Positions 1-63,010 of a stretch of 63,010 bases of DNA are shown here, piece by piece (the first letter of the stretch is position 1; the number at the start of each line of letters is the position of its first letter). A model generated the notes under the pieces. That model worked only from the letters and a program-made list of their open reading frames with translations, searched no databases and was not told where the DNA came from. Made by a program: the position numbers and the translations under genes. Origin of the DNA: Knoellia sp. Soil729 (lineage in GTDB: Bacteria; Actinomycetota; Actinomycetes; Actinomycetales; Dermatophilaceae); NCBI RefSeq assembly GCF_001427985.1, contig NZ_LMSA01000002.1, positions 1,045,546 through 1,108,555 of the forward strand, read 5' to 3'.

Positions 1-254
1 GCCAGCTCGGGTGCGTCGAGGCGTTGGTGTCCCAGGCCGTGGTGGACCTCGGCGGTGGTGCCGTCCTCCTGGCGCACGGGGTCGATCGCGGCCAGGTGGG
101 CCAGCGCCACTGCTTGCCGTGCCGTGGCGGCGTTGATCTCGGCCTGGGCCTGTTCCACGACGTCGAGGAGGTCGTCGGTGGTGAGGTGTGCAGCGGCACC
201 CAGCAGCGCGGCATACCGGCCCGCAAGGGCGGCGGTCGCGGTGTCCGGGTTCAT
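1..254 (-). CDS. DUF222/HNH endonuclease family protein, N-terminal part (cut by window edge)
   Basis: The reading frame starts at the ATG at 254 and runs leftward off the window after 84 residues, so only the N-terminal part is present. It begins MNPDTATAALAGRYAALLGA and continues as an Ala/Leu-rich helical segment typical of the DUF222 (13E12 repeat) domain, which normally precedes a C-terminal HNH nuclease domain. The HNH part is outside the window. A perfect LexA-type palindrome lies 15 bp upstream, supporting both the start and DNA-damage control. In vivo function of this multicopy actinobacterial family is not established. Two paralogs lie at 36363-38066 and at the right edge. Confidence 0.8.
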   Translation of the reverse strand, partial: MNPDTATAALAGRYAALLGAAAHLTTDDLLDVVEQAQAEINAATARQAVALAHLAAIDPVRQEDGTTAEVHHGLGHQRLDAPEL

Positions 255-268
255 GTCTCCATCATAGC

Positions 269-282
269 CGAACGCATGTTCG
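269..282. promoter_or_regulatory. LexA (SOS) box upstream of the left-edge DUF222 gene
   Basis: CGAACGCATGTTCG is a perfect palindrome of the form CGAAC-N4-GTTCG, the core of the actinobacterial LexA box. It sits 15 bp upstream of the ATG at 254 of the leftward DUF222 gene and about 85 bp from the rightward monooxygenase start at 365. LexA control of 13E12/DUF222 genes is known from mycobacteria; binding here is inferred. Confidence 0.75.
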
Positions 283-364
283 AGTGGAAGGAGAAACGAC
301 GCGAATTGTGTTCTGCCGCAGGCGAACACGCACGCCGTCGCGGTCATGATCCTAAGGTGGTCAC

Positions 365-1813
365 GTGCCGGACGTGATCATCGTGGGTGCCGGTCCGACC
401 GGCGTGATGTTGGCGAGCGAGCTGCGGCTCCACGGGGTCGAGGTCCTGCTCCTCGAGCGGGAGCTCGAGCCCTCACCCATGGTGCGCGCCCAAGGGATCC
501 ACGCCCGCACGATCGAGATCATGGAGCAGCGGGGGATGCTGGACCGTCTGCTTCCGCAGGGACAGGTGCATCCGACCGACCGCTTCTTCGCCGGCATCCA
601 GCCAAGCGAACCGGTGCGGCTCGACACCACGCACCCCTACGTCCTCGGCATCCCCCAACCCGAGGTGGAAAAGGTGCTCATGGAGCGCGCCGTCGAGCTC
701 GGCGTCGAGGTCCGGCGCGGCTGTGAGGTGGTCGGCGTGCACGAGGGTCGCGACGGTGCGGGCGTCGAGCTGGTCGGCGGCGAGCGGCTGCAGGCACGCT
801 TCGTCGTGGGCTGCGACGGCGGCCGGAGCACGGTGCGCAAGGCCCTGGGCATCGAGTTCGCCGGTGAGCCGGCGACCTCGGGCTGGATCCTCGGGGAGGT
901 CGAGCTGACCGCCACCACGGAGGAGGTCAGCGCGATCACGAAGCGGGTGCGCGAGACCCACAAGGGCTTCGGCATCGTCCCGCGCGACGGTGGGGTCTTC
1001 AGCGTCGTCACTCCTGCCGACCCGCCTTCGGACGACACTCCCCCGCCCACGATCGACGAGCTGCGAGCCCAGCTCACGGCATACGCGGGCAGTGATCTCG
1101 GTGCACACTCACCGCGGTGGCTCTCACGCTTCGGTGACGCAACGCGTCTGGCCGAGCACTACCGCAGGGGCAGCGTCCTCATCGCGGGCGACGCCGCCCA
1201 CGTGCATCCTCCGCAGGGTGGCCAAGGTCTCAACCTCGGCATCCAGGATGCCTTCAACCTCGGCTGGAAGCTCGCGGCGGCCGTGCGCGGCTGGTCTCCC
1301 CGAGGCCTGCTCGACACCTACGAGAGCGAGCGCCGACCGGTCGCGGCCGAGGTCCTGACGCTGACGCGGGCGCAGGCTCTGTTGCAGTCCGCCGAGCCCG
1401 GGCCGCGGGCCGTGCGGTCGCTCCTGGCCGAGCTCATGGAGCTCCCGGGCGTGCACCGTCACCTCATCGACAAGGTCACGTCCCTCGGAATCTGGTATGC
1501 CGTGGGCGAGGGCGAGCTTCTCGGTCAGCGTTCGCGAGACATCGCCTTCACGGGTGGGAGGCGCCTGTATCCGTTGCTGCGCAGCGGTCGTGGCGTTCTG
1601 GTCGACCAGACGGGCAGCCTCACGGTCAGCGGGTGGCACGACCGGGTCGACGTGCTCGCCGAGCGCTCCGACGAGCTCGACCCGCCGGCCGTGCTGCTGC
1701 GACCGGACGGGCACATCGTGTGGGTCGGCGACGACGAGAGCGACCTGGAGGAGGCGCTGCTCCGTTGGTTCGGAGCCTCGCTCAGCGGCCCTGCTGCGGC
1801 GAATGGGGCTTGA
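365..1813 (+). CDS. FAD-dependent aromatic monooxygenase (PheA/TfdB, polyketide hydroxylase type)
   Basis: The 482-residue protein is a class A flavoprotein hydroxylase that should use NAD(P)H and O2 to hydroxylate an aromatic substrate. It has the dinucleotide-binding GAGPTG at residues 8-13, the DG motif GCDGGRS near 149-155, and the GD motif GDAAHVHPPQGGQGLN near 275-290. A C-terminal thioredoxin-like domain of the phenol hydroxylase kind covers about 390-480. The GTG start at 365 follows AAGGTGG at 354-360, a good ribosome site. Its last 32 nt overlap the 3' end of the convergent cation transporter gene. The substrate cannot be told from sequence: polyketide tailoring and catabolism of a phenol are both possible, and no companion pathway genes are adjacent. 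Confidence 0.85.
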   Translation: MPDVIIVGAGPTGVMLASELRLHGVEVLLLERELEPSPMVRAQGIHARTIEIMEQRGMLDRLLPQGQVHPTDRFFAGIQPSEPVRLDTTHPYVLGIPQPEVEKVLMERAVELGVEVRRGCEVVGVHEGRDGAGVELVGGERLQARFVVGCDGGRSTVRKALGIEFAGEPATSGWILGEVELTATTEEVSAITKRVRETHKGFGIVPRDGGVFSVVTPADPPSDDTPPPTIDELRAQLTAYAGSDLGAHSPRWLSRFGDATRLAEHYRRGSVLIAGDAAHVHPPQGGQGLNLGIQDAFNLGWKLAAAVRGWSPRGLLDTYESERRPVAAEVLTLTRAQALLQSAEPGPRAVRSLLAELMELPGVHRHLIDKVTSLGIWYAVGEGELLGQRSRDIAFTGGRRLYPLLRSGRGVLVDQTGSLTVSGWHDRVDVLAERSDELDPPAVLLRPDGHIVWVGDDESDLEEALLRWFGASLSGPAAANGA

Positions 1814-2798
1814 GCGATGGGTCCTCGGGGCGGGCCAAAGTGATGATGGCCTCCTCGACCTGGTCGTGGTCTCGGATGGAGTCGGACAGCCGGTGGAGCC
1901 GCTCGGCCAGCCGTGACTCGCTGTCGTCGCCGACGAGGTCGACGGCCGCGATGAGGAGGATGCGGCCCGGCCCGACGAACTCGAGGTGCAGGAAGGTCAG
2001 CCGCTCGATCTCCGGGCGTTCGAGCAGGTCCGCGAGGGCGCGTTGGCGCAGCTCGGCGGACACCGACTGGCCGACGAGGAAGTCACGGTTGCGCGAGATG
2101 AGAAAGACGGCGATGGCGAGCAGGAGCAGGCCGACCGCGATCGACCCGACCGCGTCCCAGCGGGCGTCCCCCGTCACCTGGTGCAGCACGATTCCGATCG
2201 CCGCGAGGACGATGCCGATGAGGGCGGCGGCGTCCTCGAAGTAGACGGCCCGCAGCGTGGGGTTGGAGGTCCGGAGGATGAACGGCAGCGCCTCGAGACC
2301 CAACCGCCCGGCCTGTGCCTTGGTCTGCCGGCGCGCCTGTAGGAAGGACACGCCTTCGAGGACGAACGCGAGGGCGAGAACGGCATAGGCCCAGCGGTAG
2401 TCGACCTCCACCTCACCGCCGGTGCCCTCGCGCCAGCTCTGGACACCGTGCCAGATCGACACGACGGCGCCCGCGCTGAAGAGCCCGAACGCTGCGAACA
2501 TCGACCAGACGTAGGCCTCGCGGCCGTGGCCGTAGGGGTGGGCCGCGTCCTTCGGGCGACCTGCTCGCTTCTCCGCGACGACGAGGAAGACCTCGTTGCC
2601 GGCGTCCGCCCACGAGTGGGCGGCCTCGGCGACCATGGACGCCGACCCGGTGACGAAGGCGACGACGGACTTGGCGATGGCGATGAGCACGTTGGCGCCC
2701 AATGCCACGAGGACGGTGAAGAGACTCTCACCGCCACCGGGCTCGTCGATCTGCTCCATGGGGTCGGTCTGGTCGGTCTGGTCGGGCGCGTCGGTCAC
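1782..2798 (-). CDS. Cation diffusion facilitator (CDF) family metal transporter
   Basis: This 338-residue membrane protein should export divalent metal ions (Zn, Fe, Mn, Co class) by proton antiport. An N-terminal acidic stretch with DQT repeats (coded by a short GGTCGGTCT tandem near 2763-2785) precedes the transmembrane domain. The TM2 metal site is visible as EAAHSWADAGNE, followed by a cytoplasmic HPYGHG loop, and TM5 carries D in ARWDAVGS. A soluble C-terminal dimerisation domain covers about 240-330. The start is GTG at 2798. The metal cannot be assigned. Its 3' end overlaps the monooxygenase gene by 32 nt tail to tail. Confidence 0.88.
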   Translation of the reverse strand: MTDAPDQTDQTDPMEQIDEPGGGESLFTVLVALGANVLIAIAKSVVAFVTGSASMVAEAAHSWADAGNEVFLVVAEKRAGRPKDAAHPYGHGREAYVWSMFAAFGLFSAGAVVSIWHGVQSWREGTGGEVEVDYRWAYAVLALAFVLEGVSFLQARRQTKAQAGRLGLEALPFILRTSNPTLRAVYFEDAAALIGIVLAAIGIVLHQVTGDARWDAVGSIAVGLLLLAIAVFLISRNRDFLVGQSVSAELRQRALADLLERPEIERLTFLHLEFVGPGRILLIAAVDLVGDDSESRLAERLHRLSDSIRDHDQVEEAIITLARPEDPSLKPHSPQQGR

Positions 2799-2836
2799 CT
2801 GTTCACTCTGGCACGGCGATGGGCTCCCGGCGGAGC

Positions 2837-3640
2837 TCAGGGGGACGCCTGGTGCTCCGAGGGCAGGGTGAGGATCTCGGCACCGTCGTCGGTGATGGCG
2901 ATGGTGTGCTCGCTGTGGGCGGTGCGGGAGCCGGTGGCGCTGCGCAGCGTCCAGCCGTCCGGATCCGTGACGAGCTCGTCCGTGTCGGCCATGATCCAGG
3001 GCTCCAGGGCGAGCAGCAGTCCGGGGCGCAGCGTGTAGCCGCGGCCGGGCCGGCCGGTGTTGGAGACGTGTGGGTCCTGATGCATGGTCGAGCCGATGCC
3101 GTGGCCGCCGAACTGGGTGTTGATCGGGTAGCCCGCGTCGGTGAGCACGGAGCCGATGGCGTGCGAGATGTCGCCCATGCGCGCTCCCGGGCCGGCTGCG
3201 GCGATCCCGGCCGCGAGCGCGCGCTCGGTTGCGGCGATCAGGGACACGCTCTGCGCCGGTCGGGAGCTGCCCACGATGAAGCTGATGGCCGAGTCGGCCG
3301 CTATGCCCTTGAGGGAGACGGCGAGGTCCAGCGTGAGCAGGTCACCGTCGACCAGTGCGTAGTCGTGCGGGAGGCCGTGGAGCACGGCGTCGTTGACGGA
3401 GGTGCAGATGTAGTGGCCGAAGGGACCGCTGCCGAACGGGGGTGCGTAGTCGACGTAGCAGGACTGTGCCCCCGCCTCGTCGATCATGGCCCGCACCCAG
3501 CCGTCGATGTCGAGCAGGTTCGTGCCGACTCCACTGCGGCGCTTGACACTCTGCAGGATGTCGGCGACCAACCGGCCGCTGTTTCGGGCGCGCTCGATCT
3601 CGGTGGGGCTGAGGATCTCGATCATGTGGTGCGGTGTCAC
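2837..3640 (-). CDS. map: Methionine aminopeptidase, type I
   Basis: The 267-residue enzyme removes the initiator methionine from nascent proteins. The pita-bread fold signatures are visible: the Asp ligand region LLTLDLAV, then GIAADSA, the substrate His in GGHGIGSTMHQDPHVSNTG, and the Glu ligand in LALEPW. The GTG start at 3640 overlaps the upstream VOC gene stop as GTGA, so the two are translationally coupled. An ATG six codons in (3625) is an alternative start giving MIEILSP. There is no N-terminal zinc-finger or SH3-like extension. Actinobacteria often carry more than one map gene, and this one is not beside secY/adk/infA, so it may be the secondary copy. Confidence 0.9.
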   Translation of the reverse strand: MTPHHMIEILSPTEIERARNSGRLVADILQSVKRRSGVGTNLLDIDGWVRAMIDEAGAQSCYVDYAPPFGSGPFGHYICTSVNDAVLHGLPHDYALVDGDLLTLDLAVSLKGIAADSAISFIVGSSRPAQSVSLIAATERALAAGIAAAGPGARMGDISHAIGSVLTDAGYPINTQFGGHGIGSTMHQDPHVSNTGRPGRGYTLRPGLLLALEPWIMADTDELVTDPDGWTLRSATGSRTAHSEHTIAITDDGAEILTLPSEHQASP

Positions 3641-4119
3641 TTCCCTGCGTCTGGGTGCTGTTCGTCGGGCGCGCTCTCGCGGATCTGTTCGGCCAGGGAC
3701 ACGATGAGGCCCTCGGGACCACGGACGTAGGCCATCCGCCAGACGTTCTCATACTCGCCGATGCCACCGACCAGCCCGTAGCCCTCACCGGCCAGCCGGT
3801 CGACGATGCCCCGCAGGTCCTCGACCTCGAAGCACACGTTGCGCAGGCCCAGCTCGGTGGACATCGCCATGGGTGAACCGGGCTCGTGGCCGGGCCGGAC
3901 GAACCTCGCGAGCTCCAGCTTGGTGCCTTCCCCAGGGGTCTGCATCATGAGGATCTCGGTGCGCGCGTTGGGGATGCCGCAGACGGTGTCCAGAAACTCT
4001 CCGTCGACGAACATCCGGGGCCCCTCGGCCTCCAGGCCGATGCTCACGAAGAACCTCTCCACGAGGTCGAGGTCCGCGACGGTGACGCCGATGTGGTCGA
4101 AGCGGGGTAGCTGTGCCAT
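3637..4119 (-). CDS. VOC family (glyoxalase/bleomycin-resistance fold) protein
   Basis: This is a 160-residue single-domain VOC protein: FDHIGVTVADLDLVERFF at the start, a central second beta-alpha-beta unit (LRNVCFEVEDLRGIVDRL) and a final strand with RGPEGLIVSLAEQ. Such proteins are metal-dependent lyases, isomerases or dioxygenases, or drug binders, and sequence alone does not separate these. It is the first gene of a two-gene unit with methionine aminopeptidase (4-nt overlap). Confidence 0.8.
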   Translation of the reverse strand: MAQLPRFDHIGVTVADLDLVERFFVSIGLEAEGPRMFVDGEFLDTVCGIPNARTEILMMQTPGEGTKLELARFVRPGHEPGSPMAMSTELGLRNVCFEVEDLRGIVDRLAGEGYGLVGGIGEYENVWRMAYVRGPEGLIVSLAEQIRESAPDEQHPDAGK

Positions 4120-4167
4120 GTGGCCATCCTGCTGCAGGTGAGCGGTGGTGCCCAGAGCCGTGGGCGG

Positions 4168-4875
4168 TCAGCCCTTGCGTGCGGCCGACATGTCCGCGCA
4201 GATGACTCCTCGGTTGCCGTCCTGGTCGGCAATCACCGTGAGCGAGGGTGCGTCGCTGTCGTCGACGACCGTCCCTCCCGCGGCGACGGCGGCAGCGACC
4301 CGCTGCTCGAGGACCTCTGGCGCCACATAGACCTCGACGTGGAAGCGCTGGCGGGTGGCATCCTCACCGGGAGAGTCGCCGAACCACAGGTTGGGCACCC
4401 GACCGGTGGCATCCCGGACCTCGTCGCCCGGCGAGCCATGGCCCTGGGCCTCGGCGTTCCCGGTCAGCAGTGCGGCCCAGACGGGGGCGATCGTTGCGGA
4501 GTCGCCCGTGTCCAGGCCGAGCTCGACCATGCTCACCGAGGCGGGGTCGGCGGTCAGACCCTGCTCGCCCGCGATCTCCGTGATGCGTCGGGCAAGGTCG
4601 ACGTCCTGCTGGGTCGGCCACTCGACGACGTACTCGGTGCCTTCGTCATCGCGGTAGATCGCGTCGTCGGTGATCAGTTTGAGGTCGACATGGCGCGGGC
4701 CCATGAACACGCGCGGATGGTGCTCGAGCTCGTCCCCAGCCTCACCCACCGCAGCCACGAACCGGGCACCGGCGCCGAAGTCGTCCACGAGGTAGCGCGC
4801 GTGCAGGCCCTGAGCCAGCTTGCGCCACTCCGCGAGGTCGGCCGCAGCGATCTGCTCACCCCTCAACATGTCCAT
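4168..4875 (-). CDS. Fusion of pterin-4a-carbinolamine dehydratase-like and VOC domains
   Basis: The 235-residue protein has two parts. Residues about 10-105 look like the PCD/DCoH domain (4a-hydroxytetrahydrobiopterin dehydratase): FGAGARFVAAVGEAGDELEHHP carries the HHP signature, then VDLKLITDD and a DVDLARRITEIAG helix. Residues about 115-235 form a VOC domain ending in VIADQDGNRGVICADMSAA. The ATG at 4875 (MDMLRGEQ) is chosen because it begins the first helix of the PCD domain; upstream in-frame codons are low-complexity. The PCD domain could recycle a pterin cofactor, but no aromatic amino acid hydroxylase is nearby, so its job is unknown. It runs the same way as the upstream-facing VOC gene but is separated from it by 48 bp. 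Confidence 0.72.
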   Translation of the reverse strand: MDMLRGEQIAAADLAEWRKLAQGLHARYLVDDFGAGARFVAAVGEAGDELEHHPRVFMGPRHVDLKLITDDAIYRDDEGTEYVVEWPTQQDVDLARRITEIAGEQGLTADPASVSMVELGLDTGDSATIAPVWAALLTGNAEAQGHGSPGDEVRDATGRVPNLWFGDSPGEDATRQRFHVEVYVAPEVLEQRVAAAVAAGGTVVDDSDAPSLTVIADQDGNRGVICADMSAARKG

Positions 4876-5011
4876 GCCCGCCAACCCTAGTGCGCGGCCC
4901 GGCGGACATGCAGTGCTCACCAGTGGCGCGATGCCATTGGTCGGCCCGAGCACCTCCGTCCTCCATTCGCCACCGGGGCACGTCAGGAGTGCATGTCCGT
5001 TGGCCCGGGAC

Positions 5012-5368
5012 TCAGTCTGGGACGGAGTCCCCTGTCCCGGCCGACATCTCGTGGCTCAGGTACCGAACTGGCTTGCCCAGCGACTGCGCGTAGGCGATCT
5101 CCCGCCGCGTCGACTCGCCCACGTAGCCGCCCGGTTCCACGATGTAGACCTCGTCGGCCATGCGGATCTTCTGCAGGTGCACGTCGCGGAGCCGGCCCTC
5201 CAGCTGCGAGCTGTCGGCCGTCCAGTCGCCGTCCGCCAGATCCGGAAGGCTGAACATCTCGAGGCTGATCACGACGCAGCCTTCCAGCGTGAGCCGCTGG
5301 TTGACCTCGGCGAACTCAGCCTCGAACCTCGTCGAGCCGCAGAGCGTGATGACCTTCGCATCGCCCAC
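5012..5368 (-). CDS. Nucleoside 2-deoxyribosyltransferase-like small protein
   Basis: This 118-residue protein starts KVITLCGSTRF, the phosphate/base-binding loop of the nucleoside 2-deoxyribosyltransferase (NDT)/DUF4406 fold. It continues with LRDVHLQKIRMADEVYIV and the sugar-binding GGYVGESTRREIAYA. The fold is known in nucleoside salvage, phage proteins and NAD-related enzymes. The GTG at 5368 is the likely start; it lies 7 bp after the stop of the AAA ATPase, so the two form a pair. I cannot say whether it hydrolyses, transfers or only binds nucleosides. Confidence 0.72.
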   Translation of the reverse strand: MGDAKVITLCGSTRFEAEFAEVNQRLTLEGCVVISLEMFSLPDLADGDWTADSSQLEGRLRDVHLQKIRMADEVYIVEPGGYVGESTRREIAYAQSLGKPVRYLSHEMSAGTGDSVPD

Positions 5369-5375
5369 GAGTGCG

Positions 5376-6593
5376 TCAGGCCGTCTGCTCGCGCAGGTAC
5401 CGCCCGAAGTGGGGCACCGTGAACGCGATCCGGCCCCGCTCGCCCGAATAGATGAGCCCCTTCTTGAGCAACGCATCCCGCGCTGGCGACAACGACTGCG
5501 GCTTGCGGCCCAGGTGGGTCGCCACGTCGGACGTCGGGACCGACTCGATGTCGTCAAGCTGCTCCTCGCCACGCTCACTGATCGCCACCGCCACGTCGGC
5601 CATGGCGCGCAGGTACTCGCGCTCGCCCGGCGTCGCCCGCTCGAACCGCGAGCCGAAGAACCCGACGGCCAGCTCCGACTCGGCCTCCGGTGCCGCAACC
5701 CGGACGTCGTCCGCCGTCACGGGAGAGCGAGGCGCCCGGTCCCACGCCGCCTTGCCGTAGGCCTGGATGAAGTAGGGGTAGCCACCCGTGGCGGCATACA
5801 TCGCGTCGAGCGCCTGGGAGTCGTAGGCCGCGCCCTCCTCCTGGGCGGGCACCACCAGCGCCGCGTCCGCAGCCGCGCGGGGCAGACGGCCGATGCGGGA
5901 GTAGCGGAACAGCCTCTCCGAGTAGGACTTCGACGCCGACAGCACGGCCGGCAGGTGCGGCAGGCCGGCACCGACGACGATGACGGGCAGCCCCGACTGC
6001 GAGATCTCGTGGCAGGCAGCGCACAACGCCGACACGTCGTCGGGGCCGAGGTCCTGCATCTCGTCGATGAAGACGGCGATCCCCCGCCCCGTGTCGGACG
6101 CCAGCCCACCCACGTCGGTCAGGAGCTCGACGAGGTCGATCTCGATGTCGCCCGAGTCGGCCCGCCCGGAGACCGCCGGTGCGTCGATCCCGGGGTTCCA
6201 CCTCTCGCGCAGCTTCGCGCCGGCAGGGGCATCACGCTGGGCGAAGGCCTTGATGACCCCGAGGACGTGCTGAACCTCCTCGTCGCTCGGGTGGCCGAGC
6301 TCTCGCACGGCCTGGTGCAGGGCCGAGGACAGCGGTCGCCGCAGCGACTGGTCGGGTCGCGCCTCGAGCTTGCCGGTCCCCCACTTGGCGCGAACGGCCG
6401 TTGACCGCAACGCATTGAGCAGCACCGTCTTGCCGACTCCGCGCAGGCCGGTGAGCACGATCGAACGCTCCGGACGTCCACGCGAGATCCGTTCGAGGAC
6501 GACCTCGAAGGCGTCGAGCTGCTCGTCACGACCCGCGAGCTCGGGCGGGCGCTGACCGGCGCCGGGGGCATAGGGGTTCCGAATGGGGTCCAC
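5376..6593 (-). CDS. AAA ATPase with C-terminal winged-helix region (ATP-binding protein)
   Basis: The 405-residue protein has Walker A GLRGVGKT at 49-56, Walker B near 166-177 (GIAVFIDEMQDL) and an AAA_16/Orc-like P-loop domain. The C-terminal region (about 300-400) reads as a winged-helix DNA-binding segment (SVPTSDVATHLGRKPQSLSP, then LLKKGLIYSGERGRIAFTVP). Starts at GTG 6593. It is followed 7 bp later by the deoxyribosyltransferase-like gene. Proteins of this kind are scattered in Actinobacteria with no firm function. An NTPase linked to a nucleoside-acting enzyme is suggestive of stress or phage defence, but nothing in the sequence proves it. Confidence 0.75.
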   Translation of the reverse strand: MDPIRNPYAPGAGQRPPELAGRDEQLDAFEVVLERISRGRPERSIVLTGLRGVGKTVLLNALRSTAVRAKWGTGKLEARPDQSLRRPLSSALHQAVRELGHPSDEEVQHVLGVIKAFAQRDAPAGAKLRERWNPGIDAPAVSGRADSGDIEIDLVELLTDVGGLASDTGRGIAVFIDEMQDLGPDDVSALCAACHEISQSGLPVIVVGAGLPHLPAVLSASKSYSERLFRYSRIGRLPRAAADAALVVPAQEEGAAYDSQALDAMYAATGGYPYFIQAYGKAAWDRAPRSPVTADDVRVAAPEAESELAVGFFGSRFERATPGEREYLRAMADVAVAISERGEEQLDDIESVPTSDVATHLGRKPQSLSPARDALLKKGLIYSGERGRIAFTVPHFGRYLREQTA

Positions 6594-6623
6594 GATGGCA
6601 CCGTATCCGCATGTCTAGGGCGG

Positions 6624-6655
6624 ACGGCATACATCCGAATAAGCGGGTATGCCGT
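6624..6655. terminator. Intergenic hairpin made of an inverted ACGGCATAC / GTATGCCGT pair
   Basis: ACGGCATAC at 6624-6632 and GTATGCCGT at 6647-6655 are perfect complements around a 14-nt loop that can pair further (TCCG with CGGG). It lies between the rhodanese stop (6672, leftward) and the ATPase start (6593), so it can terminate the rhodanese transcript. There is no clear U-tract. It is one of two places where the genome-wide CGGCATAC word appears as an inverted pair. Confidence 0.55.
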
Positions 6656-6671
6656 GTCGTGGTCGACCGGG

Positions 6672-7010
6672 TCAGGGCACCTGGGGCTCGCTGCCGTCCG
6701 CGGTCTCCATCGGCTTGCCCGCTGCGTGCCAGGCACGCATGCCGCCGTCGAGGTTCGCGACGTCGTAGCCCTGCTGCTCCAGCCACGGCAGGGTGCGGGC
6801 CACGCGGCCACCGCTGCGGCAGGTGACGACGAGCGGCTGGTCCTGGTCGAGGAAGGGGGCGAGCTCGTCGACGCGAGCAGGGAGCTCACTCATTGGGATG
6901 TGCACGGCGCCCGGCGCGTGGCCGCGGTCCCACTCGTCCTGCTCGCGGATGTCGAGGAAGACGGCGTCGTCGGGGAGGTCGGCCACCGGGATCTGGGGGA
7001 ATTCGCTCAT
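6672..7010 (-). CDS. Rhodanese-like domain protein (sulfurtransferase)
   Basis: This 112-residue single-domain rhodanese has the CH2A region DIREQDEWDRGHAPGAVHIP and the active-site loop CRSGGR with the catalytic Cys, ending WHAAGKPME. It probably carries sulfane sulfur or acts in thiosulfate/cyanide chemistry. The ATG at 7010 (MSEFPQIP) is chosen over an upstream start because the domain begins there. The flanking genes do not indicate a partner. Confidence 0.88.
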   Translation of the reverse strand: MSEFPQIPVADLPDDAVFLDIREQDEWDRGHAPGAVHIPMSELPARVDELAPFLDQDQPLVVTCRSGGRVARTLPWLEQQGYDVANLDGGMRAWHAAGKPMETADGSEPQVP

Positions 7011-7151
7011 GACGTCGACGCTACGCGATGAGGTTGGTGACGAGGCCGACCGGAGGGAACCTGCGGGGTCCGGAGGGAAATGAACCATCCGGACCCCCCA
7101 GGTTCCCGCATGGGGAGCGAAAGTTGGGGCGCGTGGGAGGGCGGGGGTGGG

Positions 7152-8012
7152 CTACTTGAGGAACTTGCTCGTGCGGCGGTCGGCCAGGGGCTTGCCGCCG
7201 GTCTGGCAGGTCGCGCAGTACTGCAGCGAGGAGTCCGCGAACGAGACCTCACGCACGACGTCGCCGCACTCGGGGCAGATCTCGCCGGTGCGACCGTGGA
7301 CCCGCATCCCCTGGCGCTTGGCGTCCTTGAGCTCGGCGGCCGGCTTGCCCGACGCCGCGAGGACCGCAGCCGACAGCGTCTCCCGCAGTGCGGCATACAG
7401 GCGTTTGCTCTGCTCGTCGTCGAGCTTCGCGGCCATCGCGAAGGGTGACAGCTTGGCGACGTGCAGGATCTCGTCGGAGTAGGCGTTGCCGACGCCAGCG
7501 AGAATCTTCTGGTCGCGCAGGACACCCTTGACCTGGGCGTTGCGCGACGACAGGATCTCGCGGAAGGCCTCGAGCGAGAACGCGTCCGCGAGCGGGTCGG
7601 GCCCAAGTGCGGCGATCCCCGGCACATCGCCTGGGTCCGAGACGATGTAGGCCGCGAGCGACTTCTTGGTCCCGGCCTCCGTGAGGTCGAAGCCGGACCC
7701 GTCGGACAGGCGCACGCGCAGGGCGATCGGCGACTTGCCCGGCCGCAGCGTCGTCGGCGAGATCGAGTCCGACCAGCGCAGCCACCCTGCCCGGGCGAGG
7801 TGGAAGACGAGATGCGTTCCGCCACAGTCGAGGTCGAGGAACTTGCCGTGCCGCGTCACCGACTCCACGGGCGCACCCACGAGCGCTTCGGGCGGCGGGT
7901 TGAACGTCTTGAGCACCGAGAACGAGCCGAGCTCGACGCCGGTGACGGCCAGGTCGGCCGTGCGCTCAGTCAGGAAGTCGACCAGCGCCTGGACCTCGGG
8001 CAGCTCTGGCAC
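7152..8012 (-). CDS. Fpg/Nei family DNA glycosylase
   Basis: The 286-residue protein has the invariant start PELPEVQ after the initiator (GTG 8012), so Pro2 is the Schiff-base nucleophile. It has the lysine in RHGKFLDL, the helix-two-turn-helix region, and a C-terminal zinc finger (CPECGD then YCATCQ). It excises oxidised bases and nicks the abasic site. The finger departs from classical MutM: the usual Gly-Arg-Ser/Thr lesion-reading motif before the second Cys pair is not seen (FADSSLQYC instead), and the tail runs 18 residues beyond the last Cys. It may therefore be an Nei2/Fpg2-like paralog rather than the main 8-oxoguanine glycosylase. The App1 gene ends 4 bp upstream. Confidence 0.88.
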   Translation of the reverse strand: MPELPEVQALVDFLTERTADLAVTGVELGSFSVLKTFNPPPEALVGAPVESVTRHGKFLDLDCGGTHLVFHLARAGWLRWSDSISPTTLRPGKSPIALRVRLSDGSGFDLTEAGTKKSLAAYIVSDPGDVPGIAALGPDPLADAFSLEAFREILSSRNAQVKGVLRDQKILAGVGNAYSDEILHVAKLSPFAMAAKLDDEQSKRLYAALRETLSAAVLAASGKPAAELKDAKRQGMRVHGRTGEICPECGDVVREVSFADSSLQYCATCQTGGKPLADRRTSKFLK

Positions 8013-8016
8013 CGCG

Positions 8017-9135
8017 TCACACTCCCCACATGTCGGAGGCCTCGAGAGCACGCGCTCCGGCCTCGGTGTCGACGACGTCGCCGTCCACGATCGGTGCGAC
8101 GAGCCGGGCCAGCCCGTAGCCGTCGCTGGCGCGCACCACCGGCGCCGCGATGTCCTCGGTCGGTGCTGGTGCGAGGTCGTCGTTCGCCAGCGGGATGCCG
8201 TGCGAGAGGACCTGCTCACCAGCGGTCAGCTGGCGAATCGCGATGGCACGCACCGCGTCCGGGCGCCGGCTCGCGAACTCGGTGTACAGCTTGGGGTCGT
8301 TCTGCCCGTCGTCCCCGACCAGTAGCCACTTCACGTGCGGCAGCTCGCGGGCGAGGCGGGCAAGCGCCGAGCGCTTGTGGTCCTGGCCGGACCGGAACCA
8401 CCCGGTGTGCGTGGGGCCCCAGTCGGTGAGCAGCATCGGGCCGGGCGGGTAGCCGTTGCGGCGCAGGAACCGGGTGAGCGAGGGCGCGGTGTTCCAGGCG
8501 CCGGTCGACAGGTAGATGACGGGCATGCCGGGGTGGGAGTCGGTGAGCTGGCGATAGAAGGTGGCCATGCCCGGCACCGGGCTGCGGGTGCCCTCGGCCC
8601 TGACGAACGTGTTCCAGGCGGCGATGACCGGGCGCGGGAGCGACGTCGAGAGGACCGTGTCGTCGATGTCGCTGACGAGCCCGAACGTCTGGCGGGTGCC
8701 GATGATGAGCACCGACGCCGTGCTCGGACGCGCGTGGGGTGACGAGATCTCGATCTGGTGCCATCCCGGTCCCAGGCCGTGGCCGTGGATGGTGACGTCC
8801 ACGAGGCCGGAGCGGTCGGTGCGCCCGTCGATCTCGCGCTCACCGATGCGGATCACCACGGGCACGTCGATGGCCGGCGAGGTGACGAAGGCGCGCCAGC
8901 CGCGGGTCTCCTCCTCGGCCGACTTCAGCGACTGCACGCTGCCCGCCGCGTCGCCGGACGCCTGGCGCATGGGGTCGCGCGACATGAGCACCCGCGCGAG
9001 GACCCGCACGAAGCCGGAGCTGCCGTAGCCGGTGTGGGGCACGATCTTGGTCCCCCAGCCCCGCTCACGCAGCGTGTCGCTCTTGCGACGGTTCCACGCG
9101 TCCTCGAGGAGGGCAGCGAGATGGGGGCGGGCCAT
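8017..9135 (-). CDS. App1-like phosphatidate phosphatase domain protein (DUF2183)
   Basis: The 372-residue protein has the HAD-type catalytic motif SDIDDTVL near residue 150 in an App1 (DUF2183) domain, with motif II in VIYLSTGAWN and a later acidic motif in LLVGDDGQNDPKLY. In yeast App1 removes phosphate from phosphatidate; bacterial members are uncharacterised lipid phosphatase candidates. The N-terminal 130 residues form a beta-rich domain. It starts at ATG 9135 and is followed 4 bp later by the Fpg gene, so they are probably co-transcribed. A link between the two functions is not obvious. Confidence 0.82.
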   Translation of the reverse strand: MARPHLAALLEDAWNRRKSDTLRERGWGTKIVPHTGYGSSGFVRVLARVLMSRDPMRQASGDAAGSVQSLKSAEEETRGWRAFVTSPAIDVPVVIRIGEREIDGRTDRSGLVDVTIHGHGLGPGWHQIEISSPHARPSTASVLIIGTRQTFGLVSDIDDTVLSTSLPRPVIAAWNTFVRAEGTRSPVPGMATFYRQLTDSHPGMPVIYLSTGAWNTAPSLTRFLRRNGYPPGPMLLTDWGPTHTGWFRSGQDHKRSALARLARELPHVKWLLVGDDGQNDPKLYTEFASRRPDAVRAIAIRQLTAGEQVLSHGIPLANDDLAPAPTEDIAAPVVRASDGYGLARLVAPIVDGDVVDTEAGARALEASDMWGV

Positions 9136-9144
9136 GCAGCGACT

Positions 9145-9882
9145 CTAGTGCGCCCGGTCCTCGATGAAGAGTCCCGCCAGCACCTGCCCGGCGAGGTCAC
9201 GGACCTTGACGTTGCGTGCCTGCGACGTCTCCCGCATCCACTCGAAGGCTGCGTGCTCGTCGAGGCTGCGCGTCGCCATGAGCGCACCCTTGGCCTGCTC
9301 GATGACCGCCCGGCTGGCCATCGCCTGCTCGAGCTGGCCCGCCAGGCGCTGCGCGCCGTCGAGCCGGAGGACGGCCACGATCGCGTCAGCGGCGCGGCTG
9401 GCGGCGGTCCGCGCCAGGGAGGCCTCGAAGCTCTCGAACGCTTGCGCCCCACGGCCATAGAGGTTGAGTGCGCCCACGCGCTCGTCACCGCTCACGAGCG
9501 GCAGCGCCATGAGCGACTTCACCCCGTCGCGCCGCACCGCCTCCGCGAAGAGCGGCCACCGGACGTCAGCCTCATCCTCCGCCAGGCCGACGACGACCTC
9601 GATGCCCAGGCGCGCGGCGTCGAGGCAGGGGCCCTCGTCGAGCTGGTACTGGACCGCGTCGATCTCGAGCGTCGCCACGGTCGTGTAGGCCGCTGTGCTG
9701 GGACGACCGTCGACGAGCAGCGTGATGCCGACCTCGTCGCACCCGTCGACGTGCTCGCGCACCGCGTGGACGACCCTGGTGAGGTAGTCGTGCAGCTCCT
9801 CGACCGAGGCGAGGACCCCGGCGACCTCCCGGAGCAGCTGCTCGTGCGGCTGTGCGACCAGCGTGGTCTCGGTGTCGGTCAT
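9145..9882 (-). CDS. GAF and ANTAR domain protein (antitermination-type RNA-binding regulator)
   Basis: The 245-residue protein has a GAF sensor domain at about 20-160 (DEGPCLDAARLG is the conserved GAF segment) and an ANTAR RNA-binding three-helix domain at about 175-232 (RAVIEQAKGALMA, then AFEWMRETSQ). ANTAR proteins bind paired hexaloop hairpins and prevent termination. The GAF ligand and target RNA are unknown, and no ANTAR-type double hairpin was recognised nearby. The gene is 9 bp upstream of the App1 start and reads the same way. Confidence 0.88.
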   Translation of the reverse strand: MTDTETTLVAQPHEQLLREVAGVLASVEELHDYLTRVVHAVREHVDGCDEVGITLLVDGRPSTAAYTTVATLEIDAVQYQLDEGPCLDAARLGIEVVVGLAEDEADVRWPLFAEAVRRDGVKSLMALPLVSGDERVGALNLYGRGAQAFESFEASLARTAASRAADAIVAVLRLDGAQRLAGQLEQAMASRAVIEQAKGALMATRSLDEHAAFEWMRETSQARNVKVRDLAGQVLAGLFIEDRAH

Positions 9883-9940
9883 GCATTCTCCTTGTGGCTG
9901 TGCCTACGCCCAGTATCACCCCGCCGTGGCAGTGCCACCG

Positions 9941-10684
9941 CTACCCCGTCCCCGAGGCCTGGCGGGCAGGCAGGAGGCAGAGCTCGTTGCCGGAGGGGTC
10001 GGTGCAGACCCGCCACGGCAGGTCGCCCCAGTCATGCTGGTGCGCCGCGCCACCCAGCGCCACAAGTCTGGCGAAGACCGCGTCCGGGTCCTCCCCCTCC
10101 TCAAGTCGGAGGTCGAGGTGGACGCGGTTCTTGCGCGCCGGGTCCTTGGGTGCCCGTTCTGGGCACAGCTCGAGCAGCGGTCCCCGGCCGCTGGGGTGGC
10201 GCAGCGCACCCGGCATGGAGCTCGTGACCAGCACCCAGCCGGAGAGCTCCGACCAGAACGCGAGGTCGCGCTCGACGTCGGCGCTGTCGAGCGGCAGGGA
10301 CGAGAGCGGCCCGGACGCGGCGTACTCCGGCCGAGCCTCCATGACGCAGAACGGGTTGCCCTCGGGGTCGGCGAGCACGACCCACGGCACGTCGCGCTGG
10401 CCGATGTCGAGGTGCCGGGCACCCAGGGTGAGCGCCCGCTCGACGACCTCGGCTTGGTCGGCGGCCTCTCCGCCGGAGATCTCGAGGTGAAGCCGAGGCC
10501 GGGGCGCGGGCGCCTCCCGGACCCGCTCGAAGCACAGGTCGAGCGAGGGCCCGTCGGGCACGCTCAGCCGGGTCTCGTAGCTGCCCTCCTCGTCGGTGAG
10601 GGTCGTGGCCCCGAGGAGCTCCTCCCAGAAGCGGCCGAGCCGCCCGGGCTCCTGCGCGTCGACGACGACGTTCTCGAGATACAT
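9941..10684 (-). CDS. Tandem-domain VOC family protein
   Basis: The 247-residue protein has two glyoxalase-like (VOC) units, about 1-118 and 122-247. Each has a paired beta-alpha-beta-beta-beta pattern and a closing strand, DPEGNPFCVME in the first and DPSGNELCLLPA in the second. The two-domain form corresponds to the Glyoxalase_6-type proteins often misnamed bleomycin resistance proteins. Substrate unknown. It is divergent from the PhnB-like gene, with only 45 bp between starts. Confidence 0.8.
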   Translation of the reverse strand: MYLENVVVDAQEPGRLGRFWEELLGATTLTDEEGSYETRLSVPDGPSLDLCFERVREAPAPRPRLHLEISGGEAADQAEVVERALTLGARHLDIGQRDVPWVVLADPEGNPFCVMEARPEYAASGPLSSLPLDSADVERDLAFWSELSGWVLVTSSMPGALRHPSGRGPLLELCPERAPKDPARKNRVHLDLRLEEGEDPDAVFARLVALGGAAHQHDWGDLPWRVCTDPSGNELCLLPARQASGTG

Positions 10685-10729
10685 GCGTACTGCCTACCGG
10701 TTGTCGGTGCGCGGGTCTAGCGTCGGCAC

Positions 10730-11161
10730 ATGGCAACCACACTGAATCCCTACATCCAGTTCCCGGACAACGCCCGCGAGGCCATGGAGTTCTACAAGGA
10801 CGTCTTCGGTGGCGAGCTCACCGTGTCCACCTTCGGCGAGTTCCAGGGCGGTGACCCGGAGCACGCGGCGCCCGCCGACGGGGTCATGCACGCCCAGCTC
10901 GTCACTCCCGGCGGCCTCACCCTGATGGCGGCCGACACCCCGCCGGGCATGCAGGGCAGCACGGGCTCCTCCATCTCGATCAGCCTCTCGGGCGACGACG
11001 CCGACGAGCTGCGTGGCTACTGGGCCAAGCTCTCCGACGGCGGCCAGGTCCAGGTGCCGCTCGAGAAGCAGATGTGGGGCGACGAGTTCGGCATGTGCTC
11101 CGACCGGTTCGGCATCGACTGGATGATCAACATCGCCGGCGAGCAGCCCGCGGGCGAGTGA
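10730..11161 (+). CDS. PhnB-like VOC family protein
   Basis: The 143-residue protein matches the PhnB/DUF1428-like branch of the VOC superfamily: LNPYIQFPDNAREAMEFYKD at the start, GVMHAQLVTPGGLTLMAAD in the middle and MWGDEFGMCSDRFGIDWMIN at the end. These are small dimeric proteins of unknown substrate; despite the name there is no C-P lyase cluster here. ATG start at 10730 with little leader. It is probably co-transcribed with the downstream ligase gene, 53 bp away. Confidence 0.85.
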   Translation: MATTLNPYIQFPDNAREAMEFYKDVFGGELTVSTFGEFQGGDPEHAAPADGVMHAQLVTPGGLTLMAADTPPGMQGSTGSSISISLSGDDADELRGYWAKLSDGGQVQVPLEKQMWGDEFGMCSDRFGIDWMINIAGEQPAGE

Positions 11162-11214
11162 GCGGCGACCGACCCGTGGGTGCCGTGCCCGACGCCCAAC
11201 CACCACCCGCGCGT

Positions 11215-12771
11215 ATGCCGTTGGCCCGCCTTGTCGAGGCGGCCGACGCCCTCGTGGCGACCCGGTCGCGGACGGCCAAGACCGACGTCCTGGCCGGGGT
11301 GCTGGGCGACCTGTTCCCCGACGAGGCCGAGGCTGCCGTGGGGCTCCTGCTCGGCAGGCTGCGACAGGGGTCGATCGGCCTCGGTTACCGCACCGTGCTG
11401 TCGGCGCGTGAGGGTGCGCCCGCGGCGTCCGAGCCGACGCTCACCGTCGCCGACGTCGACGCCGTGCTCGACACCATCGCGGCCCTGGGTGGCTCCGGCT
11501 CTGCCGGTGCTCGCAACGCCGCCCTGACCGCGCTGTTCGAGCGGGCGACCGCCCCCGAGCAGGAGCACCTCGTGCGCGCCATGACCGGCGAGATGCGCAC
11601 CGGTGCCCTCGAGGGCGTGCTCACCGATGGCCTCGCCAAGGCCGTGGGGCTGCCGCTGGCCGAGGTGCGGCGAGCTGTCATGCTCAGCGGTTCGCTGCCC
11701 GGGACGGTGCGGCTGGCGCTCGAGCACCCCGAGGCCCTCACCGACGTGGGGCTGGCGGTGCTCACCCCCGTGCAGCCGATGCTGGCCTCCACCGCGACCG
11801 ACGTCGCCGCCGCGCTCGCGGTGACGGGCGAGGCGTCCGTGGAGCACAAGCTCGACGGCGCCCGGATCCAGGTGCATCGCAGCGGATCCGACGTGCGCGT
11901 GTTCACCCGCTCGCTCGCCGACATCACCGCACGCGTCCCGGAGATCGTCGAGGTCGCGCTGACGCTTCCGGCCGAGTCGATCATCCTCGACGGCGAGACG
12001 CTCATGCTCGACGACAGCGGCTCGCCGCGGCCGTTCCAGGACACCATGAGCCGCTTCGGTGCCGACGCCGCGCGTGAGCAGGTGCTGGCCCCACGGTTCT
12101 TCGACGTCCTGCACGTCGACGGCGAGGACCTCATCGACCGGCCGCTCTCGCAGCGGCTCGCGGCGCTCGAACGCATCGCGCCGGCATACCGGATCGCTGG
12201 TGAGGTGACCACGGACCCAGCCGTCGCCGAGCGCGTCGCCGACGAGGCACTCGCCGCCGGTCACGAGGGGGTCATGGTCAAGGGCATCGACACGGCCTAC
12301 GCCGCGGGGCGCCGGGGCAAGCATTGGGTCAAGGTCAAGCCGGTGCACACCTACGACCTCGTCGTGCTCGGCGTCGAGCGTGGGTCGGGCCGGCGCAAGG
12401 GCTGGCTTTCCAACCTGCACCTCGGCGCCCGCGACCCCGAGGGCGAGTTCGGGCCGGCGGGGGGCTTCGTCATGGTCGGCAAGACGTTCAAGGGGCTCAC
12501 CGACGAGCTGCTGCGCTGGCAGACCGAGACCTTTCCCCAGCATGCCGTCGACGACAACGGGTGGGTGCTCACGATGCGACCCGACGTCGTCGTCGAGGTG
12601 GCCATCGACGGGGTGCAGCGTTCGTCGCGCTACCCCGGCGGGGTCGCCCTGCGGTTCGCGCGGGTCAAGCGCTACCGCGTCGAGGACGCACCGGGTGGGG
12701 AGTCCGCCCTCCAGGCCAAGGCCCCCGCCGAGGCCGACACCATCCAGTCACTGCGCGCGCTGCTGCGCTGA
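11215..12771 (+). CDS. ATP-dependent DNA ligase
   Basis: The 518-residue ligase resembles mycobacterial LigB and archaeal ligases. An N-terminal DNA-binding domain covers about 1-200. The nucleotidyltransferase motif EHKLDGARIQVHR supplies the AMP-accepting lysine near residue 212, followed by motif III/IIIa (LDGETLM), motif IV (EGVMVKG) and motif V (WVKVKP). An OB-fold C-terminus ends at 12771. The ATG at 11215 begins the conserved MPLARLVEAADAL; GTG codons at 11176 and 11185 in the same frame are alternative starts. It is an accessory ligase, since the replicative bacterial enzyme is NAD-dependent. Confidence 0.9.
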   Translation: MPLARLVEAADALVATRSRTAKTDVLAGVLGDLFPDEAEAAVGLLLGRLRQGSIGLGYRTVLSAREGAPAASEPTLTVADVDAVLDTIAALGGSGSAGARNAALTALFERATAPEQEHLVRAMTGEMRTGALEGVLTDGLAKAVGLPLAEVRRAVMLSGSLPGTVRLALEHPEALTDVGLAVLTPVQPMLASTATDVAAALAVTGEASVEHKLDGARIQVHRSGSDVRVFTRSLADITARVPEIVEVALTLPAESIILDGETLMLDDSGSPRPFQDTMSRFGADAAREQVLAPRFFDVLHVDGEDLIDRPLSQRLAALERIAPAYRIAGEVTTDPAVAERVADEALAAGHEGVMVKGIDTAYAAGRRGKHWVKVKPVHTYDLVVLGVERGSGRRKGWLSNLHLGARDPEGEFGPAGGFVMVGKTFKGLTDELLRWQTETFPQHAVDDNGWVLTMRPDVVVEVAIDGVQRSSRYPGGVALRFARVKRYRVEDAPGGESALQAKAPAEADTIQSLRALLR

Positions 12772-12831
12772 CGTGCGCTCCGCGTCGGTGGACCACCCAT
12801 CCGCCGACGCGCTCAGCTGCGAAGAGGACGT

Positions 12832-13464
12832 GTGGCCACTGCTGAACCATCGTTGACGCGTCTCGACGCCCCGAACCTGCCCAACCCGATCATCCTCATG
12901 CTCCACGGCGGCAAGCCGAGCTCGCGCGACGAGGTCGGGGAGCGGAGTGCGTCGTGGCTACGGTCGTCCTGGATGGCGCGCGCGATCTCGGGGCGGGCCA
13001 ACGCCGCGGGTGCCAGCGTGTGGCTGCTGCGCTATCGCGAGCGCGGGTGGAACGGCGGGTCAGGGCCCGTCGCCGATGCACGCTGGGCCCTCGACTGCGT
13101 GCGGGCGACGCGTGGGGACGTGCCGGTCGTCCTGCTGGGCCACTCGATGGGCGGCCGGGTCGCCGTGCACGTCGCCGACGACCCGTCGGTGGTGGGAGTC
13201 GTCGCTCTCGCCCCGTGGTGGTCGAGCGCCGAGCCCGTGCGCACGCTCACCGGACGCTCGCTCGTCGCCGCGCACGGGCGACGGGACCGGCTGACCTCTT
13301 TTGCCCAGACCCAACGCTTTGTGGAGCGGGCACGGGCGGTCGCCACCGACGCGGAGCTCGTCGACATGGGGCCTCGCGGGCACTACCTCATCGCCGGGGC
13401 GAACGAGTGGAACGACGTGGCGCTCGAGTCCTCGCTGCGGATGCTCGACGCGGACCGCCCGTAG
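12832..13464 (+). CDS. Small alpha/beta-hydrolase
   Basis: The 210-residue alpha/beta-hydrolase has an oxyanion-loop HGG (LMLHGGKPSS), the nucleophile elbow GHSMGG near 104-109, a short lid, and a plausible Asp (AHGRRDRLTS) and His (GPRGHYLIAG) to complete the triad. It lacks a signal peptide, so it is cytoplasmic. The GTG start at 12832 follows AAGAGGAC. It lies 60 bp behind the DNA ligase on the same strand. Esterase or lipase-like activity is likely; substrate unknown. Confidence 0.8.
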   Translation: MATAEPSLTRLDAPNLPNPIILMLHGGKPSSRDEVGERSASWLRSSWMARAISGRANAAGASVWLLRYRERGWNGGSGPVADARWALDCVRATRGDVPVVLLGHSMGGRVAVHVADDPSVVGVVALAPWWSSAEPVRTLTGRSLVAAHGRRDRLTSFAQTQRFVERARAVATDAELVDMGPRGHYLIAGANEWNDVALESSLRMLDADRP

Positions 13465-13497
13465 CCACCCGGAGAGGGCCATCAGGGACGGGGCTGC

Positions 13498-14442
13498 TCA
13501 GGACACGAGGATCGACGCGGGGGTGGTCGTCGCGGCGGTGAGGACGTCGGCCTCAGGGAGACCGGCGACCTCCACGGCCCACCGGACGCAGTCGGCCAGC
13601 GTGGACGTCGACCCGGCGATCGAGCCGCGCCCGGAGCCACCGTCCGCGAGGCGCGCCACCCCACTGGCCACCTCCACCTCGAGCGTGCCGATCGTGTAGT
13701 CGCCGTCGCCCAGGCCGGTCGCCGCCATGGCGTCCGACACGAGAGCGATGTGCTCGGGACCGACGGTCTCGAAGACCATGCGCACGACCTCGGGCGCGAC
13801 GTGCACCCCGTCGGTGATGAGCTCGACGATGCAGTCGCCGCGCGCCCCGGCGGCGAGCGCGGCAGCGACGGGACCGCCGGCGCGGTGGTGGAAGGGCGGC
13901 ATACCGTTGAAGAGGTGAGTCACCAGCGGCGGGCGCCCGCAGGTGTCGGCGATCGAGGCGAGCATCGCCGTGACGACCCCGGCGGACGCGTCCGTGTGGC
14001 CCACGGCCGGCAGGATGCCGTGCCGTGCCAAGGCCTTGACGAGCCCCGCGGAGCCGACGCGCTCGGGCGCAAAGGTCCACTGCACCAACGCGTCCCGCAC
14101 GCCTGCCTCGGCGCAGGTCGACACGAGCGACTCGACGAGGGCCAGGTCGGGGTCGGTGAGCACCGACGGGTCGTGCGCCCCCCGGCGCTCCTCGGACAGG
14201 AACGGTCCCTCGAGGTGGATCCCGGCGAGTTCCCCCGACGCCACGAGCGGCGCCAGGGTCGCGACCTGGGCGATGAGGGTGTCGGGGCGACCGGAGACGA
14301 GCGAGCCGACGAGCGTCGTGACGCCGGCCGCGTGGTGGTGCTCGGCGGCCTCCGCCGACCCCTGGGTGTCCTGGCCGAACTCGTGCCCGAGAGCTCCGTG
14401 GCAGTGCAGGTCGACGAGGTCGGTGGCGTTCGGGAAGCTCAC
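13498..14442 (-). CDS. N-acetyl(hexosamine)-6-phosphate deacetylase, barrel-only form (NagA/AgaA type)
   Basis: The 314-residue protein has the full set of amidohydrolase barrel motifs of NagA: DLHCHGALG, HLEGPFLS, VGHTDASA, THLFNGMPPFHHR, ITDGVHVAPE and LVSDAMAATG. It should deacetylate GlcNAc-6-P or GalNAc-6-P. It is about 70 residues shorter than E. coli NagA. It begins at the first metal motif, with an in-frame TAG four codons before the GTG start, and it ends just after the TTTPASIL helix. Both halves of the small beta-sandwich domain are therefore missing. It closes the leftward transport operon. With the SIS isomerase, aldolase, PfkB and ROK genes nearby, a GalNAc pathway is the better fit. 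Confidence 0.85.
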   Translation of the reverse strand: MSFPNATDLVDLHCHGALGHEFGQDTQGSAEAAEHHHAAGVTTLVGSLVSGRPDTLIAQVATLAPLVASGELAGIHLEGPFLSEERRGAHDPSVLTDPDLALVESLVSTCAEAGVRDALVQWTFAPERVGSAGLVKALARHGILPAVGHTDASAGVVTAMLASIADTCGRPPLVTHLFNGMPPFHHRAGGPVAAALAAGARGDCIVELITDGVHVAPEVVRMVFETVGPEHIALVSDAMAATGLGDGDYTIGTLEVEVASGVARLADGGSGRGSIAGSTSTLADCVRWAVEVAGLPEADVLTAATTTPASILVS

Positions 14443-14463
14443 CTCAACACCCTATTCCCCCCT

Positions 14464-14513
14464 GCCTTGTGTGCCTGAGCGCGAGCCAGGACTCGCGCTC
14501 AGGCACACAAGGC
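14464..14513. terminator. Perfect 22-bp-arm hairpin between permease and deacetylase genes
   Basis: Arms at 14464-14485 and 14492-14513 are exact complements around the 6-nt loop CCAGGA. It begins 3 nt after the permease stop (14517) on the leftward transcript and 21 nt before the deacetylase GTG. No U-tract follows. It could be a terminator, an RNA stabiliser that lowers deacetylase expression relative to the transporter, or an attenuator. Confidence 0.7.
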
Positions 14514-14516
14514 GGG

Positions 14517-15413
14517 TCATTTGAGGGTTCCCTGGGACAGGGACCCCTGGAGCTGGCGCTGCGAGAAGATGTAGACCGCGAGGACGGGGACGATCGTGAT
14601 GACGACCGCAGCGAAGAGCTGGCCGAAGTCCACGGCATACCCGGCCTGTGAGGCGAAGCGCGCCATGCCCTGCGACAGGACGTAGTTGTCCTCGGTGGTG
14701 TTGAGGGCCACGGGAAGGAGGAACTGGTTCCACATGCCGAGGAAGTTGAAGATCGAGATCGCGACGATGCCCGGGCGGGCCATCGGCAGCATCACCTGGA
14801 AGAACGTGCGCCACTCCCCTGCCCCGTCGAGCTCGGCCGCTTCGGCGATCTCGTGCGGCAGCCCCCGGAAGAACGGGAAGAGGAAGAACACGGTGAAGGG
14901 GAACGCGAACGCCACGTAGGTCGCAATGAGGCCCGGGAGGGTGTTGAGGAGTCCCGTGTTCTTGAGGACGAAGAACAGCGGCACGATCGCGAGGAAGACG
15001 GGGAAGGTCAGGCCCGCGAGGATCAGGTAGTAGACGAGTCCGCTGCCGGGGAACGGGTAGCGCGCCAGCGAGTAGGCCGCCATGGAGCCCAGGATCATCA
15101 CGAGGACGAGCGAGACGGTCACGACGATGACGGAGTTGAGCATGTAGCGGCCGATGTGGGAGTCGGTCCACGCCCCGATGTAGTTGTCGAAGCTCCAGCT
15201 CTGCGGCAGCGACAGCGGTGACTGGAAGATCTCGCCGGTCGTCTTCCACGAGGACAGGAAGACCCACAGCAGAGGCAGGACGACGATGATCGTCCAGATC
15301 GTGAGGACGACGTGGGACACCACGGTGACCTTGCGGTCGCCCTTGGCCTTGGGACTCGGGGCGTCACGGTCGGGGGTGCCCGTCGTGACGCCGGTGTCGA
15401 TGTCGGTCGCCAT
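14517..15413 (-). CDS. Carbohydrate ABC transporter permease (MalG family)
   Basis: The 298-residue inner-membrane permease has six hydrophobic segments and the EAA loop EAAELDGAGEWRTFFQVMLP that docks on the ATPase. It is the second permease of a CUT1-type sugar importer. Start ATG 15413 overlaps the previous stop by one nucleotide (TGATG). No ATPase gene is in the cluster, which is usual for actinobacterial CUT1 importers that share a common MsiK-type ATPase. Confidence 0.92.
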   Translation of the reverse strand: MATDIDTGVTTGTPDRDAPSPKAKGDRKVTVVSHVVLTIWTIIVVLPLLWVFLSSWKTTGEIFQSPLSLPQSWSFDNYIGAWTDSHIGRYMLNSVIVVTVSLVLVMILGSMAAYSLARYPFPGSGLVYYLILAGLTFPVFLAIVPLFFVLKNTGLLNTLPGLIATYVAFAFPFTVFFLFPFFRGLPHEIAEAAELDGAGEWRTFFQVMLPMARPGIVAISIFNFLGMWNQFLLPVALNTTEDNYVLSQGMARFASQAGYAVDFGQLFAAVVITIVPVLAVYIFSQRQLQGSLSQGTLK

Positions 15414-16411
15414 CAGCTGTCCTTCCCGCCGGTGAAGCGGTTCACGGCGAAGACGATCCCGGCGAAGGCGAGGGTCAGCAGCGCCAGGACGACGCCCATG
15501 GCGCTCGCGAGGCCGAACTGGCCCTTCTTGAACGCGGTGTTGAAGAGGTCCTGCGTGATCGTCAGCGTGGAGTTCTGCGGGCCGCCACTGGCGTTGAGGG
15601 CTGCCATGTAGACGAACGCGTCGAGGGCGAGGATCCCGAGGTAGACGTAGGCCGTCTGGATCGTGTCGCGCACCATCGGGATGGTGACCATCATCGTCAT
15701 CCGCAACCGTCCGGCGCCGTCGACGCGAGCCGCGTCGTAGAGCTCGGCGGGGATGCCCTTGATCGCCGCGATGAACAGGACCATGTAGAAGCCGACGAAG
15801 CCCCAGATGATGACGAACATCGTCGCGGGCATGGCCGTGGAGACCTCGCCGAGCCAGGCGAAGCTCTTGAACTGGTCCAGCCCGATGCCGGTGAGCAGGG
15901 CGTTGACCAGGCCGGCCGACGGGTCGAACATCTGAGCCCACACGAGGCCGATGACGATCGCCGGGATCGTGTAGGGGAAGAACGAGACGATGCGGTAGAC
16001 CGACGAACGCGCGAGACCGCGGACCGCACCGGTGCTCTCACCACCCACGGTCACCATGGTCGCCAGCGCCAGCGACAGCACGATGGTGACGATGGGCACC
16101 ACCAGGGCGAGCAGCAGGTTGTTGCGCAGCGCCTTGAGGAAGATGTCGTCGTGCAGCAGGGCGGTGTAGTTCTTCAGGCCGATGAAGTCGAACGTGTCGG
16201 TGAACCCGCTCCAGTTCGTCAGCGAGTAGATGAACGCCTGGACGAACGGCCAGAGCACGAACACCGAGTAGAAGGCGAACGGCAGACCGAGCGTGACGAG
16301 GAGGAACCCCCTGCGGGCCCACGTCATGCGCTGACGGGGCCGACGCCGGAAGCGGTTCGAGCCCTGGCCCGAGGGTGCGACGTCCGTGATGGGTGGCACG
16401 ACAACCGTCAT
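15413..16411 (-). CDS. Carbohydrate ABC transporter permease (MalF family)
   Basis: The 332-residue permease has an Arg-rich cytoplasmic N-terminus, about six transmembrane segments, and the EAA-like loop ELYDAARVDGAGRLRMTMMV. It pairs with the downstream MalG-type subunit (1-nt overlap) and with the lipoprotein receptor at 16563-17984. Starts at ATG 16411. Confidence 0.92.
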   Translation of the reverse strand: MTVVVPPITDVAPSGQGSNRFRRRPRQRMTWARRGFLLVTLGLPFAFYSVFVLWPFVQAFIYSLTNWSGFTDTFDFIGLKNYTALLHDDIFLKALRNNLLLALVVPIVTIVLSLALATMVTVGGESTGAVRGLARSSVYRIVSFFPYTIPAIVIGLVWAQMFDPSAGLVNALLTGIGLDQFKSFAWLGEVSTAMPATMFVIIWGFVGFYMVLFIAAIKGIPAELYDAARVDGAGRLRMTMMVTIPMVRDTIQTAYVYLGILALDAFVYMAALNASGGPQNSTLTITQDLFNTAFKKGQFGLASAMGVVLALLTLAFAGIVFAVNRFTGGKDS

Positions 16412-16445
16412 CGGGTGCCTTCCTGTCCGCCGGTGAGGGCGAAGG

Positions 16446-16490
16446 GTGAGGTGGCTGGTGGTGAGGTGACTGGTGGTGAGGTGACTGGGA
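16446..16490. repeat. Three 15-bp direct repeats in the ABC operon leader
   Basis: Three adjacent 15-bp copies, approximately GTGAGGTGACTGGTG, occupy 16446-16460, 16461-16475 and 16476-16490; the first copy has G for A at its ninth base and the third ends GGGA. They lie between the substrate-binding protein stop (16563) and the first permease start (16411). No hairpin is evident; it may be simple slippage. Confidence 0.75.
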
Positions 16491-16562
16491 CTGGGGCCAC
16501 CGAGGTGATGGTGCGGACATGACGGCGCCCGGCCCGGCAGAGCTGCCGGACCGGGCGCAGGG

Positions 16563-17984
16563 TCACTTGACCTCGACCTTCTTGACGGACGAGTCGTTGG
16601 CCACCTTGTCGGTGATCTTCTGCAGCTGGTCGGTCAGCTTGGCTGCGTCGATCTGGCCCGAGAGGAAGGCGTTCCACGGCACCAACATGTCCTGGTTGGT
16701 GCCGTAGATGTCGACGAAGTTCCAGGTGAAGACGTTGTCGCCGGCGTCCTTGAGCATCTTGCCCTGCGACTGCAGCGCCGTGGAGCCGAAGCCGTCCTCG
16801 GGGACGGTGTCCTTGACGATGGTCGGCGACAGCTTCGTCTTGGCGAAGTTCGTCGCGGCCTCCTTGGAGAGCATCGTGCGGAGCAGCTCCTTGCCACCGG
16901 CGGCGTTCTTGGCCTTGCTCGGGACGATGTAGGGCTCACCGGCCGCCGAGTGCAGGGCCTCGTAGGGCATCTTCGAGCCCGAGGTGAGCGTCATCTCGGG
17001 GGCGCCCATCATCTTGAAGCCCTCCTTGGTCTGCTTCTTCATCTCGTTCTCGATCCACGAGCCCGAGGGGTAGAGCAGGGCGGCCTGGTCGTTGCTCCAC
17101 TGGGCCTGCGCGGCGGTGAACTGCGTCCCACCGCCACCGGGCTTCATGTAGCCCTTCTGGACGATCGTCTCGAGGGCCTTGAAAACGCCCTGGATGGCCG
17201 GCTTGGACCAGCACTTGGCCTCGAGGTTCTCGAGGGCGAGGCGCACCTCGTCGCCGCCCTCCTTGATGGCCGAGGCGATGGCCAGGGTCTGGTAGTAGGT
17301 CGCGGCCTCCTTGCCCCAGAGCATGAGGAACTTGCCCTTCTCCTTGGCCTTGGCGCCGAGCGCGATGGCCTCGTCCCAGGTCTTGGGGGGCGTCCAGCCG
17401 TTCTGCTCGAACAGCGACGCGGAGTACCAGATGGCATAGACGGTCTGGACGTAGTTGATGGCGACGAGCTTGCCGTTGATCGTGCCCGGTGCCTCGACCC
17501 CCGGGTAGAGCGTGTCGGAGATCGTCGTGCCCTCGAGGTTCTTGGCGGCGAAGACCTCCTTGAGGTCCTCGAGCTGGTCGGCGATGGTGTTGAGGCCGAT
17601 CGAGTTGGCGCCCGAGTTGTCGATGAGGTCCGGCGGGTTGCCACCGACGAAGCGCGGCTGGAGCTCCTGCGCGATCTGGGTCGAGGGCTTGACGGAGAAG
17701 GTGCTGCCGGCGTGGTTCTTCTGCGCCACGTCCGCGGCGAAGGTCACGTAGTCGAAGCCGTAGCCACCGTTGAAGATGACCGCCTCGACGGTCGCCTTCT
17801 CGGCCATGCCGAACGGGTTCTTGTCGTTCTTCTCGCCACCTGCCGCGGGGCTGCTGCTCGACGTGTCGTCCGAGCCGCCACCCGTGGCGCAACCCGCGAG
17901 GGCCAGCGCCGGAATGGCGACACCCCCGGCCATCGCCAGTCGAAGAATCGAGCGCCGATCCACCTGCTTGCCTGGAGGGTTCAT
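16563..17984 (-). CDS. Sugar ABC transporter substrate-binding lipoprotein (CUT1 family)
   Basis: The 473-residue lipoprotein has an RR-containing signal (DRRSILRLAMAGG) and the lipobox LALAGC, so the mature protein is lipid-anchored outside the membrane. A Gly/Ser/Asp linker then leads to a type I extracellular solute-binding domain (DVAQKNHAGSTFSVKPSTQ, later LPYPSG-like and WNAFLSGQID segments). ATG 17984 is preceded by AGGAAG. It is the first gene of the operon with two permeases and the deacetylase. The ligand is probably an amino sugar or a glycan containing one, judging from the neighbouring enzymes. Confidence 0.92.
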   Translation of the reverse strand: MNPPGKQVDRRSILRLAMAGGVAIPALALAGCATGGGSDDTSSSSPAAGGEKNDKNPFGMAEKATVEAVIFNGGYGFDYVTFAADVAQKNHAGSTFSVKPSTQIAQELQPRFVGGNPPDLIDNSGANSIGLNTIADQLEDLKEVFAAKNLEGTTISDTLYPGVEAPGTINGKLVAINYVQTVYAIWYSASLFEQNGWTPPKTWDEAIALGAKAKEKGKFLMLWGKEAATYYQTLAIASAIKEGGDEVRLALENLEAKCWSKPAIQGVFKALETIVQKGYMKPGGGGTQFTAAQAQWSNDQAALLYPSGSWIENEMKKQTKEGFKMMGAPEMTLTSGSKMPYEALHSAAGEPYIVPSKAKNAAGGKELLRTMLSKEAATNFAKTKLSPTIVKDTVPEDGFGSTALQSQGKMLKDAGDNVFTWNFVDIYGTNQDMLVPWNAFLSGQIDAAKLTDQLQKITDKVANDSSVKKVEVK

Positions 17985-18035
17985 CCACTTCCTACTTCCG
18001 GGTCCCGGGCGCAGCACAGACCGCCCGTCATTGGG

Positions 18036-18048
18036 CAACACAGTGTTG
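18036..18048. promoter_or_regulatory. Palindromic operator candidate in the ABC operon promoter
   Basis: CAACACAGTGTTG is a perfect 13-bp palindrome 52 bp upstream of the binding-protein start and just downstream of the putative -10. It is well placed for a repressor. The regulator could be the DeoR protein at 20635-21444 or a LacI-type protein outside the window. Confidence 0.5.
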
Positions 18049-18066
18049 ATGTGTCGTGATCGCCAT

Positions 18067-18095
18067 ATCGTGCTGCGCGTGATCGATTGTGTCAA
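18067..18095 (-). promoter_or_regulatory. Putative sigma-70-type promoter of the sugar ABC operon
   Basis: On the minus strand TTGACA (18095-18090) is followed after 17 nt by CACGAT (18072-18067), or after 19 nt by CGATAT. The -35 is consensus, the -10 is weak. It would start transcription near 18060. Confidence 0.45.
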
Positions 18096-18122
18096 GGATC
18101 TCGACCGAAGCACTCACAATCG
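18084..18122. promoter_or_regulatory. Inverted repeat around the -35 of the ABC operon
   Basis: CGATTGTG at 18084-18091 and CACAATCG at 18115-18122 are exact complements 23 bp apart. The word CGTGATCG also occurs at 18055-18062 and 18078-18085, 23 bp apart. This arrangement in the divergent control region suggests binding by a dimeric or tetrameric regulator. Confidence 0.4.
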
Positions 18123-18235
18123 AGCACTATGAGGGCATGGCTCATCCCCCAACCGCCCACGCACGGCGCATCACCCTGTCCCTGATCGGCACGCTACCGG
18201 GCCAAGCGAGCCCCGTGGCGGCACTTGCGCCAGTG

Positions 18236-18250
18236 CGTGAAAATATCACG
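18236..18250. promoter_or_regulatory. Inverted repeat upstream of the DUF5107 gene
   Basis: CGTGAAAATATCACG has 5-bp arms around an AT-rich 5-bp centre, CRP-like in shape (TGA-N5-TCA). It ends 30 bp before the ATG at 18281 and is one of the few AT-rich spots in the region. Confidence 0.4.
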
Positions 18251-18280
18251 GCCAGAGTGAGCGATGCGGCACCTTCTGAC

Positions 18281-20128
18281 ATGAAAGTCCGGATGGCGCA
18301 TGGACGGCTCTCCTCGCCCCTGCCCTACGGCGTCGTCAGCGACTACGACCGCTGTGACCGCCACCTCGAGCTGCCGGCCATCGAGCTGAGCAACGAGCAC
18401 CTCAGCGCGACGATCCTGCCCTCCCACGGCGGGCGGGTGTGGTCGCTCCAGGCGCAGGAGGACGGTCGCGACCTCGTCCACCGCAACGCCCGCCTGCGCT
18501 GGGCCAACTTCGGCCTGACCGACGCCTGGTTCGCCGGGGGCATCGAGTGGAACCTGGGCTCGACCGGTCACTCGGCGATGTCCAACCTGCCCATGCACAG
18601 CGCCATCCTCGACACGCCCCTGGGGCCGGTGGTGCGCCTGTGGGAGTGGGAGCGCACCCGCGACCTCGTCCTCCAGGTCGACCTGTGGCTCAGCGGTGCA
18701 CGGCTCATGGCGTCGACGCGGGTCCTCAACCCCGACCCGGAACCCAAGCCGCTGTACTACTGGACCAACGTCGCTGTGCCCGAGACCGCCGGCACGCGCG
18801 TGCTCGTGCCGGCGGACTCGGCGTGGCGCACCGACTACGAGGGCACGCTCGAACGGGTGCCCGTTCCCTTCCCGGACGGCTCGGTGGACGTCAGTGTCCC
18901 CAGCGCCAGCCGGTATGCCGCGGACTACTTCTTCGAGGTCGCGCACCAGCAGGGTCGGCTCGTCTGCGCGGTGGAGCCCGACGGCCACGGGCTGGCGCAG
19001 ACCTCGACCGATGCCCTGCACGGCCGCAAGCTCTTCCTGTGGGGCAACGGTCCGGGAGGCCAGCGGTGGCAGGACTGGCTCGGCGAGCCGGGGAGCCGCT
19101 ACCTCGAGATCCAGGCGGGGGTGTGCCCGACCCAGCTCGAGCACGACGTCCTCGACGCGAGCGCCGAGCGGACGTGGACCGAGGCGTTCCTGCCCCTCGA
19201 CCTCGACCCGGGCGTGGTCGGAGCCGACTACGAGACCGCGACCTTGGCTGCGCGCACGTCCGTCCACGAGGCGGCATCGCCGCAGTGGCTGGCCGAGGTG
19301 CACGAGCAGTGGCGCCGAGAGGTGGCCGACCTCGCTCCCGGGGAGCTGGTCGCCACCGGGTCCGGCTGGGGGCGAGCGGAGCTCGCGCTGCGGGGGGCCG
19401 ACCAGCCGCTCGCCATGCCGTTCCCGGAGGTGGAGGACGAGAGCCGGCCCCTGCTGCAGCTGGCCCTGAGCGGGAACCGCTCCGGGCTCGACGACCTGCC
19501 TGCCGACTCCCCGCTGCTGCCGGTCATCTCGGACCGGTGGACAGCCGCACTGGCCGCGTGCGAGGACGCCGAGGGTGCGGACGGCTCCGGCTCACGAGAC
19601 CCCAGCCCTCGAGGCCCCGGCTCTCGAGGCCCCGGCTGGTGGGTGCCGTATGCGCTGGCCACGGCACGCCACCTCAAGGGCGACCGCGAAGGGGCGCGTG
19701 CGGCATACCGGACAAGCTGTGAACGGCACCCGAACGCCGGGTCGCTGCGTGGGCTCGCGCTGCTGGCCGAGCACCCCGCGGAGCGGGCGGAGCTCTACCG
19801 GCAGGCCTTCGCGCTCGCCCCTGACGACCGTCGCCTGGCGGTGGAGCTCCTCACGTCAGGGCGCGAGGCGGGGCATCCGGACGAGGTGGTGGCGACGGTC
19901 GGCGACCTGCCCGAGGCGGTGCGCTCCCACGGCCGCATCCAGCTGCTGCTCGCGCAGGCTCTTGCCTCCCTGGGCGAGGACGACGCGGCGCTGCAGGTCC
20001 TCACGGACCTCGAGGTGCCGGACCTGGCCGAGGGCGATCAGGCCCTGTCGGACCTCTGGACGCAGCTGCGCCCGGGCGAGCCCGTGCCGGCGCGGCTGGA
20101 CTTCCGGATGGCGGTCACTCCGCAGTGA
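18281..20128 (+). CDS. DUF5107 domain protein with C-terminal TPR-like region
   Basis: The protein is 615 residues from the ATG at 18281. Residues about 30-320 match the DUF5107 fold, related to aldose-1-epimerase/galactose mutarotase-like beta-sandwiches (LSATILPSHGGRVWSL, FGLTDAWFAGGIEWNLG, KPLYYWTNVAVPE). A Pro/Gly/Ser linker coded by a short CTCGAGGCCCCGGCT tandem (near 19606-19637) then leads to helical TPR-like repeats. No signal peptide is seen. The frame stays open back to 18089, but the inverted repeat at 18236 favours the later start. Position beside the sugar importer suggests intracellular sugar or oligosaccharide processing; no catalytic activity is known for the family. Its end overlaps the convergent peroxidase gene by 14 nt. 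Confidence 0.78.
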   Translation: MKVRMAHGRLSSPLPYGVVSDYDRCDRHLELPAIELSNEHLSATILPSHGGRVWSLQAQEDGRDLVHRNARLRWANFGLTDAWFAGGIEWNLGSTGHSAMSNLPMHSAILDTPLGPVVRLWEWERTRDLVLQVDLWLSGARLMASTRVLNPDPEPKPLYYWTNVAVPETAGTRVLVPADSAWRTDYEGTLERVPVPFPDGSVDVSVPSASRYAADYFFEVAHQQGRLVCAVEPDGHGLAQTSTDALHGRKLFLWGNGPGGQRWQDWLGEPGSRYLEIQAGVCPTQLEHDVLDASAERTWTEAFLPLDLDPGVVGADYETATLAARTSVHEAASPQWLAEVHEQWRREVADLAPGELVATGSGWGRAELALRGADQPLAMPFPEVEDESRPLLQLALSGNRSGLDDLPADSPLLPVISDRWTAALAACEDAEGADGSGSRDPSPRGPGSRGPGWWVPYALATARHLKGDREGARAAYRTSCERHPNAGSLRGLALLAEHPAERAELYRQAFALAPDDRRLAVELLTSGREAGHPDEVVATVGDLPEAVRSHGRIQLLLAQALASLGEDDAALQVLTDLEVPDLAEGDQALSDLWTQLRPGEPVPARLDFRMAVTPQ

Positions 20129-20612
20129 CGGCCAGGGCCTTCTCGATGTCGTCGGTGAGGGACTCCGGCGTCGTCGTGGGGGCATAGCGGTCGAGAACCT
20201 TGCCGTCGCGCCCGACGAGGAACTTGGTGAAGTTCCACTTGATCTTGCTGCCGAGCATGCCGCCCTTCTCCTGGCGCAGCCACTGGAAGAGCGGGTGGGC
20301 ATCGTCGCCGTTGACGTCGACCTTGTCGAACATCGGGAAGCTCACGCCGTAGTTGCGCTGGCAGAACTCACCGATCTCGGCGGCCTCACCCGGCTCCTGG
20401 CCACCGAACTGGTTGCACGGGAAGCCGAGGACGACCAGACCCTTGTCCTGGTGCTCCTGCCAGAGCTTCTCGAGGCCCTCGAACTGGGGGGTGAACCCGC
20501 ACTCGGAGGCGGTGTTGACGACGAGGACGACCTTGCCGGCGTAGGCGCTCAGGTCCTGCGGCTCCCCGGCCAGGGTCGTGGCGGAGAAGTCGGACAGCGT
20601 GGTGTCAGTCAT
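20115..20612 (-). CDS. Glutathione peroxidase family thiol peroxidase
   Basis: The 165-residue protein has the peroxidatic Cys at about residue 38 in VVNTASECGFTPQ, the Gln/Trp partners (GFPCNQFGGQEPG and IKWNFTKFLV), and a possible resolving Cys in GFPCNQF. Actinobacteria lack glutathione, so it probably uses thioredoxin or mycothiol-linked reductants. Cytoplasmic, no signal peptide. It overlaps the DUF5107 gene by 14 nt tail to tail. Confidence 0.92.
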   Translation of the reverse strand: MTDTTLSDFSATTLAGEPQDLSAYAGKVVLVVNTASECGFTPQFEGLEKLWQEHQDKGLVVLGFPCNQFGGQEPGEAAEIGEFCQRNYGVSFPMFDKVDVNGDDAHPLFQWLRQEKGGMLGSKIKWNFTKFLVGRDGKVLDRYAPTTTPESLTDDIEKALAVTAE

Positions 20613-20634
20613 GGACGAAGCGTAGTTCGACGCG

Positions 20635-21444
20635 TCAGACGCAGTGGACGGTGGCTCCGGCAGCGCGCAGGTCCGCGACTCGAGGGTCGGCGTCTGCCGC
20701 CGTCGTCACGACGTGGGTCAGCTGGGAGGCCTCGCAGATCTGGGTGAACGCGCGCTCCCCCAGCTTGGGCTCGGCCGCCACGACGATGACCTCGCGGGCA
20801 CGCTCCACCATCATTCGCGAGACCGCGGCCTCGTCCTCGTGGTGGCAGGTCGCGCCCTCGTGGGCGGACAGGGCGTTGACGCCGAGGATCGCGACGTCGA
20901 TCCACAGCTGGCTGAGGCCGGCGGTCGCGAGGGGACCGGTCACCTCGTAGGACTCCGGTCGCGGGATCCCCCCGAGACTCACGCACCGCACGTCCCGGCG
21001 CAGCACCGCCTCGACCGCGATGTTGAGCGCACTCGTGACGAGGGTGAGGCCGCGCGAGCTGAGGTCGTCGCGGGCGGTGAGGCTGCGCGCGACGGTCGTG
21101 GTCGTCGTCCCACCGTTCATCGCGACCACGGTGCCCGGCGCGACGAGGGCCACCGTCGCGGCGGCGATGCGGTCGAGCCCCGAGTCGTTCTGGCTGGCCC
21201 GGTAGCGGTAGGGCAGCTCGTAGGCGACCGAGGTCGCGACCACCCCACCGTGGTTGCGCGTCACGAGCTGGCGGCGGGCGAGCTCGGCGAAGTCGCGCCG
21301 GATGGTCGCCTCCGAGACCTCGAGGTTCTCGGCGGCCCCGGTCACGCTGAGCCGGCCTTCGGTGGCCAGCAGGTCCAGGATCGCGGACAACCGGGCAGCG
21401 CGCTGACGCGGCGCCTCGGCGGTCGCCGGGGTGGTGGGGGGCAT
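20635..21444 (-). CDS. DeoR/GlpR family transcriptional regulator of the amino-sugar genes
   Basis: The 269-residue regulator has an N-terminal DeoR helix-turn-helix (RLSVTGAAENLEVSEATIRR at about 32-51) and a C-terminal DeoRC sugar-phosphate sensor (GTVVAMNGGTTTTTVAR, GVNALSAHEGAT). It is divergent from the SIS isomerase-aldolase operon, with a 136-bp shared control region. It corresponds in type to AgaR of GalNAc loci, which is released by phosphorylated sugars. Starts at ATG 21444. Confidence 0.88.
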   Translation of the reverse strand: MPPTTPATAEAPRQRAARLSAILDLLATEGRLSVTGAAENLEVSEATIRRDFAELARRQLVTRNHGGVVATSVAYELPYRYRASQNDSGLDRIAAATVALVAPGTVVAMNGGTTTTTVARSLTARDDLSSRGLTLVTSALNIAVEAVLRRDVRCVSLGGIPRPESYEVTGPLATAGLSQLWIDVAILGVNALSAHEGATCHHEDEAAVSRMMVERAREVIVVAAEPKLGERAFTQICEASQLTHVVTTAADADPRVADLRAAGATVHCV

Positions 21445-21580
21445 GGCTGGACTGTAGCGCGCACTTCACGCAAGATCGAGGGCTTGTGATGAATGACTTT
21501 GCTCACTTAGTCTTTGAGTCGGTCAGTATCAATCATCCTCCTTGCGTGCGCTGTGGCCACGCCCTTTCGAAGGACCTTCG
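21445..21580. promoter_or_regulatory. Divergent control region of the DeoR and isomerase-aldolase genes
   Basis: This 136-bp gap is the most AT-rich part of the locus. It carries imperfect direct repeats of CTTTG (ATGACTTTGCTCAC then TAGTCTTTGAGTCGG), the kind of repeated element DeoR proteins bind. AAGGACC at about 21570-21576 is the ribosome site for the isomerase. No promoter hexamers are assigned. Confidence 0.45.
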
Positions 21581-22477
21581 ATGACATTCCTCGAGCAGGA
21601 GATCGCCACCCAACCAGACGACTGGGCCGCCGTGGTCGAGCGTCTCCCGGAGGTCTCCGACCTCCTGCCGAGGGCGGGTGAGCGCGTCGCCACCATCGGC
21701 TGCGGCACATCGTGGTTCATGGGGCAGGCGTATGCCGGCCTGCGCGAGTCCCTGGGTCAGGGCGTCACCGACGCGTTCGCGGCGAGCGAGCACCAGCTCG
21801 CCCGGGGCTACGACCGGGTCGTCGTCATCACCCGCTCCGGCACGACGAGCGAGGTGATCGAGGTTGTCGAGCAGCTCAAGGCCGCGGGCACGCCCCACGT
21901 CGCCCTGGTCGCGACCGCGGGCACGGCCGTCCCCGAGGCCGCGGAGTCGACGATCCTGCTGCCCGAGGTCGACGAGCAGTCGGTGGTCCAGACCCGCTTC
22001 GCCACAACCGTTCTCGCGCTGCTGCGTGCCTCCCTCGGGGAGTCGATGGAGCAGGCGATCGCCGACGCACGTGAGGTGCTGGCGGAGCCGGACGACACGG
22101 CATACGCAGGCATGTTCGACGCGGAGCAGGTCACCTTCCTGGGCCGCGGATGGACCACCGGCCTGGCCAACGAGGCAGCGCTCAAGCTGCGCGAGTCGGT
22201 GCAGTTCTGGGCCGAGGCCTACCCGGCGATGGAGTACCGCCACGGCCCCATCAGCATCGCTGCGCCGGGCCGCGTCACGTGGGCGATCGGTGAGGTGCCC
22301 GAGGGACTGCCCGAGCAGGTGCGGGCCACCGGTGGGCACTTCGAGCACCGCGACATCGACCCGATGGCCGAGCTCGTGCGCCTGCATCGCTACTGCCTCG
22401 CGCGCGCCGAGGCCGCCGGCATCAACCCCGACGAGCCCCGCAACCTCACCCGCTCGATCATCCTCGACGACGCCTGA
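21581..22477 (+). CDS. SIS-domain sugar-phosphate isomerase/deaminase (AgaS-like)
   Basis: The 298-residue protein has two SIS (sugar isomerase) domains. The first has ATIGCGTSWFMGQA and VVITRSGTTSEVIEV; the second has TFLGRGWTTGLANEAALKLR and the catalytic-type AMEYRHGPIS. It resembles the AgaS/GlmS-isomerase group. In this context it most likely converts galactosamine-6-P to tagatose-6-P with loss of ammonia. ATG 21581 follows AAGGACC. Its stop overlaps the aldolase start by one nucleotide. A glucosamine-6-P deaminase role is the alternative. Confidence 0.85.
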   Translation: MTFLEQEIATQPDDWAAVVERLPEVSDLLPRAGERVATIGCGTSWFMGQAYAGLRESLGQGVTDAFAASEHQLARGYDRVVVITRSGTTSEVIEVVEQLKAAGTPHVALVATAGTAVPEAAESTILLPEVDEQSVVQTRFATTVLALLRASLGESMEQAIADAREVLAEPDDTAYAGMFDAEQVTFLGRGWTTGLANEAALKLRESVQFWAEAYPAMEYRHGPISIAAPGRVTWAIGEVPEGLPEQVRATGGHFEHRDIDPMAELVRLHRYCLARAEAAGINPDEPRNLTRSIILDDA

Positions 22478-23310
22478 TGACCCTCTCGCCGCTCGCGCCG
22501 CTCCTGGCGCAGGCGCGCTCGGCCGGCCGGGCCCTCGCCGCGTTCAACGTCATCCAGATCGAACATGCCGAGGCGTATGCCGTTGCAGCAGAACGCGCGT
22601 CGCTGCCGGTCGTCATGCAGATCAGTGAGAACTGCGTGCGCTACCACGGCAGCCTGCGGCCCATTGCTGCTGCAACGCTGGCGATCGCGCAGGCCTGCTC
22701 GCAGCCGGTCGTCGTGCACCTCGACCACGCGGAGGACGTCGCGCTCGTCGACGAGGCGGTGCGCCTCGGCCTCACCTCGGTGATGTTCGACGGGTCGAAG
22801 CTTCCCGACGACGACAACCGTGAGGCGACCCGTCGCGTCGTCGCGCAGTGCCACGCAGCGGGGATCAGCGTCGAGGCCGAGCTCGGTGAGGTCGGCGGCA
22901 AGGACGGCGTCCATGCGCCGGGGGTGCGCACGGACCCGGGCGATGCGGAGCGGTTCGTCGCCGACACCGGGGTGGACGCGCTGGCCGTGGCCGTCGGCAG
23001 CTCGCACGCGATGACCGAGCGCAGCGCCGTCCTCGACGACGACCTCATCGCCGCGATCGCGGCCCGGGTCCCGGTGCCCCTGGTGCTGCACGGCTCGAGC
23101 GGGGTCCCGGACGAGGGGCTCGTCTCCGCCGTGGCCGCGGGCATGACCAAGGTCAACATCGCGACCCACCTCAACCAGGTGTGGACGCAGGCGATGGTGC
23201 GCCGGCTCGAGGAGTCCCCGACGGTTGACACCCGCACCTACCTGGGGGCGGCACGTGGGGCCGTGGCCGACGAGGCCGAGCGGCTCCTGCGCCTCCTCGC
23301 CCCCAGCTGA
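22477..23310 (+). CDS. Class II ketose-bisphosphate aldolase (tagatose/fructose-bisphosphate, GatY/KbaY type)
   Basis: The 277-residue zinc aldolase has AAFNVIQIEHAEA, the zinc site HLDHAED, the Glu/Gly loop ELGEVGGKDG, AVAVGSSHAMTE, and the phosphate-binding HGSSG and VNIATHLNQ. It cleaves tagatose- or fructose-1,6-bisphosphate to triose phosphates. Short class II length and neighbours favour tagatose-1,6-bisphosphate. Coupled to the isomerase by TGATG at 22475-22479. Downstream lie the 88-bp palindromic repeats. Confidence 0.88.
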   Translation: MTLSPLAPLLAQARSAGRALAAFNVIQIEHAEAYAVAAERASLPVVMQISENCVRYHGSLRPIAAATLAIAQACSQPVVVHLDHAEDVALVDEAVRLGLTSVMFDGSKLPDDDNREATRRVVAQCHAAGISVEAELGEVGGKDGVHAPGVRTDPGDAERFVADTGVDALAVAVGSSHAMTERSAVLDDDLIAAIAARVPVPLVLHGSSGVPDEGLVSAVAAGMTKVNIATHLNQVWTQAMVRRLEESPTVDTRTYLGAARGAVADEAERLLRLLAPS

Positions 23311-23352
23311 TCACGAGACCGACTGCGACCTCATCGGCCACAGACGGACAGG

Positions 23353-23610
23353 TGAGGAATGTTCCGGTGCGTGCGTTTGCGACGAAGGAGCAACTGAGCG
23401 CGCATCGGGACATTCCTCACCGGCAAGGACTCAGGCGCGATGGTGAGTGTTCCGGTGCGTGCGTTTGCGACGAAGGAGCAACTGAGCGCGCACCGGGACA
23501 TTCCTCACCGGCAAGGACTCAGGCGCGATGGTGAGTGTTCCGGTGCGTGAGTTTGCGACGAAGGAGCAACTGAGCGCGCACCGGAACATTCCTCACCGGC
23601 AAGGACTCAG
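23353..23610. repeat. Tandem array of three 88-bp palindromic units
   Basis: Three copies with an exact 88-bp period (GTTCCGGTGC starts at 23361, 23449 and 23537) fill the gap between the converging aldolase and PfkB genes. Each unit has long inverted arms (GTGAG..TGTTCCGGTGCG and CGCACCGGAACATTCCTCAC) around a loop that contains a smaller stem (TTGC..GCAA), then a spacer CGGCAAGGACTCAGGCG. Copies differ at only a few positions; copies 2 and 3 lack three bases in the left arm. The last spacer contains the PfkB stop codon (23607-23609), so the array seems to come from triplication of that gene's 3' end and terminator. Confidence 0.9.
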
Positions 23611-24536
23611 GCGAGCTCGGTGACGACGATGTCGTCGAAGAGGGCGTCGACATCGGTGCGGTCGATGACGCCCGCGACGGTCTGGCGCACCGCGGCCGCG
23701 GACCAGGCCACGCCGACCCTCAGCACCGCGGGCCAGTCGACCTCGTCACGCGCGACCCCGTCGAGGCCAGCCGTGATGGCTGCGGTGAGGGCGTCACCCG
23801 CTCCCGTGGCGTTGCCGACTCCCGGCGTGCCCGGCCGGGCTTCGATGACCCGGCCCGTCGCGGTGACGAGGACGATCCCCTCCGGACCCCGGGACACGAT
23901 CGCGGCCCAGGCACCCTGGCCCACCAGCAGGCGTGCGGCCTCGGTCGGGTCCTCGGCACCCGTCATGGACGCAGCCTCCGAGGCGTTGGGCTTGACCAGG
24001 GCCGGGATGGCGGCGAGGACCTCGCGCACCCAGCGACCCCGGCCATCGACGACGAGCTCCGCCCCGGCATCCGCCGCAGCCCTGCACAGGGAGACGATCG
24101 CATCGGCCGGGGTGCCCGGGGGCAGGCTGCCCGAGATCGCGAGGACGTCGCCGGGGCGGGCGGTGTCACGCACGATGCCGACGATGTCGTCCCACACCTG
24201 CTGCGGCTGGGACTCACCCTGCTCGTTGAGGACCGTCGCGAGACCGTCGGTGCTGAAGACGGCCACCGACCGTCGCAGAGGCACAGGAGTGTCGACCATC
24301 CTCAGGCGGATACCGCGCTGGGCGGTGTCCTCGGCGAAGAAGGCCCGGTCCCCGTCACCCACCGGCGCGATGGCCACGTGCTCGACCTCCATGCAGGCGA
24401 GGACGCCGGCCACGTTGAGCCCCTTCCCCCCTGCGTGGGTGCCGGTGACGGACACCCGGTGGCTCTCGCCCACGTGCAGGCGCGGCACGGCATACGTGAT
24501 GTCGCGTGCCGGGTTGGGGGTCAGGGTGAGGATCAC
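23607..24536 (-). CDS. PfkB family hexose-phosphate kinase (tagatose-6-P kinase/1-phosphofructokinase type)
   Basis: The 309-residue ribokinase-fold kinase begins VILTLTPNPARDITY, typical of the 1-phosphofructokinase/LacC branch. It has the GGKGLNVAGVLA substrate loop and the C-terminal GVGNATGAGDALTAAI anion hole with the catalytic Asp. In this cluster it should phosphorylate tagatose-6-P to the 1,6-bisphosphate for the class II aldolase; 1-phosphofructokinase activity cannot be excluded. The GTG at 24536 overlaps the ROK gene stop (GTGA). Its stop lies inside the last copy of the 88-bp repeat. Confidence 0.87.
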   Translation of the reverse strand: MILTLTPNPARDITYAVPRLHVGESHRVSVTGTHAGGKGLNVAGVLACMEVEHVAIAPVGDGDRAFFAEDTAQRGIRLRMVDTPVPLRRSVAVFSTDGLATVLNEQGESQPQQVWDDIVGIVRDTARPGDVLAISGSLPPGTPADAIVSLCRAAADAGAELVVDGRGRWVREVLAAIPALVKPNASEAASMTGAEDPTEAARLLVGQGAWAAIVSRGPEGIVLVTATGRVIEARPGTPGVGNATGAGDALTAAITAGLDGVARDEVDWPAVLRVGVAWSAAAVRQTVAGVIDRTDVDALFDDIVVTELA

Positions 24537-25435
24537 GCGGTGGCCTCCAGGGCGAGAAGGGTTGCCCCCAGGGCTGCCGCTCGGTCGCCGAGCGCTGCCT
24601 GGGTGACGGTGACTCGCTCGTGGCCGATGGCGTGGACGAGTCCGTCCCGCAACGGGTCGAGCAACGTGGTGCCGGCCAAGGCGAGCCCACCGCCGATGAG
24701 GAGGAGTCGGGTGCCGGCTGCGGCGCAGACCGGGGCGATGACCTGGACGAGGTGGTCGATCGCGCCCTGCCAGATGCGGATGGCCTCGGGGTCGCCGTCC
24801 TCGACGGCACGGCACAGCGTCTCGGCGTCACCCTCGCGGCCGAGGTGGCGCCAGGCCCGGCCCAGAGCAGCCGCGCTCGCCACTGCTTCCAGGCACCCGT
24901 GACGGCCACAGCCGCACACGGGGCCGTCGCGCTCGACGATGACGTGGCCCACCTCGCCCGTCCACTCCGAACCGGCAACGACCCGGCCGCCGGCCAGGAG
25001 CGCGCTGGCGATGCCGGTGCCCAGGGCGACGAAGAGGGCGTCGGGTGCGCCCTGTGCCGCGCCATGATGGAACTCCGCGAGCAGGCCGGCGCGCACGTCG
25101 TGCCCGGTCGCCACGGGGACGTCGAATCGCTCCTGGAGGCGTTGGCGCAGTGGGAGGTCGCGCCAGCCGAGGTTCGCCGACCACGTCGCCGACCCGGTCG
25201 CCTCGTCGACGAGCCCGGGCACGACAGCGCCCACGGCGGCGAGGACACCGTCGATGCCCTCTGCGCGGGCGGACTCGAGGAGGGCGGCGACCGTGTCCGC
25301 GATGACGTCGACGACACCCGCGCCGGGGCGCGCAGGCGTGGATGCGCTGTGGGACAACAGGACTGAGCCATCGGGATCCGACAACATGGACTTGACGCGT
25401 GTTCCGCCCACGTCGATACCCGCGATCAGCGCCAT
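24533..25435 (-). CDS. ROK family sugar kinase
   Basis: The 300-residue kinase has the phosphate-1 motif AGIDVGGTRVKS, the sugar-binding EVGHVIV segment and the ROK zinc motif VCGCGRHGCLEA. It would phosphorylate an incoming hexose or N-acetylhexosamine at O6, here probably GalNAc or GlcNAc, feeding the deacetylase. ATG 25435 is chosen; a GTG two codons earlier (25441) is possible. First gene of the leftward kinase pair. Confidence 0.88.
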   Translation of the reverse strand: MALIAGIDVGGTRVKSMLSDPDGSVLLSHSASTPARPGAGVVDVIADTVAALLESARAEGIDGVLAAVGAVVPGLVDEATGSATWSANLGWRDLPLRQRLQERFDVPVATGHDVRAGLLAEFHHGAAQGAPDALFVALGTGIASALLAGGRVVAGSEWTGEVGHVIVERDGPVCGCGRHGCLEAVASAAALGRAWRHLGREGDAETLCRAVEDGDPEAIRIWQGAIDHLVQVIAPVCAAAGTRLLLIGGGLALAGTTLLDPLRDGLVHAIGHERVTVTQAALGDRAAALGATLLALEATA

Positions 25436-25652
25436 TGCCACGCGACGATTCTAGGGCGAACCGCTGCACCCCCGTCGCGGCGATCCCGAGGGCTGGGTCA
25501 CACGCCCCAAGCCCTCCGCGATGCAAGGGATTGAGCACGGAGGCACTAGGGTGGTGGCAGCGGTCCGCACCGTTCTGCCTCGGACCTGCTTCTCTTTCTC
25601 ACTGTCGATGCCGATGCGCCGCGACCGAGAGACCTCGACGGGGACAACAGCG

Positions 25653-27272
25653 ATGTTGGTCCACTCGTCGTCACTCGGATTCCGCGCCGGGCAGAACCGA
25701 CTGCATCAGAACTCCCTGGAGTACTCCTTCGTGTCCACTGACACCCGCACCACCCCTGCCCAGAACCAGAGCTCGTCCGACGACACCGCCGGCTTCGGCC
25801 GTCTCGGTGTCCCCGAGTCCCTCGTGCGCGTCCTCGCCGAGCGCGACATCCTCTCGCCCACGCCGATCCAGGCCGCGACCCTCCCCGACAGCCTCGCCGG
25901 CCGCGACGTCCTCGGACGTGGCCGCACCGGTTCCGGCAAGACCTACGCCTTCCTCCTCCCGATGCTGGCGCGCCTGTCCGCCAACGGTGGCGGTCGCCGC
26001 CAGGCCAAGCGCCCCCGTGCGCTGATCCTCGCGCCGACCCGTGAGCTGGCCACCCAGATCGACGAGGCGCTCGCCCCGCTCGCCCAGCCGCTCGGCATCA
26101 CGTCCAAGACCGTCTTCGGTGGTGTCGGCCAGGGTCCCCAGGTCAACGCGATCACCCGCGGCGTCGACGTCGTCGTCGCGTGCCCCGGTCGCCTCGAGGA
26201 CCTCATGAACCAGGGTCACGTCAACCTCGACGCCGTGGAGATCACGATCCTCGACGAGGCCGACCACATGGCCGACCTCGGCTTCCTGCCCGTCGTCAAG
26301 CGCATCCTCGACAAGACGCCGCGCAACGGGCAGCGGATGCTCTTCTCCGCGACCCTCGACGCCGGCGTCAACACGCTCGTCAAGCGCTACCTGACCTCGC
26401 CGGTCACCCATGAGGCCGACTCGGCCCAGTCGCCGATCTCGACGATGAGCCACCACGTCCTCCACGTCACTGCGGACGGGCACCTCCCCGTGCTCGTCGA
26501 CCTCACCGCAGCCCCGGGCCGCAAGGTCGTCTTCACCCGCACGAAGCACCGCGCGAAGAAGATCGCCCGCCAGCTCAACGCCGAGGGCATCCCCGCGGTC
26601 GAGCTGCACGGCAACCTCAGCCAGAACGCCCGCACCCGCACCATGGACGCGTTCCACGCCGGCACGGCGCACACGCTCGTCGCGACCGACATCGCCGCCC
26701 GTGGCATCCACGTCGACGACGTCAGCCTCGTCATCCACGCCGACCCGCCGGTCGAGCACAAGGCCTACCTGCACCGCTCCGGACGCACCGCTCGCGCCGG
26801 CAACTCCGGCACCGTGGTCACTCTGATGACGGATGACCAGGTGCGCGACGTGCGCGACCTCACCCGCAAGGCCGGCATCAAGCCGACCACCACCAAGGTC
26901 AACGCCACCCACCCGCTCCTCACCGAGCTCGCTCCCGGCGAGCGCACCTTCCCGGGCGCGTTCGTCGTCCCCGGTGCCGCCCCCCAGGGCAGTGGCCAGG
27001 GCGGCGGCGGCCAGCGGTCCGGCGGATCGCGTTCCGGCGGCCGCTCCGGTGGCGCACGCACGGGCGGCCCGCGCTCCGGCGCTCCCCGTGGCGCGTCCGG
27101 CTCGACTCGTGGCCAGTCCGGCCAGGGCTCGACCGGTGGACAGCGTTCCTCCGGCGGCCAGCGTTCCTCCGGTGGACAGCGTCCCGCCGGTGGCCAGCGC
27201 AGTGGCGCCCCCCGCCGCTCCGGTGGCGGTGCAGCGGCCTTCTCGTCGCAGTCCCGCGGCTACCGCGGCTGA
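25653..27272 (+). CDS. DEAD-box ATP-dependent RNA helicase
   Basis: The 539-residue helicase has a Q-motif (PTPIQAATLP), motif I GRTGSGKT, Ia PTRELATQ, motif II DEAD (TILDEADHMAD), III SAT, IV-V (VVFTRTKHRAKK, VATDIAARGIH) and VI HRSGRTARAG. The C-terminal 100 residues are a Gly/Arg/Ser/Gln-rich RNA-binding tail with GGQRSSGGQRSS repeats. It unwinds RNA in ribosome assembly or cold adaptation. Start at ATG 25653 is the best guess; the frame is open back to 25521. The 200-bp upstream stretch may hold a long leader, as in cold-induced helicase genes. Confidence 0.9.
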   Translation: MLVHSSSLGFRAGQNRLHQNSLEYSFVSTDTRTTPAQNQSSSDDTAGFGRLGVPESLVRVLAERDILSPTPIQAATLPDSLAGRDVLGRGRTGSGKTYAFLLPMLARLSANGGGRRQAKRPRALILAPTRELATQIDEALAPLAQPLGITSKTVFGGVGQGPQVNAITRGVDVVVACPGRLEDLMNQGHVNLDAVEITILDEADHMADLGFLPVVKRILDKTPRNGQRMLFSATLDAGVNTLVKRYLTSPVTHEADSAQSPISTMSHHVLHVTADGHLPVLVDLTAAPGRKVVFTRTKHRAKKIARQLNAEGIPAVELHGNLSQNARTRTMDAFHAGTAHTLVATDIAARGIHVDDVSLVIHADPPVEHKAYLHRSGRTARAGNSGTVVTLMTDDQVRDVRDLTRKAGIKPTTTKVNATHPLLTELAPGERTFPGAFVVPGAAPQGSGQGGGGQRSGGSRSGGRSGGARTGGPRSGAPRGASGSTRGQSGQGSTGGQRSSGGQRSSGGQRPAGGQRSGAPRRSGGGAAAFSSQSRGYRG

Positions 27273-27293
27273 CCCAGCCCCATCGCACGGTGT

Positions 27294-27324
27294 GCCGGCC
27301 GCTTCCCTGAGCGGCCGGCATACC
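27294..27324 (+). terminator. Rho-independent terminator of the helicase gene
   Basis: GCCGGCCGCT (27294-27303) pairs exactly with AGCGGCCGGC (27310-27319) around a 6-nt loop and is followed by ATACCTTTT. It begins 22 bp after the helicase stop and also contains one copy of CGGCATAC. Confidence 0.85.
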
Positions 27325-27395
27325 TTTTGCCCTGCGCCCGTCCACGGCTGGGAAATGGGTGAGATCGGGATGGGACCGTCTGCCAGCATGGGCGG

Positions 27396-28865
27396 GTGAG
27401 AGTCCCACGGGGTTCGGTGATCACTGCCCTGACCTTGATCGGGGTCCTCGTGCTCGTCGCTGGTCGCTACGGCTTCCACCGCGACGAGCTCTACTTCATC
27501 GAGGCGGGGCACCACCCGGCGTTCGGACAGCCTGACCAGCCGGTCCTCGTCCCGCTCCTGGCCGCTGCGTGGCACACCCTCGTCGGTGGACACCTCTGGG
27601 CGTTCCGCATCCTGCCGGCCCTCGCGGCTGCGCTCACGACCCTCGTCGCGTCCCTCACCTGCCGCGAGCTCGGCGGAAACCGTCGCCACCAGGTCACCGC
27701 TGCCCTCCTCACCGCCCTCACCTCGATCGTGCCCGCCACGGGTCACCTCTTCTCGACGACCACGTTCGACCTCCTCGGCACGGCCACGACGCTCTGGCTC
27801 CTCACTCGAGCAGTTCAGCGCCCGGACCCGGGTCCATGGCTGCTCGTCGGTGTCGCCGCCGGCCTCACGACCCAGGCCAAGGTGCTCGTCCTCACCGTGC
27901 TCGCGTGCTGTGCCATCGGACTCCTCACTGCCGGTCCGCGGCGCCTGCTGCTCGCGCCCGGTCCGTGGCTGGCGGCGGCCATCACGGGAGTCCTCGCCGC
28001 CCCCTTCCTGGTCTGGCAGGCCGCCCACGACTGGCCCATGCGCGACATCGCCGCCAACATCGCGACTGGCGGGTCGACCTCCTCGGCCGACCGCGCGAGC
28101 GTGGTTCCCCTGTCCTTCCTCATGATTGGGCCGCTGGTCTCCGTGGTCTTCGTCGTCGGTGTGGTCCACCTCTGGAGACAGCCGCAGCTCCGCTGGCTGA
28201 CGATCGCGTATGCCGTGTTCCTCGTCTTCGTCGTCGTGTCCGGCGGGAAGGCCTACTACCCAGCCGGCTTCTTCCCCGCTGTCCTTGCAGCTGGCGCCAT
28301 CCCGACGGTGGACTGGCTCGACGCCCGAGGGCGCACCCGCCTCGCCGCAGCCGTCCTCGCCGTGGGCACCATCCCGACCGCTGTCTTCTCGCTCCCGGTT
28401 GCCCCGCCCGGGTCAGCCCTGTTCACCGTGGCGACGGCAGTCAATCCGGACGGCGCAGAGACCGTCGGCTGGCCGGCATACGTCGAGACGGTCCGCGAGG
28501 TGAGTCGAGCGCTCCCCGACCGCGGACGCGCGATCGTGCTGGCGGCCAACTACGGCGAGGCGGGGATGATCACGCTCGCACGCCGCGAGAGTGACGCGGA
28601 CGCGGCACTGCTGCCCCCGGCATACAGCGGACACAACGGTTTTGGTGAGTGGGGCGCGCCGCCTCCCGAGGCGACCACCGCGATCGTCATCGGGACGTGG
28701 CCGGAGACGGAGCTGGGCGCGACCTTCACGAAGTGCACCGCAGTGACTCGGCTCGAGACGCCCGACGGCGTCGACAACGATGAGGACGGCGCGGCCGTGC
28801 AGGTGTGCCGAGGGCTCGTCCGGCCCTGGGGACAGGCGTGGGCAAACCTGCGCCGTCTCGGCTGA
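27396..28865 (+). CDS. GT39/ArnT-like membrane glycosyltransferase (GT-C fold)
   Basis: The 489-residue protein has about eight to ten transmembrane segments and a first extracytoplasmic loop with RYGFHRDELYF, the acidic DE pair that is catalytic in GT-C enzymes (PMT, ArnT, GT39/83). A C-terminal soluble domain starts near 350 (ANYGEAGMITLARRE). It should transfer a sugar from a polyprenyl-phosphate donor outside the membrane to a lipid, wall polymer or protein. GTG start at 27396. A stand-alone gene; acceptor unknown. Confidence 0.85.
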   Translation: MRVPRGSVITALTLIGVLVLVAGRYGFHRDELYFIEAGHHPAFGQPDQPVLVPLLAAAWHTLVGGHLWAFRILPALAAALTTLVASLTCRELGGNRRHQVTAALLTALTSIVPATGHLFSTTTFDLLGTATTLWLLTRAVQRPDPGPWLLVGVAAGLTTQAKVLVLTVLACCAIGLLTAGPRRLLLAPGPWLAAAITGVLAAPFLVWQAAHDWPMRDIAANIATGGSTSSADRASVVPLSFLMIGPLVSVVFVVGVVHLWRQPQLRWLTIAYAVFLVFVVVSGGKAYYPAGFFPAVLAAGAIPTVDWLDARGRTRLAAAVLAVGTIPTAVFSLPVAPPGSALFTVATAVNPDGAETVGWPAYVETVREVSRALPDRGRAIVLAANYGEAGMITLARRESDADAALLPPAYSGHNGFGEWGAPPPEATTAIVIGTWPETELGATFTKCTAVTRLETPDGVDNDEDGAAVQVCRGLVRPWGQAWANLRRLG

Positions 28866-28979
28866 CGGCCGACTCATCACATCTGCAGTGGACACCCAGC
28901 GTCGGCGGGTAGCGTCGGCAGCCGCGGGCCTGCCAGCACGTGCCCGCCACGCCCTCGAGCACCACGCCAGGAGCCTTCC

Positions 28980-29912
28980 ATGGAGTCGACCACCCTCGCC
29001 GTCAGCGCTGCCGACGGGACGTCGCTGCACACCTTCCGGTGGCTGCCGGACGCACCGCCGCGGGCGATCGTGCAGATCGCGCACGGGATGGCCGAGCACG
29101 CGGCCCGCTATGAACGGTTCGCCGAGGCGCTCACCGGGGCTGGCTACGCCGTCTATGCCAATGACCACCGTGGGCACGGGGGCACGGCTTCTGCTGCCGA
29201 CCACGGCTACTTCGCCGACCACGACGGCTTCAACACCGTCGTGACGGACATGAGCACCGTGAGCGAGTTCGCCCAGGCCGAGCACCCTGGCGTGCCGCTC
29301 GTGCTCTTCGGACACAGCATGGGCTCCTTCCTCAGCCGGGCGTATGCCGCGCAGCACGGCGCGCGTCTCGCGGCCCTGGTCCTCAGCGGCACCGGTGGGG
29401 ACCCCGGCCCCCTGGCCGCCGTCGGGAAGAGAGTGGCCGGCGTCCAGGCCCGGCTGCGCGGGCGACGTCACCGGTCCGGCCTGATGGACAAGCTGACGTT
29501 CGGTCAGTTCAACGCCACGTTCAAGCCCAACCGCACCGACTTCGACTGGCTGTCACGCGACGAGTCCGAGGTCGACAAGTACATCGCGGACCCGATGTGC
29601 GGCAACGTGTTCAGCGCCGCCTTCTACGCCGACCTCCTCGGCGGGCTGCAGCAGATCAACGGCCGTGCCGCGTTCGCCGCCGTTCCACGCGACCTGCCGA
29701 TCCTCGTCCTGTCCGGATCGCTGGACCCCGTGGGAGACAGTGCCAAGGGTCCGCGCGAGGTCGCTGGCAAGTACCGCAGCGCTGGGGTGACGGACGTGAC
29801 GACGACGATCTATCCCGAGGCCCGGCACGAGATCCTCAACGAGACCAACCGCGACGAGGTCACGGCGGACATCCTGGCCTGGCTCGAGGAGCGGCTGCCT
29901 ACGCGCGACTGA
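28980..29912 (+). CDS. Alpha/beta-hydrolase, monoacylglycerol lipase-like
   Basis: The 310-residue serine hydrolase has HGMAEHAARYERFAEAL, YANDHRGHGGT, the nucleophile elbow GHSMGS, Asp in LSGSLDPVGD and His in PEARHEIL. This is the Hydrolase_4/monoglyceride lipase arrangement. It probably cleaves monoacylglycerols or similar esters in the cytoplasm or at the membrane. Its 3' end overlaps the convergent dienelactone hydrolase gene by 14 nt. Confidence 0.88.
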   Translation: MESTTLAVSAADGTSLHTFRWLPDAPPRAIVQIAHGMAEHAARYERFAEALTGAGYAVYANDHRGHGGTASAADHGYFADHDGFNTVVTDMSTVSEFAQAEHPGVPLVLFGHSMGSFLSRAYAAQHGARLAALVLSGTGGDPGPLAAVGKRVAGVQARLRGRRHRSGLMDKLTFGQFNATFKPNRTDFDWLSRDESEVDKYIADPMCGNVFSAAFYADLLGGLQQINGRAAFAAVPRDLPILVLSGSLDPVGDSAKGPREVAGKYRSAGVTDVTTTIYPEARHEILNETNRDEVTADILAWLEERLPTRD

Positions 29913-30672
29913 CGCGGAGGGTCCTGGCGAACAGGGCCTCGAGCTCGGTGAACGCACGCTCGGTGGCGGCCTCGTCGAAGACGGCCGTGTCGGACATCGT
30001 GTAGCCGTGGGCGGCACCCTCATAGACCTCGTTGCGCGCCGAGAGACCCGCGTCGGCCAGCGCCTCCCCGAGCCTGGCGACGGCCTCCGGCCCCATGGAG
30101 CGGTCCTGGTCCGCGTGACCGAAGACGAACTCGGCACGCGCGTCCGCGAGGCCCCGATGGGGGCTGTCGTCACCCTCGGTGGCGAGCCCACCTCCGTGGA
30201 AGCCACCCACCGCGGCGACGCCGGCGTCGAGGTTGGCGGCGCGCACCGCGAGACGGGCGCCCATGCAGTAGCCCACGGTGCCCACCGGACCCTCGGCGAC
30301 GCCGGTCAGCGCGCGCAGGGTCTCGAGGTAGACCGGGATGTCTGCTTCGGCGCGGGTGGCCGTGAGCGCCTGCACCCTGGGCATCGCGGCCTCGAAGAAC
30401 TCATCGCGCGCGCCCGGGTCGGTGAGGTCCGTGGTGGGGGCGAGCTCGTCCTTGGTGCCGTCCCGGAAGAAGACGTTGGGCGCCAGGACGACATAGCCCC
30501 AGTCGGCGATCCGCTGCGCCATCTCGGCGATGCGGGGGCGCAGCCCGATGGCATCCATGAACAGCAGCACCCCTGGGTGCTCCTCGGAGGTGTCGCGCTG
30601 CGGGCGGGCGACGAAGGCCTCGGCCACCGCACCCTCGGCCATGGGGATGGGGATCGTCTGCACGCTGGCCAT
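29899..30672 (-). CDS. Dienelactone hydrolase family protein
   Basis: The 257-residue enzyme has the Cys nucleophile in GYCMGAR, Asp in FGHADQDRSM and His in GAAHGYTMSD. That is the Cys-Asp-His triad of dienelactone hydrolase, which opens enol-lactones in chlorocatechol pathways; many homologs act on other esters. ATG 30672 (MASVQTIPIP) is chosen as the domain start. No aromatic ring-cleavage genes are near. Confidence 0.88.
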   Translation of the reverse strand: MASVQTIPIPMAEGAVAEAFVARPQRDTSEEHPGVLLFMDAIGLRPRIAEMAQRIADWGYVVLAPNVFFRDGTKDELAPTTDLTDPGARDEFFEAAMPRVQALTATRAEADIPVYLETLRALTGVAEGPVGTVGYCMGARLAVRAANLDAGVAAVGGFHGGGLATEGDDSPHRGLADARAEFVFGHADQDRSMGPEAVARLGEALADAGLSARNEVYEGAAHGYTMSDTAVFDEAATERAFTELEALFARTLRVSRA

Positions 30673-30782
30673 TCTGCACCTGCGCCTGCGGCTCACGTTT
30701 GGGGAGGTATCTGGAGCCCCTTGTCGCGACTCCTCCGTGATGGCAGGCCAACCGGGCGTTGCCAGGACGAAGGAGGACGACC

Positions 30783-31304
30783 ATGCCCACTGCATCGGAT
30801 CTCATCACGGCAATCGCCCACGGACGGGTGACCCTCGGCCGCGACCGCCTCGAGTTCCTCGCCTCCTTCGACGACCGCGTCTGGGAGGTCGTCGGCGGAG
30901 GACCGCAGGGCCTGAGGGTGCACCAGCGCGGTGATGACGCCTCGCTCAACCCCCAACCCCTCCCTCCCCACGAAGCCGGACGCCAGCTGATGAGCCTGAT
31001 GGCCCGAGGCATCATCATCGTCAGCGGGCGCGACCAGTCCGCCCAGAACGCCTTCTTCGAGGATGTCGAGGACTGGTGTGGGACCAGCTGGCCCCGCCGG
31101 TGGCCGTGGCTCGGTCCGGGACCGGTCCCCGAGCCGGACGCGGAGCATGGCACCGAGCGTGGGCTGCGTGACGACTTCCGGCGGTCAGCCCTGGTCGGCG
31201 GTGCCCTCGCGGCGGCGGAGATCGCAGCGCGCTACCCGAGTGGTGAGCTGCGGGACGTCTTCGAGAAGGCGGCCCAGCGGCTCACCGAGGCCGGCCTTGG
31301 CTGA
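30783..31304 (+). CDS. Conserved hypothetical protein with LNPQPLPP motif
   Basis: The 173-residue protein starts at ATG 30783 after a strong AAGGAGG site. It has a distinctive DDASLNPQPLPPHEAGRQLM segment near 55-70, a central hydrophobic IIIVSG strand, a WCGTSWPRRWPWLGPGP stretch and a helical C-terminus with repeated Ala. The LNPQPLPP motif recurs in uncharacterised proteins of many bacteria. No function can be given. It is divergent from the dienelactone hydrolase and ends 4 bp from the converging ABC permease. Confidence 0.8.
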   Translation: MPTASDLITAIAHGRVTLGRDRLEFLASFDDRVWEVVGGGPQGLRVHQRGDDASLNPQPLPPHEAGRQLMSLMARGIIIVSGRDQSAQNAFFEDVEDWCGTSWPRRWPWLGPGPVPEPDAEHGTERGLRDDFRRSALVGGALAAAEIAARYPSGELRDVFEKAAQRLTEAGLG

Positions 31305-31308
31305 GCAC

Positions 31309-32187
31309 TCAGCCGACGATGCGCGACTCGCGGTCGTAGTTCTTGCCCAGGAACTGCGGCACGAGCGCCCACCGGAAGGCGAAGACCATCACGACGAGCG
31401 TTGCGACGTAGGGCAGCATCGACACGAACTGGTGCGGGACGCCGATGCCGCTGACCTGGGCCCGCTGGGCGAGGACCTCCATGGCGGCGAAGAACGCGGA
31501 TCCGGCGAGGATGAACTGGGGCCGCCAGCCGCCGAAGAACGCCAGCGCGATGGCCAGCCAGCCACGGCCGGCCACGATGCCGTCGGCATAGACGCCCGAG
31601 AAGACCATCGGCAGGTAGGCACCACCCACGGCCATGAGCGCAGCACCGACGGTGCCTGCCCACAGCCGCGTACGAGTGACGTTGATGCCCAGTGAGTCGG
31701 CAGCCTTGGGGTTCTCACCGACGGAGCGCAGGCGCATGCCGGCGTCCGTGCGGTAGAGCCACCACCAGAGGAACAGCGACAGTGCGACCGCAACGAACAC
31801 CAGCGCGTCCTGGCCGAAGACGAGGTCGGGCAGCGGTGCGATGCGGGGAGGCTCGTCGTTGCCGATGACGACCCGGTAGAGCAGGGACGCGGTGCCGCCG
31901 GCGAGGAAGAACAGCGCGAGCCCCACGACGAACTGGTCGAGCCGCAGTGAGGTCGTCGCCCACGACAGGATGAAGCCCACGAGCGCTCCGGCAAGTGCTG
32001 CGGCGACGAGGCCGACGACGTTGCCTCCCGCCTTGAGCGACACGACGTAGCCCACGGCGGCACCGAGGAGCATGAGCCCCTCCTGCGCGACGTTGAAGAT
32101 GCCCGCCCGGCCGCTGAGCATCGTGCCCTGGGCGACGAAGAGGAACGGCACCATCGCGGTGATGGTCAGGGTGAGGAACTCGCTCAT
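31309..32187 (-). CDS. ABC transporter permease, BMP/nucleoside type (second subunit)
   Basis: The 292-residue permease of the branched-chain/BPD_transp_2 family has about eight to nine membrane segments and a conserved SVGENPKAADSLGINVTRTR loop that contacts the ATPase. It matches the YufQ/NupC-type subunit of BMP-dependent nucleoside importers. ATG 32187 overlaps the preceding permease stop (ATGA). Last gene of the four-gene operon. Confidence 0.9.
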   Translation of the reverse strand: MSEFLTLTITAMVPFLFVAQGTMLSGRAGIFNVAQEGLMLLGAAVGYVVSLKAGGNVVGLVAAALAGALVGFILSWATTSLRLDQFVVGLALFFLAGGTASLLYRVVIGNDEPPRIAPLPDLVFGQDALVFVAVALSLFLWWWLYRTDAGMRLRSVGENPKAADSLGINVTRTRLWAGTVGAALMAVGGAYLPMVFSGVYADGIVAGRGWLAIALAFFGGWRPQFILAGSAFFAAMEVLAQRAQVSGIGVPHQFVSMLPYVATLVVMVFAFRWALVPQFLGKNYDRESRIVG

Positions 32188-33335
32188 GCTGGCGCTCCCG
32201 GCGTGGCAGTGGCACTGGCTCGTCGCGCGGAGCGGCCGGCTCGAGCGCGTTGCAACCTCTCGGTCGCGACGTCGGACATGAGCAGGAACAGCAGGATGAG
32301 GCCCTCGAGGATGAGGACGATCTCGACCGGCGCTCCCGAGACCCGCTGCATCGACCCCGCCCCGACCTCGAGCACGGCGATGCCGAAGGCCACGAACGGC
32401 ACCGCGGTGAGGGAGCCACGGGCGATGAGCCCGATGATGATGCCGAGCAGCAGGAAGTTGGACTGGATGCCCTCGAGGGTGCGCTGGTGGACGCCGGATA
32501 CCTCGATCGCGCCGGCCAGCCCGGCGAGGCCACCGGCGACGATCATCGACGTCACGGCGACGCGGCCGGTCCGGATGCCGTGCAGCTGGGAGGCGCGCTC
32601 GTTGAGGCCGACCGCCCGCAGCTCGAAGCCCGCGACGCTGCGCTTGGCCATCACCGCTGCGACGACGGACACGAGCAGGACCAGCAGGACACCCGTGTGC
32701 ATGGGCGGACGACCGATGCCGGGCAGGACGGCGCCGTCTCCGATGGGCAGCGTCACGGCCCCTCCGGCACCGGGGTCGGACCACACCACGGAGGCGACGT
32801 AGTCGAGCACCTCGAACGAGACGAAGTTGAGCAGCACCGTGGACAGGATCTCGTTGACGTGGAAGGACTCCATGAGCCAGGCGGAGATTCCGGCCCACAC
32901 CGCACCGGCGAGCGTGCCGACCACGATGACGAGCGGCAGCAGGACCACCATCGGGAGGTCCGACATCGTGATACCGACCGCGGCCGCGCCCACCGAGCCG
33001 AGGATCATCTGGCCCTCGCCACCGATGTTGAACCGGCCGGCCCCGAGGGGGATCGCGAACGCCAGTGAGAGCAGGGTCAGGGGCGCCCACTTGTGCACGG
33101 TCTGGACCATCCCGGTCTCGTTGCGGAACGAGTTGGTGAGGACCGCCCGGAACGCCTTGGCCGGGTCGTGTCCCAGCACAGCGATGAGGACGCCCACGAC
33201 CACGAACGCAGCCAGCACGGCAATGACATAGGGAATCGCGGCATACGCCATGCTCTTGGCCCGCTGGGCGAGCGGCGGAGCGACGGCGACATCGTCCACC
33301 GTGCCCGTGGGGGCTTCCTGGAGGTCGGAGCTCAC
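32184..33335 (-). CDS. ABC transporter permease, BMP/nucleoside type (first subunit)
   Basis: The 383-residue permease has an extended cytoplasmic N-terminus, about eight to ten TM segments, and the ATPase-contact loop AVGLNERASQLHGIRTGR. It matches the YufP-type subunit. GTG 33335 overlaps the ATPase stop (GTGA). It has an Arg/Ala-rich C-terminal tail. Confidence 0.9.
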   Translation of the reverse strand: MSSDLQEAPTGTVDDVAVAPPLAQRAKSMAYAAIPYVIAVLAAFVVVGVLIAVLGHDPAKAFRAVLTNSFRNETGMVQTVHKWAPLTLLSLAFAIPLGAGRFNIGGEGQMILGSVGAAAVGITMSDLPMVVLLPLVIVVGTLAGAVWAGISAWLMESFHVNEILSTVLLNFVSFEVLDYVASVVWSDPGAGGAVTLPIGDGAVLPGIGRPPMHTGVLLVLLVSVVAAVMAKRSVAGFELRAVGLNERASQLHGIRTGRVAVTSMIVAGGLAGLAGAIEVSGVHQRTLEGIQSNFLLLGIIIGLIARGSLTAVPFVAFGIAVLEVGAGSMQRVSGAPVEIVLILEGLILLFLLMSDVATERLQRARAGRSARRASATATPGAPA

Positions 33336-34930
33336 GCGCCCACTCCTGTCATGAGTCGACCAAGGTCGTAGGGGTTGGCCTCACCACGCGCGAACTCGCC
33401 GACGAGCCGGCCGGAGTAGGCGACGGTCACGCGGTCGGACAGCGCGAGCACCTCGTCCAGGTCCTCGGAGATGACGATGACCACGCAACCCTGCGACGCC
33501 GCCCGGCGGACGCGGTCGTAGACGAACTGCGTCGAGCGGAGGTCGAGTCCGCGGGTCGGGTTGTGCAGGAGGAGGAGCTTGGGGTTGTGCGCGAACGCCC
33601 GCGCGAGGATGACGCGCTGGATGTTGCCGCCGGAGAGCTGTCCACACGGGGTGGCCGCACTGGGCGTCTTGACGCTGAACTCCTTGATCGCGGCGACCGC
33701 CTCGGTGCGCGCGGCACGCCAGTTGATCATGCCGGCCTTCGCTCTGGTCCGGTGCGATCCGAGGACGAGGTTCTCGGTGATCCCGGCACCCGGGAGTATG
33801 CCGTCCCGCTGGCGGTCCTCGGGGACGTAGACCACGCCGCTGCCCAGCCAGGCGGCGGTGGGCCGACCGACGAGCTCGGCACCGTCGACGCTGAGGGAGC
33901 CTGTGGCGGAACGGGTTCCGGTCAGGGCCTCGGCCAGCTCCCCCTGGCCGTTTCCGGCGACCCCGGCGATGCCCAGGATCTCGCCGGGGCGCAGGGAGAG
34001 CGTCACGTCGTCGACGAGCGGCTTGCCTCCCTTGCCGGCCACAGTGAGACCGCGGACGGTGACCCGGGCAGGGGTTGGGGTCACCGTGTCCGCGGCCGCA
34101 CCCTCAGGTTCGGCCTCGCTCGACGTGTCGAGGGAGGCCTCCCCGAGCTCTTCCTCACCGAGGGAGACCTGCGCCGTCTGGGCCAGGGCAGCGGCCTCGG
34201 CGTCACCACCCGCGATCTCACCGATCATCGTGGCGGCGAGGTCGTCGGCGGTGGTGTCCGCCTTGTCGACGGTGGCGATCCATCGGCCGTCGCGCATCAC
34301 CGTCATCCGGTCGCAGACCTCCATGGTCTCGCGGATCTTGTGGGTGATGAGGACGACCGACATCCCGTCGTCGACGATGGCGCGCATCGACGAGAACAGG
34401 TCGTCGACCTCCTGCGGGGTGAGGTTCGTGGTGGGCTCGTCCAGGACGAGGACCTTGGCGCCGCGATAGAGCGCCTTGAGGATCTCGACGCGCTGGCGCA
34501 CCCCGACGGGCAGGTCAGCCACGCGGGCGCCGGGGTCGACCGTGAGTCCGAAGCGCGAGGACAGCTCAGCGATGCGCTGGGCCGGTGTCTGCGTCGAGCC
34601 GTCGGGAGCCACGAGCTTGGTCGAGTCGGTGCCAAGGACGATGTTCTCGGTGACCGTGAAGACGTCCACCTGGAGGAAGTTCTGGTGGACCATGCCGATT
34701 CCGGCGGTGATCGCATCCTTGGGCGAGGTGATCGTCACGGGAGAACCGTCGACCTCCACCGTACCGGCGTCGGGCGCGTAGAGGCCGTAGAGGACGTTCA
34801 TGAGCGTCGTCTTGCCTGCGCCGTTGCCGCCGAGCAGGCCGTGGATCTCGCGGTTGGCGACGGTGAAGTCGACTCCGTCGAGGGCCACGACCGGCCCGAA
34901 GGTCTTGCGTATGCCGGACATACGGAGCAA
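33332..34930 (-). CDS. ABC transporter ATP-binding protein with two nucleotide-binding domains (BMP/nucleoside importer)
   Basis: The 532-residue tandem ATPase has Walker A GGNGAGKT in the first half, VGVRQRVEILKAL in place of a canonical signature and LDEPTTNLTP as Walker B; a Glu/Ala-rich linker covers about 240-285. The second half has the degenerate Walker A AGVAGNGQGEL, signature LSGGNIQRV and LLLHNPTRGLD as Walker B. This is the RbsA/YufO layout, in which the second site is often inactive. TTG 34930 includes the first beta strand (LRMSGIRKTFG); ATG 34921 is an alternative. Sits 4 nt from the BMP lipoprotein stop. Confidence 0.9.
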   Translation of the reverse strand: MLRMSGIRKTFGPVVALDGVDFTVANREIHGLLGGNGAGKTTLMNVLYGLYAPDAGTVEVDGSPVTITSPKDAITAGIGMVHQNFLQVDVFTVTENIVLGTDSTKLVAPDGSTQTPAQRIAELSSRFGLTVDPGARVADLPVGVRQRVEILKALYRGAKVLVLDEPTTNLTPQEVDDLFSSMRAIVDDGMSVVLITHKIRETMEVCDRMTVMRDGRWIATVDKADTTADDLAATMIGEIAGGDAEAAALAQTAQVSLGEEELGEASLDTSSEAEPEGAAADTVTPTPARVTVRGLTVAGKGGKPLVDDVTLSLRPGEILGIAGVAGNGQGELAEALTGTRSATGSLSVDGAELVGRPTAAWLGSGVVYVPEDRQRDGILPGAGITENLVLGSHRTRAKAGMINWRAARTEAVAAIKEFSVKTPSAATPCGQLSGGNIQRVILARAFAHNPKLLLLHNPTRGLDLRSTQFVYDRVRRAASQGCVVIVISEDLDEVLALSDRVTVAYSGRLVGEFARGEANPYDLGRLMTGVGA

Positions 34931-34933
34931 GGG

Positions 34934-36004
34934 TCAGCCGATCTTTGCCGTGTCGAGCTTGACCTTGACCGTGCCGGCCTTGACGTCGGCCATGGCCTTC
35001 TCGACCGCAGCCTTCGCGTCCGCTGGCACGCTGTCGGAGAGCTTGATGGTCACACCGGTGTCGAAGCCCAGGAGGTAGTTGCCCTTCTCCTCGCCCGCCT
35101 TGATCTTGCCGAGGATCTCGGCGAGCGGCTTGGTGAAGTCGTACTCGACCGACCCGGCGTAGTGGGGACCCGCCGCGGCGGACTTGTCGGTGTACTTGGC
35201 CGTGACCCAGCCGTCGCCCGCCGGACGCCCCTCGAACGCCTGGAAGGTGCCGGTTGCGCCCACGTTGAGTGAGCCGACGATGACGTCAGCACCCTGGCCG
35301 AGGAGCTGGGTGGTGAACTGCTGGGCCTTGGAGGCGTCGTTGAAGTCACCCGTCCAGACGGGCTTGATGGCCGTCGAGGCACCGGAGTCCTTGATGGACT
35401 GCTCCATGGCGTGGACCTCGGCCATCGAGAACGGCAGCGACAGGCCACCGACGTAGCCGACGGTGCCGGTCTTGCTGAGCTTGGAGGCGAGGACGCCGAT
35501 GCCGTAGAAGCCGAGGTGGAACTGCCGGTCGATGGTCCAGACGTTGGCCGGCTGGTCCTTGGGAATGCCGTCGTACTCGGCGATGAAATTCACGTCCGGG
35601 TTGTTCTTGGCGACCTTGGCGGTCGCGTCGTAGAACTGCGAGCCGTGGGTCCACACGACCGTGGCGCCATCACCGACGGCCTCGGTGAGGCGGGCCTCGA
35701 CGTCGGGCACGGCGACCTTCTCGCTGAACGAGGTCTGCGCGCCGGCGGCCTTGGCCGCTTCGAGCGCCTGGAGGCCGACCGCGTTGTAGTCGGCGTCGTT
35801 GGTCGGGCCCGAGAAGATGGCGGCGACGACAGCCTTGCCGTCCTTGCCTCCGTCGCCGCTCGATGCTCCGTCGGTGCCGTCGTCGCTGCCGCCACAGCCA
35901 GCCAGCACGAGGGCCGAGATCGAGGCGAACGCAAGCGTGGACGCGGCACGGCGCGTGAGCCGCCCGGAGGTGAGGGTGGTCAGGGGGGAACGCGATCGGG
36001 TCAT
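34934..36004 (-). CDS. BMP family ABC transporter substrate-binding lipoprotein
   Basis: The 356-residue basic membrane lipoprotein (PnrA/BmpA family) has an Arg-rich signal (SGRLTRRAASTLAFASIS), lipobox LVLAGC, a Gly/Asp/Ser linker, and the nucleoside-binding fold with VAAIFSGPTNDADYNAVGLQ, the aromatic/Asp pocket in FIAEYDGIPK, and VGYVGGLSLPFS. It should deliver a purine nucleoside or related ligand to the two permeases. ATG 36004 is preceded by AGAGGACC. First gene of the operon. Confidence 0.9.
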   Translation of the reverse strand: MTRSRSPLTTLTSGRLTRRAASTLAFASISALVLAGCGGSDDGTDGASSGDGGKDGKAVVAAIFSGPTNDADYNAVGLQALEAAKAAGAQTSFSEKVAVPDVEARLTEAVGDGATVVWTHGSQFYDATAKVAKNNPDVNFIAEYDGIPKDQPANVWTIDRQFHLGFYGIGVLASKLSKTGTVGYVGGLSLPFSMAEVHAMEQSIKDSGASTAIKPVWTGDFNDASKAQQFTTQLLGQGADVIVGSLNVGATGTFQAFEGRPAGDGWVTAKYTDKSAAAGPHYAGSVEYDFTKPLAEILGKIKAGEEKGNYLLGFDTGVTIKLSDSVPADAKAAVEKAMADVKAGTVKVKLDTAKIG

Positions 36005-36362
36005 GGCAGGTCCTCTGGTGCCGGGAGCGCCTCTCCGCTGAGCCGCTCGCACGTGTGCCGAGCAGTCTGATGTGTTGGCGGCACACCCCTCATTGGCAGT
36101 ACCTGCCAATGGTCTCGGACCCGGTTGGCAGTTCTGCAGCGAGGGGCAGGCCCTGTCCGCGGGCTGGCGCGAGGCACGCAACTCACGCGAGCCCCGAGAG
36201 GTGCGCGGGCGGCATACCGGCAAGTTCTGCCTGTTCTGCCAACGGAACGTCGCCCCGCGCCTCACCGGCCAGAACCAGCGTTCACCGTTGCTCTCAGCGA
36301 CCACTGTGACCACCGAGTGGGACCGATCGGGCAGGGCTCGGTGGGCCGGTGGGACGGAGTGC
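36005..36362. promoter_or_regulatory. Leader region of the BMP transporter operon with repeated TTGGCAG elements
   Basis: This 358-bp gene-free stretch contains a perfect inverted repeat CATTGGCAG-TAC-CTGCCAATG at 36091-36111 and further copies of the half-site at 36125-36131 (TTGGCAG) and 36236-36242 (CTGCCAA). They lie 87-240 bp upstream of the lipoprotein start, so a repressor binding several sites is plausible. One CGGCATAC word lies at about 36209. I see no RNA gene. Confidence 0.5.
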
Positions 36363-38066
36363 TCAGGCGAGCACGGCGGACAGGGCGTCGTCGAGCTCGT
36401 CCTGTTCGAGGGCGGCTTCGCGCTCGGCGGCGTCGTGATCGGCCATCCATTGCTCGACCCAGTGCTCGATAAGGTCATCGGAAGGTTCGTGGAGCCAGGG
36501 GTCGGGCGGTCCGGTGTCGAGGTGTGCCCGTTCGGCAGCGCGTGCCTGGGCGGCTGTCGCGGCGGCGTACTTCTGGGCGCGGGCACGGTGGATGGCGGTG
36601 AGGAGCCCGGGTAGGTCGCGGTCGTAGGAGCCCGGGGTGAGGTCCCAGGTGACGGACCTGCCCTGTTCATCGGGTGGGTGCACGGTCGCGGTCAGGCGCT
36701 GGTCGTGCACGTGCGTGTGGTGGCGTTGGCACAGCAACGCGGCGTACGCCAGGTCTGAGGGGCCGCCGTCGACCCAGTGGACGAGGTGATGGGCCTGGGT
36801 CCAGGCGGCGGGGGCGTCGCACCCGGGGTAGGTGCAGCCACCGTCGCGGTGCCACAGCGCTCGGCGTTGGGCCCTGGTGAACAGGCGGACGGCTCGGCCC
36901 AGGTTCAGGATCTCACCGTGCGAGCCGAGGACGACGGGAATGATGTCCGCGTCGCAGGCGAGCTGGCGCACGGTGGTCGGTGCCAGGATCGTGGCCTGCG
37001 CGCGGGTGAGCATGACCCGCCCACACCCGGTACGCCCGCCCGCACCCGTATCGGTACCGGCGTCGGCATCGGTGCGACCGCTGGTGCCCGTGGCGGTGTC
37101 GCTCTCAGTGGCGGGGAAGAAGCCCAGGAGGTCCTCCAGCCCGACCTGCACGTGCATCGTGGTCGGGGCCCCACCGGGGCTGGCGTCGCCGGCGTCCTGT
37201 GCAGCAACTCGGGCGCACAGCGCCGCCAGCGCCTCGGCACGCCGCTGCCCCGCCGGGCGCAGGTCCCGCTCACCGGTGACCTCGTTGGGTGCGGGCCTGG
37301 ACAACGGCCCGATCGCGGCCTCCAGCGCCGCCGACTGCTGCGGGGTCAACGCCAGGTCGTACGTGGTCAGGTCCCCGTCGGCCACGGTGGGGCTGGACAG
37401 GTGCGCTCCCGAGCGCAACCGGTCCTGCAGGTCGTCGAACTCGTCCTGGCGACCGAACTGGGCGATCAGGCGGGTGCGAATCTTCTTGGCATCACGTGCG
37501 CCCCACTGCACCCCGAAGTCCAGGATGGCCTTGGCGACCGTCGGCACCGCCTCGGGCTCGAGCAGCTCCTCCAGCCGCGACATCTCCCGCAGTGCGGTCA
37601 CGGCCAACGCGGGCGCGACCTCACCGGTGACCAGGCGTGCCCACACGATGCCTTCGGGTCGGGCGGCATCGGCATACGCCCCCGCCTGCGGTCCGGCACA
37701 GCCCCACAGCCCGGCGGGAGCGGAGGCGGCGACGTCCTGGCCGAGCTGGGCCACCAGCCCTGCGCCGCCCTGGCGCAGTGAGGGGGCGTGCTCACGCACC
37801 CACTCGTGCACCGAGCCCTGCCCCCGGCGGGCGGAGGTGAACTCCCCACGGTGGGCGGCTTCGGCGGTCAGGCGCACCTGCGCGGCCCCGGCGCGGGCCT
37901 TGACCTCGTCGGCCAGGGTCATGAACTCCGCGAGCTCGCCGCCGCTCAGGCGGGCCAAGGCGTCCCCCACGACACCGGCTCCGTCAGCGCTGCTGGCCAA
38001 CGCGTCACGCGCACCCTCCAGGGCCACGCGAAGCTGCGCGACCGGGGTGGCTGAGGCGTTGTCCAT
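36363..38066 (-). CDS. DUF222/HNH endonuclease family protein (13E12-like), complete
   Basis: The protein is 567 residues from the ATG at 38066. The N-terminal DUF222 helical domain covers about 10-330 with a Gly/Thr/Asp-rich linker near 320-345. The C-terminal HNH domain covers about 400-460: LWHRDGGCTYPGC with the first Cys pair, AHHLVHWVDGGPSD and LLCQRHHTHVHDQ. It should be a zinc- or Mg-dependent nuclease; the family is multicopy in Actinobacteria and its target is unknown. A LexA box at 38082-38095 covers the upstream GTG at 38090, so the start is ATG 38066 (or 38075). The C-terminal domain is very similar to the right-edge paralog. Confidence 0.9.
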   Translation of the reverse strand: MDNASATPVAQLRVALEGARDALASSADGAGVVGDALARLSGGELAEFMTLADEVKARAGAAQVRLTAEAAHRGEFTSARRGQGSVHEWVREHAPSLRQGGAGLVAQLGQDVAASAPAGLWGCAGPQAGAYADAARPEGIVWARLVTGEVAPALAVTALREMSRLEELLEPEAVPTVAKAILDFGVQWGARDAKKIRTRLIAQFGRQDEFDDLQDRLRSGAHLSSPTVADGDLTTYDLALTPQQSAALEAAIGPLSRPAPNEVTGERDLRPAGQRRAEALAALCARVAAQDAGDASPGGAPTTMHVQVGLEDLLGFFPATESDTATGTSGRTDADAGTDTGAGGRTGCGRVMLTRAQATILAPTTVRQLACDADIIPVVLGSHGEILNLGRAVRLFTRAQRRALWHRDGGCTYPGCDAPAAWTQAHHLVHWVDGGPSDLAYAALLCQRHHTHVHDQRLTATVHPPDEQGRSVTWDLTPGSYDRDLPGLLTAIHRARAQKYAAATAAQARAAERAHLDTGPPDPWLHEPSDDLIEHWVEQWMADHDAAEREAALEQDELDDALSAVLA

Positions 38067-38081
38067 ACCCACCATTGTTGT

Positions 38082-38095
38082 CGAACTCACGTTCG
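38082..38095. promoter_or_regulatory. LexA (SOS) box upstream of the complete DUF222/HNH gene
   Basis: CGAACTCACGTTCG is again CGAAC-N4-GTTCG, 15-16 bp upstream of the ATG at 38066, the same spacing as the box at 269-282. Identical position in two paralogs argues for real SOS control. Confidence 0.78.
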
Positions 38096-38372
38096 GATGT
38101 CAAGCATTTCGAGCTACGCTCTGGGCTGAATTCCGAACTGCCACAACCGAATTCGCCACCATGGCACGACGACCAAGCCGGTCGTCAACCCGCCACCACC
38201 GACGCTACAAGCCGGCACCGACAGCCTCATCGAAACCTCCGGCCAGCGACCTCGGCCGCTCGACCGAGCGAGGAGCCGAGGCCGAACCGCCGCACACTGC
38301 GACCACCCGCTGCTAGCGTCCGCACATGCGGGATGGACACCGCCTCACTCTGGGATCCGCGCGGGAGGGTGC
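38096..38372. other. Gene-free stretch between the DUF222 gene and a secreted protein gene
   Basis: I see no convincing gene or RNA here. The first 70 bp are relatively AT-rich (TCAAGCATTTCGAGC, GGCTGAATTCCGAAC) and may contain the SOS-controlled promoter. The last 15 bp include GGGAGG, the ribosome site of the gene at 38373. Confidence 0.5.
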
Positions 38373-38891
38373 ATGCGCCTGCTCGCCGTCGTGACCAGCG
38401 CAACCCTGCTCGCCCTGGCGGGCGTTCACGGTGGGGTGGCGACCTTGGATCACCATGACGGACCGCTCCGGGTCGGCGGCGACGACGGCATCCTCTGCAT
38501 CCCCACCTCAGCTGACGGGCACTACACGTTCGGCCACGAGGCAGCCAGGAACGCCACGGACCACGCCCTGCAGGTCGATGCCGTCGCTCTCGTCGGAGCA
38601 CGCAATGTCGCGATGGTCGGGCCCGGCTACCTCTCCCCGATCGATGACACGGGGCTGATCGGGGCGATGCCCGGCTGGCCGCCGGAGGGCGGGTCAGCGA
38701 CGTTCGACCGCAAGAGGGTCATGCCCCTGACCTTGGCGCCGGGCCACATCGAGAACCTCGTGCTCCAGCTCGTCGCGACCACCCCGGCGGAGTTCGACGC
38801 CGTTGAGGTGACCTACACCGCCAACAGGAGGGCCCGGCGCGAGCGCAACAGCACTCGTCTGGAGATCCGCGACTCGTGCCTCAGTCGGTGA
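38373..38891 (+). CDS. Hypothetical secreted protein
   Basis: The 172-residue protein begins MRLLAVVTSATLLALAGVHG, a plausible signal peptide or membrane anchor, followed by a soluble beta-rich region with one Cys near residue 42 and one near the end (DSCLSR). A disulfide is possible. The ATG follows GGGAGG. I do not recognise a family. Its last 11 nt overlap the converging MFS gene. Confidence 0.7.
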   Translation: MRLLAVVTSATLLALAGVHGGVATLDHHDGPLRVGGDDGILCIPTSADGHYTFGHEAARNATDHALQVDAVALVGARNVAMVGPGYLSPIDDTGLIGAMPGWPPEGGSATFDRKRVMPLTLAPGHIENLVLQLVATTPAEFDAVEVTYTANRRARRERNSTRLEIRDSCLSR

Positions 38892-40101
38892 GTGAGAGAG
38901 CCATCGCTTCGTCCATGCGCTCCTCCTCGGCCGACTCCTCGTCGTCGAGGTGTGACAGAGCTGCGCGGCCGGCATACAGGACGACCATGCCCAGCACGAC
39001 GGCCCCGGAGCCGACCCAGAAAGGCACGTGCACGCTGATCTCCTCACCGAGCTTGCCCGCAAGCCACGGCGCCACGGCTCCGCCACCGAACCGCACGAAG
39101 CTGTAGGCAGCCGACGCCACCCCACGCTCGACCGGTGCGGCCTTCATGACCGACTCCGTGATGAGCGTGTTGTTGATGCCCAGCGCGAAACCGGCAAGGA
39201 CGACGCCGACGACGAGGACCGGCTTCGACATCGTGAACACAGCCATCGCAGCCAGGAGAACCGCAAACATCGTCATCGCGAAGAAGATCGAGGGCAGCGT
39301 CCCAAAGCGGTGCTGCAGGCGCGGGGCGACGAACACCGACGAGATGGCCAAGAGCAGTCCCCACCCGAAGAAGATGAAGCCGATCTGGATCGCACCCATC
39401 TCGAGGGCGAAGGGCGTGAAGGCGAGCAGGGTGAAGAACCCGAAGTTGTAGAGCATGGCCGTGATCGCCACGACGAGCAGTCCGCGATGCTTGAGTGCAC
39501 GGAACGGGTCCGCGAGGCTCGTGGCCTTCGCGGCCGGTGGCGTCGCGGGCAGCATGACGGAGGTCAGCACCAGAGCCAGCACCATGAGGACAGCCACGCC
39601 GAAGAACGGTCCCTTCCAGGACAGCTCGCCGAGCAGCCCGCCGATGAGCGGACCGGTCGCGATGCCGACACCGAGCGCGGCTTCGTAGAGGATGATCGCC
39701 TGCGCCGTCGACCCCCGCGCCGACCGCACGATGGTGGCCAGGGCGGTTGCGACGAAGAGCGCGTTGCCCAGTCCCCACACCGCGCGGAACATCACGATGC
39801 CGTTGACGCCGTCCTGCATCCCGGCGAGCGCCGATCCCACGACGATGATCGCGAGCCCGGTGAGCAGCGTGCGCTTGGCCCCGATGCGGCTCGAGACTGC
39901 GCCGGTGATGAGCATGGCGACGCCCATGACCGCCATGTAGCTCGTGAAGAGCAGCGACACCTGCGAGGGAGACGCACCGAGGTCGTCGGCGATCGGCTTG
40001 AGGATCGGGTCCACCAGGCCGATGCCCATGAACGCGATGACGGAGGCGAAGGCCACCGCCCAGACGGGTCGTGGCTGGCGCCACATCGAAGTTTCACTCA
40101 T
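38881..40101 (-). CDS. Major facilitator superfamily transporter (drug efflux type)
   Basis: The 406-residue, 12-segment MFS protein has the motif A-like loop after TM2 (GAVSSRIGAKRTLL) and motif C-like Gly-rich segment in TM5 (YEAALGVGIATGPLIGGLLG), which marks drug:H+ antiporters. An acidic C-terminal tail (DDEESAEEERMDE) is unusual. It follows a MarR regulator gene on the same strand, so it is probably an inducible exporter of an aromatic or antibiotic compound. Confidence 0.9.
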   Translation of the reverse strand: MSETSMWRQPRPVWAVAFASVIAFMGIGLVDPILKPIADDLGASPSQVSLLFTSYMAVMGVAMLITGAVSSRIGAKRTLLTGLAIIVVGSALAGMQDGVNGIVMFRAVWGLGNALFVATALATIVRSARGSTAQAIILYEAALGVGIATGPLIGGLLGELSWKGPFFGVAVLMVLALVLTSVMLPATPPAAKATSLADPFRALKHRGLLVVAITAMLYNFGFFTLLAFTPFALEMGAIQIGFIFFGWGLLLAISSVFVAPRLQHRFGTLPSIFFAMTMFAVLLAAMAVFTMSKPVLVVGVVLAGFALGINNTLITESVMKAAPVERGVASAAYSFVRFGGGAVAPWLAGKLGEEISVHVPFWVGSGAVVLGMVVLYAGRAALSHLDDEESAEEERMDEAMALSLTD

Positions 40102-40127
40102 CTCTTGGTTTCCTATATTTGTTGGCT

Positions 40128-40141
40128 ATATATCGATGTAT
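40128..40141. promoter_or_regulatory. AT-rich near-palindrome upstream of the MFS gene
   Basis: ATATATCGATGTAT, an imperfect palindrome centred on ATCGAT, lies 27 bp upstream of the MFS start in the most AT-rich stretch of the area. MarR proteins typically bind such sites. Confidence 0.5.
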
Positions 40142-40210
40142 GCCGGTCCGCCGCCTTCCGCTTCCCACCCGCCTCCCTTTGTGCGGGTGACCCGTCAAAG
40201 GCGGCCGGAG

Positions 40211-40229
40211 CAAGGGAACTGTTCCCTTG
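40211..40229. promoter_or_regulatory. Perfect 9-1-9 palindrome between MarR and MFS genes
   Basis: CAAGGGAAC-T-GTTCCCTTG is an exact 19-bp palindrome; a related GGGAC..GTTCCC half lies just right of it (40232-40246). It sits 30 bp past the MarR stop and 110 bp before the MFS start, so it may be an operator or, as an 8-bp stem with 3-nt loop, part of a terminator. Confidence 0.55.
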
Positions 40230-40258
40230 TTCGGGACGTGGTTCCCCTGCCTGGAGGG

Positions 40259-40714
40259 CTAGGTGACCAGTCGGTCGACGATGGCGATGGCGCGGTTGAG
40301 GGTGGCGGCGTCTCGTTGGCTCAGGCCCTGCAGCAACGGTGTGATCGCGGCGCTGCGCGAGGCGCGCGCCGTGGCCAGCTCGCGCTCACCGCGTACGGAG
40401 AGGTCGATGAGGCTGGCGCGAGCGTCGTCGGGGTCGGGGGTACGCGTGAGCCAGCCGTGGGCCTCCGCACGCTGGATCTGGGAGGTCATGGTCGGCTGGC
40501 TCGAGTGGTCCGCCTCGGCCAGGTCGCCGATGCGGGCGGGGCCGATGTCGCCGACGAGGGCGAGGAGTCGCACCTGGGCGGGGGGCACGTCGAGCTGCGC
40601 GTTGCGAGTGGCCCATCGGTGGAGTCGAGCGACGGAACGCAGCAGCTCGTAGCCGTCGACGCCGGGGGCCTCCACGCGTGCTTTCTCCACCACCTTCATC
40701 CCACCAGAATACAT
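40259..40714 (-). CDS. MarR family transcriptional regulator
   Basis: The 151-residue winged-helix regulator has the recognition region ARIGDLAEADHSSQPTMTSQ and a wing with RTPDPDDARASLIDLS, the usual MarR DxRxxxxxLT-like element. Start at 40714 (MYSGG) or ATG 40699 (MKVVEK). It lies upstream of the MFS gene on the same strand and probably represses it together with itself, released by the transported compound. Confidence 0.9.
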   Translation of the reverse strand: MYSGGMKVVEKARVEAPGVDGYELLRSVARLHRWATRNAQLDVPPAQVRLLALVGDIGPARIGDLAEADHSSQPTMTSQIQRAEAHGWLTRTPDPDDARASLIDLSVRGERELATARASRSAAITPLLQGLSQRDAATLNRAIAIVDRLVT

Positions 40715-40730
40715 AGGGAGGCGATGTCTC

Positions 40731-41468
40731 TCAACCGAGGCGCACTCGCCCGGGGCTCACCACGCGAGCGCCGACGCCACACAGCAACCGACCGTCGCCT
40801 GTTCGGATGAGCGGCAGCAGCCGCGATCCGGTCCGTTGACCAGTCGCGGGGTCGAGGTCGATGACCGCGCACCGCTCGAGGGGCTGGCCGACCTCCACGA
40901 CGGCATCGCCGAGCTGCAACCGGGTCCCGGGCGGCGGGTCCTCGTCTGCGACCAGCGTGAGAGTCGCGCGGAAACGGGCATCGAGAGCCTGCGGCATGGC
41001 ATACCCACTGCTGGCGATCGTCCCGGCAAGGCGACGCAGAGCCCCGGTGGTCACGATCGAGACCGGCTCCGCATAGACGACGTCGCCACGCTCGGCGCGC
41101 GCCAGCACCACCTCCCGCCCCAGCGCGCGGGAGAAGACGGCACTGAGTGCGCTGTCCTGCAACCGGATTCGCGCCCCACGACCCCAGTAGTCCGCCACGG
41201 CGGCACCGTCCACGGCATCCCGCGTCTCGGCCCGCGCCACCTGCCCGTCCGGGCCGGTGACCTCGAGGCCACCAGCCACGGACCGGGCTGTGAAACCCAG
41301 GAGTCCCGGGTTCTCCACGGTGCGCAGGACCCGACGCGCGGCCACGTCGACGAGGCAGAAGTCGCGGTCGCCGACGGGGCCGTGGGCATCGAGCTCCATC
41401 TCGTCCAGGTCGACGTGGCGGGTGCCCTTGATGAGGGCGAGGCCGAGCCGCTGGACGTGCTCGCTCAC
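40731..41468 (-). CDS. MOSC domain protein
   Basis: The 245-residue protein has an MOSC N-terminal beta-barrel and a core ending in DALDARFRATLTLVADEDP..GTRLQLG and LERCAVIDLDPATGQ. The MOSC Cys is seen in ERCAV. MOSC proteins use a molybdenum cofactor-linked or persulfide Cys to deliver sulfur or reduce N-hydroxylated compounds. The GTG at 41468 overlaps the OsmC gene stop by 4 nt, so the two are coupled. Confidence 0.88.
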   Translation of the reverse strand: MSEHVQRLGLALIKGTRHVDLDEMELDAHGPVGDRDFCLVDVAARRVLRTVENPGLLGFTARSVAGGLEVTGPDGQVARAETRDAVDGAAVADYWGRGARIRLQDSALSAVFSRALGREVVLARAERGDVVYAEPVSIVTTGALRRLAGTIASSGYAMPQALDARFRATLTLVADEDPPPGTRLQLGDAVVEVGQPLERCAVIDLDPATGQRTGSRLLPLIRTGDGRLLCGVGARVVSPGRVRLG

Positions 41469-41896
41469 TCGGAGAGGGTGGCCTCGAGGCTGATCGGCAC
41501 GGACTTGAGCGCCTGCGACACAGGGCAGTTCTCCTTGGCGTCCTCGGCAGCGGCCTGGAAGTCGTCGGCGGACATGCCGGCCACGGAGCCGACGACCTTG
41601 AGCGCGATCTCGGTGATGCCGGTGCCGGGGACGAACGTCACCGCAGCGGTCGTGTCGAGCGAGGTCGGGGGCGTGCCGGCCTTGGCCAGGCCGTTGGAGA
41701 ACGCCATGTTGAAGCAGGACGAGTGCGCCGCGGCGATGAGCTCCTCGGGGCTGGTCTTGCCGTTGGCCTGCTCGGCGCGCGAGGGCCAGTTGACGTCGAA
41801 CGTGCCGACGCCGGAGGACTCGAGCGTGACCTGTCCGGTGCCGGACATGAGGTCGCCCTCCCAGTGGTTCGAGGCGGTGCGGGTTGTTCCAGCCAT
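41465..41896 (-). CDS. OsmC family peroxiredoxin
   Basis: The 143-residue protein is a full-length OsmC: SNHWEGDLMSGTG, the first redox Cys in AAAHSSCFNMAFS and the second in ENCPVSQAL. It reduces organic peroxides with a thiol reductant. ATG 41896 is preceded by AAGGAG. Coupled to the MOSC gene, suggesting a sulfur or redox-stress unit. Confidence 0.92.
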   Translation of the reverse strand: MAGTTRTASNHWEGDLMSGTGQVTLESSGVGTFDVNWPSRAEQANGKTSPEELIAAAHSSCFNMAFSNGLAKAGTPPTSLDTTAAVTFVPGTGITEIALKVVGSVAGMSADDFQAAAEDAKENCPVSQALKSVPISLEATLSE

Positions 41897-41981
41897 GAGT
41901 GCTCCTTCATCGAGGTGACCTGAGGTGGTTCCGCTCCCACCTTCGCCTGCCCCGCCCCCGCACACAAGGGCGGGGTCCGTT

Positions 41982-42740
41982 TCAGACCCGGCCGCGCACT
42001 GCCCAGGCCACCGCGGTGACCTCGAACGGCGCGTCCGGCAGCCCACGACGGCACTCCTCACGCAGCGCCTCACGCGCCTGCGGGTCGAGCGACTGCACGT
42101 AGTCACCTGCCGGACCGACGCCCAGCGTGAAGGGCTCCCACCACTCCTCGAAGCTCGGGTGGGTGACGGTGACGGCGATCTCGTCGGACTCGACGTCGGT
42201 GAGAGCGGCTTTGGTGGCCAGGATCGCCAGCTCGCCCGCGCGGGCCCCGGCGAGGTGCGACTCACCAGTGATGCGCGGGTCGAGACGTCGGGCGGCGCTC
42301 CACAGCGGGTTGAGCGGGGACCGGTCACCGGCAAGATCCCACGTGCAGGCCGCCACCTGCCCACCCGGCTTGGTGACCCGTGCCATCTCGGCGAGGCCGG
42401 CGACGGGGTCCTGCATGAAGTGGACGACCAGCTGCGCCAGGGCCCGGTCGAAGTCGTCGTCGCCGAAGGGCAGGTGCTCGGCCGGGGCACGGTGCACCTC
42501 GAGCCCGGGGAAGCGCGCGACGATGGCCTCGACGAACGGTGGTGACGGGTCCACCGCGGCCACGTGGCCGACACCCAGCCTCTCGATGAGCACGCCGGAG
42601 AGGGCCCCCGGACCACAGCCGACGTCGAGTGCGCGCTCACCGCGACGAACCCCGACCCAGTCGGCGAACACCACACCGAGCGGTTCGGAGTAGCGGCCCA
42701 TGAACCGGCCGTACGCCTCGGCAGCGACCTCGAACGTCAC
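41982..42740 (-). CDS. Class I SAM-dependent methyltransferase
   Basis: The 252-residue methyltransferase has the SAM-binding ALDVGCGPGALSGVL, AVDPSPPFVEAI, PFGDDDFDRAL and MARVTKPGGQVAAC segments. The C-terminal substrate cap (FEEWWEPFTLGVGPAG) resembles UbiE/small-molecule methyltransferases. GTG start at 42740. Substrate unknown. It is divergent from the VOC-GntR pair. Confidence 0.88.
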   Translation of the reverse strand: MTFEVAAEAYGRFMGRYSEPLGVVFADWVGVRRGERALDVGCGPGALSGVLIERLGVGHVAAVDPSPPFVEAIVARFPGLEVHRAPAEHLPFGDDDFDRALAQLVVHFMQDPVAGLAEMARVTKPGGQVAACTWDLAGDRSPLNPLWSAARRLDPRITGESHLAGARAGELAILATKAALTDVESDEIAVTVTHPSFEEWWEPFTLGVGPAGDYVQSLDPQAREALREECRRGLPDAPFEVTAVAWAVRGRV

Positions 42741-42787
42741 CTGGCTGACGCTACGCCCGCCGGGGCTGTGCGTCGAGAGTCATCTCC

Positions 42788-42795
42788 TGTATACA
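42788..42795. promoter_or_regulatory. TGTATACA operator candidate for the GntR regulator
   Basis: The perfect palindrome TGTATACA lies 38 bp upstream of the VOC gene start. FadR/VanR-branch GntR regulators typically recognise TTGTATACAA-like sites, so autoregulation by the GntR protein at 43268-43906 is likely. Confidence 0.55.
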
Positions 42796-42833
42796 TGTGG
42801 AGCACTTGCACACATCAAACTCGGGAGTATGCC

Positions 42834-43256
42834 GTGACCCACCGTCCGTGTTTCCACCTCGCCATCCCTGTCGACGACATCGCCGCGGCGCGCGAGTTCT
42901 ACGGCGGCGTCCTCGGACTGAGCGAGGGCCGCTCGGCCGACGTCTGGATCGACTGGAACTTCTATGGCCACCAGGTCGTGACGCACCAGGTGCCGGTCCA
43001 CCCCGGATCTGCAGGTCACAACCACGTCGACTCCCACGAGGTCCCGGTCCCCCACTTCGGCGCCGTGCTCTCCACCGGGGACTTCCACGACCTTGCCGAC
43101 ACGATGAAGGCAGCCGGTGCGACGTTCGTCATCGAGCCCTACCTGAGGTTCGAGGGCCAGCCGGGCGAGCAGTGGACGATGTTCTTCCTCGACCCGGCCG
43201 GCAACGCCATGGAGTTCAAGGCCTTCGCCGACGAGTCCCAGATCTTCGCGAAGTAG
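42834..43256 (+). CDS. VOC family protein (dioxygenase/glyoxalase-like)
   Basis: The 140-residue single VOC domain has FHLAIPVDDIAAAREFYGGV, a central GHQVVTHQVPVHPG..HNHVDSHEVPVPHFG region rich in His, and the closing strand FFLDPAGNAMEFKAF with the metal-ligand Glu. It resembles the lyase/dioxygenase-like branch. GTG start at 42834. It is followed 11 bp later by a GntR regulator gene, so it is likely an inducible enzyme for the regulator's ligand. Confidence 0.85.
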   Translation: MTHRPCFHLAIPVDDIAAAREFYGGVLGLSEGRSADVWIDWNFYGHQVVTHQVPVHPGSAGHNHVDSHEVPVPHFGAVLSTGDFHDLADTMKAAGATFVIEPYLRFEGQPGEQWTMFFLDPAGNAMEFKAFADESQIFAK

Positions 43257-43267
43257 GCGCCGCGCCC

Positions 43268-43906
43268 ATGACCCCTGGCCCCTCAGCCGCCTCCACCAAG
43301 GCCGAGGCCGTGCATGCGGCCGTGCTGGCTGACGTCATGTCGGGTGCCCTGCCACCGGGGACGCCGCTGGACGAGGTCGCCCTCGCCGAGCAACACACCG
43401 TCTCGCGGACCCCCGTGCGCGAGGCGCTGCGCCGTCTCCAGAGCGAGGGCCTGCTCGAGACCGGCCCCCGCCGCCAGCTCCTCGTCGTCGACGTCTCGCC
43501 CGAGCACAAGCGGGAGATCACGACACTCCGCATCGCCATCGAGAGCGCCGCCGCAGCCCAGGCGAGCAAGATCCGCACCGACGACGACCTCGACGAGCTC
43601 GAGCTGCTCGTCATGAAGCAGCGGCGGGCCGCACAGGCCGGCGACGCCGAGACGTTCATGCAGCTCGACGAGGAGTTCCACCTCACCCTGGCCGGTGCCG
43701 CCCGCATGCCGACCCTGTCGCGGATCCTGGGCCAGCTCGGAGCGTTCGTGCGCCTCATCCGGCTGGGTGAGGAGACGCCCACGACGCACATGCTCGGGCT
43801 GGTGCGCGAGCACGAGGAGCTCATCTCGCTGCTGACCCTGCGCAAGGCGCCGAAGCTCCAGTCCGCCCTGCGCAGCCACATCCAGCGGACCAGCCCCCGC
43901 GACTGA
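43268..43906 (+). CDS. GntR family regulator (FadR/VanR branch with FCD domain)
   Basis: The 212-residue regulator has the GntR winged helix (LADVMSGALPPGTPLDEVAL, then TVSRTPVREALRRLQSEGLL) and the all-helical FCD domain with metal ligands in the EEFHLTLAGAA and LREHEEL-like helices. It is expected to repress the VOC gene and itself through TGTATACA at 42788. ATG 43268. Confidence 0.9.
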   Translation: MTPGPSAASTKAEAVHAAVLADVMSGALPPGTPLDEVALAEQHTVSRTPVREALRRLQSEGLLETGPRRQLLVVDVSPEHKREITTLRIAIESAAAAQASKIRTDDDLDELELLVMKQRRAAQAGDAETFMQLDEEFHLTLAGAARMPTLSRILGQLGAFVRLIRLGEETPTTHMLGLVREHEELISLLTLRKAPKLQSALRSHIQRTSPRD

Positions 43907-43941
43907 CACCCTCGGCCGACTCCCTCCCCCTGCCGCCTGTC

Positions 43942-43956
43942 GGGACCTTCGGCCCT
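43942..43956. promoter_or_regulatory. DosR/DevR-type dormancy box upstream of the SHOCT-USP genes
   Basis: GGGACCTTCGGCCCT fits the GGGAC-N4/5-G-CCC core of the actinobacterial DosR (DevR) motif. It lies 64 bp upstream of the SHOCT gene start, followed by a universal stress gene, a typical DosR target. DosR itself is not in the window. Confidence 0.65.
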
Positions 43957-44019
43957 GTGACCGCTGCCGGACTGCCGTCACAGTGGGAGAAAGGCCCGCA
44001 CGCAGACGAGGTGATTGGA

Positions 44020-44283
44020 ATGATGGACTGGGGCGACATGGGCCGCGGCTACGGCTCGATGACCTTGGGCTGGGTGCTCGCCACCCTGCTGCTGATCGGA
44101 CTGGTGAGCCTGCTCGTCTTCGTGGCTGTGGGAGCACTCTCCAAGGGCAGGTCGGAGCCGGCGCCACCGGCGGCCGATCCCGCCCGCTCCGCGGCGGAGT
44201 CCGAGCTGGAGCTGCGCTATGCGCGGGGCGAGATCGACGCCGCGGCGCTGGTCGAGGCCCGTTCGGTCCTCCGGCAGCGATGA
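44020..44283 (+). CDS. Small membrane protein with SHOCT domain
   Basis: The 87-residue protein has a short Gly/Met/Trp N-terminus (MMDWGDMGRGYG), one transmembrane helix (LGWVLATLLLIGLVSLLVFV), a Pro/Ala-rich linker and a C-terminal SHOCT motif (ELRYARGEIDAAALVEAR). SHOCT segments occur at the ends of many membrane proteins and probably mediate oligomerisation. First gene after the dormancy box; the USP gene begins 8 bp later. Confidence 0.8.
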   Translation: MMDWGDMGRGYGSMTLGWVLATLLLIGLVSLLVFVAVGALSKGRSEPAPPAADPARSAAESELELRYARGEIDAAALVEARSVLRQR

Positions 44284-44290
44284 GCCGGTG

Positions 44291-45178
44291 ATGGACACCA
44301 GCACCCTGAGGGCGCGGCAGCACCGGGTGGTCATCGGCGTGGGGTCTGTCCGCACGACCGGTCCCGCATTGACGTGGGCCATCGAAGAGGCGGCTCGGCG
44401 GCACCGCCCCCTGCACCTGATCCAGGCAGACACCCCCGCGGGCCGGGCGCGCCCCTCAGGGGTGGACGCGCCAGGTGCTCCCCTCACGCCGGAGCTGCGT
44501 GCCGTCCTGTCGCGCGTGCGGGAGCTCTCCCCGTCGCTGGAGGTCACCGCCGAGGCGTCCGGCCAGACCCCGGCCCACGCGTTGACCGAGGCCTCGGACT
44601 ACGCCTCGTGCGTCGTCATGGGCGGGCATGGGCGGGGGCCGCTCGGCACGGGCCTTCTCCGTTCGACGTCCGACGAGGTGGCGGTGCACGCGCAGTGCCC
44701 GGTCGTCGTCGTGCGCGGCCCGGCCCAGTCCCGTCAAGCGCGCGCCCGCGTGGTCGTCGGAGTCGATGGTTCGGAGCTCTCTGCGGCGGCGATCGGCTAC
44801 GCGTTCGCCAAGGCGGCGGACTACGGGCTTCCCCTGACGGTGGTCCATGCCTGTCCCTCGCGCGCCACCGCCGGCTATGTCCCCCCGTGGCAGGCAGACG
44901 ACCCGGCCGCCAGGGTCGAGTCCGAACGTGCCGCCACGGCACAGGAGGTCGCGGGTTGGTCCGGGGAGTACCCAGATGTCCGCGTGCACCGTCACGTCCT
45001 GCGAGGGGACCCGGTCTCGGCGCTCGTCGACCACTCCCGTGGAGCCGCGTTGCTGGTCGTGGGCAGCCGAGGGTTCGCCGGCCTGAGCGGCCGGCTGGTC
45101 GGTTCGGTGAGCCAGGCCGTCCTGGGCCGGGCCCACTGTCCTGTGGCCGTCGTCCGGTCCGGAGAGGTGACGCGATGA
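44291..45178 (+). CDS. Universal stress protein, tandem Usp domains
   Basis: The 295-residue protein has two Usp domains (about 10-140 and 150-295). The second has the ATP-binding pattern G-x2-G-x9-G-S in [19 protein letters not shown]; the first has a degenerate [11 protein letters not shown] version. Tandem ATP-binding Usps are hallmark members of DosR regulons under hypoxia. ATG 44291; its stop overlaps the SDR remnant start (ATGA). Confidence 0.9.
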
Positions 45179-45357
45179 ACACCTCAGGCCTGGGCGGCCG
45201 TGCGGCCGTCGTCACCGGAGGAGCCTCCCAGCACGCCCTGCAGCGCGTCGGCGAGCCAAAGGAGGTCGCCGAGCTGGTGTCCTGGCTGGCCAGCGACGGC
45301 GCCTCGTTCGCCACCGGCACCTGCTACCCCATCGACGGCGGATATCTGGCTCGCTGA
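45175..45357 (+). pseudogene. Internally deleted short-chain dehydrogenase (SDR) remnant
   Basis: This 60-residue open frame joins the N-terminal cofactor motif of an SDR ([13 protein letters not shown]) directly to the C-terminal end ([20 protein letters not shown] and [13 protein letters not shown]). About 190 residues, including the Ser-Tyr-Lys catalytic residues, are missing. The deletion is in frame, and the ATG still overlaps the Usp stop as ATGA, so it may still be translated. It cannot be a working dehydrogenase. Most likely a recent in-frame deletion; less likely a functional small protein. Confidence 0.85.
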
Positions 45358-45404
45358 GAGTTTCAAGGGGCACACGCCCCCGATCGAGAGGAACGGAGCT
45401 CCAC

Positions 45405-45926
45405 ATGACGAAGGCGTGGGTCGTCTACGAGTCGATGTACGGCAACACGCGCGAGGTCGCGGACGCGGTCGCGCAGGGGGTCAGGGAGTGGGCAGACGTG
45501 GAGGTGCGAGAGGTCTCGACCGCCACGGTCCTGCCCGACGACCTCGACCTGGTCGTCGCGGGAGCCCCCACCCACGCCTTCGGTCTCAGCCGTCCCAGCA
45601 CCCGCGAGGATGCTGCCCACAAGGCGCACCGGTCCGTCGAGTCGGCGGGCATGGGACTGCGCGAGTGGATGGACGCAGTCGACCTCCCGACGTCCGCACC
45701 ATCCTTCGTCACCTTCGACACCCGCGTCAGGCATCCCCACCTGCCGGGGTCCGCGGCGAAGAAGGCGGCCAAGCGCCTGCACGCGGCAGGTGGCACCCAG
45801 ATGGCGAAGCCGACGTCGTTCTGGGTGGACGGCATGGAGGGACCTCTGCTCGAAGGTGAGCGCGAGCGGGCCCAGGCGTGGGGTGCTTCGCTCGACATGA
45901 GCTCGGCACCATCACGCGAGCAGTGA
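45405..45926 (+). CDS. Flavodoxin-domain protein
   Basis: The 173-residue protein has the FMN phosphate loop VYESMYGNTREVADAVAQG, the isoalloxazine loop in VAGAPTHAFGLSRP, and a C-terminal ASFWVDG-like strand after an Ala/Lys-rich insertion. It is probably an FMN protein for low-potential electron transfer. ATG 45405 is preceded by GAGGAACGGAG. Position behind the USP gene suggests expression with the dormancy genes. Confidence 0.85.
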   Translation: MTKAWVVYESMYGNTREVADAVAQGVREWADVEVREVSTATVLPDDLDLVVAGAPTHAFGLSRPSTREDAAHKAHRSVESAGMGLREWMDAVDLPTSAPSFVTFDTRVRHPHLPGSAAKKAAKRLHAAGGTQMAKPTSFWVDGMEGPLLEGERERAQAWGASLDMSSAPSREQ

Positions 45927-46035
45927 CCGTGCCGGCATCCGGGCACTGCGGCGGCCGCGGGCCCACGGGCGCCAGCTCGGGGCGTACTGTCACACATAGC
46001 GGGACCCTTCGGGTCTCCCCACCAAGGGACTGATC

Positions 46036-46170
46036 ATGTCCGACAAGTCACCACGCAACTCGCTCTCCAAGAAGTCGGACAAGTCCATCAAGGAGAAGCG
46101 GGCCGACAAGCGGGCCAAGTCCACCGAGTCCACCGGAATTGAGACGTCGCTGCATGGCAAGAAGCGCTGA
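46036..46170 (+). CDS. 44-residue highly basic small protein
   Basis: MSDKSPRNSLSKKSDKSIKE is followed by KRADKRAKS and ends in LHGKKR; Lys/Arg and Ser dominate. A ribosome site AAGGGAC stands 5 nt before the ATG at 46036. Similar short Lys-rich frames recur upstream of other genes in Actinobacteria, but I know of no function. Its last 17 nt overlap the start of the following dehydrogenase gene. A hairpin-forming GACCCTTCGGGTC lies just upstream at 46003-46015. Confidence 0.7.
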   Translation: MSDKSPRNSLSKKSDKSIKEKRADKRAKSTESTGIETSLHGKKR

Positions 46171-47353
46171 AACCAGCCCTCTGCTCTCCCTCGGAGTCAT
46201 GGCTCGCTCCCGCAAGGAGAACGAGCGCCGCCTCCCGATCCACCCCGCGCACCTCGACCGGATCGACCCGGAGCTGCGTGCCCAGATCTTCGTCGAGGAG
46301 GGCTACGGCCTCCCCTTCGGCGTGCCGGACGAGACCCTGGCTGCCTCGCTCGGTGGGGTTCGCACCCGCGCGGAGCTCATCGAGCAGTGCGACGTCATCC
46401 TGCAGCCCAAGGTGCAGTCCGAGGACCTCGCGGAGATGCGTGACGGCCAGGTCGTCTGGGGCTGGCCCCACTGCGTCCAGGACACCCCGCTCACCCAGGA
46501 GGCCATCGACCGCCGGCTGACGCTCATCGCGTTCGAGGCGATGAACCACTGGGCCCGCGACGGCAGCTTCCTGTTGCACGTCTTCCACCTCAACAACGAG
46601 CTCGCGGGCTACAGCTCGGTGATCCACTCGCTCGCCCTTTCAGGTACCACCGGCACCTACGGGCGCAAGCTGCGTGCCGTCGTCATCGGCTTCGGTGCGA
46701 CCGCTCGTGGCGCCGTGACGGCACTGAGCGCGCAGGGCATCGACGACGTACGCGTGCTCACGAGCCGCAAGGTCGCGGCCGTCGCCTCGCCGATCCACTC
46801 GGTGCAGATCGTCCACCTCGACCACGACGACGAGGACCCGAACCAGACCCGCGTGGTCACCAACGAGGGCCGGGTGCCGCTGGCGACCTATCTCGCGGAC
46901 AACGACATCGTCGTCAACTGCGTCCTGCAGGACCCCACGGCACCGTGGACCTTCCTCCAGGAGGAGGACCTCGGTGCGTTCCGTCCCGGCAGCCTCATCG
47001 TCGACGTGTCCTGTGACGAGGGCATGGGCTTCAGCTGGGCGCGGCCGACATCGTTCGAGGACCCGACCTTCGTGGTGGGCACCAACAACACGACCTACTA
47101 TGCGGTCGACCACACACCGTCCTACCTGTGGAACTCGGCGACCTGGGTCAACAGTGAGGCGATCCTGCCGCACCTGCGCACGGTGCTGTCAGGCCCCACG
47201 GCGTGGGCGCAGGAGCCGACCATCGATCGAGCAGTCGAGATCCAGGACGGCGAGATCCGCAACCCGGCGATCCTGTCCTTCCAGGGCCGGGACGAGACCT
47301 ACCCCTACGCGCAGTCGGGCGCCCGCGAGGACGACGGCTCCCGCTCCGACTAG
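46154..47353 (+). CDS. Alanine dehydrogenase/N5-(carboxyethyl)ornithine synthase-like dehydrogenase
   Basis: The 399-residue protein is of the AlaDh/PNT-like family: LGVMARSRKENERRLPIHP with the substrate-binding Arg/Lys, QPKVQSEDLAEM, and the NAD(P)-binding AVVIGFGATARGAVTAL at about 180-196. The conserved IVDVSCDEGMGFSWARPT and GTNNTTYYAVDHTPSYLW segments match the N5-(carboxyethyl)ornithine synthase branch, which reductively joins pyruvate to ornithine. Alanine dehydrogenase activity is an alternative. ATG 46154 is preferred; ATG 46199 is internal. Overlaps the small basic gene by 17 nt. Confidence 0.82.
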   Translation: MARSAETSPLLSLGVMARSRKENERRLPIHPAHLDRIDPELRAQIFVEEGYGLPFGVPDETLAASLGGVRTRAELIEQCDVILQPKVQSEDLAEMRDGQVVWGWPHCVQDTPLTQEAIDRRLTLIAFEAMNHWARDGSFLLHVFHLNNELAGYSSVIHSLALSGTTGTYGRKLRAVVIGFGATARGAVTALSAQGIDDVRVLTSRKVAAVASPIHSVQIVHLDHDDEDPNQTRVVTNEGRVPLATYLADNDIVVNCVLQDPTAPWTFLQEEDLGAFRPGSLIVDVSCDEGMGFSWARPTSFEDPTFVVGTNNTTYYAVDHTPSYLWNSATWVNSEAILPHLRTVLSGPTAWAQEPTIDRAVEIQDGEIRNPAILSFQGRDETYPYAQSGAREDDGSRSD

Positions 47354-47398
47354 GGTCCGGTCCTCGCGGGGTCCCGGTCCTCGCGGATCCCAGGGGTC

Positions 47399-47413
47399 GG
47401 GACCTTTGGCCCT
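47399..47413. promoter_or_regulatory. Second DosR/DevR-type dormancy box
   Basis: GGGACCTTTGGCCCT matches the box at 43942-43956 at 14 of 15 positions. It lies 104 bp upstream of the ATG at 47518. The 3' GC-rich stretch of the preceding gene (47354-47398) forms a weak hairpin. Confidence 0.62.
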
Positions 47414-47517
47414 GGCGCCGCCGACCGCCCGCACGGGACGGTGGTCTCGGAAGGAGTGAGTGACCAGCGACTCGACGAACCACCTGGTCGCTGGACCGGA
47501 CACAGTGCCCGGTCGCC

Positions 47518-47856
47518 ATGTCCACTCAAGACGTCATCGACATGAACCGCCCCGACCCCGCCACCGCCTTCATGACCCCGTCCCCCAGTGCCGGTGAAGC
47601 CACCGAGCACCTGGACCAGCTCTCGGCCCGTGAGCTCATCGCCGAGCTGGCACGCGTCGAGGACTCCCTGCGCAGGTTGCGCACCCTCTCGACCGGCGCA
47701 GACAGCCGGAGCCCCGACCACCGGCAGGGTCCGTGGCGCCGGCAGGAGCACGCGATCGTGGATGAGCTGACCGTGCGCCGCCGTCGCCGCGGGCTCATCG
47801 CTGCCCCGCTCGCGAGCGAACAGCCACCTGAGAGGACCCGACCGCCCTGGGTCTGA
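47518..47856 (+). CDS. Hypothetical protein downstream of a DosR-type box
   Basis: The 112-residue open frame has a disordered N-terminus, a helical middle (HLDQLSARELIAELARVEDS) and a basic RRRRRG stretch. No family recognised. Start uncertain: ATG 47518, 47542 or 47572. The dormancy box in front and actinobacterial codon use support expression. Confidence 0.55.
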   Translation: MSTQDVIDMNRPDPATAFMTPSPSAGEATEHLDQLSARELIAELARVEDSLRRLRTLSTGADSRSPDHRQGPWRRQEHAIVDELTVRRRRRGLIAAPLASEQPPERTRPPWV

Positions 47857-47891
47857 GACTGCCCAGCGCGAGTCTCAACACGGCCCCCGGT

Positions 47892-48752
47892 TCAGAGCGA
47901 AAAGAGGCGCGCCGCGTTGTCGTGCAGGACCGCTCGCAGCCAGTCGTCACCCAGGCCCAGGTCGACGAGCACGTCCACGGCCTCCTTGTAGGCATAGGGG
48001 ATGTTGGGGAAGTCGCTGCCGAAGAGAATCCGGTCGGCGTTGACATCGAGGCGAGCACGGTCGTGCTGCGGGAACGGCGCCAGCCGCTCGAGGAACGGCG
48101 TGAACGCCATCGTCGTGTCGAGATGGACGTTGTCGTGGCGCTCCACGAGGTCGAGGAACTCTGCGTATTCGGGCGCACCCATGTGGGCGATGACCAGTGC
48201 CAGGTCAGGGAACCGTTGCAGCACTTCCGAGATGGGCCCGGGCCCGGTGAACTCACCGGGGTGGGGCCCGCTGCCGCAGTGGATCACCACGGGTGTGCCC
48301 GACTCGGCCAGCTGACCCCACACCGGGTCGAGCAGCGGGTCACGCGGGTCATAGGCACCGACCTGGACATGAGCCTTGAACACGCGAGCGCCGGCATCGA
48401 GAGCCGCGGCGACGTCCGCGCCGGCCGACTCCTCCGGGAAGAACGTCGCGGTGTGCAGGCAGTCGGGCGTGCGCGCCGCGAAGTCGGCGGACCAGCCGTT
48501 GAGCCAGGCCGCCATCCCCGGCTTGTGCGGATAGAGCATCGACGTGAACGCACGGACCCCGAAGCCTCGCAGCTGCTCGAGCCGCTCCTCCTCGTCACCG
48601 CGGTAGGTGATCGGCCACGCCTGCCCGTCCCCCTCTCCGAGCCGGTCGAAGAACGCCCAGACCTTCCTCATCACGGGCTCGGGCATGAAGTGCGTGTGCA
48701 CGTCGATGATCCCCGGGAGGCCAAGTCGCTCCACCAACCCAGCGGTCGTCAC
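47892..48752 (-). CDS. Amidohydrolase family protein (TIM-barrel, decarboxylase-like)
   Basis: The 286-residue protein begins GIIDVHTHFMP, the HxH metal motif of amidohydrolase-2 proteins. It has VIHCGSGPHPGEF, LVIAHMGAPEYAEF with the metal-ligand His, and RILFGSDFPNIPY with the catalytic Asp. Members hydrolyse or decarboxylate cyclic or aromatic acids. GTG 48752 overlaps the preceding small gene's stop (GTGA). Confidence 0.85.
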   Translation of the reverse strand: MTTAGLVERLGLPGIIDVHTHFMPEPVMRKVWAFFDRLGEGDGQAWPITYRGDEEERLEQLRGFGVRAFTSMLYPHKPGMAAWLNGWSADFAARTPDCLHTATFFPEESAGADVAAALDAGARVFKAHVQVGAYDPRDPLLDPVWGQLAESGTPVVIHCGSGPHPGEFTGPGPISEVLQRFPDLALVIAHMGAPEYAEFLDLVERHDNVHLDTTMAFTPFLERLAPFPQHDRARLDVNADRILFGSDFPNIPYAYKEAVDVLVDLGLGDDWLRAVLHDNAARLFSL

Positions 48753-49051
48753 GGTGCCAGAGCTTCCACCAGCTGGTCGACGGTCGGCGAGCCAGACAGC
48801 CCATCGGGACCGGAGTAGACCCGGCAGGCGAAGCCCACTGGCTCATCGCCCGTGGAGAACGGATCCCTTCCGTCGATGCGAAGGCTCGGGGAACCGATGA
48901 ATGCCAGGCGTTCGGCAGCCTCGGCACCGGTCACCTCGATCCGGTCCACCACCAAGTCACCCAGACCCAGCCGGTGCGCTGCCATCACGAGACGCCGTTC
49001 GATGATCGCGGTGTTCGGGCAGCCGTCGAAGGAGAGCAACTCGATCTTCAT
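48749..49051 (-). CDS. Small thioredoxin-fold-like hypothetical protein
   Basis: The 100-residue protein starts MKIELLSFDGCPNTAII, with a Cys in the place of a thioredoxin active site (DGCPN), then FIGSPSLRIDGRDPF and a C-terminal VDQLVEAL helix. This resembles DF160/alkylmercury-lyase-associated thioredoxin-like proteins with one active Cys. Coupled to the amidohydrolase gene by a 4-nt overlap. Function unknown. Confidence 0.72.
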   Translation of the reverse strand: MKIELLSFDGCPNTAIIERRLVMAAHRLGLGDLVVDRIEVTGAEAAERLAFIGSPSLRIDGRDPFSTGDEPVGFACRVYSGPDGLSGSPTVDQLVEALAP

Positions 49052-49092
49052 GGTTCCATCATCCCCGTCAGCCTCCTTGCCCAGCGCCGAGA

Positions 49093-50003
49093 TCAGGGCC
49101 GAGCGGGGTCAGTGCGCTGATCGCGCAGGCGCCGGACGACGTCCACAAGCGCGGCACCCTCGGCAGGGGTGAGGTTGGCGCCGAGGCCGTCGACGAGCTC
49201 GGGCAGCGTGTCGAAGTCGTCGGGCGTGATCGCCCGGTGCTCGGTCGGCCGCCGCGGCCGCCGGACAGTCACGGCGTCCTCGCTCATGGAGACGATGACG
49301 GCGGTGCCGTCCGAGTCGACTCCGTGCGCGACGCACATGAGGGACGTCATGAAGTGGCTCGTCGTCTTGGTGCTGGTCCAGTGGTGCCCCATGGCGACGT
49401 CGACCGGCCTCACCGGCAGCGTGTCGATGGTGTGCACCCGCTCCCACTCTTCTCCGGTGTGCCGCAGGACTTCCCACACATCGACCGTGCCGTCCTTCGC
49501 TGCCCGTATGCCGTGTCGCCACCCTTGCGCCGTCACGTCGGCTCCGTCCACGAGCGGGATCGGACCAGCGGCGAGCGACCGACACCCGGGTCGCAGACCA
49601 GTGGCTGACCATCGAGTTCGACCTCGACGGTGAGGTGCGTGCGAGGGGCGAGCTGCGGGTCACCGACCCGACCGAGGTGACGCGTCACGGCATACCCCAG
49701 GCGTTCGAGAACGGCGGCGAAGAGTGAGGAGTGCTCGAAGCAGTAGCCGCCACGTCCGCGACCGACGAACTTCTCCTGGATTGCGGCAAGCGTGACGCCG
49801 GGGTCGGCGCCGAGGAGGACGTCGATGTTGTCGAAGGTGAAGGCGCGCACGTGCGCGGTCTGGAGTCGGGTCAGCGCGTCCAGACTGGGCGGCTCTTGGT
49901 CGACACCTACCTTCGCGAGATAGGCGTCGAGGTCCAGGGTCTCGGTCAGCCACGGGTCAGCGGGCAGGGCGTCAGTTTCGCTCCGGTCCCGGGGATCGTG
50001 CAT
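49093..50003 (-). pseudogene. Arylamine N-acetyltransferase interrupted by a -1 frameshift
   Basis: The N-terminal frame (ATG 50003 to TGA 49533) carries the NAT catalytic triad: Cys in GRGGYCFEHSSLF, His in RTHLTVEVE and Asp in LVCDPGVG. After CDPGVGRSPL it runs into unrelated SRSWTEPT and stops. The C-terminal half of NAT (PIPLVDGADVTAQGWRHGI, then HHWTSTKTTSHFMTSLMC) continues in the next frame to 49093. The switch is at the GG at 49565-49566: one extra G (GGG) would restore one reading frame of about 303 residues. NAT transfers acetyl from acetyl-CoA to arylamines. Sequencing error in a G run or a real inactivating deletion are both possible. Overlaps the copper ATPase stop by one nucleotide. 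Confidence 0.85.
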
Positions 50004-52375
50004 CACAGTCTCTGGGCGCGAAGGCGCAGAGCGTTGGCGATGACGCTGACGGAGGACAGGGCCATGGCCGCAGCCGCGATCATCGGCGAGAGCAACCATC
50101 CGAAGGCGGGATAGAGGACTCCAGCGGCGATCGGCAGGCCCGCAGCGTTGTAGATGAAGGCGAAGACGAGGTTCTGCCGGATGTTCGACATGGTCGCACC
50201 GGACAGCTTGCGGGCTCGCACGATCCCCGTGAGGTCACCCTTGAGCAGGGTGATGCCGGCGCTCTCCATGGCGACGTCCGTCCCGGACCCCATCGCGAGC
50301 CCGACGTCGGCGGCGGCCAGAGCCGGGGCGTCGTTGACGCCATCGCCCGCCATGGCCACGACGCGCCCACTCTCGCGCAGTCGCTTGACGACATCGGCCT
50401 TGTGGTCGGGGAGCACCTCGGCCTCGACCTGGTCGATGCCGAGACGCCGAGCGACGGCCTCGGCGGTGACCCGGTTGTCACCGGTGAGCATCACGACGTT
50501 GACACCGTCGGCACGCAGCGCGGCAATCGCGGCAGGACTGGTCTCCTTGATCGGATCGGCGATGGCGATGATGCCGGCGAGCTGATCGTCCGAGCTCGCG
50601 AAGACGACCGTCGCCCCTTCCGCCCGGAGGCGGTCCGCTTCAGCAGCGAGGGCGCTCGGATCGACCCCCTCCTCAGTGAGGAACGCGGCACTGCCGACGC
50701 GGATACGCCGGTTCTCGACGGTGCCGGTAACGCCCTTGCCGACGGGGGAGTCGAAGTCCGTGACGTCGGGGATCGAGCCACCGGCGTCGTTGACAGCGTT
50801 GACGATCGCCAGCCCGAGGGGATGCTCGGAGGCCCGCTCCACCGCTGCGACCTGACGGAGCAGGTCGTCCCGGTCGAAGCCGTTCGTCGTCACCACCTGT
50901 GTCACGGACGGCTTGCCCTCGGTGAGAGTGCCGGTCTTGTCGACGACGAGCGTGTCGACCTTCTCCATGCGTTCGAGCGCCTCGGCGTTCTTGATCAGCA
51001 CGCCCAGACCGGCACCTCGCCCGACACCGACCATGATCGACATGGGAGTGGCCAGCCCCAGGGCACACGGGCACGCGATGATCAGCACCGACACGGCCAC
51101 CACGAGGGCATGAGCCAGGCGGGGGTCCGGCCCCACGATGGCCCACACGAGGAACGCGACGATGGCGATCACGATCACGGCCGGGACGAACCAGGCGGCG
51201 ACCTGGTCTGCCAGACGCTGGATCGGGGCACGCGAGCGCTGAGCCTCGGCGACCATCTGGACGATGCGCGCCAACATCGTGTCGCGCCCCACCCTGTCGG
51301 CACGCACGACCAGCGACCCGGTCTGGTTGATGGTGCCTCCGATGACGGCGTCACCGACGTTCTTGGTGGCCGGCATGGACTCACCGGTGACCAACGACTC
51401 GTCGAGGGTCGAGCGGCCGTCCTCGACCTCTCCGTCGACAGGGACCTTCTCGCCGGGCCGCACCCGGAAGCGGTCACCGACGGCCACCTGGTCGAGAGTC
51501 ACGTCCTCCTCGGTTCCGTCCTGGTTGATTCGACGGGCCGTGTCGGGCGTGAGGTCGAGAAGTGCCCTGATCGCACCGGAGGTCTGTTCGCGGGCACGCA
51601 GCTCCAGCACCTGCCCGAGCAGGACGAGCGTCGTGATCACCGCCGCGGCCTCGAAGTAGACGGCGACGACACCGTCCATGCGGAACGCGTCGGGGAAGAG
51701 GCCCGGTGCGATGGTGCCGACCACGCTGAACAGCCAGGCCACTCCTGTGCCCATGGCGATCAGCGTGAACATGTTGAGCTTCATCGTCCGGACCGAGGTC
51801 CAACCCCGCTCGAAGAACGGCCAACCAGCCCACAGGACCACCGGAGTGGCGAGGACGAGCTGGGCCCAGGCCGAGGCCTGTCGCGAGATGAGGTCGTGGA
51901 TCGCCGGGACGAGATCCCCGCCCATCGCCAGGAGCACGACGGGGATGGACAGCGCCACCGCGACCCAGAACCGGCGAGTCATGTCGGCCAGCTCCGGACT
52001 CGGTCCAGTCTCAGCCGTGACCATGACCGGTTCCAGCGCCATGCCGCAGAGCGGGCACGATCCCGGACCGGGCGTGCGGATCTCGGGATGCATCGGGCAG
52101 GTCCACTCGGCGACCTCACCCGCGGGCGGCATCGCACCGACACTGCTCTCGTGACCGTCGTGATCGTGGTGATCGTCGTGATCGTGCTGCGTGCCGGCGG
52201 CGAGGTAGGCCGACGGGTTGACCGCGAACTTGGCCTGGCAGCTCGCAGAACAGAAGTGAACCTGCGTGCCCTCGTGCTCAAGGACGTGTGTGCTCAAGGT
52301 GGGGTCGACAGCCATCCCGCAGACGGGATCCTTCGCCGTCGGCGTACCCGTCGGAGGTGCAGCATGCTTGTTCAT
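50003..52375 (-). CDS. Copper-translocating P1B-type ATPase with YHS and heavy-metal-binding domains
   Basis: The protein is 790 residues from the ATG at 52375. It has an N-terminal YHS domain ([20 protein letters not shown]), a His/Asp-rich linker, a zinc-ribbon-like metal-binding domain ([20 protein letters not shown]), eight TM segments with the CPC site ([12 protein letters not shown]), the phosphorylation motif DKTGTLT, SEHPLG and [10 protein letters not shown]. This matches CopA/SilP-type exporters of Cu(I) or Ag(I). The start at 52375 follows GGTGGG and lies below the operator at 52384-52404, which would cover the earlier ATG at 52387. Confidence 0.92.
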
Positions 52376-52383
52376 GTCACCCA

Positions 52384-52404
52384 CCATACCCCCTAGGGGT
52401 ATGG
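52384..52404. promoter_or_regulatory. CsoR-type copper operator upstream of the ATPase gene
   Basis: CCATACCCC-CTA-GGGGTATGG, perfect 9-bp arms around a 3-bp centre. The TACCCC..GGGGTA form is what CsoR/RcnR-family metal repressors bind. It lies 9 bp upstream of the ATG at 52375. No csoR gene is in the window. Confidence 0.75.
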
Positions 52405-52469
52405 ACTCAATAGCCGCGGTGCGCGGGCGCCACTACGCGACACAGGCCCACGCACTACGGTCAGCGCCC

Positions 52470-53177
52470 ATGGACCTCGGCGCTGACCTCACCTCGCGCG
52501 TCGCGTCCGCCGCGCCCGGCCTCGACACGGGGGCGCTCGCGACGGCTGCCCTCGCCGCCCTGGCAGTCGTCCTCATCCCGATGGTCTGGCTGCGGCTGCG
52601 CATCGCCGTGACCCTCGTCCACGAGCTCGGCCACGCCGTCGTCGGCGTCGCGTTCGGGCGCCGCTTCACCGGCTTCGTCGTGCGCGGGGACATGTCCGGC
52701 CATGCCGTGACCGTTGGCCCAGCTCGCGGTGTCGGCCGGGTCGCGACGACGTGGGCCGGCTACCCGATGCCGGCGCTCGTGGGCCTGCTCATGGTCTGGA
52801 CGGCAACGACGGGGTATGCCGCGGCGCTGCTCTTGGGATGCCTCGTCACCTTGGTCGTCGTGCTCGTCTTCGTGCGCTCCGCCGGGACGCTGGTCACGGT
52901 GGCTGCAGCGGCGGCCGGGGTCGGGGCGCTGTGGTGGTGGCGGCACGACGAGGTCCAGGTCCTGGCCGTCGTCACGACCGGGCTGGTCCTGCTCGTCGGC
53001 GCCTGGCGCCACCTCGGGGCGGTGGCGTCGTCGCACGGCCGACGGGACCCGGGAAGTGACGCGGCGGTGCTGAGGCGACTGACCGGCATACCGGCTTCGG
53101 TGTGGCTGCTGACGTTCGCCGCCACGCTCGCGGGAGCGACGTGGATCATCGCGCGACTGCTGCTTGACCTTGCCTGA
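52470..53177 (+). CDS. M50-family-like membrane metalloprotease (peptidase M50B-like)
   Basis: The 235-residue polytopic protein has the zinc motif HELGH at residues 51-55 inside a membrane segment, followed by AVVGVAFGRRFTGFVVRGDM, and four to five more hydrophobic segments. The M50B-like actinobacterial group has no known substrate and lacks a PDZ domain. ATG 52470; a hydrophilic 20-residue N-terminus precedes TM1. Convergent to the next gene. Confidence 0.8.
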   Translation: MDLGADLTSRVASAAPGLDTGALATAALAALAVVLIPMVWLRLRIAVTLVHELGHAVVGVAFGRRFTGFVVRGDMSGHAVTVGPARGVGRVATTWAGYPMPALVGLLMVWTATTGYAAALLLGCLVTLVVVLVFVRSAGTLVTVAAAAAGVGALWWWRHDEVQVLAVVTTGLVLLVGAWRHLGAVASSHGRRDPGSDAAVLRRLTGIPASVWLLTFAATLAGATWIIARLLLDLA

Positions 53178-53190
53178 CGGCGACCGGCAG

Positions 53191-53529
53191 CTACCAGTCG
53201 TGGCCGTGGGTGAGGAGCTCCACCTCGAGCTCGAAGCGCTGGCTGCGTGAGAGCGAGCCGCGCCCGGTGGGCACCGGCAGGTCCACGCTGCGGCAGTAGT
53301 CGCGCAGCGCGAGGTCGTAGGCGAGGGTGCTGGCGGCGAGGCGTTCGGCCTTCCATGGCTGGTTGTCCGCCTCGACCTGCCGGACGTGCTCGGCCAGCCG
53401 CGACAGCTCGAGCCCGAGGAGGACGGGAGGCAGGGGCTCCTTGGCGCGGCGGCGGCGCATCACCACGGCGACGCCCGGCAGCGCGCACAGCAACGCCACC
53501 GCTGCCACCGTCCCGAAGGTGCCATCCAT
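53191..53529 (-). CDS. Hypothetical single-span membrane protein
   Basis: The 112-residue protein has an N-terminal transmembrane helix (GTVAAVALLCALPGVAVVM), a basic stop-transfer RRRRAKE and a long helical soluble part (LELSRLAEHVRQVEADNQPW). ATG 53529 follows GAGGTGAG. Family not recognised. Reads after topoisomerase IB on the same strand, 61 bp away. Confidence 0.7.
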   Translation of the reverse strand: MDGTFGTVAAVALLCALPGVAVVMRRRRAKEPLPPVLLGLELSRLAEHVRQVEADNQPWKAERLAASTLAYDLALRDYCRSVDLPVPTGRGSLSRSQRFELEVELLTHGHDW

Positions 53530-53590
53530 CCCGCTCACCTCGAGACCAGTTTGCCCCACGTGGGAGCCGGCCAAACCCCTGTCGTGGCCT

Positions 53591-54586
53591 TCAGCTCAGA
53601 AGGGTGCGCACCGCCTTCTCGATGCCGGCCTGGCGCTTCATCGGGTCCCGGTCGGACGAGCTGGGGACGGTGATCGTCTCGCCCCTGTCATAACGGTCGA
53701 GGACGCGCGGGTCGACGTAGGAGTTCTTGGCGATCGTCGGGGTGTTGCCGAGGTAGTCGGAAACCTGCTGGATGGCCTCCTTGACCGCACGCCGCCTCGA
53801 GGCCTGGGTGTCGCCCGGCTCCGGTGAGGTGGCGAGGGCGACCGCGGCGTGGACGGTCGCGTGCCAGGTCCGGAAGTCCTTGGCGGTGACGTCGGCGTCG
53901 AAGAGTTCAGCCAGGTAGGCGTTGACGTCGCCGGACTCGAGGTCACGCCAGCCGGAGGCCGTGCGGTAGGCGAGCACCCGGTCGGACCCGCCGCGCCGGC
54001 GACGCATCTGCGTGATGGCGGCGGCCACGTCCTCGTCGCGGATGGTCACCTGCTGGCTGATCCCGCCCTTGCCCTCGAACGAGAACACCAGCCCTTCCTT
54101 GACCTTGCGCACGTGCTTGCGCTCCAACGTGGTGAGCCCGAACGAGCCGTTGGCGTCGGTGTAGACGTCGTTGCCGATGCGGAAGTAGCCCAGGTCGAGC
54201 AACCGCACGGCGACCGCGGCGGCGCGGGTGAGCGGCATGCCTTCCTGGTGGAGGTCCTGGGTCACCCGCTTGCGGGCGGCGGGGAACTGCGCCGCGGCCT
54301 CGAGGATCCGCTCGAACTTGAGCTGGTCCTGCTTGGCCCGCCACTCCGGGTGGTAGAGGTACTGCTTGCGGCCCGCGTCATCGATGCCCACCGCCTGGAC
54401 GTGGCCGTTGGGGACGGTGCAGATCCAGACGTCGCGCCAGGCCGGCGGGATCGCGAGGGAACGGATCCGCTCGACCTCGCTCTGCGGCAGGCGCTTGCCC
54501 GACTCGTCGACATAGGTGAAGCCCTTGCCGGCCCGCTTGCGCGTCCAGCCGCGGTCCTGGGGTGAAACCTTGCGCAGTCGGGTCAT
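53591..54586 (-). CDS. DNA topoisomerase IB (poxvirus/eukaryote type)
   Basis: The protein is 331 residues from the ATG at 54586. It matches bacterial TopIB: an N-terminal beta domain (GFTYVDESGKRL, IPPAWRDVWICTVPNGHVQAVG) and a catalytic domain with FRIGNDVYTDANGSFGLTTL, RRRRGG and the active tyrosine in IAKNSYVDPRVLDRY. It relaxes supercoils through a 3'-phosphotyrosine link, independent of ATP. An ATG at 54595 is three codons earlier. Gene upstream region contains a strong hairpin and DnaA-box-like sites. Confidence 0.92.
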   Translation of the reverse strand: MTRLRKVSPQDRGWTRKRAGKGFTYVDESGKRLPQSEVERIRSLAIPPAWRDVWICTVPNGHVQAVGIDDAGRKQYLYHPEWRAKQDQLKFERILEAAAQFPAARKRVTQDLHQEGMPLTRAAAVAVRLLDLGYFRIGNDVYTDANGSFGLTTLERKHVRKVKEGLVFSFEGKGGISQQVTIRDEDVAAAITQMRRRRGGSDRVLAYRTASGWRDLESGDVNAYLAELFDADVTAKDFRTWHATVHAAVALATSPEPGDTQASRRRAVKEAIQQVSDYLGNTPTIAKNSYVDPRVLDRYDRGETITVPSSSDRDPMKRQAGIEKAVRTLLS

Positions 54587-54699
54587 GGAGCACATCGTCG
54601 CAGGTCAGAGGCCTCCGGAACCGACTGATTGCGCCTCCGGCCAGCACCGTCGGTGCGGCGGGCGGGCCGGAGCCGGTCGTGGACCGTCCCGGGACAGGT

Positions 54700-54736
54700 G
54701 AAGGGCCCTCGGAAGTATGAGTTCCAAGGGCCCTTC
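54700..54736. other. Strong hairpin in the divergent gap between topoisomerase IB and AraC genes
   Basis: GAAGGGCCCT (54700-54709) pairs with AGGGCCCTTC (54727-54736), and inner GGAA (54711-54714) with TTCC (54722-54725). It lies upstream of both flanking genes, so it is not an ordinary terminator of either. It may end an unseen transcript or be a regulatory structure. Confidence 0.6.
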
Positions 54737-54948
54737 GGGGTGATCGGTCGATGTGACGAGCCCGATCGACATCTCTTCGCCGGCGATCCCGAGCGCCACG
54801 TCACCTGGCTCCCGCAGCGGGCGGACCCGCTGTGTGGACCTCGTCTCCGAGCTGTCCCGCTCTCCCCGAGGGGAGTGCGTAGGGCATTTCTACGCCCGAA
54901 TTGACCTGTGGCACAAGGGCTTTCGCGAAACTGCTCGGAGAAACATTT

Positions 54949-55046
54949 CTGTCCACAGACGTCCGGCACTTGTGCACCCTTTCTTGTCGCTTGTCCACAC
55001 GCAGCCCGCACCTGTCCCCAGCTTGTCCCCAAGCGCCTGTGGACAG
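54949..55046. other. Cluster of DnaA-box-like 9-mers
   Basis: Within 98 bp: CTGTCCACA 54949-54957, TTGTCCACA (exact high-GC actinobacterial DnaA box) 54991-54999, TTGTCCCCA 55023-55031 and, inverted, TGTGGACAG 55038-55046. Weaker relatives lie at 54970-54978 and 55012-55020. Such density is typical of DnaA-binding loci, although dnaA/dnaN are not adjacent. Confidence 0.55.
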
Positions 55047-55116
55047 TCGATGCCGGGAACCGTCGTCTGCTCGATTCGCCTGCGGGAGTGCGCCGCCCCG
55101 TCCTACATTGGAGAGC

Positions 55117-56142
55117 ATGCTCGGCCATGCCGATCGCACGTGGCGCACTCACGACGTCGCAGCTCCAGAGCAGTTCAGGGCTTGGGAGCGAATGGCGACC
55201 GAGGCTTTCGCGCCGGTGTCACTGTCCCGGTCGCCAGGGGATGAGGGCGATGCCGGGTTCCTCACGGCCTGTTCCACCCGGGCTGTGGACGACCTCGGCA
55301 TCGCCTGGCTCGACTCCGGAGCGCAGCAGGTCCACCACCTGAGCCGTCACGTCGCCCAAGGTCCTTCGGGCACCTACTTCCTCAACCTGCCCCTCGTCGG
55401 CGAGGGCATGGCCCTGCAGGACGGTCGCGTGAGCGTGACCGGGCCGGGGGACTTCGTCCTGGTGGACGGTGACCGGCCCTTCACGCTCGAGTTCGGGACG
55501 CGATTCCAGCAGCTTGCCATCGCCATCCCGCGACACCGGCTGGACCCGCTGCTCGCGGACCCGACCCAGTCGAACTGCGTGGTCATCAAGGGCGATACGG
55601 GCGCCGGCGCCATCGCCTCCACCGCGATCCAGTCGCTCGCCGCGCAACGGTGCCGGCTCAGGCCCCGAGAGGCCCACGGCATCGCCAACGTCCTCGTGGA
55701 GCTCGTCTCCCTCGCCGTCACCGCAGCGGTGGAGCAGCGTCCGGCCCCGTTGCGGCTGCGTCGCTTCCAGGCCGTGCTCGACGAGGTCGAGCGTCGCCTG
55801 TGCGACCCTGGTTTGCGTCCGCAGGACGTGGCTCGCGAGCTCTCGATCTCGGTGAGCTACCTGACCAAGCTCTGCTCCGAGCACGGCACGAGCTTCGGGC
55901 GCATAGTCCTGAACCGTCGGCTCGATCGGGCGCGTTCCCTGCTCACCGCGGAGGCGGCCGCGGGCGGCGCCGGCGCCGGTATGACCGTGACCGAGGTGGC
56001 GAATGCGTGCGGCTTCTCGGACTCCGGCTACTTCGCCCGGGCCTTCCGGGCCCGGTTCGGGACCACGCCCACCGAGCACCGCTGCGCGACAGCGCAACGC
56101 GAGCGGCCGGCATACACGACATCGGTGGGACGAACTCCCTAG
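55117..56142 (+). CDS. AraC family transcriptional regulator
   Basis: The 341-residue protein has an N-terminal AraC_binding_2-like cupin region (LPLVGEGMALQDGRVSVTGPGDFVLVD) and a C-terminal double helix-turn-helix: DVARELSISVSYLTKLCSEH, then MTVTEVANACGFSDSGYFARAF and FGTTPTEHR. ATG 55117 follows GGAGAG. The ligand and regulon are unknown; NrfB/feaR-like regulators have this architecture. Upstream sequence contains the DnaA-box-like cluster. Confidence 0.9.
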   Translation: MLGHADRTWRTHDVAAPEQFRAWERMATEAFAPVSLSRSPGDEGDAGFLTACSTRAVDDLGIAWLDSGAQQVHHLSRHVAQGPSGTYFLNLPLVGEGMALQDGRVSVTGPGDFVLVDGDRPFTLEFGTRFQQLAIAIPRHRLDPLLADPTQSNCVVIKGDTGAGAIASTAIQSLAAQRCRLRPREAHGIANVLVELVSLAVTAAVEQRPAPLRLRRFQAVLDEVERRLCDPGLRPQDVARELSISVSYLTKLCSEHGTSFGRIVLNRRLDRARSLLTAEAAAGGAGAGMTVTEVANACGFSDSGYFARAFRARFGTTPTEHRCATAQRERPAYTTSVGRTP

Positions 56143-56168
56143 GTCCGTCCCACCGATGCGTGGCGCGG

Positions 56169-56591
56169 TCAGCAGTCGACCGACTCGGCTCCCTCGACCC
56201 AGGTGTTGATCATGGTGAAGGGGAGCTCGGATCCGGCGCCGAAGTACTCCAGACCCTTGTTGTTGGCACCGTTGGGGTTGGTCCGCCCCGTCTCCTTCGG
56301 GTCACCGATCGTCATGTGCTCGAAGATCTTGATGCCCACGGGAAGCCCTGCCGCCCGGAGCGCGGCATAGCCCGCGTCGACCGCAGCATCACAGGAGGCC
56401 TGGTAGCCCATTTCCAGGTCGGCGCCCTGCTCCGCGCTGACGACGAACCAGTTCGAGGAGGTGGGGCCGTTGAGGGAGTACATCGGGATGAAGCAGTGGT
56501 GGGCCAGCGCCGCGGGGGCGGCGACCAAGAGCGCGGTGGTCGCGCCGGCGACGGCGAGCAAGGGGCGCCGCAGACGTGTGGACATCTTCAT
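56169..56591 (-). CDS. Hypothetical secreted protein
   Basis: The 140-residue protein has a classical signal peptide (basic KMSTRLRRP, hydrophobic LLAVAGATTALLVAAP, cleavage near ALA-HH) and a mature part HHCFIPMYSLNG..SNWFVVSAEQ with two or three Cys. ATG 56591 follows AGGAGG. Family not recognised. The leader of the upstream SDR gene is 128 bp away. Confidence 0.78.
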   Translation of the reverse strand: MKMSTRLRRPLLAVAGATTALLVAAPAALAHHCFIPMYSLNGPTSSNWFVVSAEQGADLEMGYQASCDAAVDAGYAALRAAGLPVGIKIFEHMTIGDPKETGRTNPNGANNKGLEYFGAGSELPFTMINTWVEGAESVDC

Positions 56592-56719
56592 GAGTTCCTC
56601 CTGGAGTGATGTGCAAGCGGGGTGCAGGGAGTGGTGAGTGAAGCGTGACGCAGGGAGGACCGCGTCGTCCTGCACGAGTGCGCACTCGAGGTGGGACGAG
56701 CGCGCACAGTTCAGCCGTC

Positions 56720-57487
56720 TCAGAAGACGGTGTAGCCGCCGTCGATGACGAGGACCGACCCGGTCATGAAGCTCGCAGCGTCCGACGCCAGGAACACCAC
56801 GGCCGGACTGATCTCGTCCGGCACCGCGTAGCGCTGCTGCGGCGCGTCCTCGATCCAGAACCGTTGGAACTGCGGCTCGTCGACCGGGGCCATGTCCGTC
56901 TTGACATAGCCCGGTGCCACCGCGTTGACCCGAACCCCGGAGGGCGCCCACTCGGCTGCCAGCGACTTGGTCAGCTGGTGCACAGCAGCCTTGGAGGCGT
57001 TGTATGCCGGTTGCCACTGTGGGCGGTTGACGATCATCCCCGAGATCGAACCGACGTTGACGATGCTTCCGGTCCGCCGCTCGACCATGTGGGCTCCCAC
57101 CGCCTGCGACACCCGCCACAGGGCGGTGAGGTTGGTGTCGATGACCTGGGCCCACTCGTCGTCGGTCACCTCGAGGGCGGGCCGGTGCACGCATGCTCCG
57201 GCGTTGTTGACGAGGATGTCGATGCTCCCCGCGCGGGCCAACGACTCGGCCACCACGGCATCGACCGACTCGCGGCTCGTCAGCTCGCCGAGGACGACGT
57301 GGGCGGTGCGCCCGAGGGACTCGACCTCGGCCCGGACCTCTTCGCCGGCTTGGGCATCCCGGCCGTGGATGACGACGTCACCGCCGGCCTCGGCGATGGC
57401 CCGGGCGAACGCCCGGCCGAGACCTCGGGTCGCACCGGTCACCAGCGCGGTGCGGCCCTCGAGCGAGAACGTGTCCAGGACTGCCAT
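56720..57487 (-). CDS. SDR family oxidoreductase (gluconate 5-dehydrogenase/FabG-like)
   Basis: The 255-residue classical SDR has the TGATRGLG cofactor loop, DILVNNAGA, catalytic Ser in VNVGSISG, Tyr-x3-Lys in AYNASKAAV and the C-terminal SVLVIDGGYTVF. It should reduce or oxidise an alcohol/ketone with NAD(P)(H). ATG 57487. It forms a leftward pair with the next SDR gene, 32 bp upstream. Confidence 0.9.
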   Translation of the reverse strand: MAVLDTFSLEGRTALVTGATRGLGRAFARAIAEAGGDVVIHGRDAQAGEEVRAEVESLGRTAHVVLGELTSRESVDAVVAESLARAGSIDILVNNAGACVHRPALEVTDDEWAQVIDTNLTALWRVSQAVGAHMVERRTGSIVNVGSISGMIVNRPQWQPAYNASKAAVHQLTKSLAAEWAPSGVRVNAVAPGYVKTDMAPVDEPQFQRFWIEDAPQQRYAVPDEISPAVVFLASDAASFMTGSVLVIDGGYTVF

Positions 57488-57519
57488 GGCGAAACTCCTG
57501 AGGTGAGGGAAAGGGTCGG

Positions 57520-58476
57520 TCAGGGGGTGAGGTCGAGGGCGCCGGCGGTCCATTGCCACATGCGGCGGCGCTCGTCGGGTGTCGGCTTCGTCCTCGGCAG
57601 GAAGGAGGTGGGGCGTTCCCGCCGGTCCATCCACAGGCCCCCGCCGGTCGGCCGGGGTTGGGCGGCGAGAAGCCAGGTGGTCGTGTCGGCGCCGGCGTCC
57701 ACGTCGCGCAGGAGCGGGCCCATGACCTTGTCGAACGTCGGGAGTGAGTCGCTGACGCCGGGCGTCGCGGCCCACCCGGGGTGCATGACATAGGTTTCGA
57801 TGCCGTGCGCGGCCCAACGGTCCGAGAGGACCGGCAACAGCTCGACCTGGGTCCGCTTGCTGCGGGCATAGGCAGTGGAGCCGGAGTACTCGCCGCGCGT
57901 GTAGTCGGGGTCGTCGACGGGGAGCTTCTGGGTGTACATCCCGCCCGAGGTCACGAAGACCACGCGCGCGTCGCCGCCCTCGAGGGCCGGCAGCAGGAGC
58001 TCGGTGAGCAGCACCGGCCCGAGCACGTGCAGCGACATCGACAGCTCGTGCCCCTGCGGTGACTCGGTGCGCGTCGGCGGCATGGCACCCGCGTTGTGCA
58101 CGAGCCCTTCGAGGTGGAGGTCGGCGGCAAGCATCTCCGCCGCGCAGGCCCGCACGCTGTCGAGGTCACCGAGGTCGCACGACCACGTGGTCGACGGTCC
58201 GGTGAGGTCGGCGGCCACGCCGGCAGCCTTGTCGGCGTTGCGGACGATGAGGTGGACGTGGGCACCGAGAGCGCTCAGCTGTCTCGCCGTGGCGGTCCCG
58301 AGCCCGGAGGTGGCACCCGTGACCGCGACGTGGCGACCAGCCAGTGCCCCGACGGCGGGGTCGGCCGGCCACGTCGGGAGGCGACGGCGCACGGCATACC
58401 CGATCTTCGAGAAGCCGGGCACGACGGCTCGGTCGAGTGCTGTGTCCAGGGCGGCGGCAACCGGGCGGGGGTCCAT
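57520..58476 (-). CDS. SDR family oxidoreductase (retinol-dehydrogenase-like)
   Basis: The 318-residue SDR has an N-terminal extension of about 45 residues, TGATSGLG, the D for NADP in CDLGDLDSV, VHNAGAM, Ser in VFVTSGGMY and the YARSKRTQV catalytic Tyr/Lys. This arrangement resembles WW-domain oxidoreductase/retinol dehydrogenase-like proteins that act on lipophilic substrates. ATG 58476. Probably co-transcribed with the other SDR. Confidence 0.88.
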   Translation of the reverse strand: MDPRPVAAALDTALDRAVVPGFSKIGYAVRRRLPTWPADPAVGALAGRHVAVTGATSGLGTATARQLSALGAHVHLIVRNADKAAGVAADLTGPSTTWSCDLGDLDSVRACAAEMLAADLHLEGLVHNAGAMPPTRTESPQGHELSMSLHVLGPVLLTELLLPALEGGDARVVFVTSGGMYTQKLPVDDPDYTRGEYSGSTAYARSKRTQVELLPVLSDRWAAHGIETYVMHPGWAATPGVSDSLPTFDKVMGPLLRDVDAGADTTTWLLAAQPRPTGGGLWMDRRERPTSFLPRTKPTPDERRRMWQWTAGALDLTP

Positions 58477-58514
58477 GGCCTGACCCTACGTGTGCGCGCC
58501 TCTGCTTCGGCCGG

Positions 58515-58907
58515 TCAGTCGGCGACGCCGAGGAGCGTGCGGCAGGCGTCGGCGCAGGCACGGCATGCCTCGGCGCAGATGCGGCAGTGGTCGTGGTGCT
58601 CGCCGTGGCTGCCGCACTCGTCCGCACACTCGGTGCACACGGTGATGCAGGCCTCGACGATCGCCCGCCAGCTGTCGCCGTTGGGTCCGGGGCGCGAGAG
58701 GATGTCGGCCGTCGTGCGGCAGATCGCGGCGCACTGGTTGTCGAGGTCGATGCACCGCGCCATGGCGCTGGCGTCCTCGCCGTGGAGGCAGGCATCGGAG
58801 CAGGTGGCGCAGGTGCTCGCGCAGTGGTTGGCGGCGTCGATGGCCGCACGCAGTTGCTCGAGGTCGAAGGAGTCACGGCTGGGGTGGGTGGTGAGGATGT
58901 CGTCCAT
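58515..58907 (-). CDS. DUF326 Cys-rich four-helix-bundle protein (copper-storage-like)
   Basis: The 130-residue protein has about 15 Cys in repeated CxxxC or CxxC helical heptads: NHCASTCATCSDACLHGE, RCIDLDNQCAAICR, ITVCTECADECGSHGEHHDHC and EACRACADACR. This is the DUF326/Csp1-type bundle that holds many Cu(I) ions in the cytosol. ATG 58907 is chosen over an upstream start. It may act with the copper ATPase at 50-52 kb. Confidence 0.85.
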   Translation of the reverse strand: MDDILTTHPSRDSFDLEQLRAAIDAANHCASTCATCSDACLHGEDASAMARCIDLDNQCAAICRTTADILSRPGPNGDSWRAIVEACITVCTECADECGSHGEHHDHCRICAEACRACADACRTLLGVAD

Positions 58908-59035
58908 CCTTCGACCGTAGGACTGTTTCCGGGCGTGTGGGCGGCAGAGCACTCCTCAAATCCGGGCGGCACCCGTGGCGAGGGCCAGTCCAGGTGGGTC
59001 TTGTTGGGGCGGTTCGGAGGGAGGACCGTGAGGCC

Positions 59036-59500
59036 ATGGGTGTCATCGAGCTGGAGGTGTCGCGGGTCGTCCACGCCCCGATCAGCGACGTCTTCGACCG
59101 ACTGGCCGACATCGAGGGGCACAACGACTGGATGCCCAGGAAGGGCAGCATGCTCCGCCGCACGCAGCAGACGTCGCCGGGTGAGCCGGGCGTCGGGACG
59201 ACCTACGTCGACCGGACGCAGGCGGGGACCTTCCCGGGCGAGATCGTGGAGTTCGCACGGCCCACCCGGCTCCGCTACCACTGGTGGAGCTCGACGAAGG
59301 GTGGCCGCATCCACATGGAGGGCTGGCCGGGCTACTTGCTCGAGGCCAAGGCCGACGGCACGACTCTGGTGCGCCATGACGCGAGGATGAACACCCATGG
59401 CGCCTATCGCCTCGCGACGCCGGTCATGCGCTGGATGGCCACGCGGGAGCGCACCGCCACGGTCGATGCCCTCCAGAAGTCCTTCGAACGCAAGCCCTAG
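59036..59500 (+). CDS. SRPBCC family protein (polyketide cyclase/START-like)
   Basis: The 154-residue protein has a helix-grip fold: IELEVSRVVHAPISDVFDRL, the DNDWMP-like loop, and a C-terminal RHDARMNTHGAYRLATPVMR helix. It binds a hydrophobic ligand. ATG 59036 after GGAGGGAGG. The terminator at 59501 begins immediately at its stop. Confidence 0.85.
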   Translation: MGVIELEVSRVVHAPISDVFDRLADIEGHNDWMPRKGSMLRRTQQTSPGEPGVGTTYVDRTQAGTFPGEIVEFARPTRLRYHWWSSTKGGRIHMEGWPGYLLEAKADGTTLVRHDARMNTHGAYRLATPVMRWMATRERTATVDALQKSFERKP

Positions 59501-59539
59501 GTATGCCGTGTGGTCACCTGAGGTGACCACACGGCATAC
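59501..59539. terminator. Bidirectional terminator with inverted GTATGCCG/CGGCATAC pair
   Basis: GTATGCCGTGTGGTCACC (59501-59518) and GGTGACCACACGGCATAC (59522-59539) are exact 18-bp complements around a 3-nt centre (TGA). It starts right after the SRPBCC stop and lies 21 bp from the converging propeller stop, so it can end both transcripts. Each arm tip is one copy of the window-wide word. Confidence 0.8.
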
Positions 59540-59560
59540 GCCGGGGTTGTGCGTTTGTGG

Positions 59561-62335
59561 TCAGAGGCTCGTGAGAGCCACCTTCCAGATGCCGCGGCCG
59601 TGGGTCGCGGCGTAGAGACTGCCGTCCGGCGCGACGTTGAGGTCGAAGACGGTCGACAGCGGGAGGGCACCCGCCGTGCCGGAGACGCCACCGACGCGCT
59701 TCCACGACGTGACGTTGCCGTCGCTGTCGAGGGAGCCGACCAGCACGCCGTAGTCGGTGCCGGCCACGAGCGAGTGGCCGACGTGGACGAGGTCGGTGAA
59801 CGGGACGTCCGGGGTGCCGGCCGACTCGTTCGTCCAGGTGACGCCGCCGCTCTTGCTGAGCACGCCCTTCCAGACGTGGTCCTGCTGGGCGCCGGGACCC
59901 TCGATGAAGCGGCGGTTGTAGCCGTTGAACGCGACGTAGACGGTCGCCGAGTCCGCCGAGACGGAGTCGATGTAGACCGCGTTGGGGTAGCGGTTGGGCA
60001 GACCGGTCATGTCGAGCTCGTGCCAGGCGCCACCGAAGTTGGTTTGCACACCCCGGGTGAACCCGGCGCTGTTGCAGTTTGACTCACCACACCAGCCAGC
60101 GACGACGACATCCTTCGTCGCGTCCTGCTTGGCACTGGGGTCGGCGACGGCGTCCAAGGCGACGGTCATGCGACCACCGCTGCCGAGCGTGGCGCGCTTG
60201 GTCCAGCCGTGCGCGGACAGGGTCGCCGCCTGGTTCGCCGTGGTGGCGAAGCCGAGGTCGTCGCTCCAGATGGAGTTGCCACCAGCCACCCAGCGCTCAC
60301 TGGCGTGGTCACCGGTGTTCTCCGAGCCGCGGACGACGCGGAAGGGAGCGGTGAAGCGCGGGTTGGGGTCCGGAACGCTCACGTCGATGATGGCGCTCTT
60401 GGACCCGTCCGTCTGGCCGCAGTTGGTGGTCATCCAGAGCACGAGGTCGGTGTACTCGTCGAGGATGTTGCACCCGTTCCTGGGGTCGACGATGCTGTCG
60501 CCGCCGTCGCCGCCGAACGGGCTGACCATCTCGGTGTGGCCCTGGTTGTCCTTGCGGTCACCACGCACGAGGGCTCCGCCGTTGTCCTGGAGGCCACCGA
60601 AGACGGTGTAGCCGGCGCGCTCCGGGTCCTTGCCGACGCCGACCGAGTAGTACTGCAGCGTGCCGAGGCCTGGCGAGTGGTTCGCCCAGTCCGTCGCGTT
60701 GCCCTGGGCGTTGACCTTGCCGTTGACCGGGCGGGACTTCACACCACCGTCGTTGCCGACGTAGACCCGACCGCCGCTGACGACGATCGAGTGCTGGTCG
60801 GAGTGGGTGGTCTGCGGACAGGTGTTGTCCGACTCCTTGAGGGACCAGCACTTGAAGCCGAAGTTCCAGTAGGGACCGACCGTTGTCCAGCTGGAGCCGG
60901 CGTTGGTGGTCTCGTAGACCTCCTCGAGGCCGAGCCACACGTGGTTGGGGTTGCCCGGCTCGGTCTCGATGAAGTTGTTGTACCAGGCCTGGACGCCGGG
61001 GCTGTAGCCCTTGCCGGCGAACCCGTGCAGGGCCGAGGTGGAGTTGCCGAGCTTGTTGCTGTCGGCGATGCGGTTCCACGGGCCCTCGAGGGTCCCGCTC
61101 GAGGACCGGTAGACGCCGTCGAGGACGGTGTCGGCTCCCTTGAGAAGCCGCTGGGGCGACTCGACGACGGTGTAGAGGACGGTCTTCTTGCCGGCCTTGT
61201 CGGTGCCCCAGGCGAACTCGGCGTTGCCGACCGACTGGTTGGCGAGGGCACCTTGGGGCTGGACGACCGCGTAGGTGCCGTTGGCTCCGGTCGCGCTCTT
61301 GTAGAAGCCGTTGTAGGCCGCACCGCTGCGCCAGGCCGCATTCGCGAGCACGGCGCCGGAGTCGTCGATCGCGACGTCGTTGACCATGTTGTTGTAGGGC
61401 GCGGCAATGTTGGAGTCGTCGGCCGGGTTGGGCATCAGGACGTTGGTCCAGTTCGTCGCTGCCTGGGGCGCACCGCTGGCGGCGAGCGGGTAGCGCCACA
61501 GGCCACGGGTCGTCGCGGCGTAGGCCCAGTGGTGCACGTCGTCGAAGCGAACCTTGTTGATGCCGCGGCTCTCGAGTTCGGTGCCGCCCAGCCGGTCGCC
61601 GTCCGTGAACTGCGCGGCCGTGGCGTTCGCGTCGGCTGCGCGGCCGTTGCGGAACATGCCCGCGCCGACATAGGAGGTGCCGCCGGTGTTGGCCTCACCC
61701 GTGGCGTACCAGAGGGCGTTGTCGTGCCACTCGAGGTCACCCGTGGACAACGAAAGGATCTTGTCCGAGAGGGGCTGCCACGCTCCGTCGTCCGAGGGGT
61801 CGGCCGCCACGTTGAGCTTCTTGCGCCACACGCCACCGTTGGCGCCGCCGGCGAAGAGGTAGCCGCCACCGACCGCCAGACCGGTCACCCGTCCGGCGAC
61901 GAAGCCCGCTCCGCCCGACGAGTTCGAGAAGCTCGGGTCGCGGTAGTTGGGGTCATCGGCGTCGTAGCTGAGGTTGGTGACCTCGCTCCACGCACTGCCG
62001 TTGGACGCCAGCGAGCGGAAGTTGCCCAGGCTGTTCGAGAGCTGGCCGGCCGCGACCGAACCGTAGGGCGCCAGTCGCGCATTGGCGGTCGAGGTGAGCG
62101 AGGCAAAGATCTCGCTGGACTCCGAGGACGGGTCGCCGACCTTGCCCTCGATGCCGTGCTCTGCGGCCTCGCGCGCGGCCTCGTCACCGCCGGCCTTCTC
62201 GAGATAGCCGCGGTAGTGCGGCTGGCTGTTCTCCTCCTGGATGTGGGCGTAGATGCCCCCGGCTGCCCCTGCTGCGATGAGTGCGCTTGCCGCGGTGGCG
62301 GCGAGCAACCTCTGTCGTACTGCTCGTGTTGCCAT
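59561..62335 (-). CDS. Secreted multi-bladed beta-propeller (BNR/sialidase-like) protein
   Basis: The 924-residue protein has an N-terminal signal (RQRLLAATAASALIAAGAAG, probable cleavage before HIQEE). It is dominated by beta-propeller blades with Asp-box-like repeats (TTNAGSSWTTVG, SKSGGVTWTN), GGLQDNGG and GNPNHVWLGLEEVY segments, as in WD40/YVTN/BNR or VPS10-type sialidase-fold proteins. Several Cys pairs may form disulfides. No sialidase Arg triad or RIP motif is convincing, so enzymatic activity is uncertain; glycan or peptide binding outside the cell is likely. ATG 62335 follows AGGAGGGCATAC. Confidence 0.78.
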   Translation of the reverse strand: MATRAVRQRLLAATAASALIAAGAAGGIYAHIQEENSQPHYRGYLEKAGGDEAAREAAEHGIEGKVGDPSSESSEIFASLTSTANARLAPYGSVAAGQLSNSLGNFRSLASNGSAWSEVTNLSYDADDPNYRDPSFSNSSGGAGFVAGRVTGLAVGGGYLFAGGANGGVWRKKLNVAADPSDDGAWQPLSDKILSLSTGDLEWHDNALWYATGEANTGGTSYVGAGMFRNGRAADANATAAQFTDGDRLGGTELESRGINKVRFDDVHHWAYAATTRGLWRYPLAASGAPQAATNWTNVLMPNPADDSNIAAPYNNMVNDVAIDDSGAVLANAAWRSGAAYNGFYKSATGANGTYAVVQPQGALANQSVGNAEFAWGTDKAGKKTVLYTVVESPQRLLKGADTVLDGVYRSSSGTLEGPWNRIADSNKLGNSTSALHGFAGKGYSPGVQAWYNNFIETEPGNPNHVWLGLEEVYETTNAGSSWTTVGPYWNFGFKCWSLKESDNTCPQTTHSDQHSIVVSGGRVYVGNDGGVKSRPVNGKVNAQGNATDWANHSPGLGTLQYYSVGVGKDPERAGYTVFGGLQDNGGALVRGDRKDNQGHTEMVSPFGGDGGDSIVDPRNGCNILDEYTDLVLWMTTNCGQTDGSKSAIIDVSVPDPNPRFTAPFRVVRGSENTGDHASERWVAGGNSIWSDDLGFATTANQAATLSAHGWTKRATLGSGGRMTVALDAVADPSAKQDATKDVVVAGWCGESNCNSAGFTRGVQTNFGGAWHELDMTGLPNRYPNAVYIDSVSADSATVYVAFNGYNRRFIEGPGAQQDHVWKGVLSKSGGVTWTNESAGTPDVPFTDLVHVGHSLVAGTDYGVLVGSLDSDGNVTSWKRVGGVSGTAGALPLSTVFDLNVAPDGSLYAATHGRGIWKVALTSL

Positions 62336-62628
62336 GTATGCCCTCCTGGGGCGCGAATCCTCCTGAATGGGTGGGGTGTGCCGCGGATCCGGCCGCCACG
62401 AAGGGGGGTCGCAGGCATCGGCGCATTGGGGAACCTACGCCCATGACGAGGGGGCTGAGAAGACCAAAGAACTTCCGAGTTTCCGGCCGTTCTCAGGGTC
62501 CTTTCAGGTGACGTCTGTCATGCGGAGGATGGCCACGAGAGCCAGCCCCGGGATCGGCGCCGGCAGAGGTGTTACGAGCCCAACCCCCCGGGTATGCCGG
62601 TGGGCTGGGTCACGCGGAGGCGGTCACG
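62336..62628. other. Gene-free stretch between the propeller and the right-edge DUF222 gene
   Basis: This should hold the propeller promoter. CTGAGAA (62455-62461) and TTCTCAG (62491-62497) form a 7-bp inverted repeat with a 29-nt loop. AGCCCA..TGGGCT (62577-62606) is a second hairpin, carrying one GTATGCCG, suited to terminate the leftward DUF222 transcript. No gene is convincing. Confidence 0.5.
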
Positions 62629-63010
62629 TCAGGCTGCAGTGTCGAAGTCGTCGGGGTCGGGCCAATCGCTGTCGTCGAGGAGGGCTGCTTCGTGCCACGC
62701 GATGAGTTCGTCGACGTAGGCGTCTTCGTCGGGGTCCAGCTGTCGCCAGGGGTCGGGTGGGCCGGTGTCGACGGTTCGGCTGCGGGAGGTGGCGGCGTCG
62801 ATGGCGTGCAGGCGTGCGGCGGTGTCGGCGCGTCGCTGTGCGAGGCGCTGGTTCTGGGCGCGGGCCATGGCGTTGAGTCGGTGGGCGAGTGCGCGGTCGT
62901 AGCTGCCGGGGGTGGTGTCCCAGGTGACGCTGCGCCCGTGCTCGTCGGGGAGGTGGGTGGTGGCGATGAGGCGTTGGTCGTGGACGTGGGTGTGGTGTCG
63001 TTGGCAGAGC
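62629..63010 (-). CDS. DUF222/HNH endonuclease family protein, C-terminal part (cut by window edge)
   Basis: The last 126 residues of a leftward gene enter from the right edge and stop at 62629. They start in the HNH zinc-binding segment (LCQRHHTHVHDQRL) and continue HGRSVTWDTTPGSYDRAL, VDTGPPDPW and an acidic end (DWPDPDDFDTAA). The sequence closely follows the C-terminus of the complete paralog at 36363-38066. The N-terminal DUF222 part is outside the window. Confidence 0.85.
   Translation of the reverse strand, partial: LCQRHHTHVHDQRLIATTHLPDEHGRSVTWDTTPGSYDRALAHRLNAMARAQNQRLAQRRADTAARLHAIDAATSRSRTVDTGPPDPWRQLDPDEDAYVDELIAWHEAALLDDSDWPDPDDFDTAA

Follow-up and report, generated by a model that had tools for sequence, protein, structure and literature searches.

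Why does a single octamer, CGGCATAC, recur throughout a 63,010-nucleotide stretch of the Knoellia sp. Soil729 genome (the window)? The first-pass annotation of this DNA had put the number at about 40 copies on both strands, and exact matching locates precisely 40 (23 forward and 17 reverse), spanning positions 209 to 62599, whereas 100 dinucleotide shuffles average 0.70 and never exceed 3, and an order-3 Markov model expects 1.95; the word is the most deviant 8-mer in the window. Besides seven copies described below, the forward strand carries it at 209-216, 1077-1084, 5792-5799, 7391-7398, 12182-12189, 13897-13904, 14633-14640, 19701-19708, 22098-22105, 24488-24495, 27316-27323, 28474-28481, 28618-28625, 33239-33246, 36210-36217, 37670-37677, 38970-38977, 49688-49695, 56108-56115 and 58392-58399, and the reverse strand at 1495-1502, 11213-11220, 18913-18920, 21730-21737, 22575-22582, 28208-28215, 29342-29349, 40138-40145, 42827-42834, 49506-49513, 52814-52821, 57002-57009 and 62592-62599. 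Nor does the count fall to expectation elsewhere: the host genome (3.6 Mb) holds 2,138 copies versus 89 of the reversed word, a 24-fold excess, and over 400 kb an order-3 Markov model predicts 10.6 where 245 are found. We consider it most likely, with a probability of about 80% on the genome comparisons presented here, that CGGCATAC is a DNA uptake sequence of the host lineage.

A frequent word might also come from a dispersed repeat family or from bias in codon pairs, dipeptides or base composition, and 157 of the 198 coding copies do lie in two frames encoding Ala-Tyr or Tyr-Ala; the earlier statement that copies sit in all reading frames is right in that all six are used, but it misses this concentration. 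Synonymous shuffling of the called genes predicts only 19.0 ± 4.0 coding copies versus the 198 observed, which leaves the count unexplained by a codon-aware model, excludes codon-pair bias as its cause, and bears out the proposal that selection acts on DNA and not on protein. The word also forces rare codons, as had been suggested: within the called genes of 463 kb it contains 21 of 31 ATA, 88 of 302 TAT and 69 of 1322 GCA codons. In the window, the gene frames place ATA, by simple arithmetic, in the copies at 53084-53091 (forward strand; Gly-Ile, M50 peptidase gene), 33796-33803 (reverse strand; Gly-Ile, ABC ATPase gene) and 34909-34916 (reverse strand; near the start of the ABC ATPase gene). 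Extragenic copies are in excess and the flanks are only weakly constrained, with A before the word (47%) the strongest preference. Genome count, codon null, intergenic excess and the existence of dialects (see below) together refute bias or a repeat family, to which we assign practically no probability.

Under a generous coding rule, 204 of 285 copies fall within reading frames and 81 outside any plausible frame, in 10.1% of the sequence (the 87 given by the first gene caller is too high), corresponding to densities of 0.49 and 1.73 per kb, respectively. Neighboring copies less than 60 bp apart are inverted in 14 of 15 pairs, and such close inverted pairs account for about a tenth of all copies. 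Eleven hairpin pairs were placed between genes by the first caller, whose overlap rule left out at least one real gene (365-1813). The two intergenic pairs reported for the window are real: one joins 6625-6632 (forward strand, left arm) to 6647-6654 (reverse strand, right arm), and the other is a hairpin with 18-nt arms whose left arm, at 59501-59508 on the reverse strand, lies directly 3' of the stop codon of the called gene at 59036-59500 and whose right arm is at 59532-59539 on the forward strand.

The arrangement of the word along the chromosome follows two further rules. Copies are evenly spaced (variance-to-mean ratio per 10 kb, 0.48; P = 0.002), with at least 3 in every one of forty 10-kb bins, and strands are balanced, at 1083 and 1055 copies genome-wide. 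When 400 kb are divided into eight 50-kb bins, orientation is near even in every bin; GC skew is about zero there and the replichores are indistinguishable, and over this distance the word lacks KOPS-type polarization, in agreement with the first-pass annotation. Neighbors on the same strand are, in addition, mutually exclusive at short range: in the host genome 29 of 128 neighboring pairs within 1 kb are same-strand, compared with 63.9 ± 5.7 under permutation, and opposite-strand neighbors within about 1 kb show no exclusion. Other word-rich genomes show the same deficit over 41 loci (81 of 280 pairs versus 140.3 ± 8.4), as does the distinct word of genome G178 (64 of 162 versus 80.9 ± 6.3). 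For the Janibacter motif, same-strand pairs number 6 of 37 below 500 bp (versus 18.5 ± 3.1) and 26 of 74 below 1 kb (versus 36.9 ± 4.3), although with the plain 9-mer the exclusion is not significant (22 versus 27.3). Same-strand exclusion of neighboring words within about 1 kb is thus seen for all three words and is new here.

Strand-specific behavior of this kind invites comparison with Chi, an octamer that is likewise over-represented, varies from taxon to taxon and is active in one orientation. As a Chi-like hotspot, CGGCATAC would be a polar word that stops an end-resecting helicase-nuclease (RecBCD, AddAB or AdnAB) and prompts recombinase loading, and the exclusion rule would be consistent with such polarity reaching about 1 kb. 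However, Escherichia coli Chi is arranged in the reverse manner, with the two copies co-oriented in 35 of 40 close pairs over 450 kb, and RecC is found in 0 of 9 genomes of the host genus and in 89 of 186 of the family, with a distribution that does not follow the word. A hotspot would also leave the intergenic excess, the hairpins and the near absence of the word from some congeners unexplained, and we regard it as unlikely.

That near absence concerns the congeners G016, G083 and G113, and it bears equally on a site for a chromosome-organizing or nucleoid-associated protein, spaced to compact or segregate the chromosome. Even spacing, balanced strands and the occupation of every 10-kb bin are what such a site would be expected to show, but we would not expect it to be nearly missing from congeners, to give way in other genera to an unrelated word, or to obey strand-specific exclusion, and we judge this explanation very unlikely. 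Uptake sequences, for their part, are expected to form lineage-specific dialects, and the distribution of the word fits this well. At least 300 copies of CGGCATAC occur in 110 of 186 host-family genomes, whereas none of 362 genomes from the order's other families exceeds 180; among the genomes counted, its enrichment is confined to the host family. Another word, CCCCCTTCG, is present in 797 to 1939 copies in every genome (19 of 19) of the Janibacter-like genera g27 and g35 and in at most 80 copies in the remaining 167 family genomes, and a third, CGGCATCC, reaches 3619 to 4480 copies in five genomes. Two genomes carry both the AC and the CC words. Dialects in related taxa follow phylogeny: their labels require 12 changes on a ComEC tree of 80 rows, versus a shuffled mean of 34.3.

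Words that are non-palindromic, contain adenines, are specific to a family and vary between its genera could also serve as a self-recognition mark for modification-based defense or restriction, for example as a non-palindromic adenine methylation site. Restriction, however, usually leads to avoidance of the site, the opposite of the excess over the reversed word reported above, and defense would account neither for even spacing nor for strand exclusion; we find this reading highly improbable. The nucleoid, methylation and recombination readings each have a small probability and fit CGGCATAC less well than an uptake sequence does.

Copies of the word are retained at orthologous sites. Between Knoellia genomes, aligned copies are kept in 6 of 7, 4 of 5, 9 of 10 and 4 of 7 cases, compared with 20 to 28% for an arbitrary 8-mer in the same alignments, and conservation fades with distance, to 8 of 17 between two Pedococcus-type loci and 0 of 5 between two Ornithinimicrobium loci. 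Where a word-rich locus has CGGCATAC, the aligned site carries CGGCATCC in 39 of 305 cases when the other locus is a CC one and in 29 of 520 when it is word-poor (pairs are not independent in either comparison), which is suggestive of replacement of one dialect by the other at orthologous sites. Some of the word-poor loci in the latter comparison belong to Phycicoccus, which may be weakly CC. A scan for hidden dialects by codon shuffling, covering 33 to 104 kb of each of 15 word-poor genomes, returned no word comparable to CGGCATAC (73 versus 5.5) or to that of G178. Weaker candidates included ACCGCATC in G082 (18 versus 2.3, coding only), GTACGCCGA in G023 (14 versus 1.6) and CGTAGACC in G016 (21 versus 3.2), and words of the CGGCGTAC type were rejected as ordinary Ala-Tyr codons. 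Because the Janibacter word itself, at the same sample size (23 versus 2.6), stands not far above some of these candidates, word-poor genomes may harbor further dialects.

An uptake sequence presupposes a machine that reads it. The host genome encodes ComEC, ComEA and Tad proteins; ComEC is present in 180 of 186 family genomes, and comEA adjoins comEC in all 28 loci scanned. Both comEA and comEC occur in word-bearing and word-less genomes alike and therefore have no predictive value for the word. As markers, ComEC and TadE (181 of 186) are near universal and N_methyl (type IVa/ComG-type) prepilins nearly absent (4 of 186), and none of the three separates word-rich from word-poor genomes. Twenty Tad regions could be divided by eye into three locus types, of which we followed the compact one, tadA-tadB-tadC-flp-tadE-tadF-like-tadG-like, because it recurs in word-rich genera. 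Of the 186 family genomes, 165 have its TadF-like gene. Twelve genomes, from five genera, yielded no compact locus (11 of the 12 also by tblastn), and in these all three words lack enrichment. The locus appears complete in word-poor G016, G018, G022, G023, G088 and G113, with stop marks in three of these matches, so its absence fits the lack of the words in the five genera and its presence is insufficient for the word. Word-rich G002, G003, G072 and G123 retain only fragments of the compact-locus tadA and in word-rich G178 it is interrupted, which would have to reflect recent decay. The TadE, TadF-like and TadG-like pilins are candidate surface receptors. Among the matches listed for 42 genomes, no change in TadE, TadF, TadG or Flp was tied to dialect beyond phylogeny. 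The ends of TadF were considered as a dialect determinant (VP.Y.. in the Janibacter type versus VDRF) and rejected: word-poor G076 shares the Janibacter form, so that phylogeny may account for the difference.

The first-pass annotation had likened the word to the uptake sequences of Neisseria and Haemophilus, and its replacement words, even spacing, intergenic excess, inverted pairs and lack of orientation bias, all of them genomic signs of uptake sequences in the passages drawn on here (PMC1939737, PMC3630211), support the comparison. In those passages the Neisseriaceae DUS, like the CGGCATAC system, comprises thousands of copies, between-genus dialects and one genome with two dialects, and shows extragenic excess, about 10% inverted repeats and unbiased orientation (PMC3630211, PMC1939737). 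The CGGCATAC hosts, however, are Gram-positive Actinobacteria in which, given the scarcity of N_methyl prepilins, no ComP homologue is expected, and CGGCATAC and CCCCCTTCG lack a shared core, whereas a three-base core is described as common to all DUS. One-off copies are given as raising the kingDUS count by 21% (PMC3630211), whereas single-mismatch variants of CGGCATAC are not enriched (340 versus 398 scaled from word-poor relatives). The Pasteurellaceae USS is presented as a 9-mer with two dialects, 65% of it within reading frames in Haemophilus influenzae, and as evenly spaced according to Karlin et al. (PMC1939737), resembling the CGGCATAC system in these respects; in its extended form the USS spans 17 nt and has an AT-rich tail (PMC12616744), unlike the weakly constrained flanks here, and we found no mention of same-strand exclusion in the cited portions of the USS papers. 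Micrococcus luteus, an actinobacterium with comEA and comEC, is likewise described as lacking a comG cluster and as requiring Tad/Flp pili for transformation (PMC6370729); we found no mention of an uptake word in the parts of that paper drawn on. No report of one in Actinobacteria appeared among the literature matches listed, from a search that did not extend to subscription journals and preprints.

We hypothesize that extracellular DNA containing CGGCATAC is bound and imported more readily by competent cells, and that transformation with homologous recombination keeps spreading and restoring the word, a molecular drive of the kind proposed for the Neisseria DUS and the Haemophilus USS, which would be the cause of its abundance. 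Since type IVa/ComG-type prepilins are so rare in the family, the likely machine is a Tad/Flp-type pilus with ComEA/ComEC, in which a Tad minor pilin would read the word. Strand polarity over about 1 kb would make a second copy on the same strand redundant but not one on the opposite strand, and related genera would have swapped CGGCATAC for CCCCCTTCG or CGGCATCC. Whether all of this holds together is, in our estimate, an even bet: self-DNA recognition would have evolved independently in this Gram-positive family, with a Tad-type pilus as the reader of a word that has strand polarity. Each word would mark about 1 kb on one strand, the genome would become a series of alternating single-strand labels, and lineages would have swapped their word for unrelated ones, with the two-word genomes caught midway.

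The exclusion rule is a quantitative constraint able to separate models of uptake, drive and repair. If confirmed as an uptake sequence, CGGCATAC would add, in Gram-positive soil bacteria, a separate instance of bacterial sex guided by sequence tags, and one of different construction; the uptake sequences treated in the cited passages belong to two Gram-negative families and to type IV pili. With a third independent case, using another pilus, uptake words would cease to be an oddity and become an outcome that competence reaches repeatedly, and there would be a replicate for asking why they evolve, with the two-word genomes and the word-poor congeners as natural experiments. The word may also have a practical use, placed on donor DNA to transform poorly tractable soil and wastewater bacteria.

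The octamer CGGCATAC, which the first-pass annotation had put at about 40 copies on both strands, occurs exactly 40 times in the window (23 on one strand, 17 on the other). It is the window's most deviant 8-mer, with an order-3 Markov expectation of 1.95 and, in 100 dinucleotide shuffles, a mean of 0.70 and a maximum of 3. The whole 3.6-Mb genome is likewise far above expectation, with 1,083 and 1,055 copies on the two strands versus 89 of the reversed word. Judging from ComEC, which is 80% identical to the K. subterranea protein and 74% identical to that of K. remsis, the source genus is most likely Knoellia, and the family Dermatophilaceae/Intrasporangiaceae would then follow.

Codon bias is rejected as the cause. 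In 413 genes from a simple caller of our own, covering 400 kb of the window's contig (C2) plus the window, shuffling synonymous codons within each gene (n = 60) predicts 19.0 ± 4.0 copies, at most 28, versus 198 coding copies observed. The word does force rare codons, as previously claimed: 21 of 31 ATA, 88 of 302 TAT, and 69 of 1,322 GCA codons in the called genes lie inside it. CGGCATAC spells 69 of the 166 [TPAS]-Ala-Tyr tripeptides and 88 of the 200 Tyr-Ala-[VADEG] contexts in these genes, and its one-base synonymous neighbor CGGCGTAC is depleted (23 versus 112 expected by scaling from 640 kb of word-poor relatives), indicating that many available sites have been converted. The 24 one-mismatch variants, pooled, are not enriched (340 versus 398). 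Outside plausible reading frames, 81 of 285 copies fall in 10.1% of the sequence (1.73 per kb versus 0.49 per kb otherwise), and 48 copies lie in the 22.9 kb made up by gaps of ≤250 bp separating called genes.

All nine genomes of the genus carry 1,971 to 3,277 copies. Across the family (186 genomes, 53 genera), 110 genomes have at least 300 and 76 fewer, as counted by eye from the table. Within-genus losses occurred in G016 (37 copies; assembly 89% complete), G083 (19), and G113 (50), with about 390 to 3,700 copies in congeners. In an order-wide draw of 396 genomes, the 362 nonfamily genomes reach at most 180 copies; the top two have 180 and 177 versus 195 and 135 of the reversed word, and the ratio reaches about three in other nonfamily genomes.

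Screening 40-kb samples from 20 word-poor genomes revealed strong other words in three genomes and a weaker one in G153, so that word-poor genera are not all empty. CCCCCTTCG has 797 to 1,939 copies in all 19 genomes of the Janibacter-like genera g27 and g35, and no more than 80 in any of the remaining 167; it is present in six of seven named Janibacter loci (the short locus L146 lacks it), with a fuller form of approximately [AG]CGAAGGG[AG][AG]. CGGCATCC has 3,619 to 4,480 copies in G025, G026, G042, G043, and G178. Two congeners of G042 (genus g15) carry both CGGCATCC and CGGCATAC (2,195 and 1,217 in G044; 2,099 and 1,189 in G045), possibly a state in transition between dialects. Mapping five labels onto an 80-row ComEC tree (one for each of the three words, one for no word, and one for the outgroup; short-locus labels draw on few copies, and CGGCATAC was used for one mixed genome) requires 12 changes versus 34.3 for shuffled labels, and CGGCATCC appears in two separate places. 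Moderate enrichment, about 6 to 9 times the codon-shuffle null, was seen for ACCGCATC in G082 (loci L071, L072, and L010), GTACGCCGA in G023 (L049, L050, and L294), and CGTAGACC in G016 (L043, L044, and L293); these may represent additional weak dialects or arise from codon effects.

Conservation at aligned sites fades with increasing distance between the genomes compared. Words were kept at 9/10, 11/12, and 6/7 sites in the closer Humibacillus- and Terrabacter-type pairs (34 to 58% identity for any 8-mer), at 6/7, 4/5, 9/10, and 4/7 in Knoellia pairs (20 to 28%), at 8/17 between two Pedococcus-type loci (20%), and at 0/5 between two Ornithinimicrobium loci (16%).

CGGCATAC is spread more evenly than expected by chance (variance/mean of counts per 10 kb, 0.48, P = 0.002); the values are 0.47 (P = 0.03) for a CGGCATCC genome and 0.64 (P = 0.12) for Janibacter. 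Of 15 neighboring pairs <60 bp apart, 14 are inverted, 11 of these between called genes. Beyond such hairpins, same-strand neighbors are excluded within about 1 kb: at 9 to 1,000 bp the genome has 28 same-strand pairs versus 85.8 expected and 99 opposite-strand pairs versus 86.4. Permuting strands at fixed positions gives the same picture (29 of 128 pairs same-strand versus 63.9 ± 5.7), which persists without pairs <200 bp apart (26/92 versus 45.8); at 1 to 2 kb there is no exclusion (78/166 versus 82.8). The effect is visible in the window by itself (6/24, P = 0.006), in pooled loci of other genomes (81/280 versus 140.3 ± 8.4; of 138 loci, the 44 whose density was ≥3 words per 10 kb, less 3 overlapping others), for CGGCATCC in G178 (64/162 versus 80.9, P = 0.003), and for the Janibacter motif (6/37 below 500 bp versus 18.5; 26/74 below 1 kb versus 36.9); it is not significant for the plain Janibacter 9-mer and absent from five control words of the Knoellia genome. 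We found no description of such a rule in the parts of the uptake-sequence literature available to us.

The same-strand rule suggests that the word has polarity. Same-facing words within 1 kb would be redundant and opposite-facing words would not; in the simplest reading, a word would favor one strand or one side, helping it to be imported or to be rescued into a recombinant. Chi, the polar signal of RecBCD, shows the opposite arrangement in Escherichia coli (35 of 40 close pairs same-strand in 450 kb), and a RecBCD-Chi system is an unlikely explanation because RecC was found in none of the nine genus genomes and its presence across the family does not track the words. Across the family, RecC was found in 89 of 186 genomes; RecBCD seems patchy there.

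Genes of the candidate uptake machinery are widespread in the family. ComEC is encoded in 180 of 186 genomes, with comEA adjoining it in all 28 loci scanned; TadE is found in 181 genomes and N_methyl prepilins (type IVa/ComG kind) in 4. The combination of ComEA/ComEC with Tad genes resembles that of Micrococcus luteus, where competence is served by Flp/Tad pili and ComEA/ComEC (PMC6370729). In the Knoellia genome, a compact Tad locus (tadA-tadB-tadC-flp-tadE-tadF-like-tadG-like) lies at C2:165697-170270 and includes a TadF-like minor pilin gene at C2:166185-166619 (alignment A2). Two cysteines of this pilin (C...PC) are conserved, and the single member scanned matched no Pfam family. The pilin was matched in at least 165 of 186 genomes; only 20 candidates per genome were scored, so that some of the 21 unmatched genomes, which apparently include G178, may be misses. 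Twelve genomes of genera g2, g12, g16, g29, and g37 had no TadF-like match, and all are poor in the three words; tblastn with TadA against 11 of them (all but G032) found at best a distant paralogue (32 to 41% identity) and nothing in G079.

The words and the compact Tad locus do not track each other cleanly. Only fragments of tadA are present in word-rich G002, G003, G072, and G123, and word-rich G178 has an interrupted locus; the locus looks complete in word-poor G016, G018, G022, G023, G088, and G113. In G178 (L288), about 6 kb without flp, tadE, or tadF matches separates tadC from the end of tadG. In word-poor G083, tadC is split by about 37 kb (L287:7532-8884 and L286; contig C1, about 271.6 to 308.5 kb), one edge of which encodes a protein resembling, by eye, a large serine recombinase; in word-poor G098, tadA is split by about 35 kb (L298/L299). 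Competence genes broken by mobile elements are known elsewhere. The ComEC match of G083 (L083:8582-8597) is in two pieces overlapping in different frames, possibly a frameshift or sequencing error. Early-branching word-poor lineages on the ComEC tree (G012, G022, G028, and G184) carry the Tad locus or parts of it, which suggests that the candidate uptake machine predates the word.

Features published as genomic signatures of uptake sequences, namely different words in related lineages, regular spacing, overabundance in intergenic DNA, inverted pairing, and balance between orientations (PMC1939737, PMC3630211), all occur here. A site for a nucleoid protein or for DNA modification would not account for polarity, dialect swaps, and abrupt loss all at once. 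The words make strong candidates for dialects of a putative DNA uptake sequence that is new and would have evolved independently in Gram-positive bacteria.
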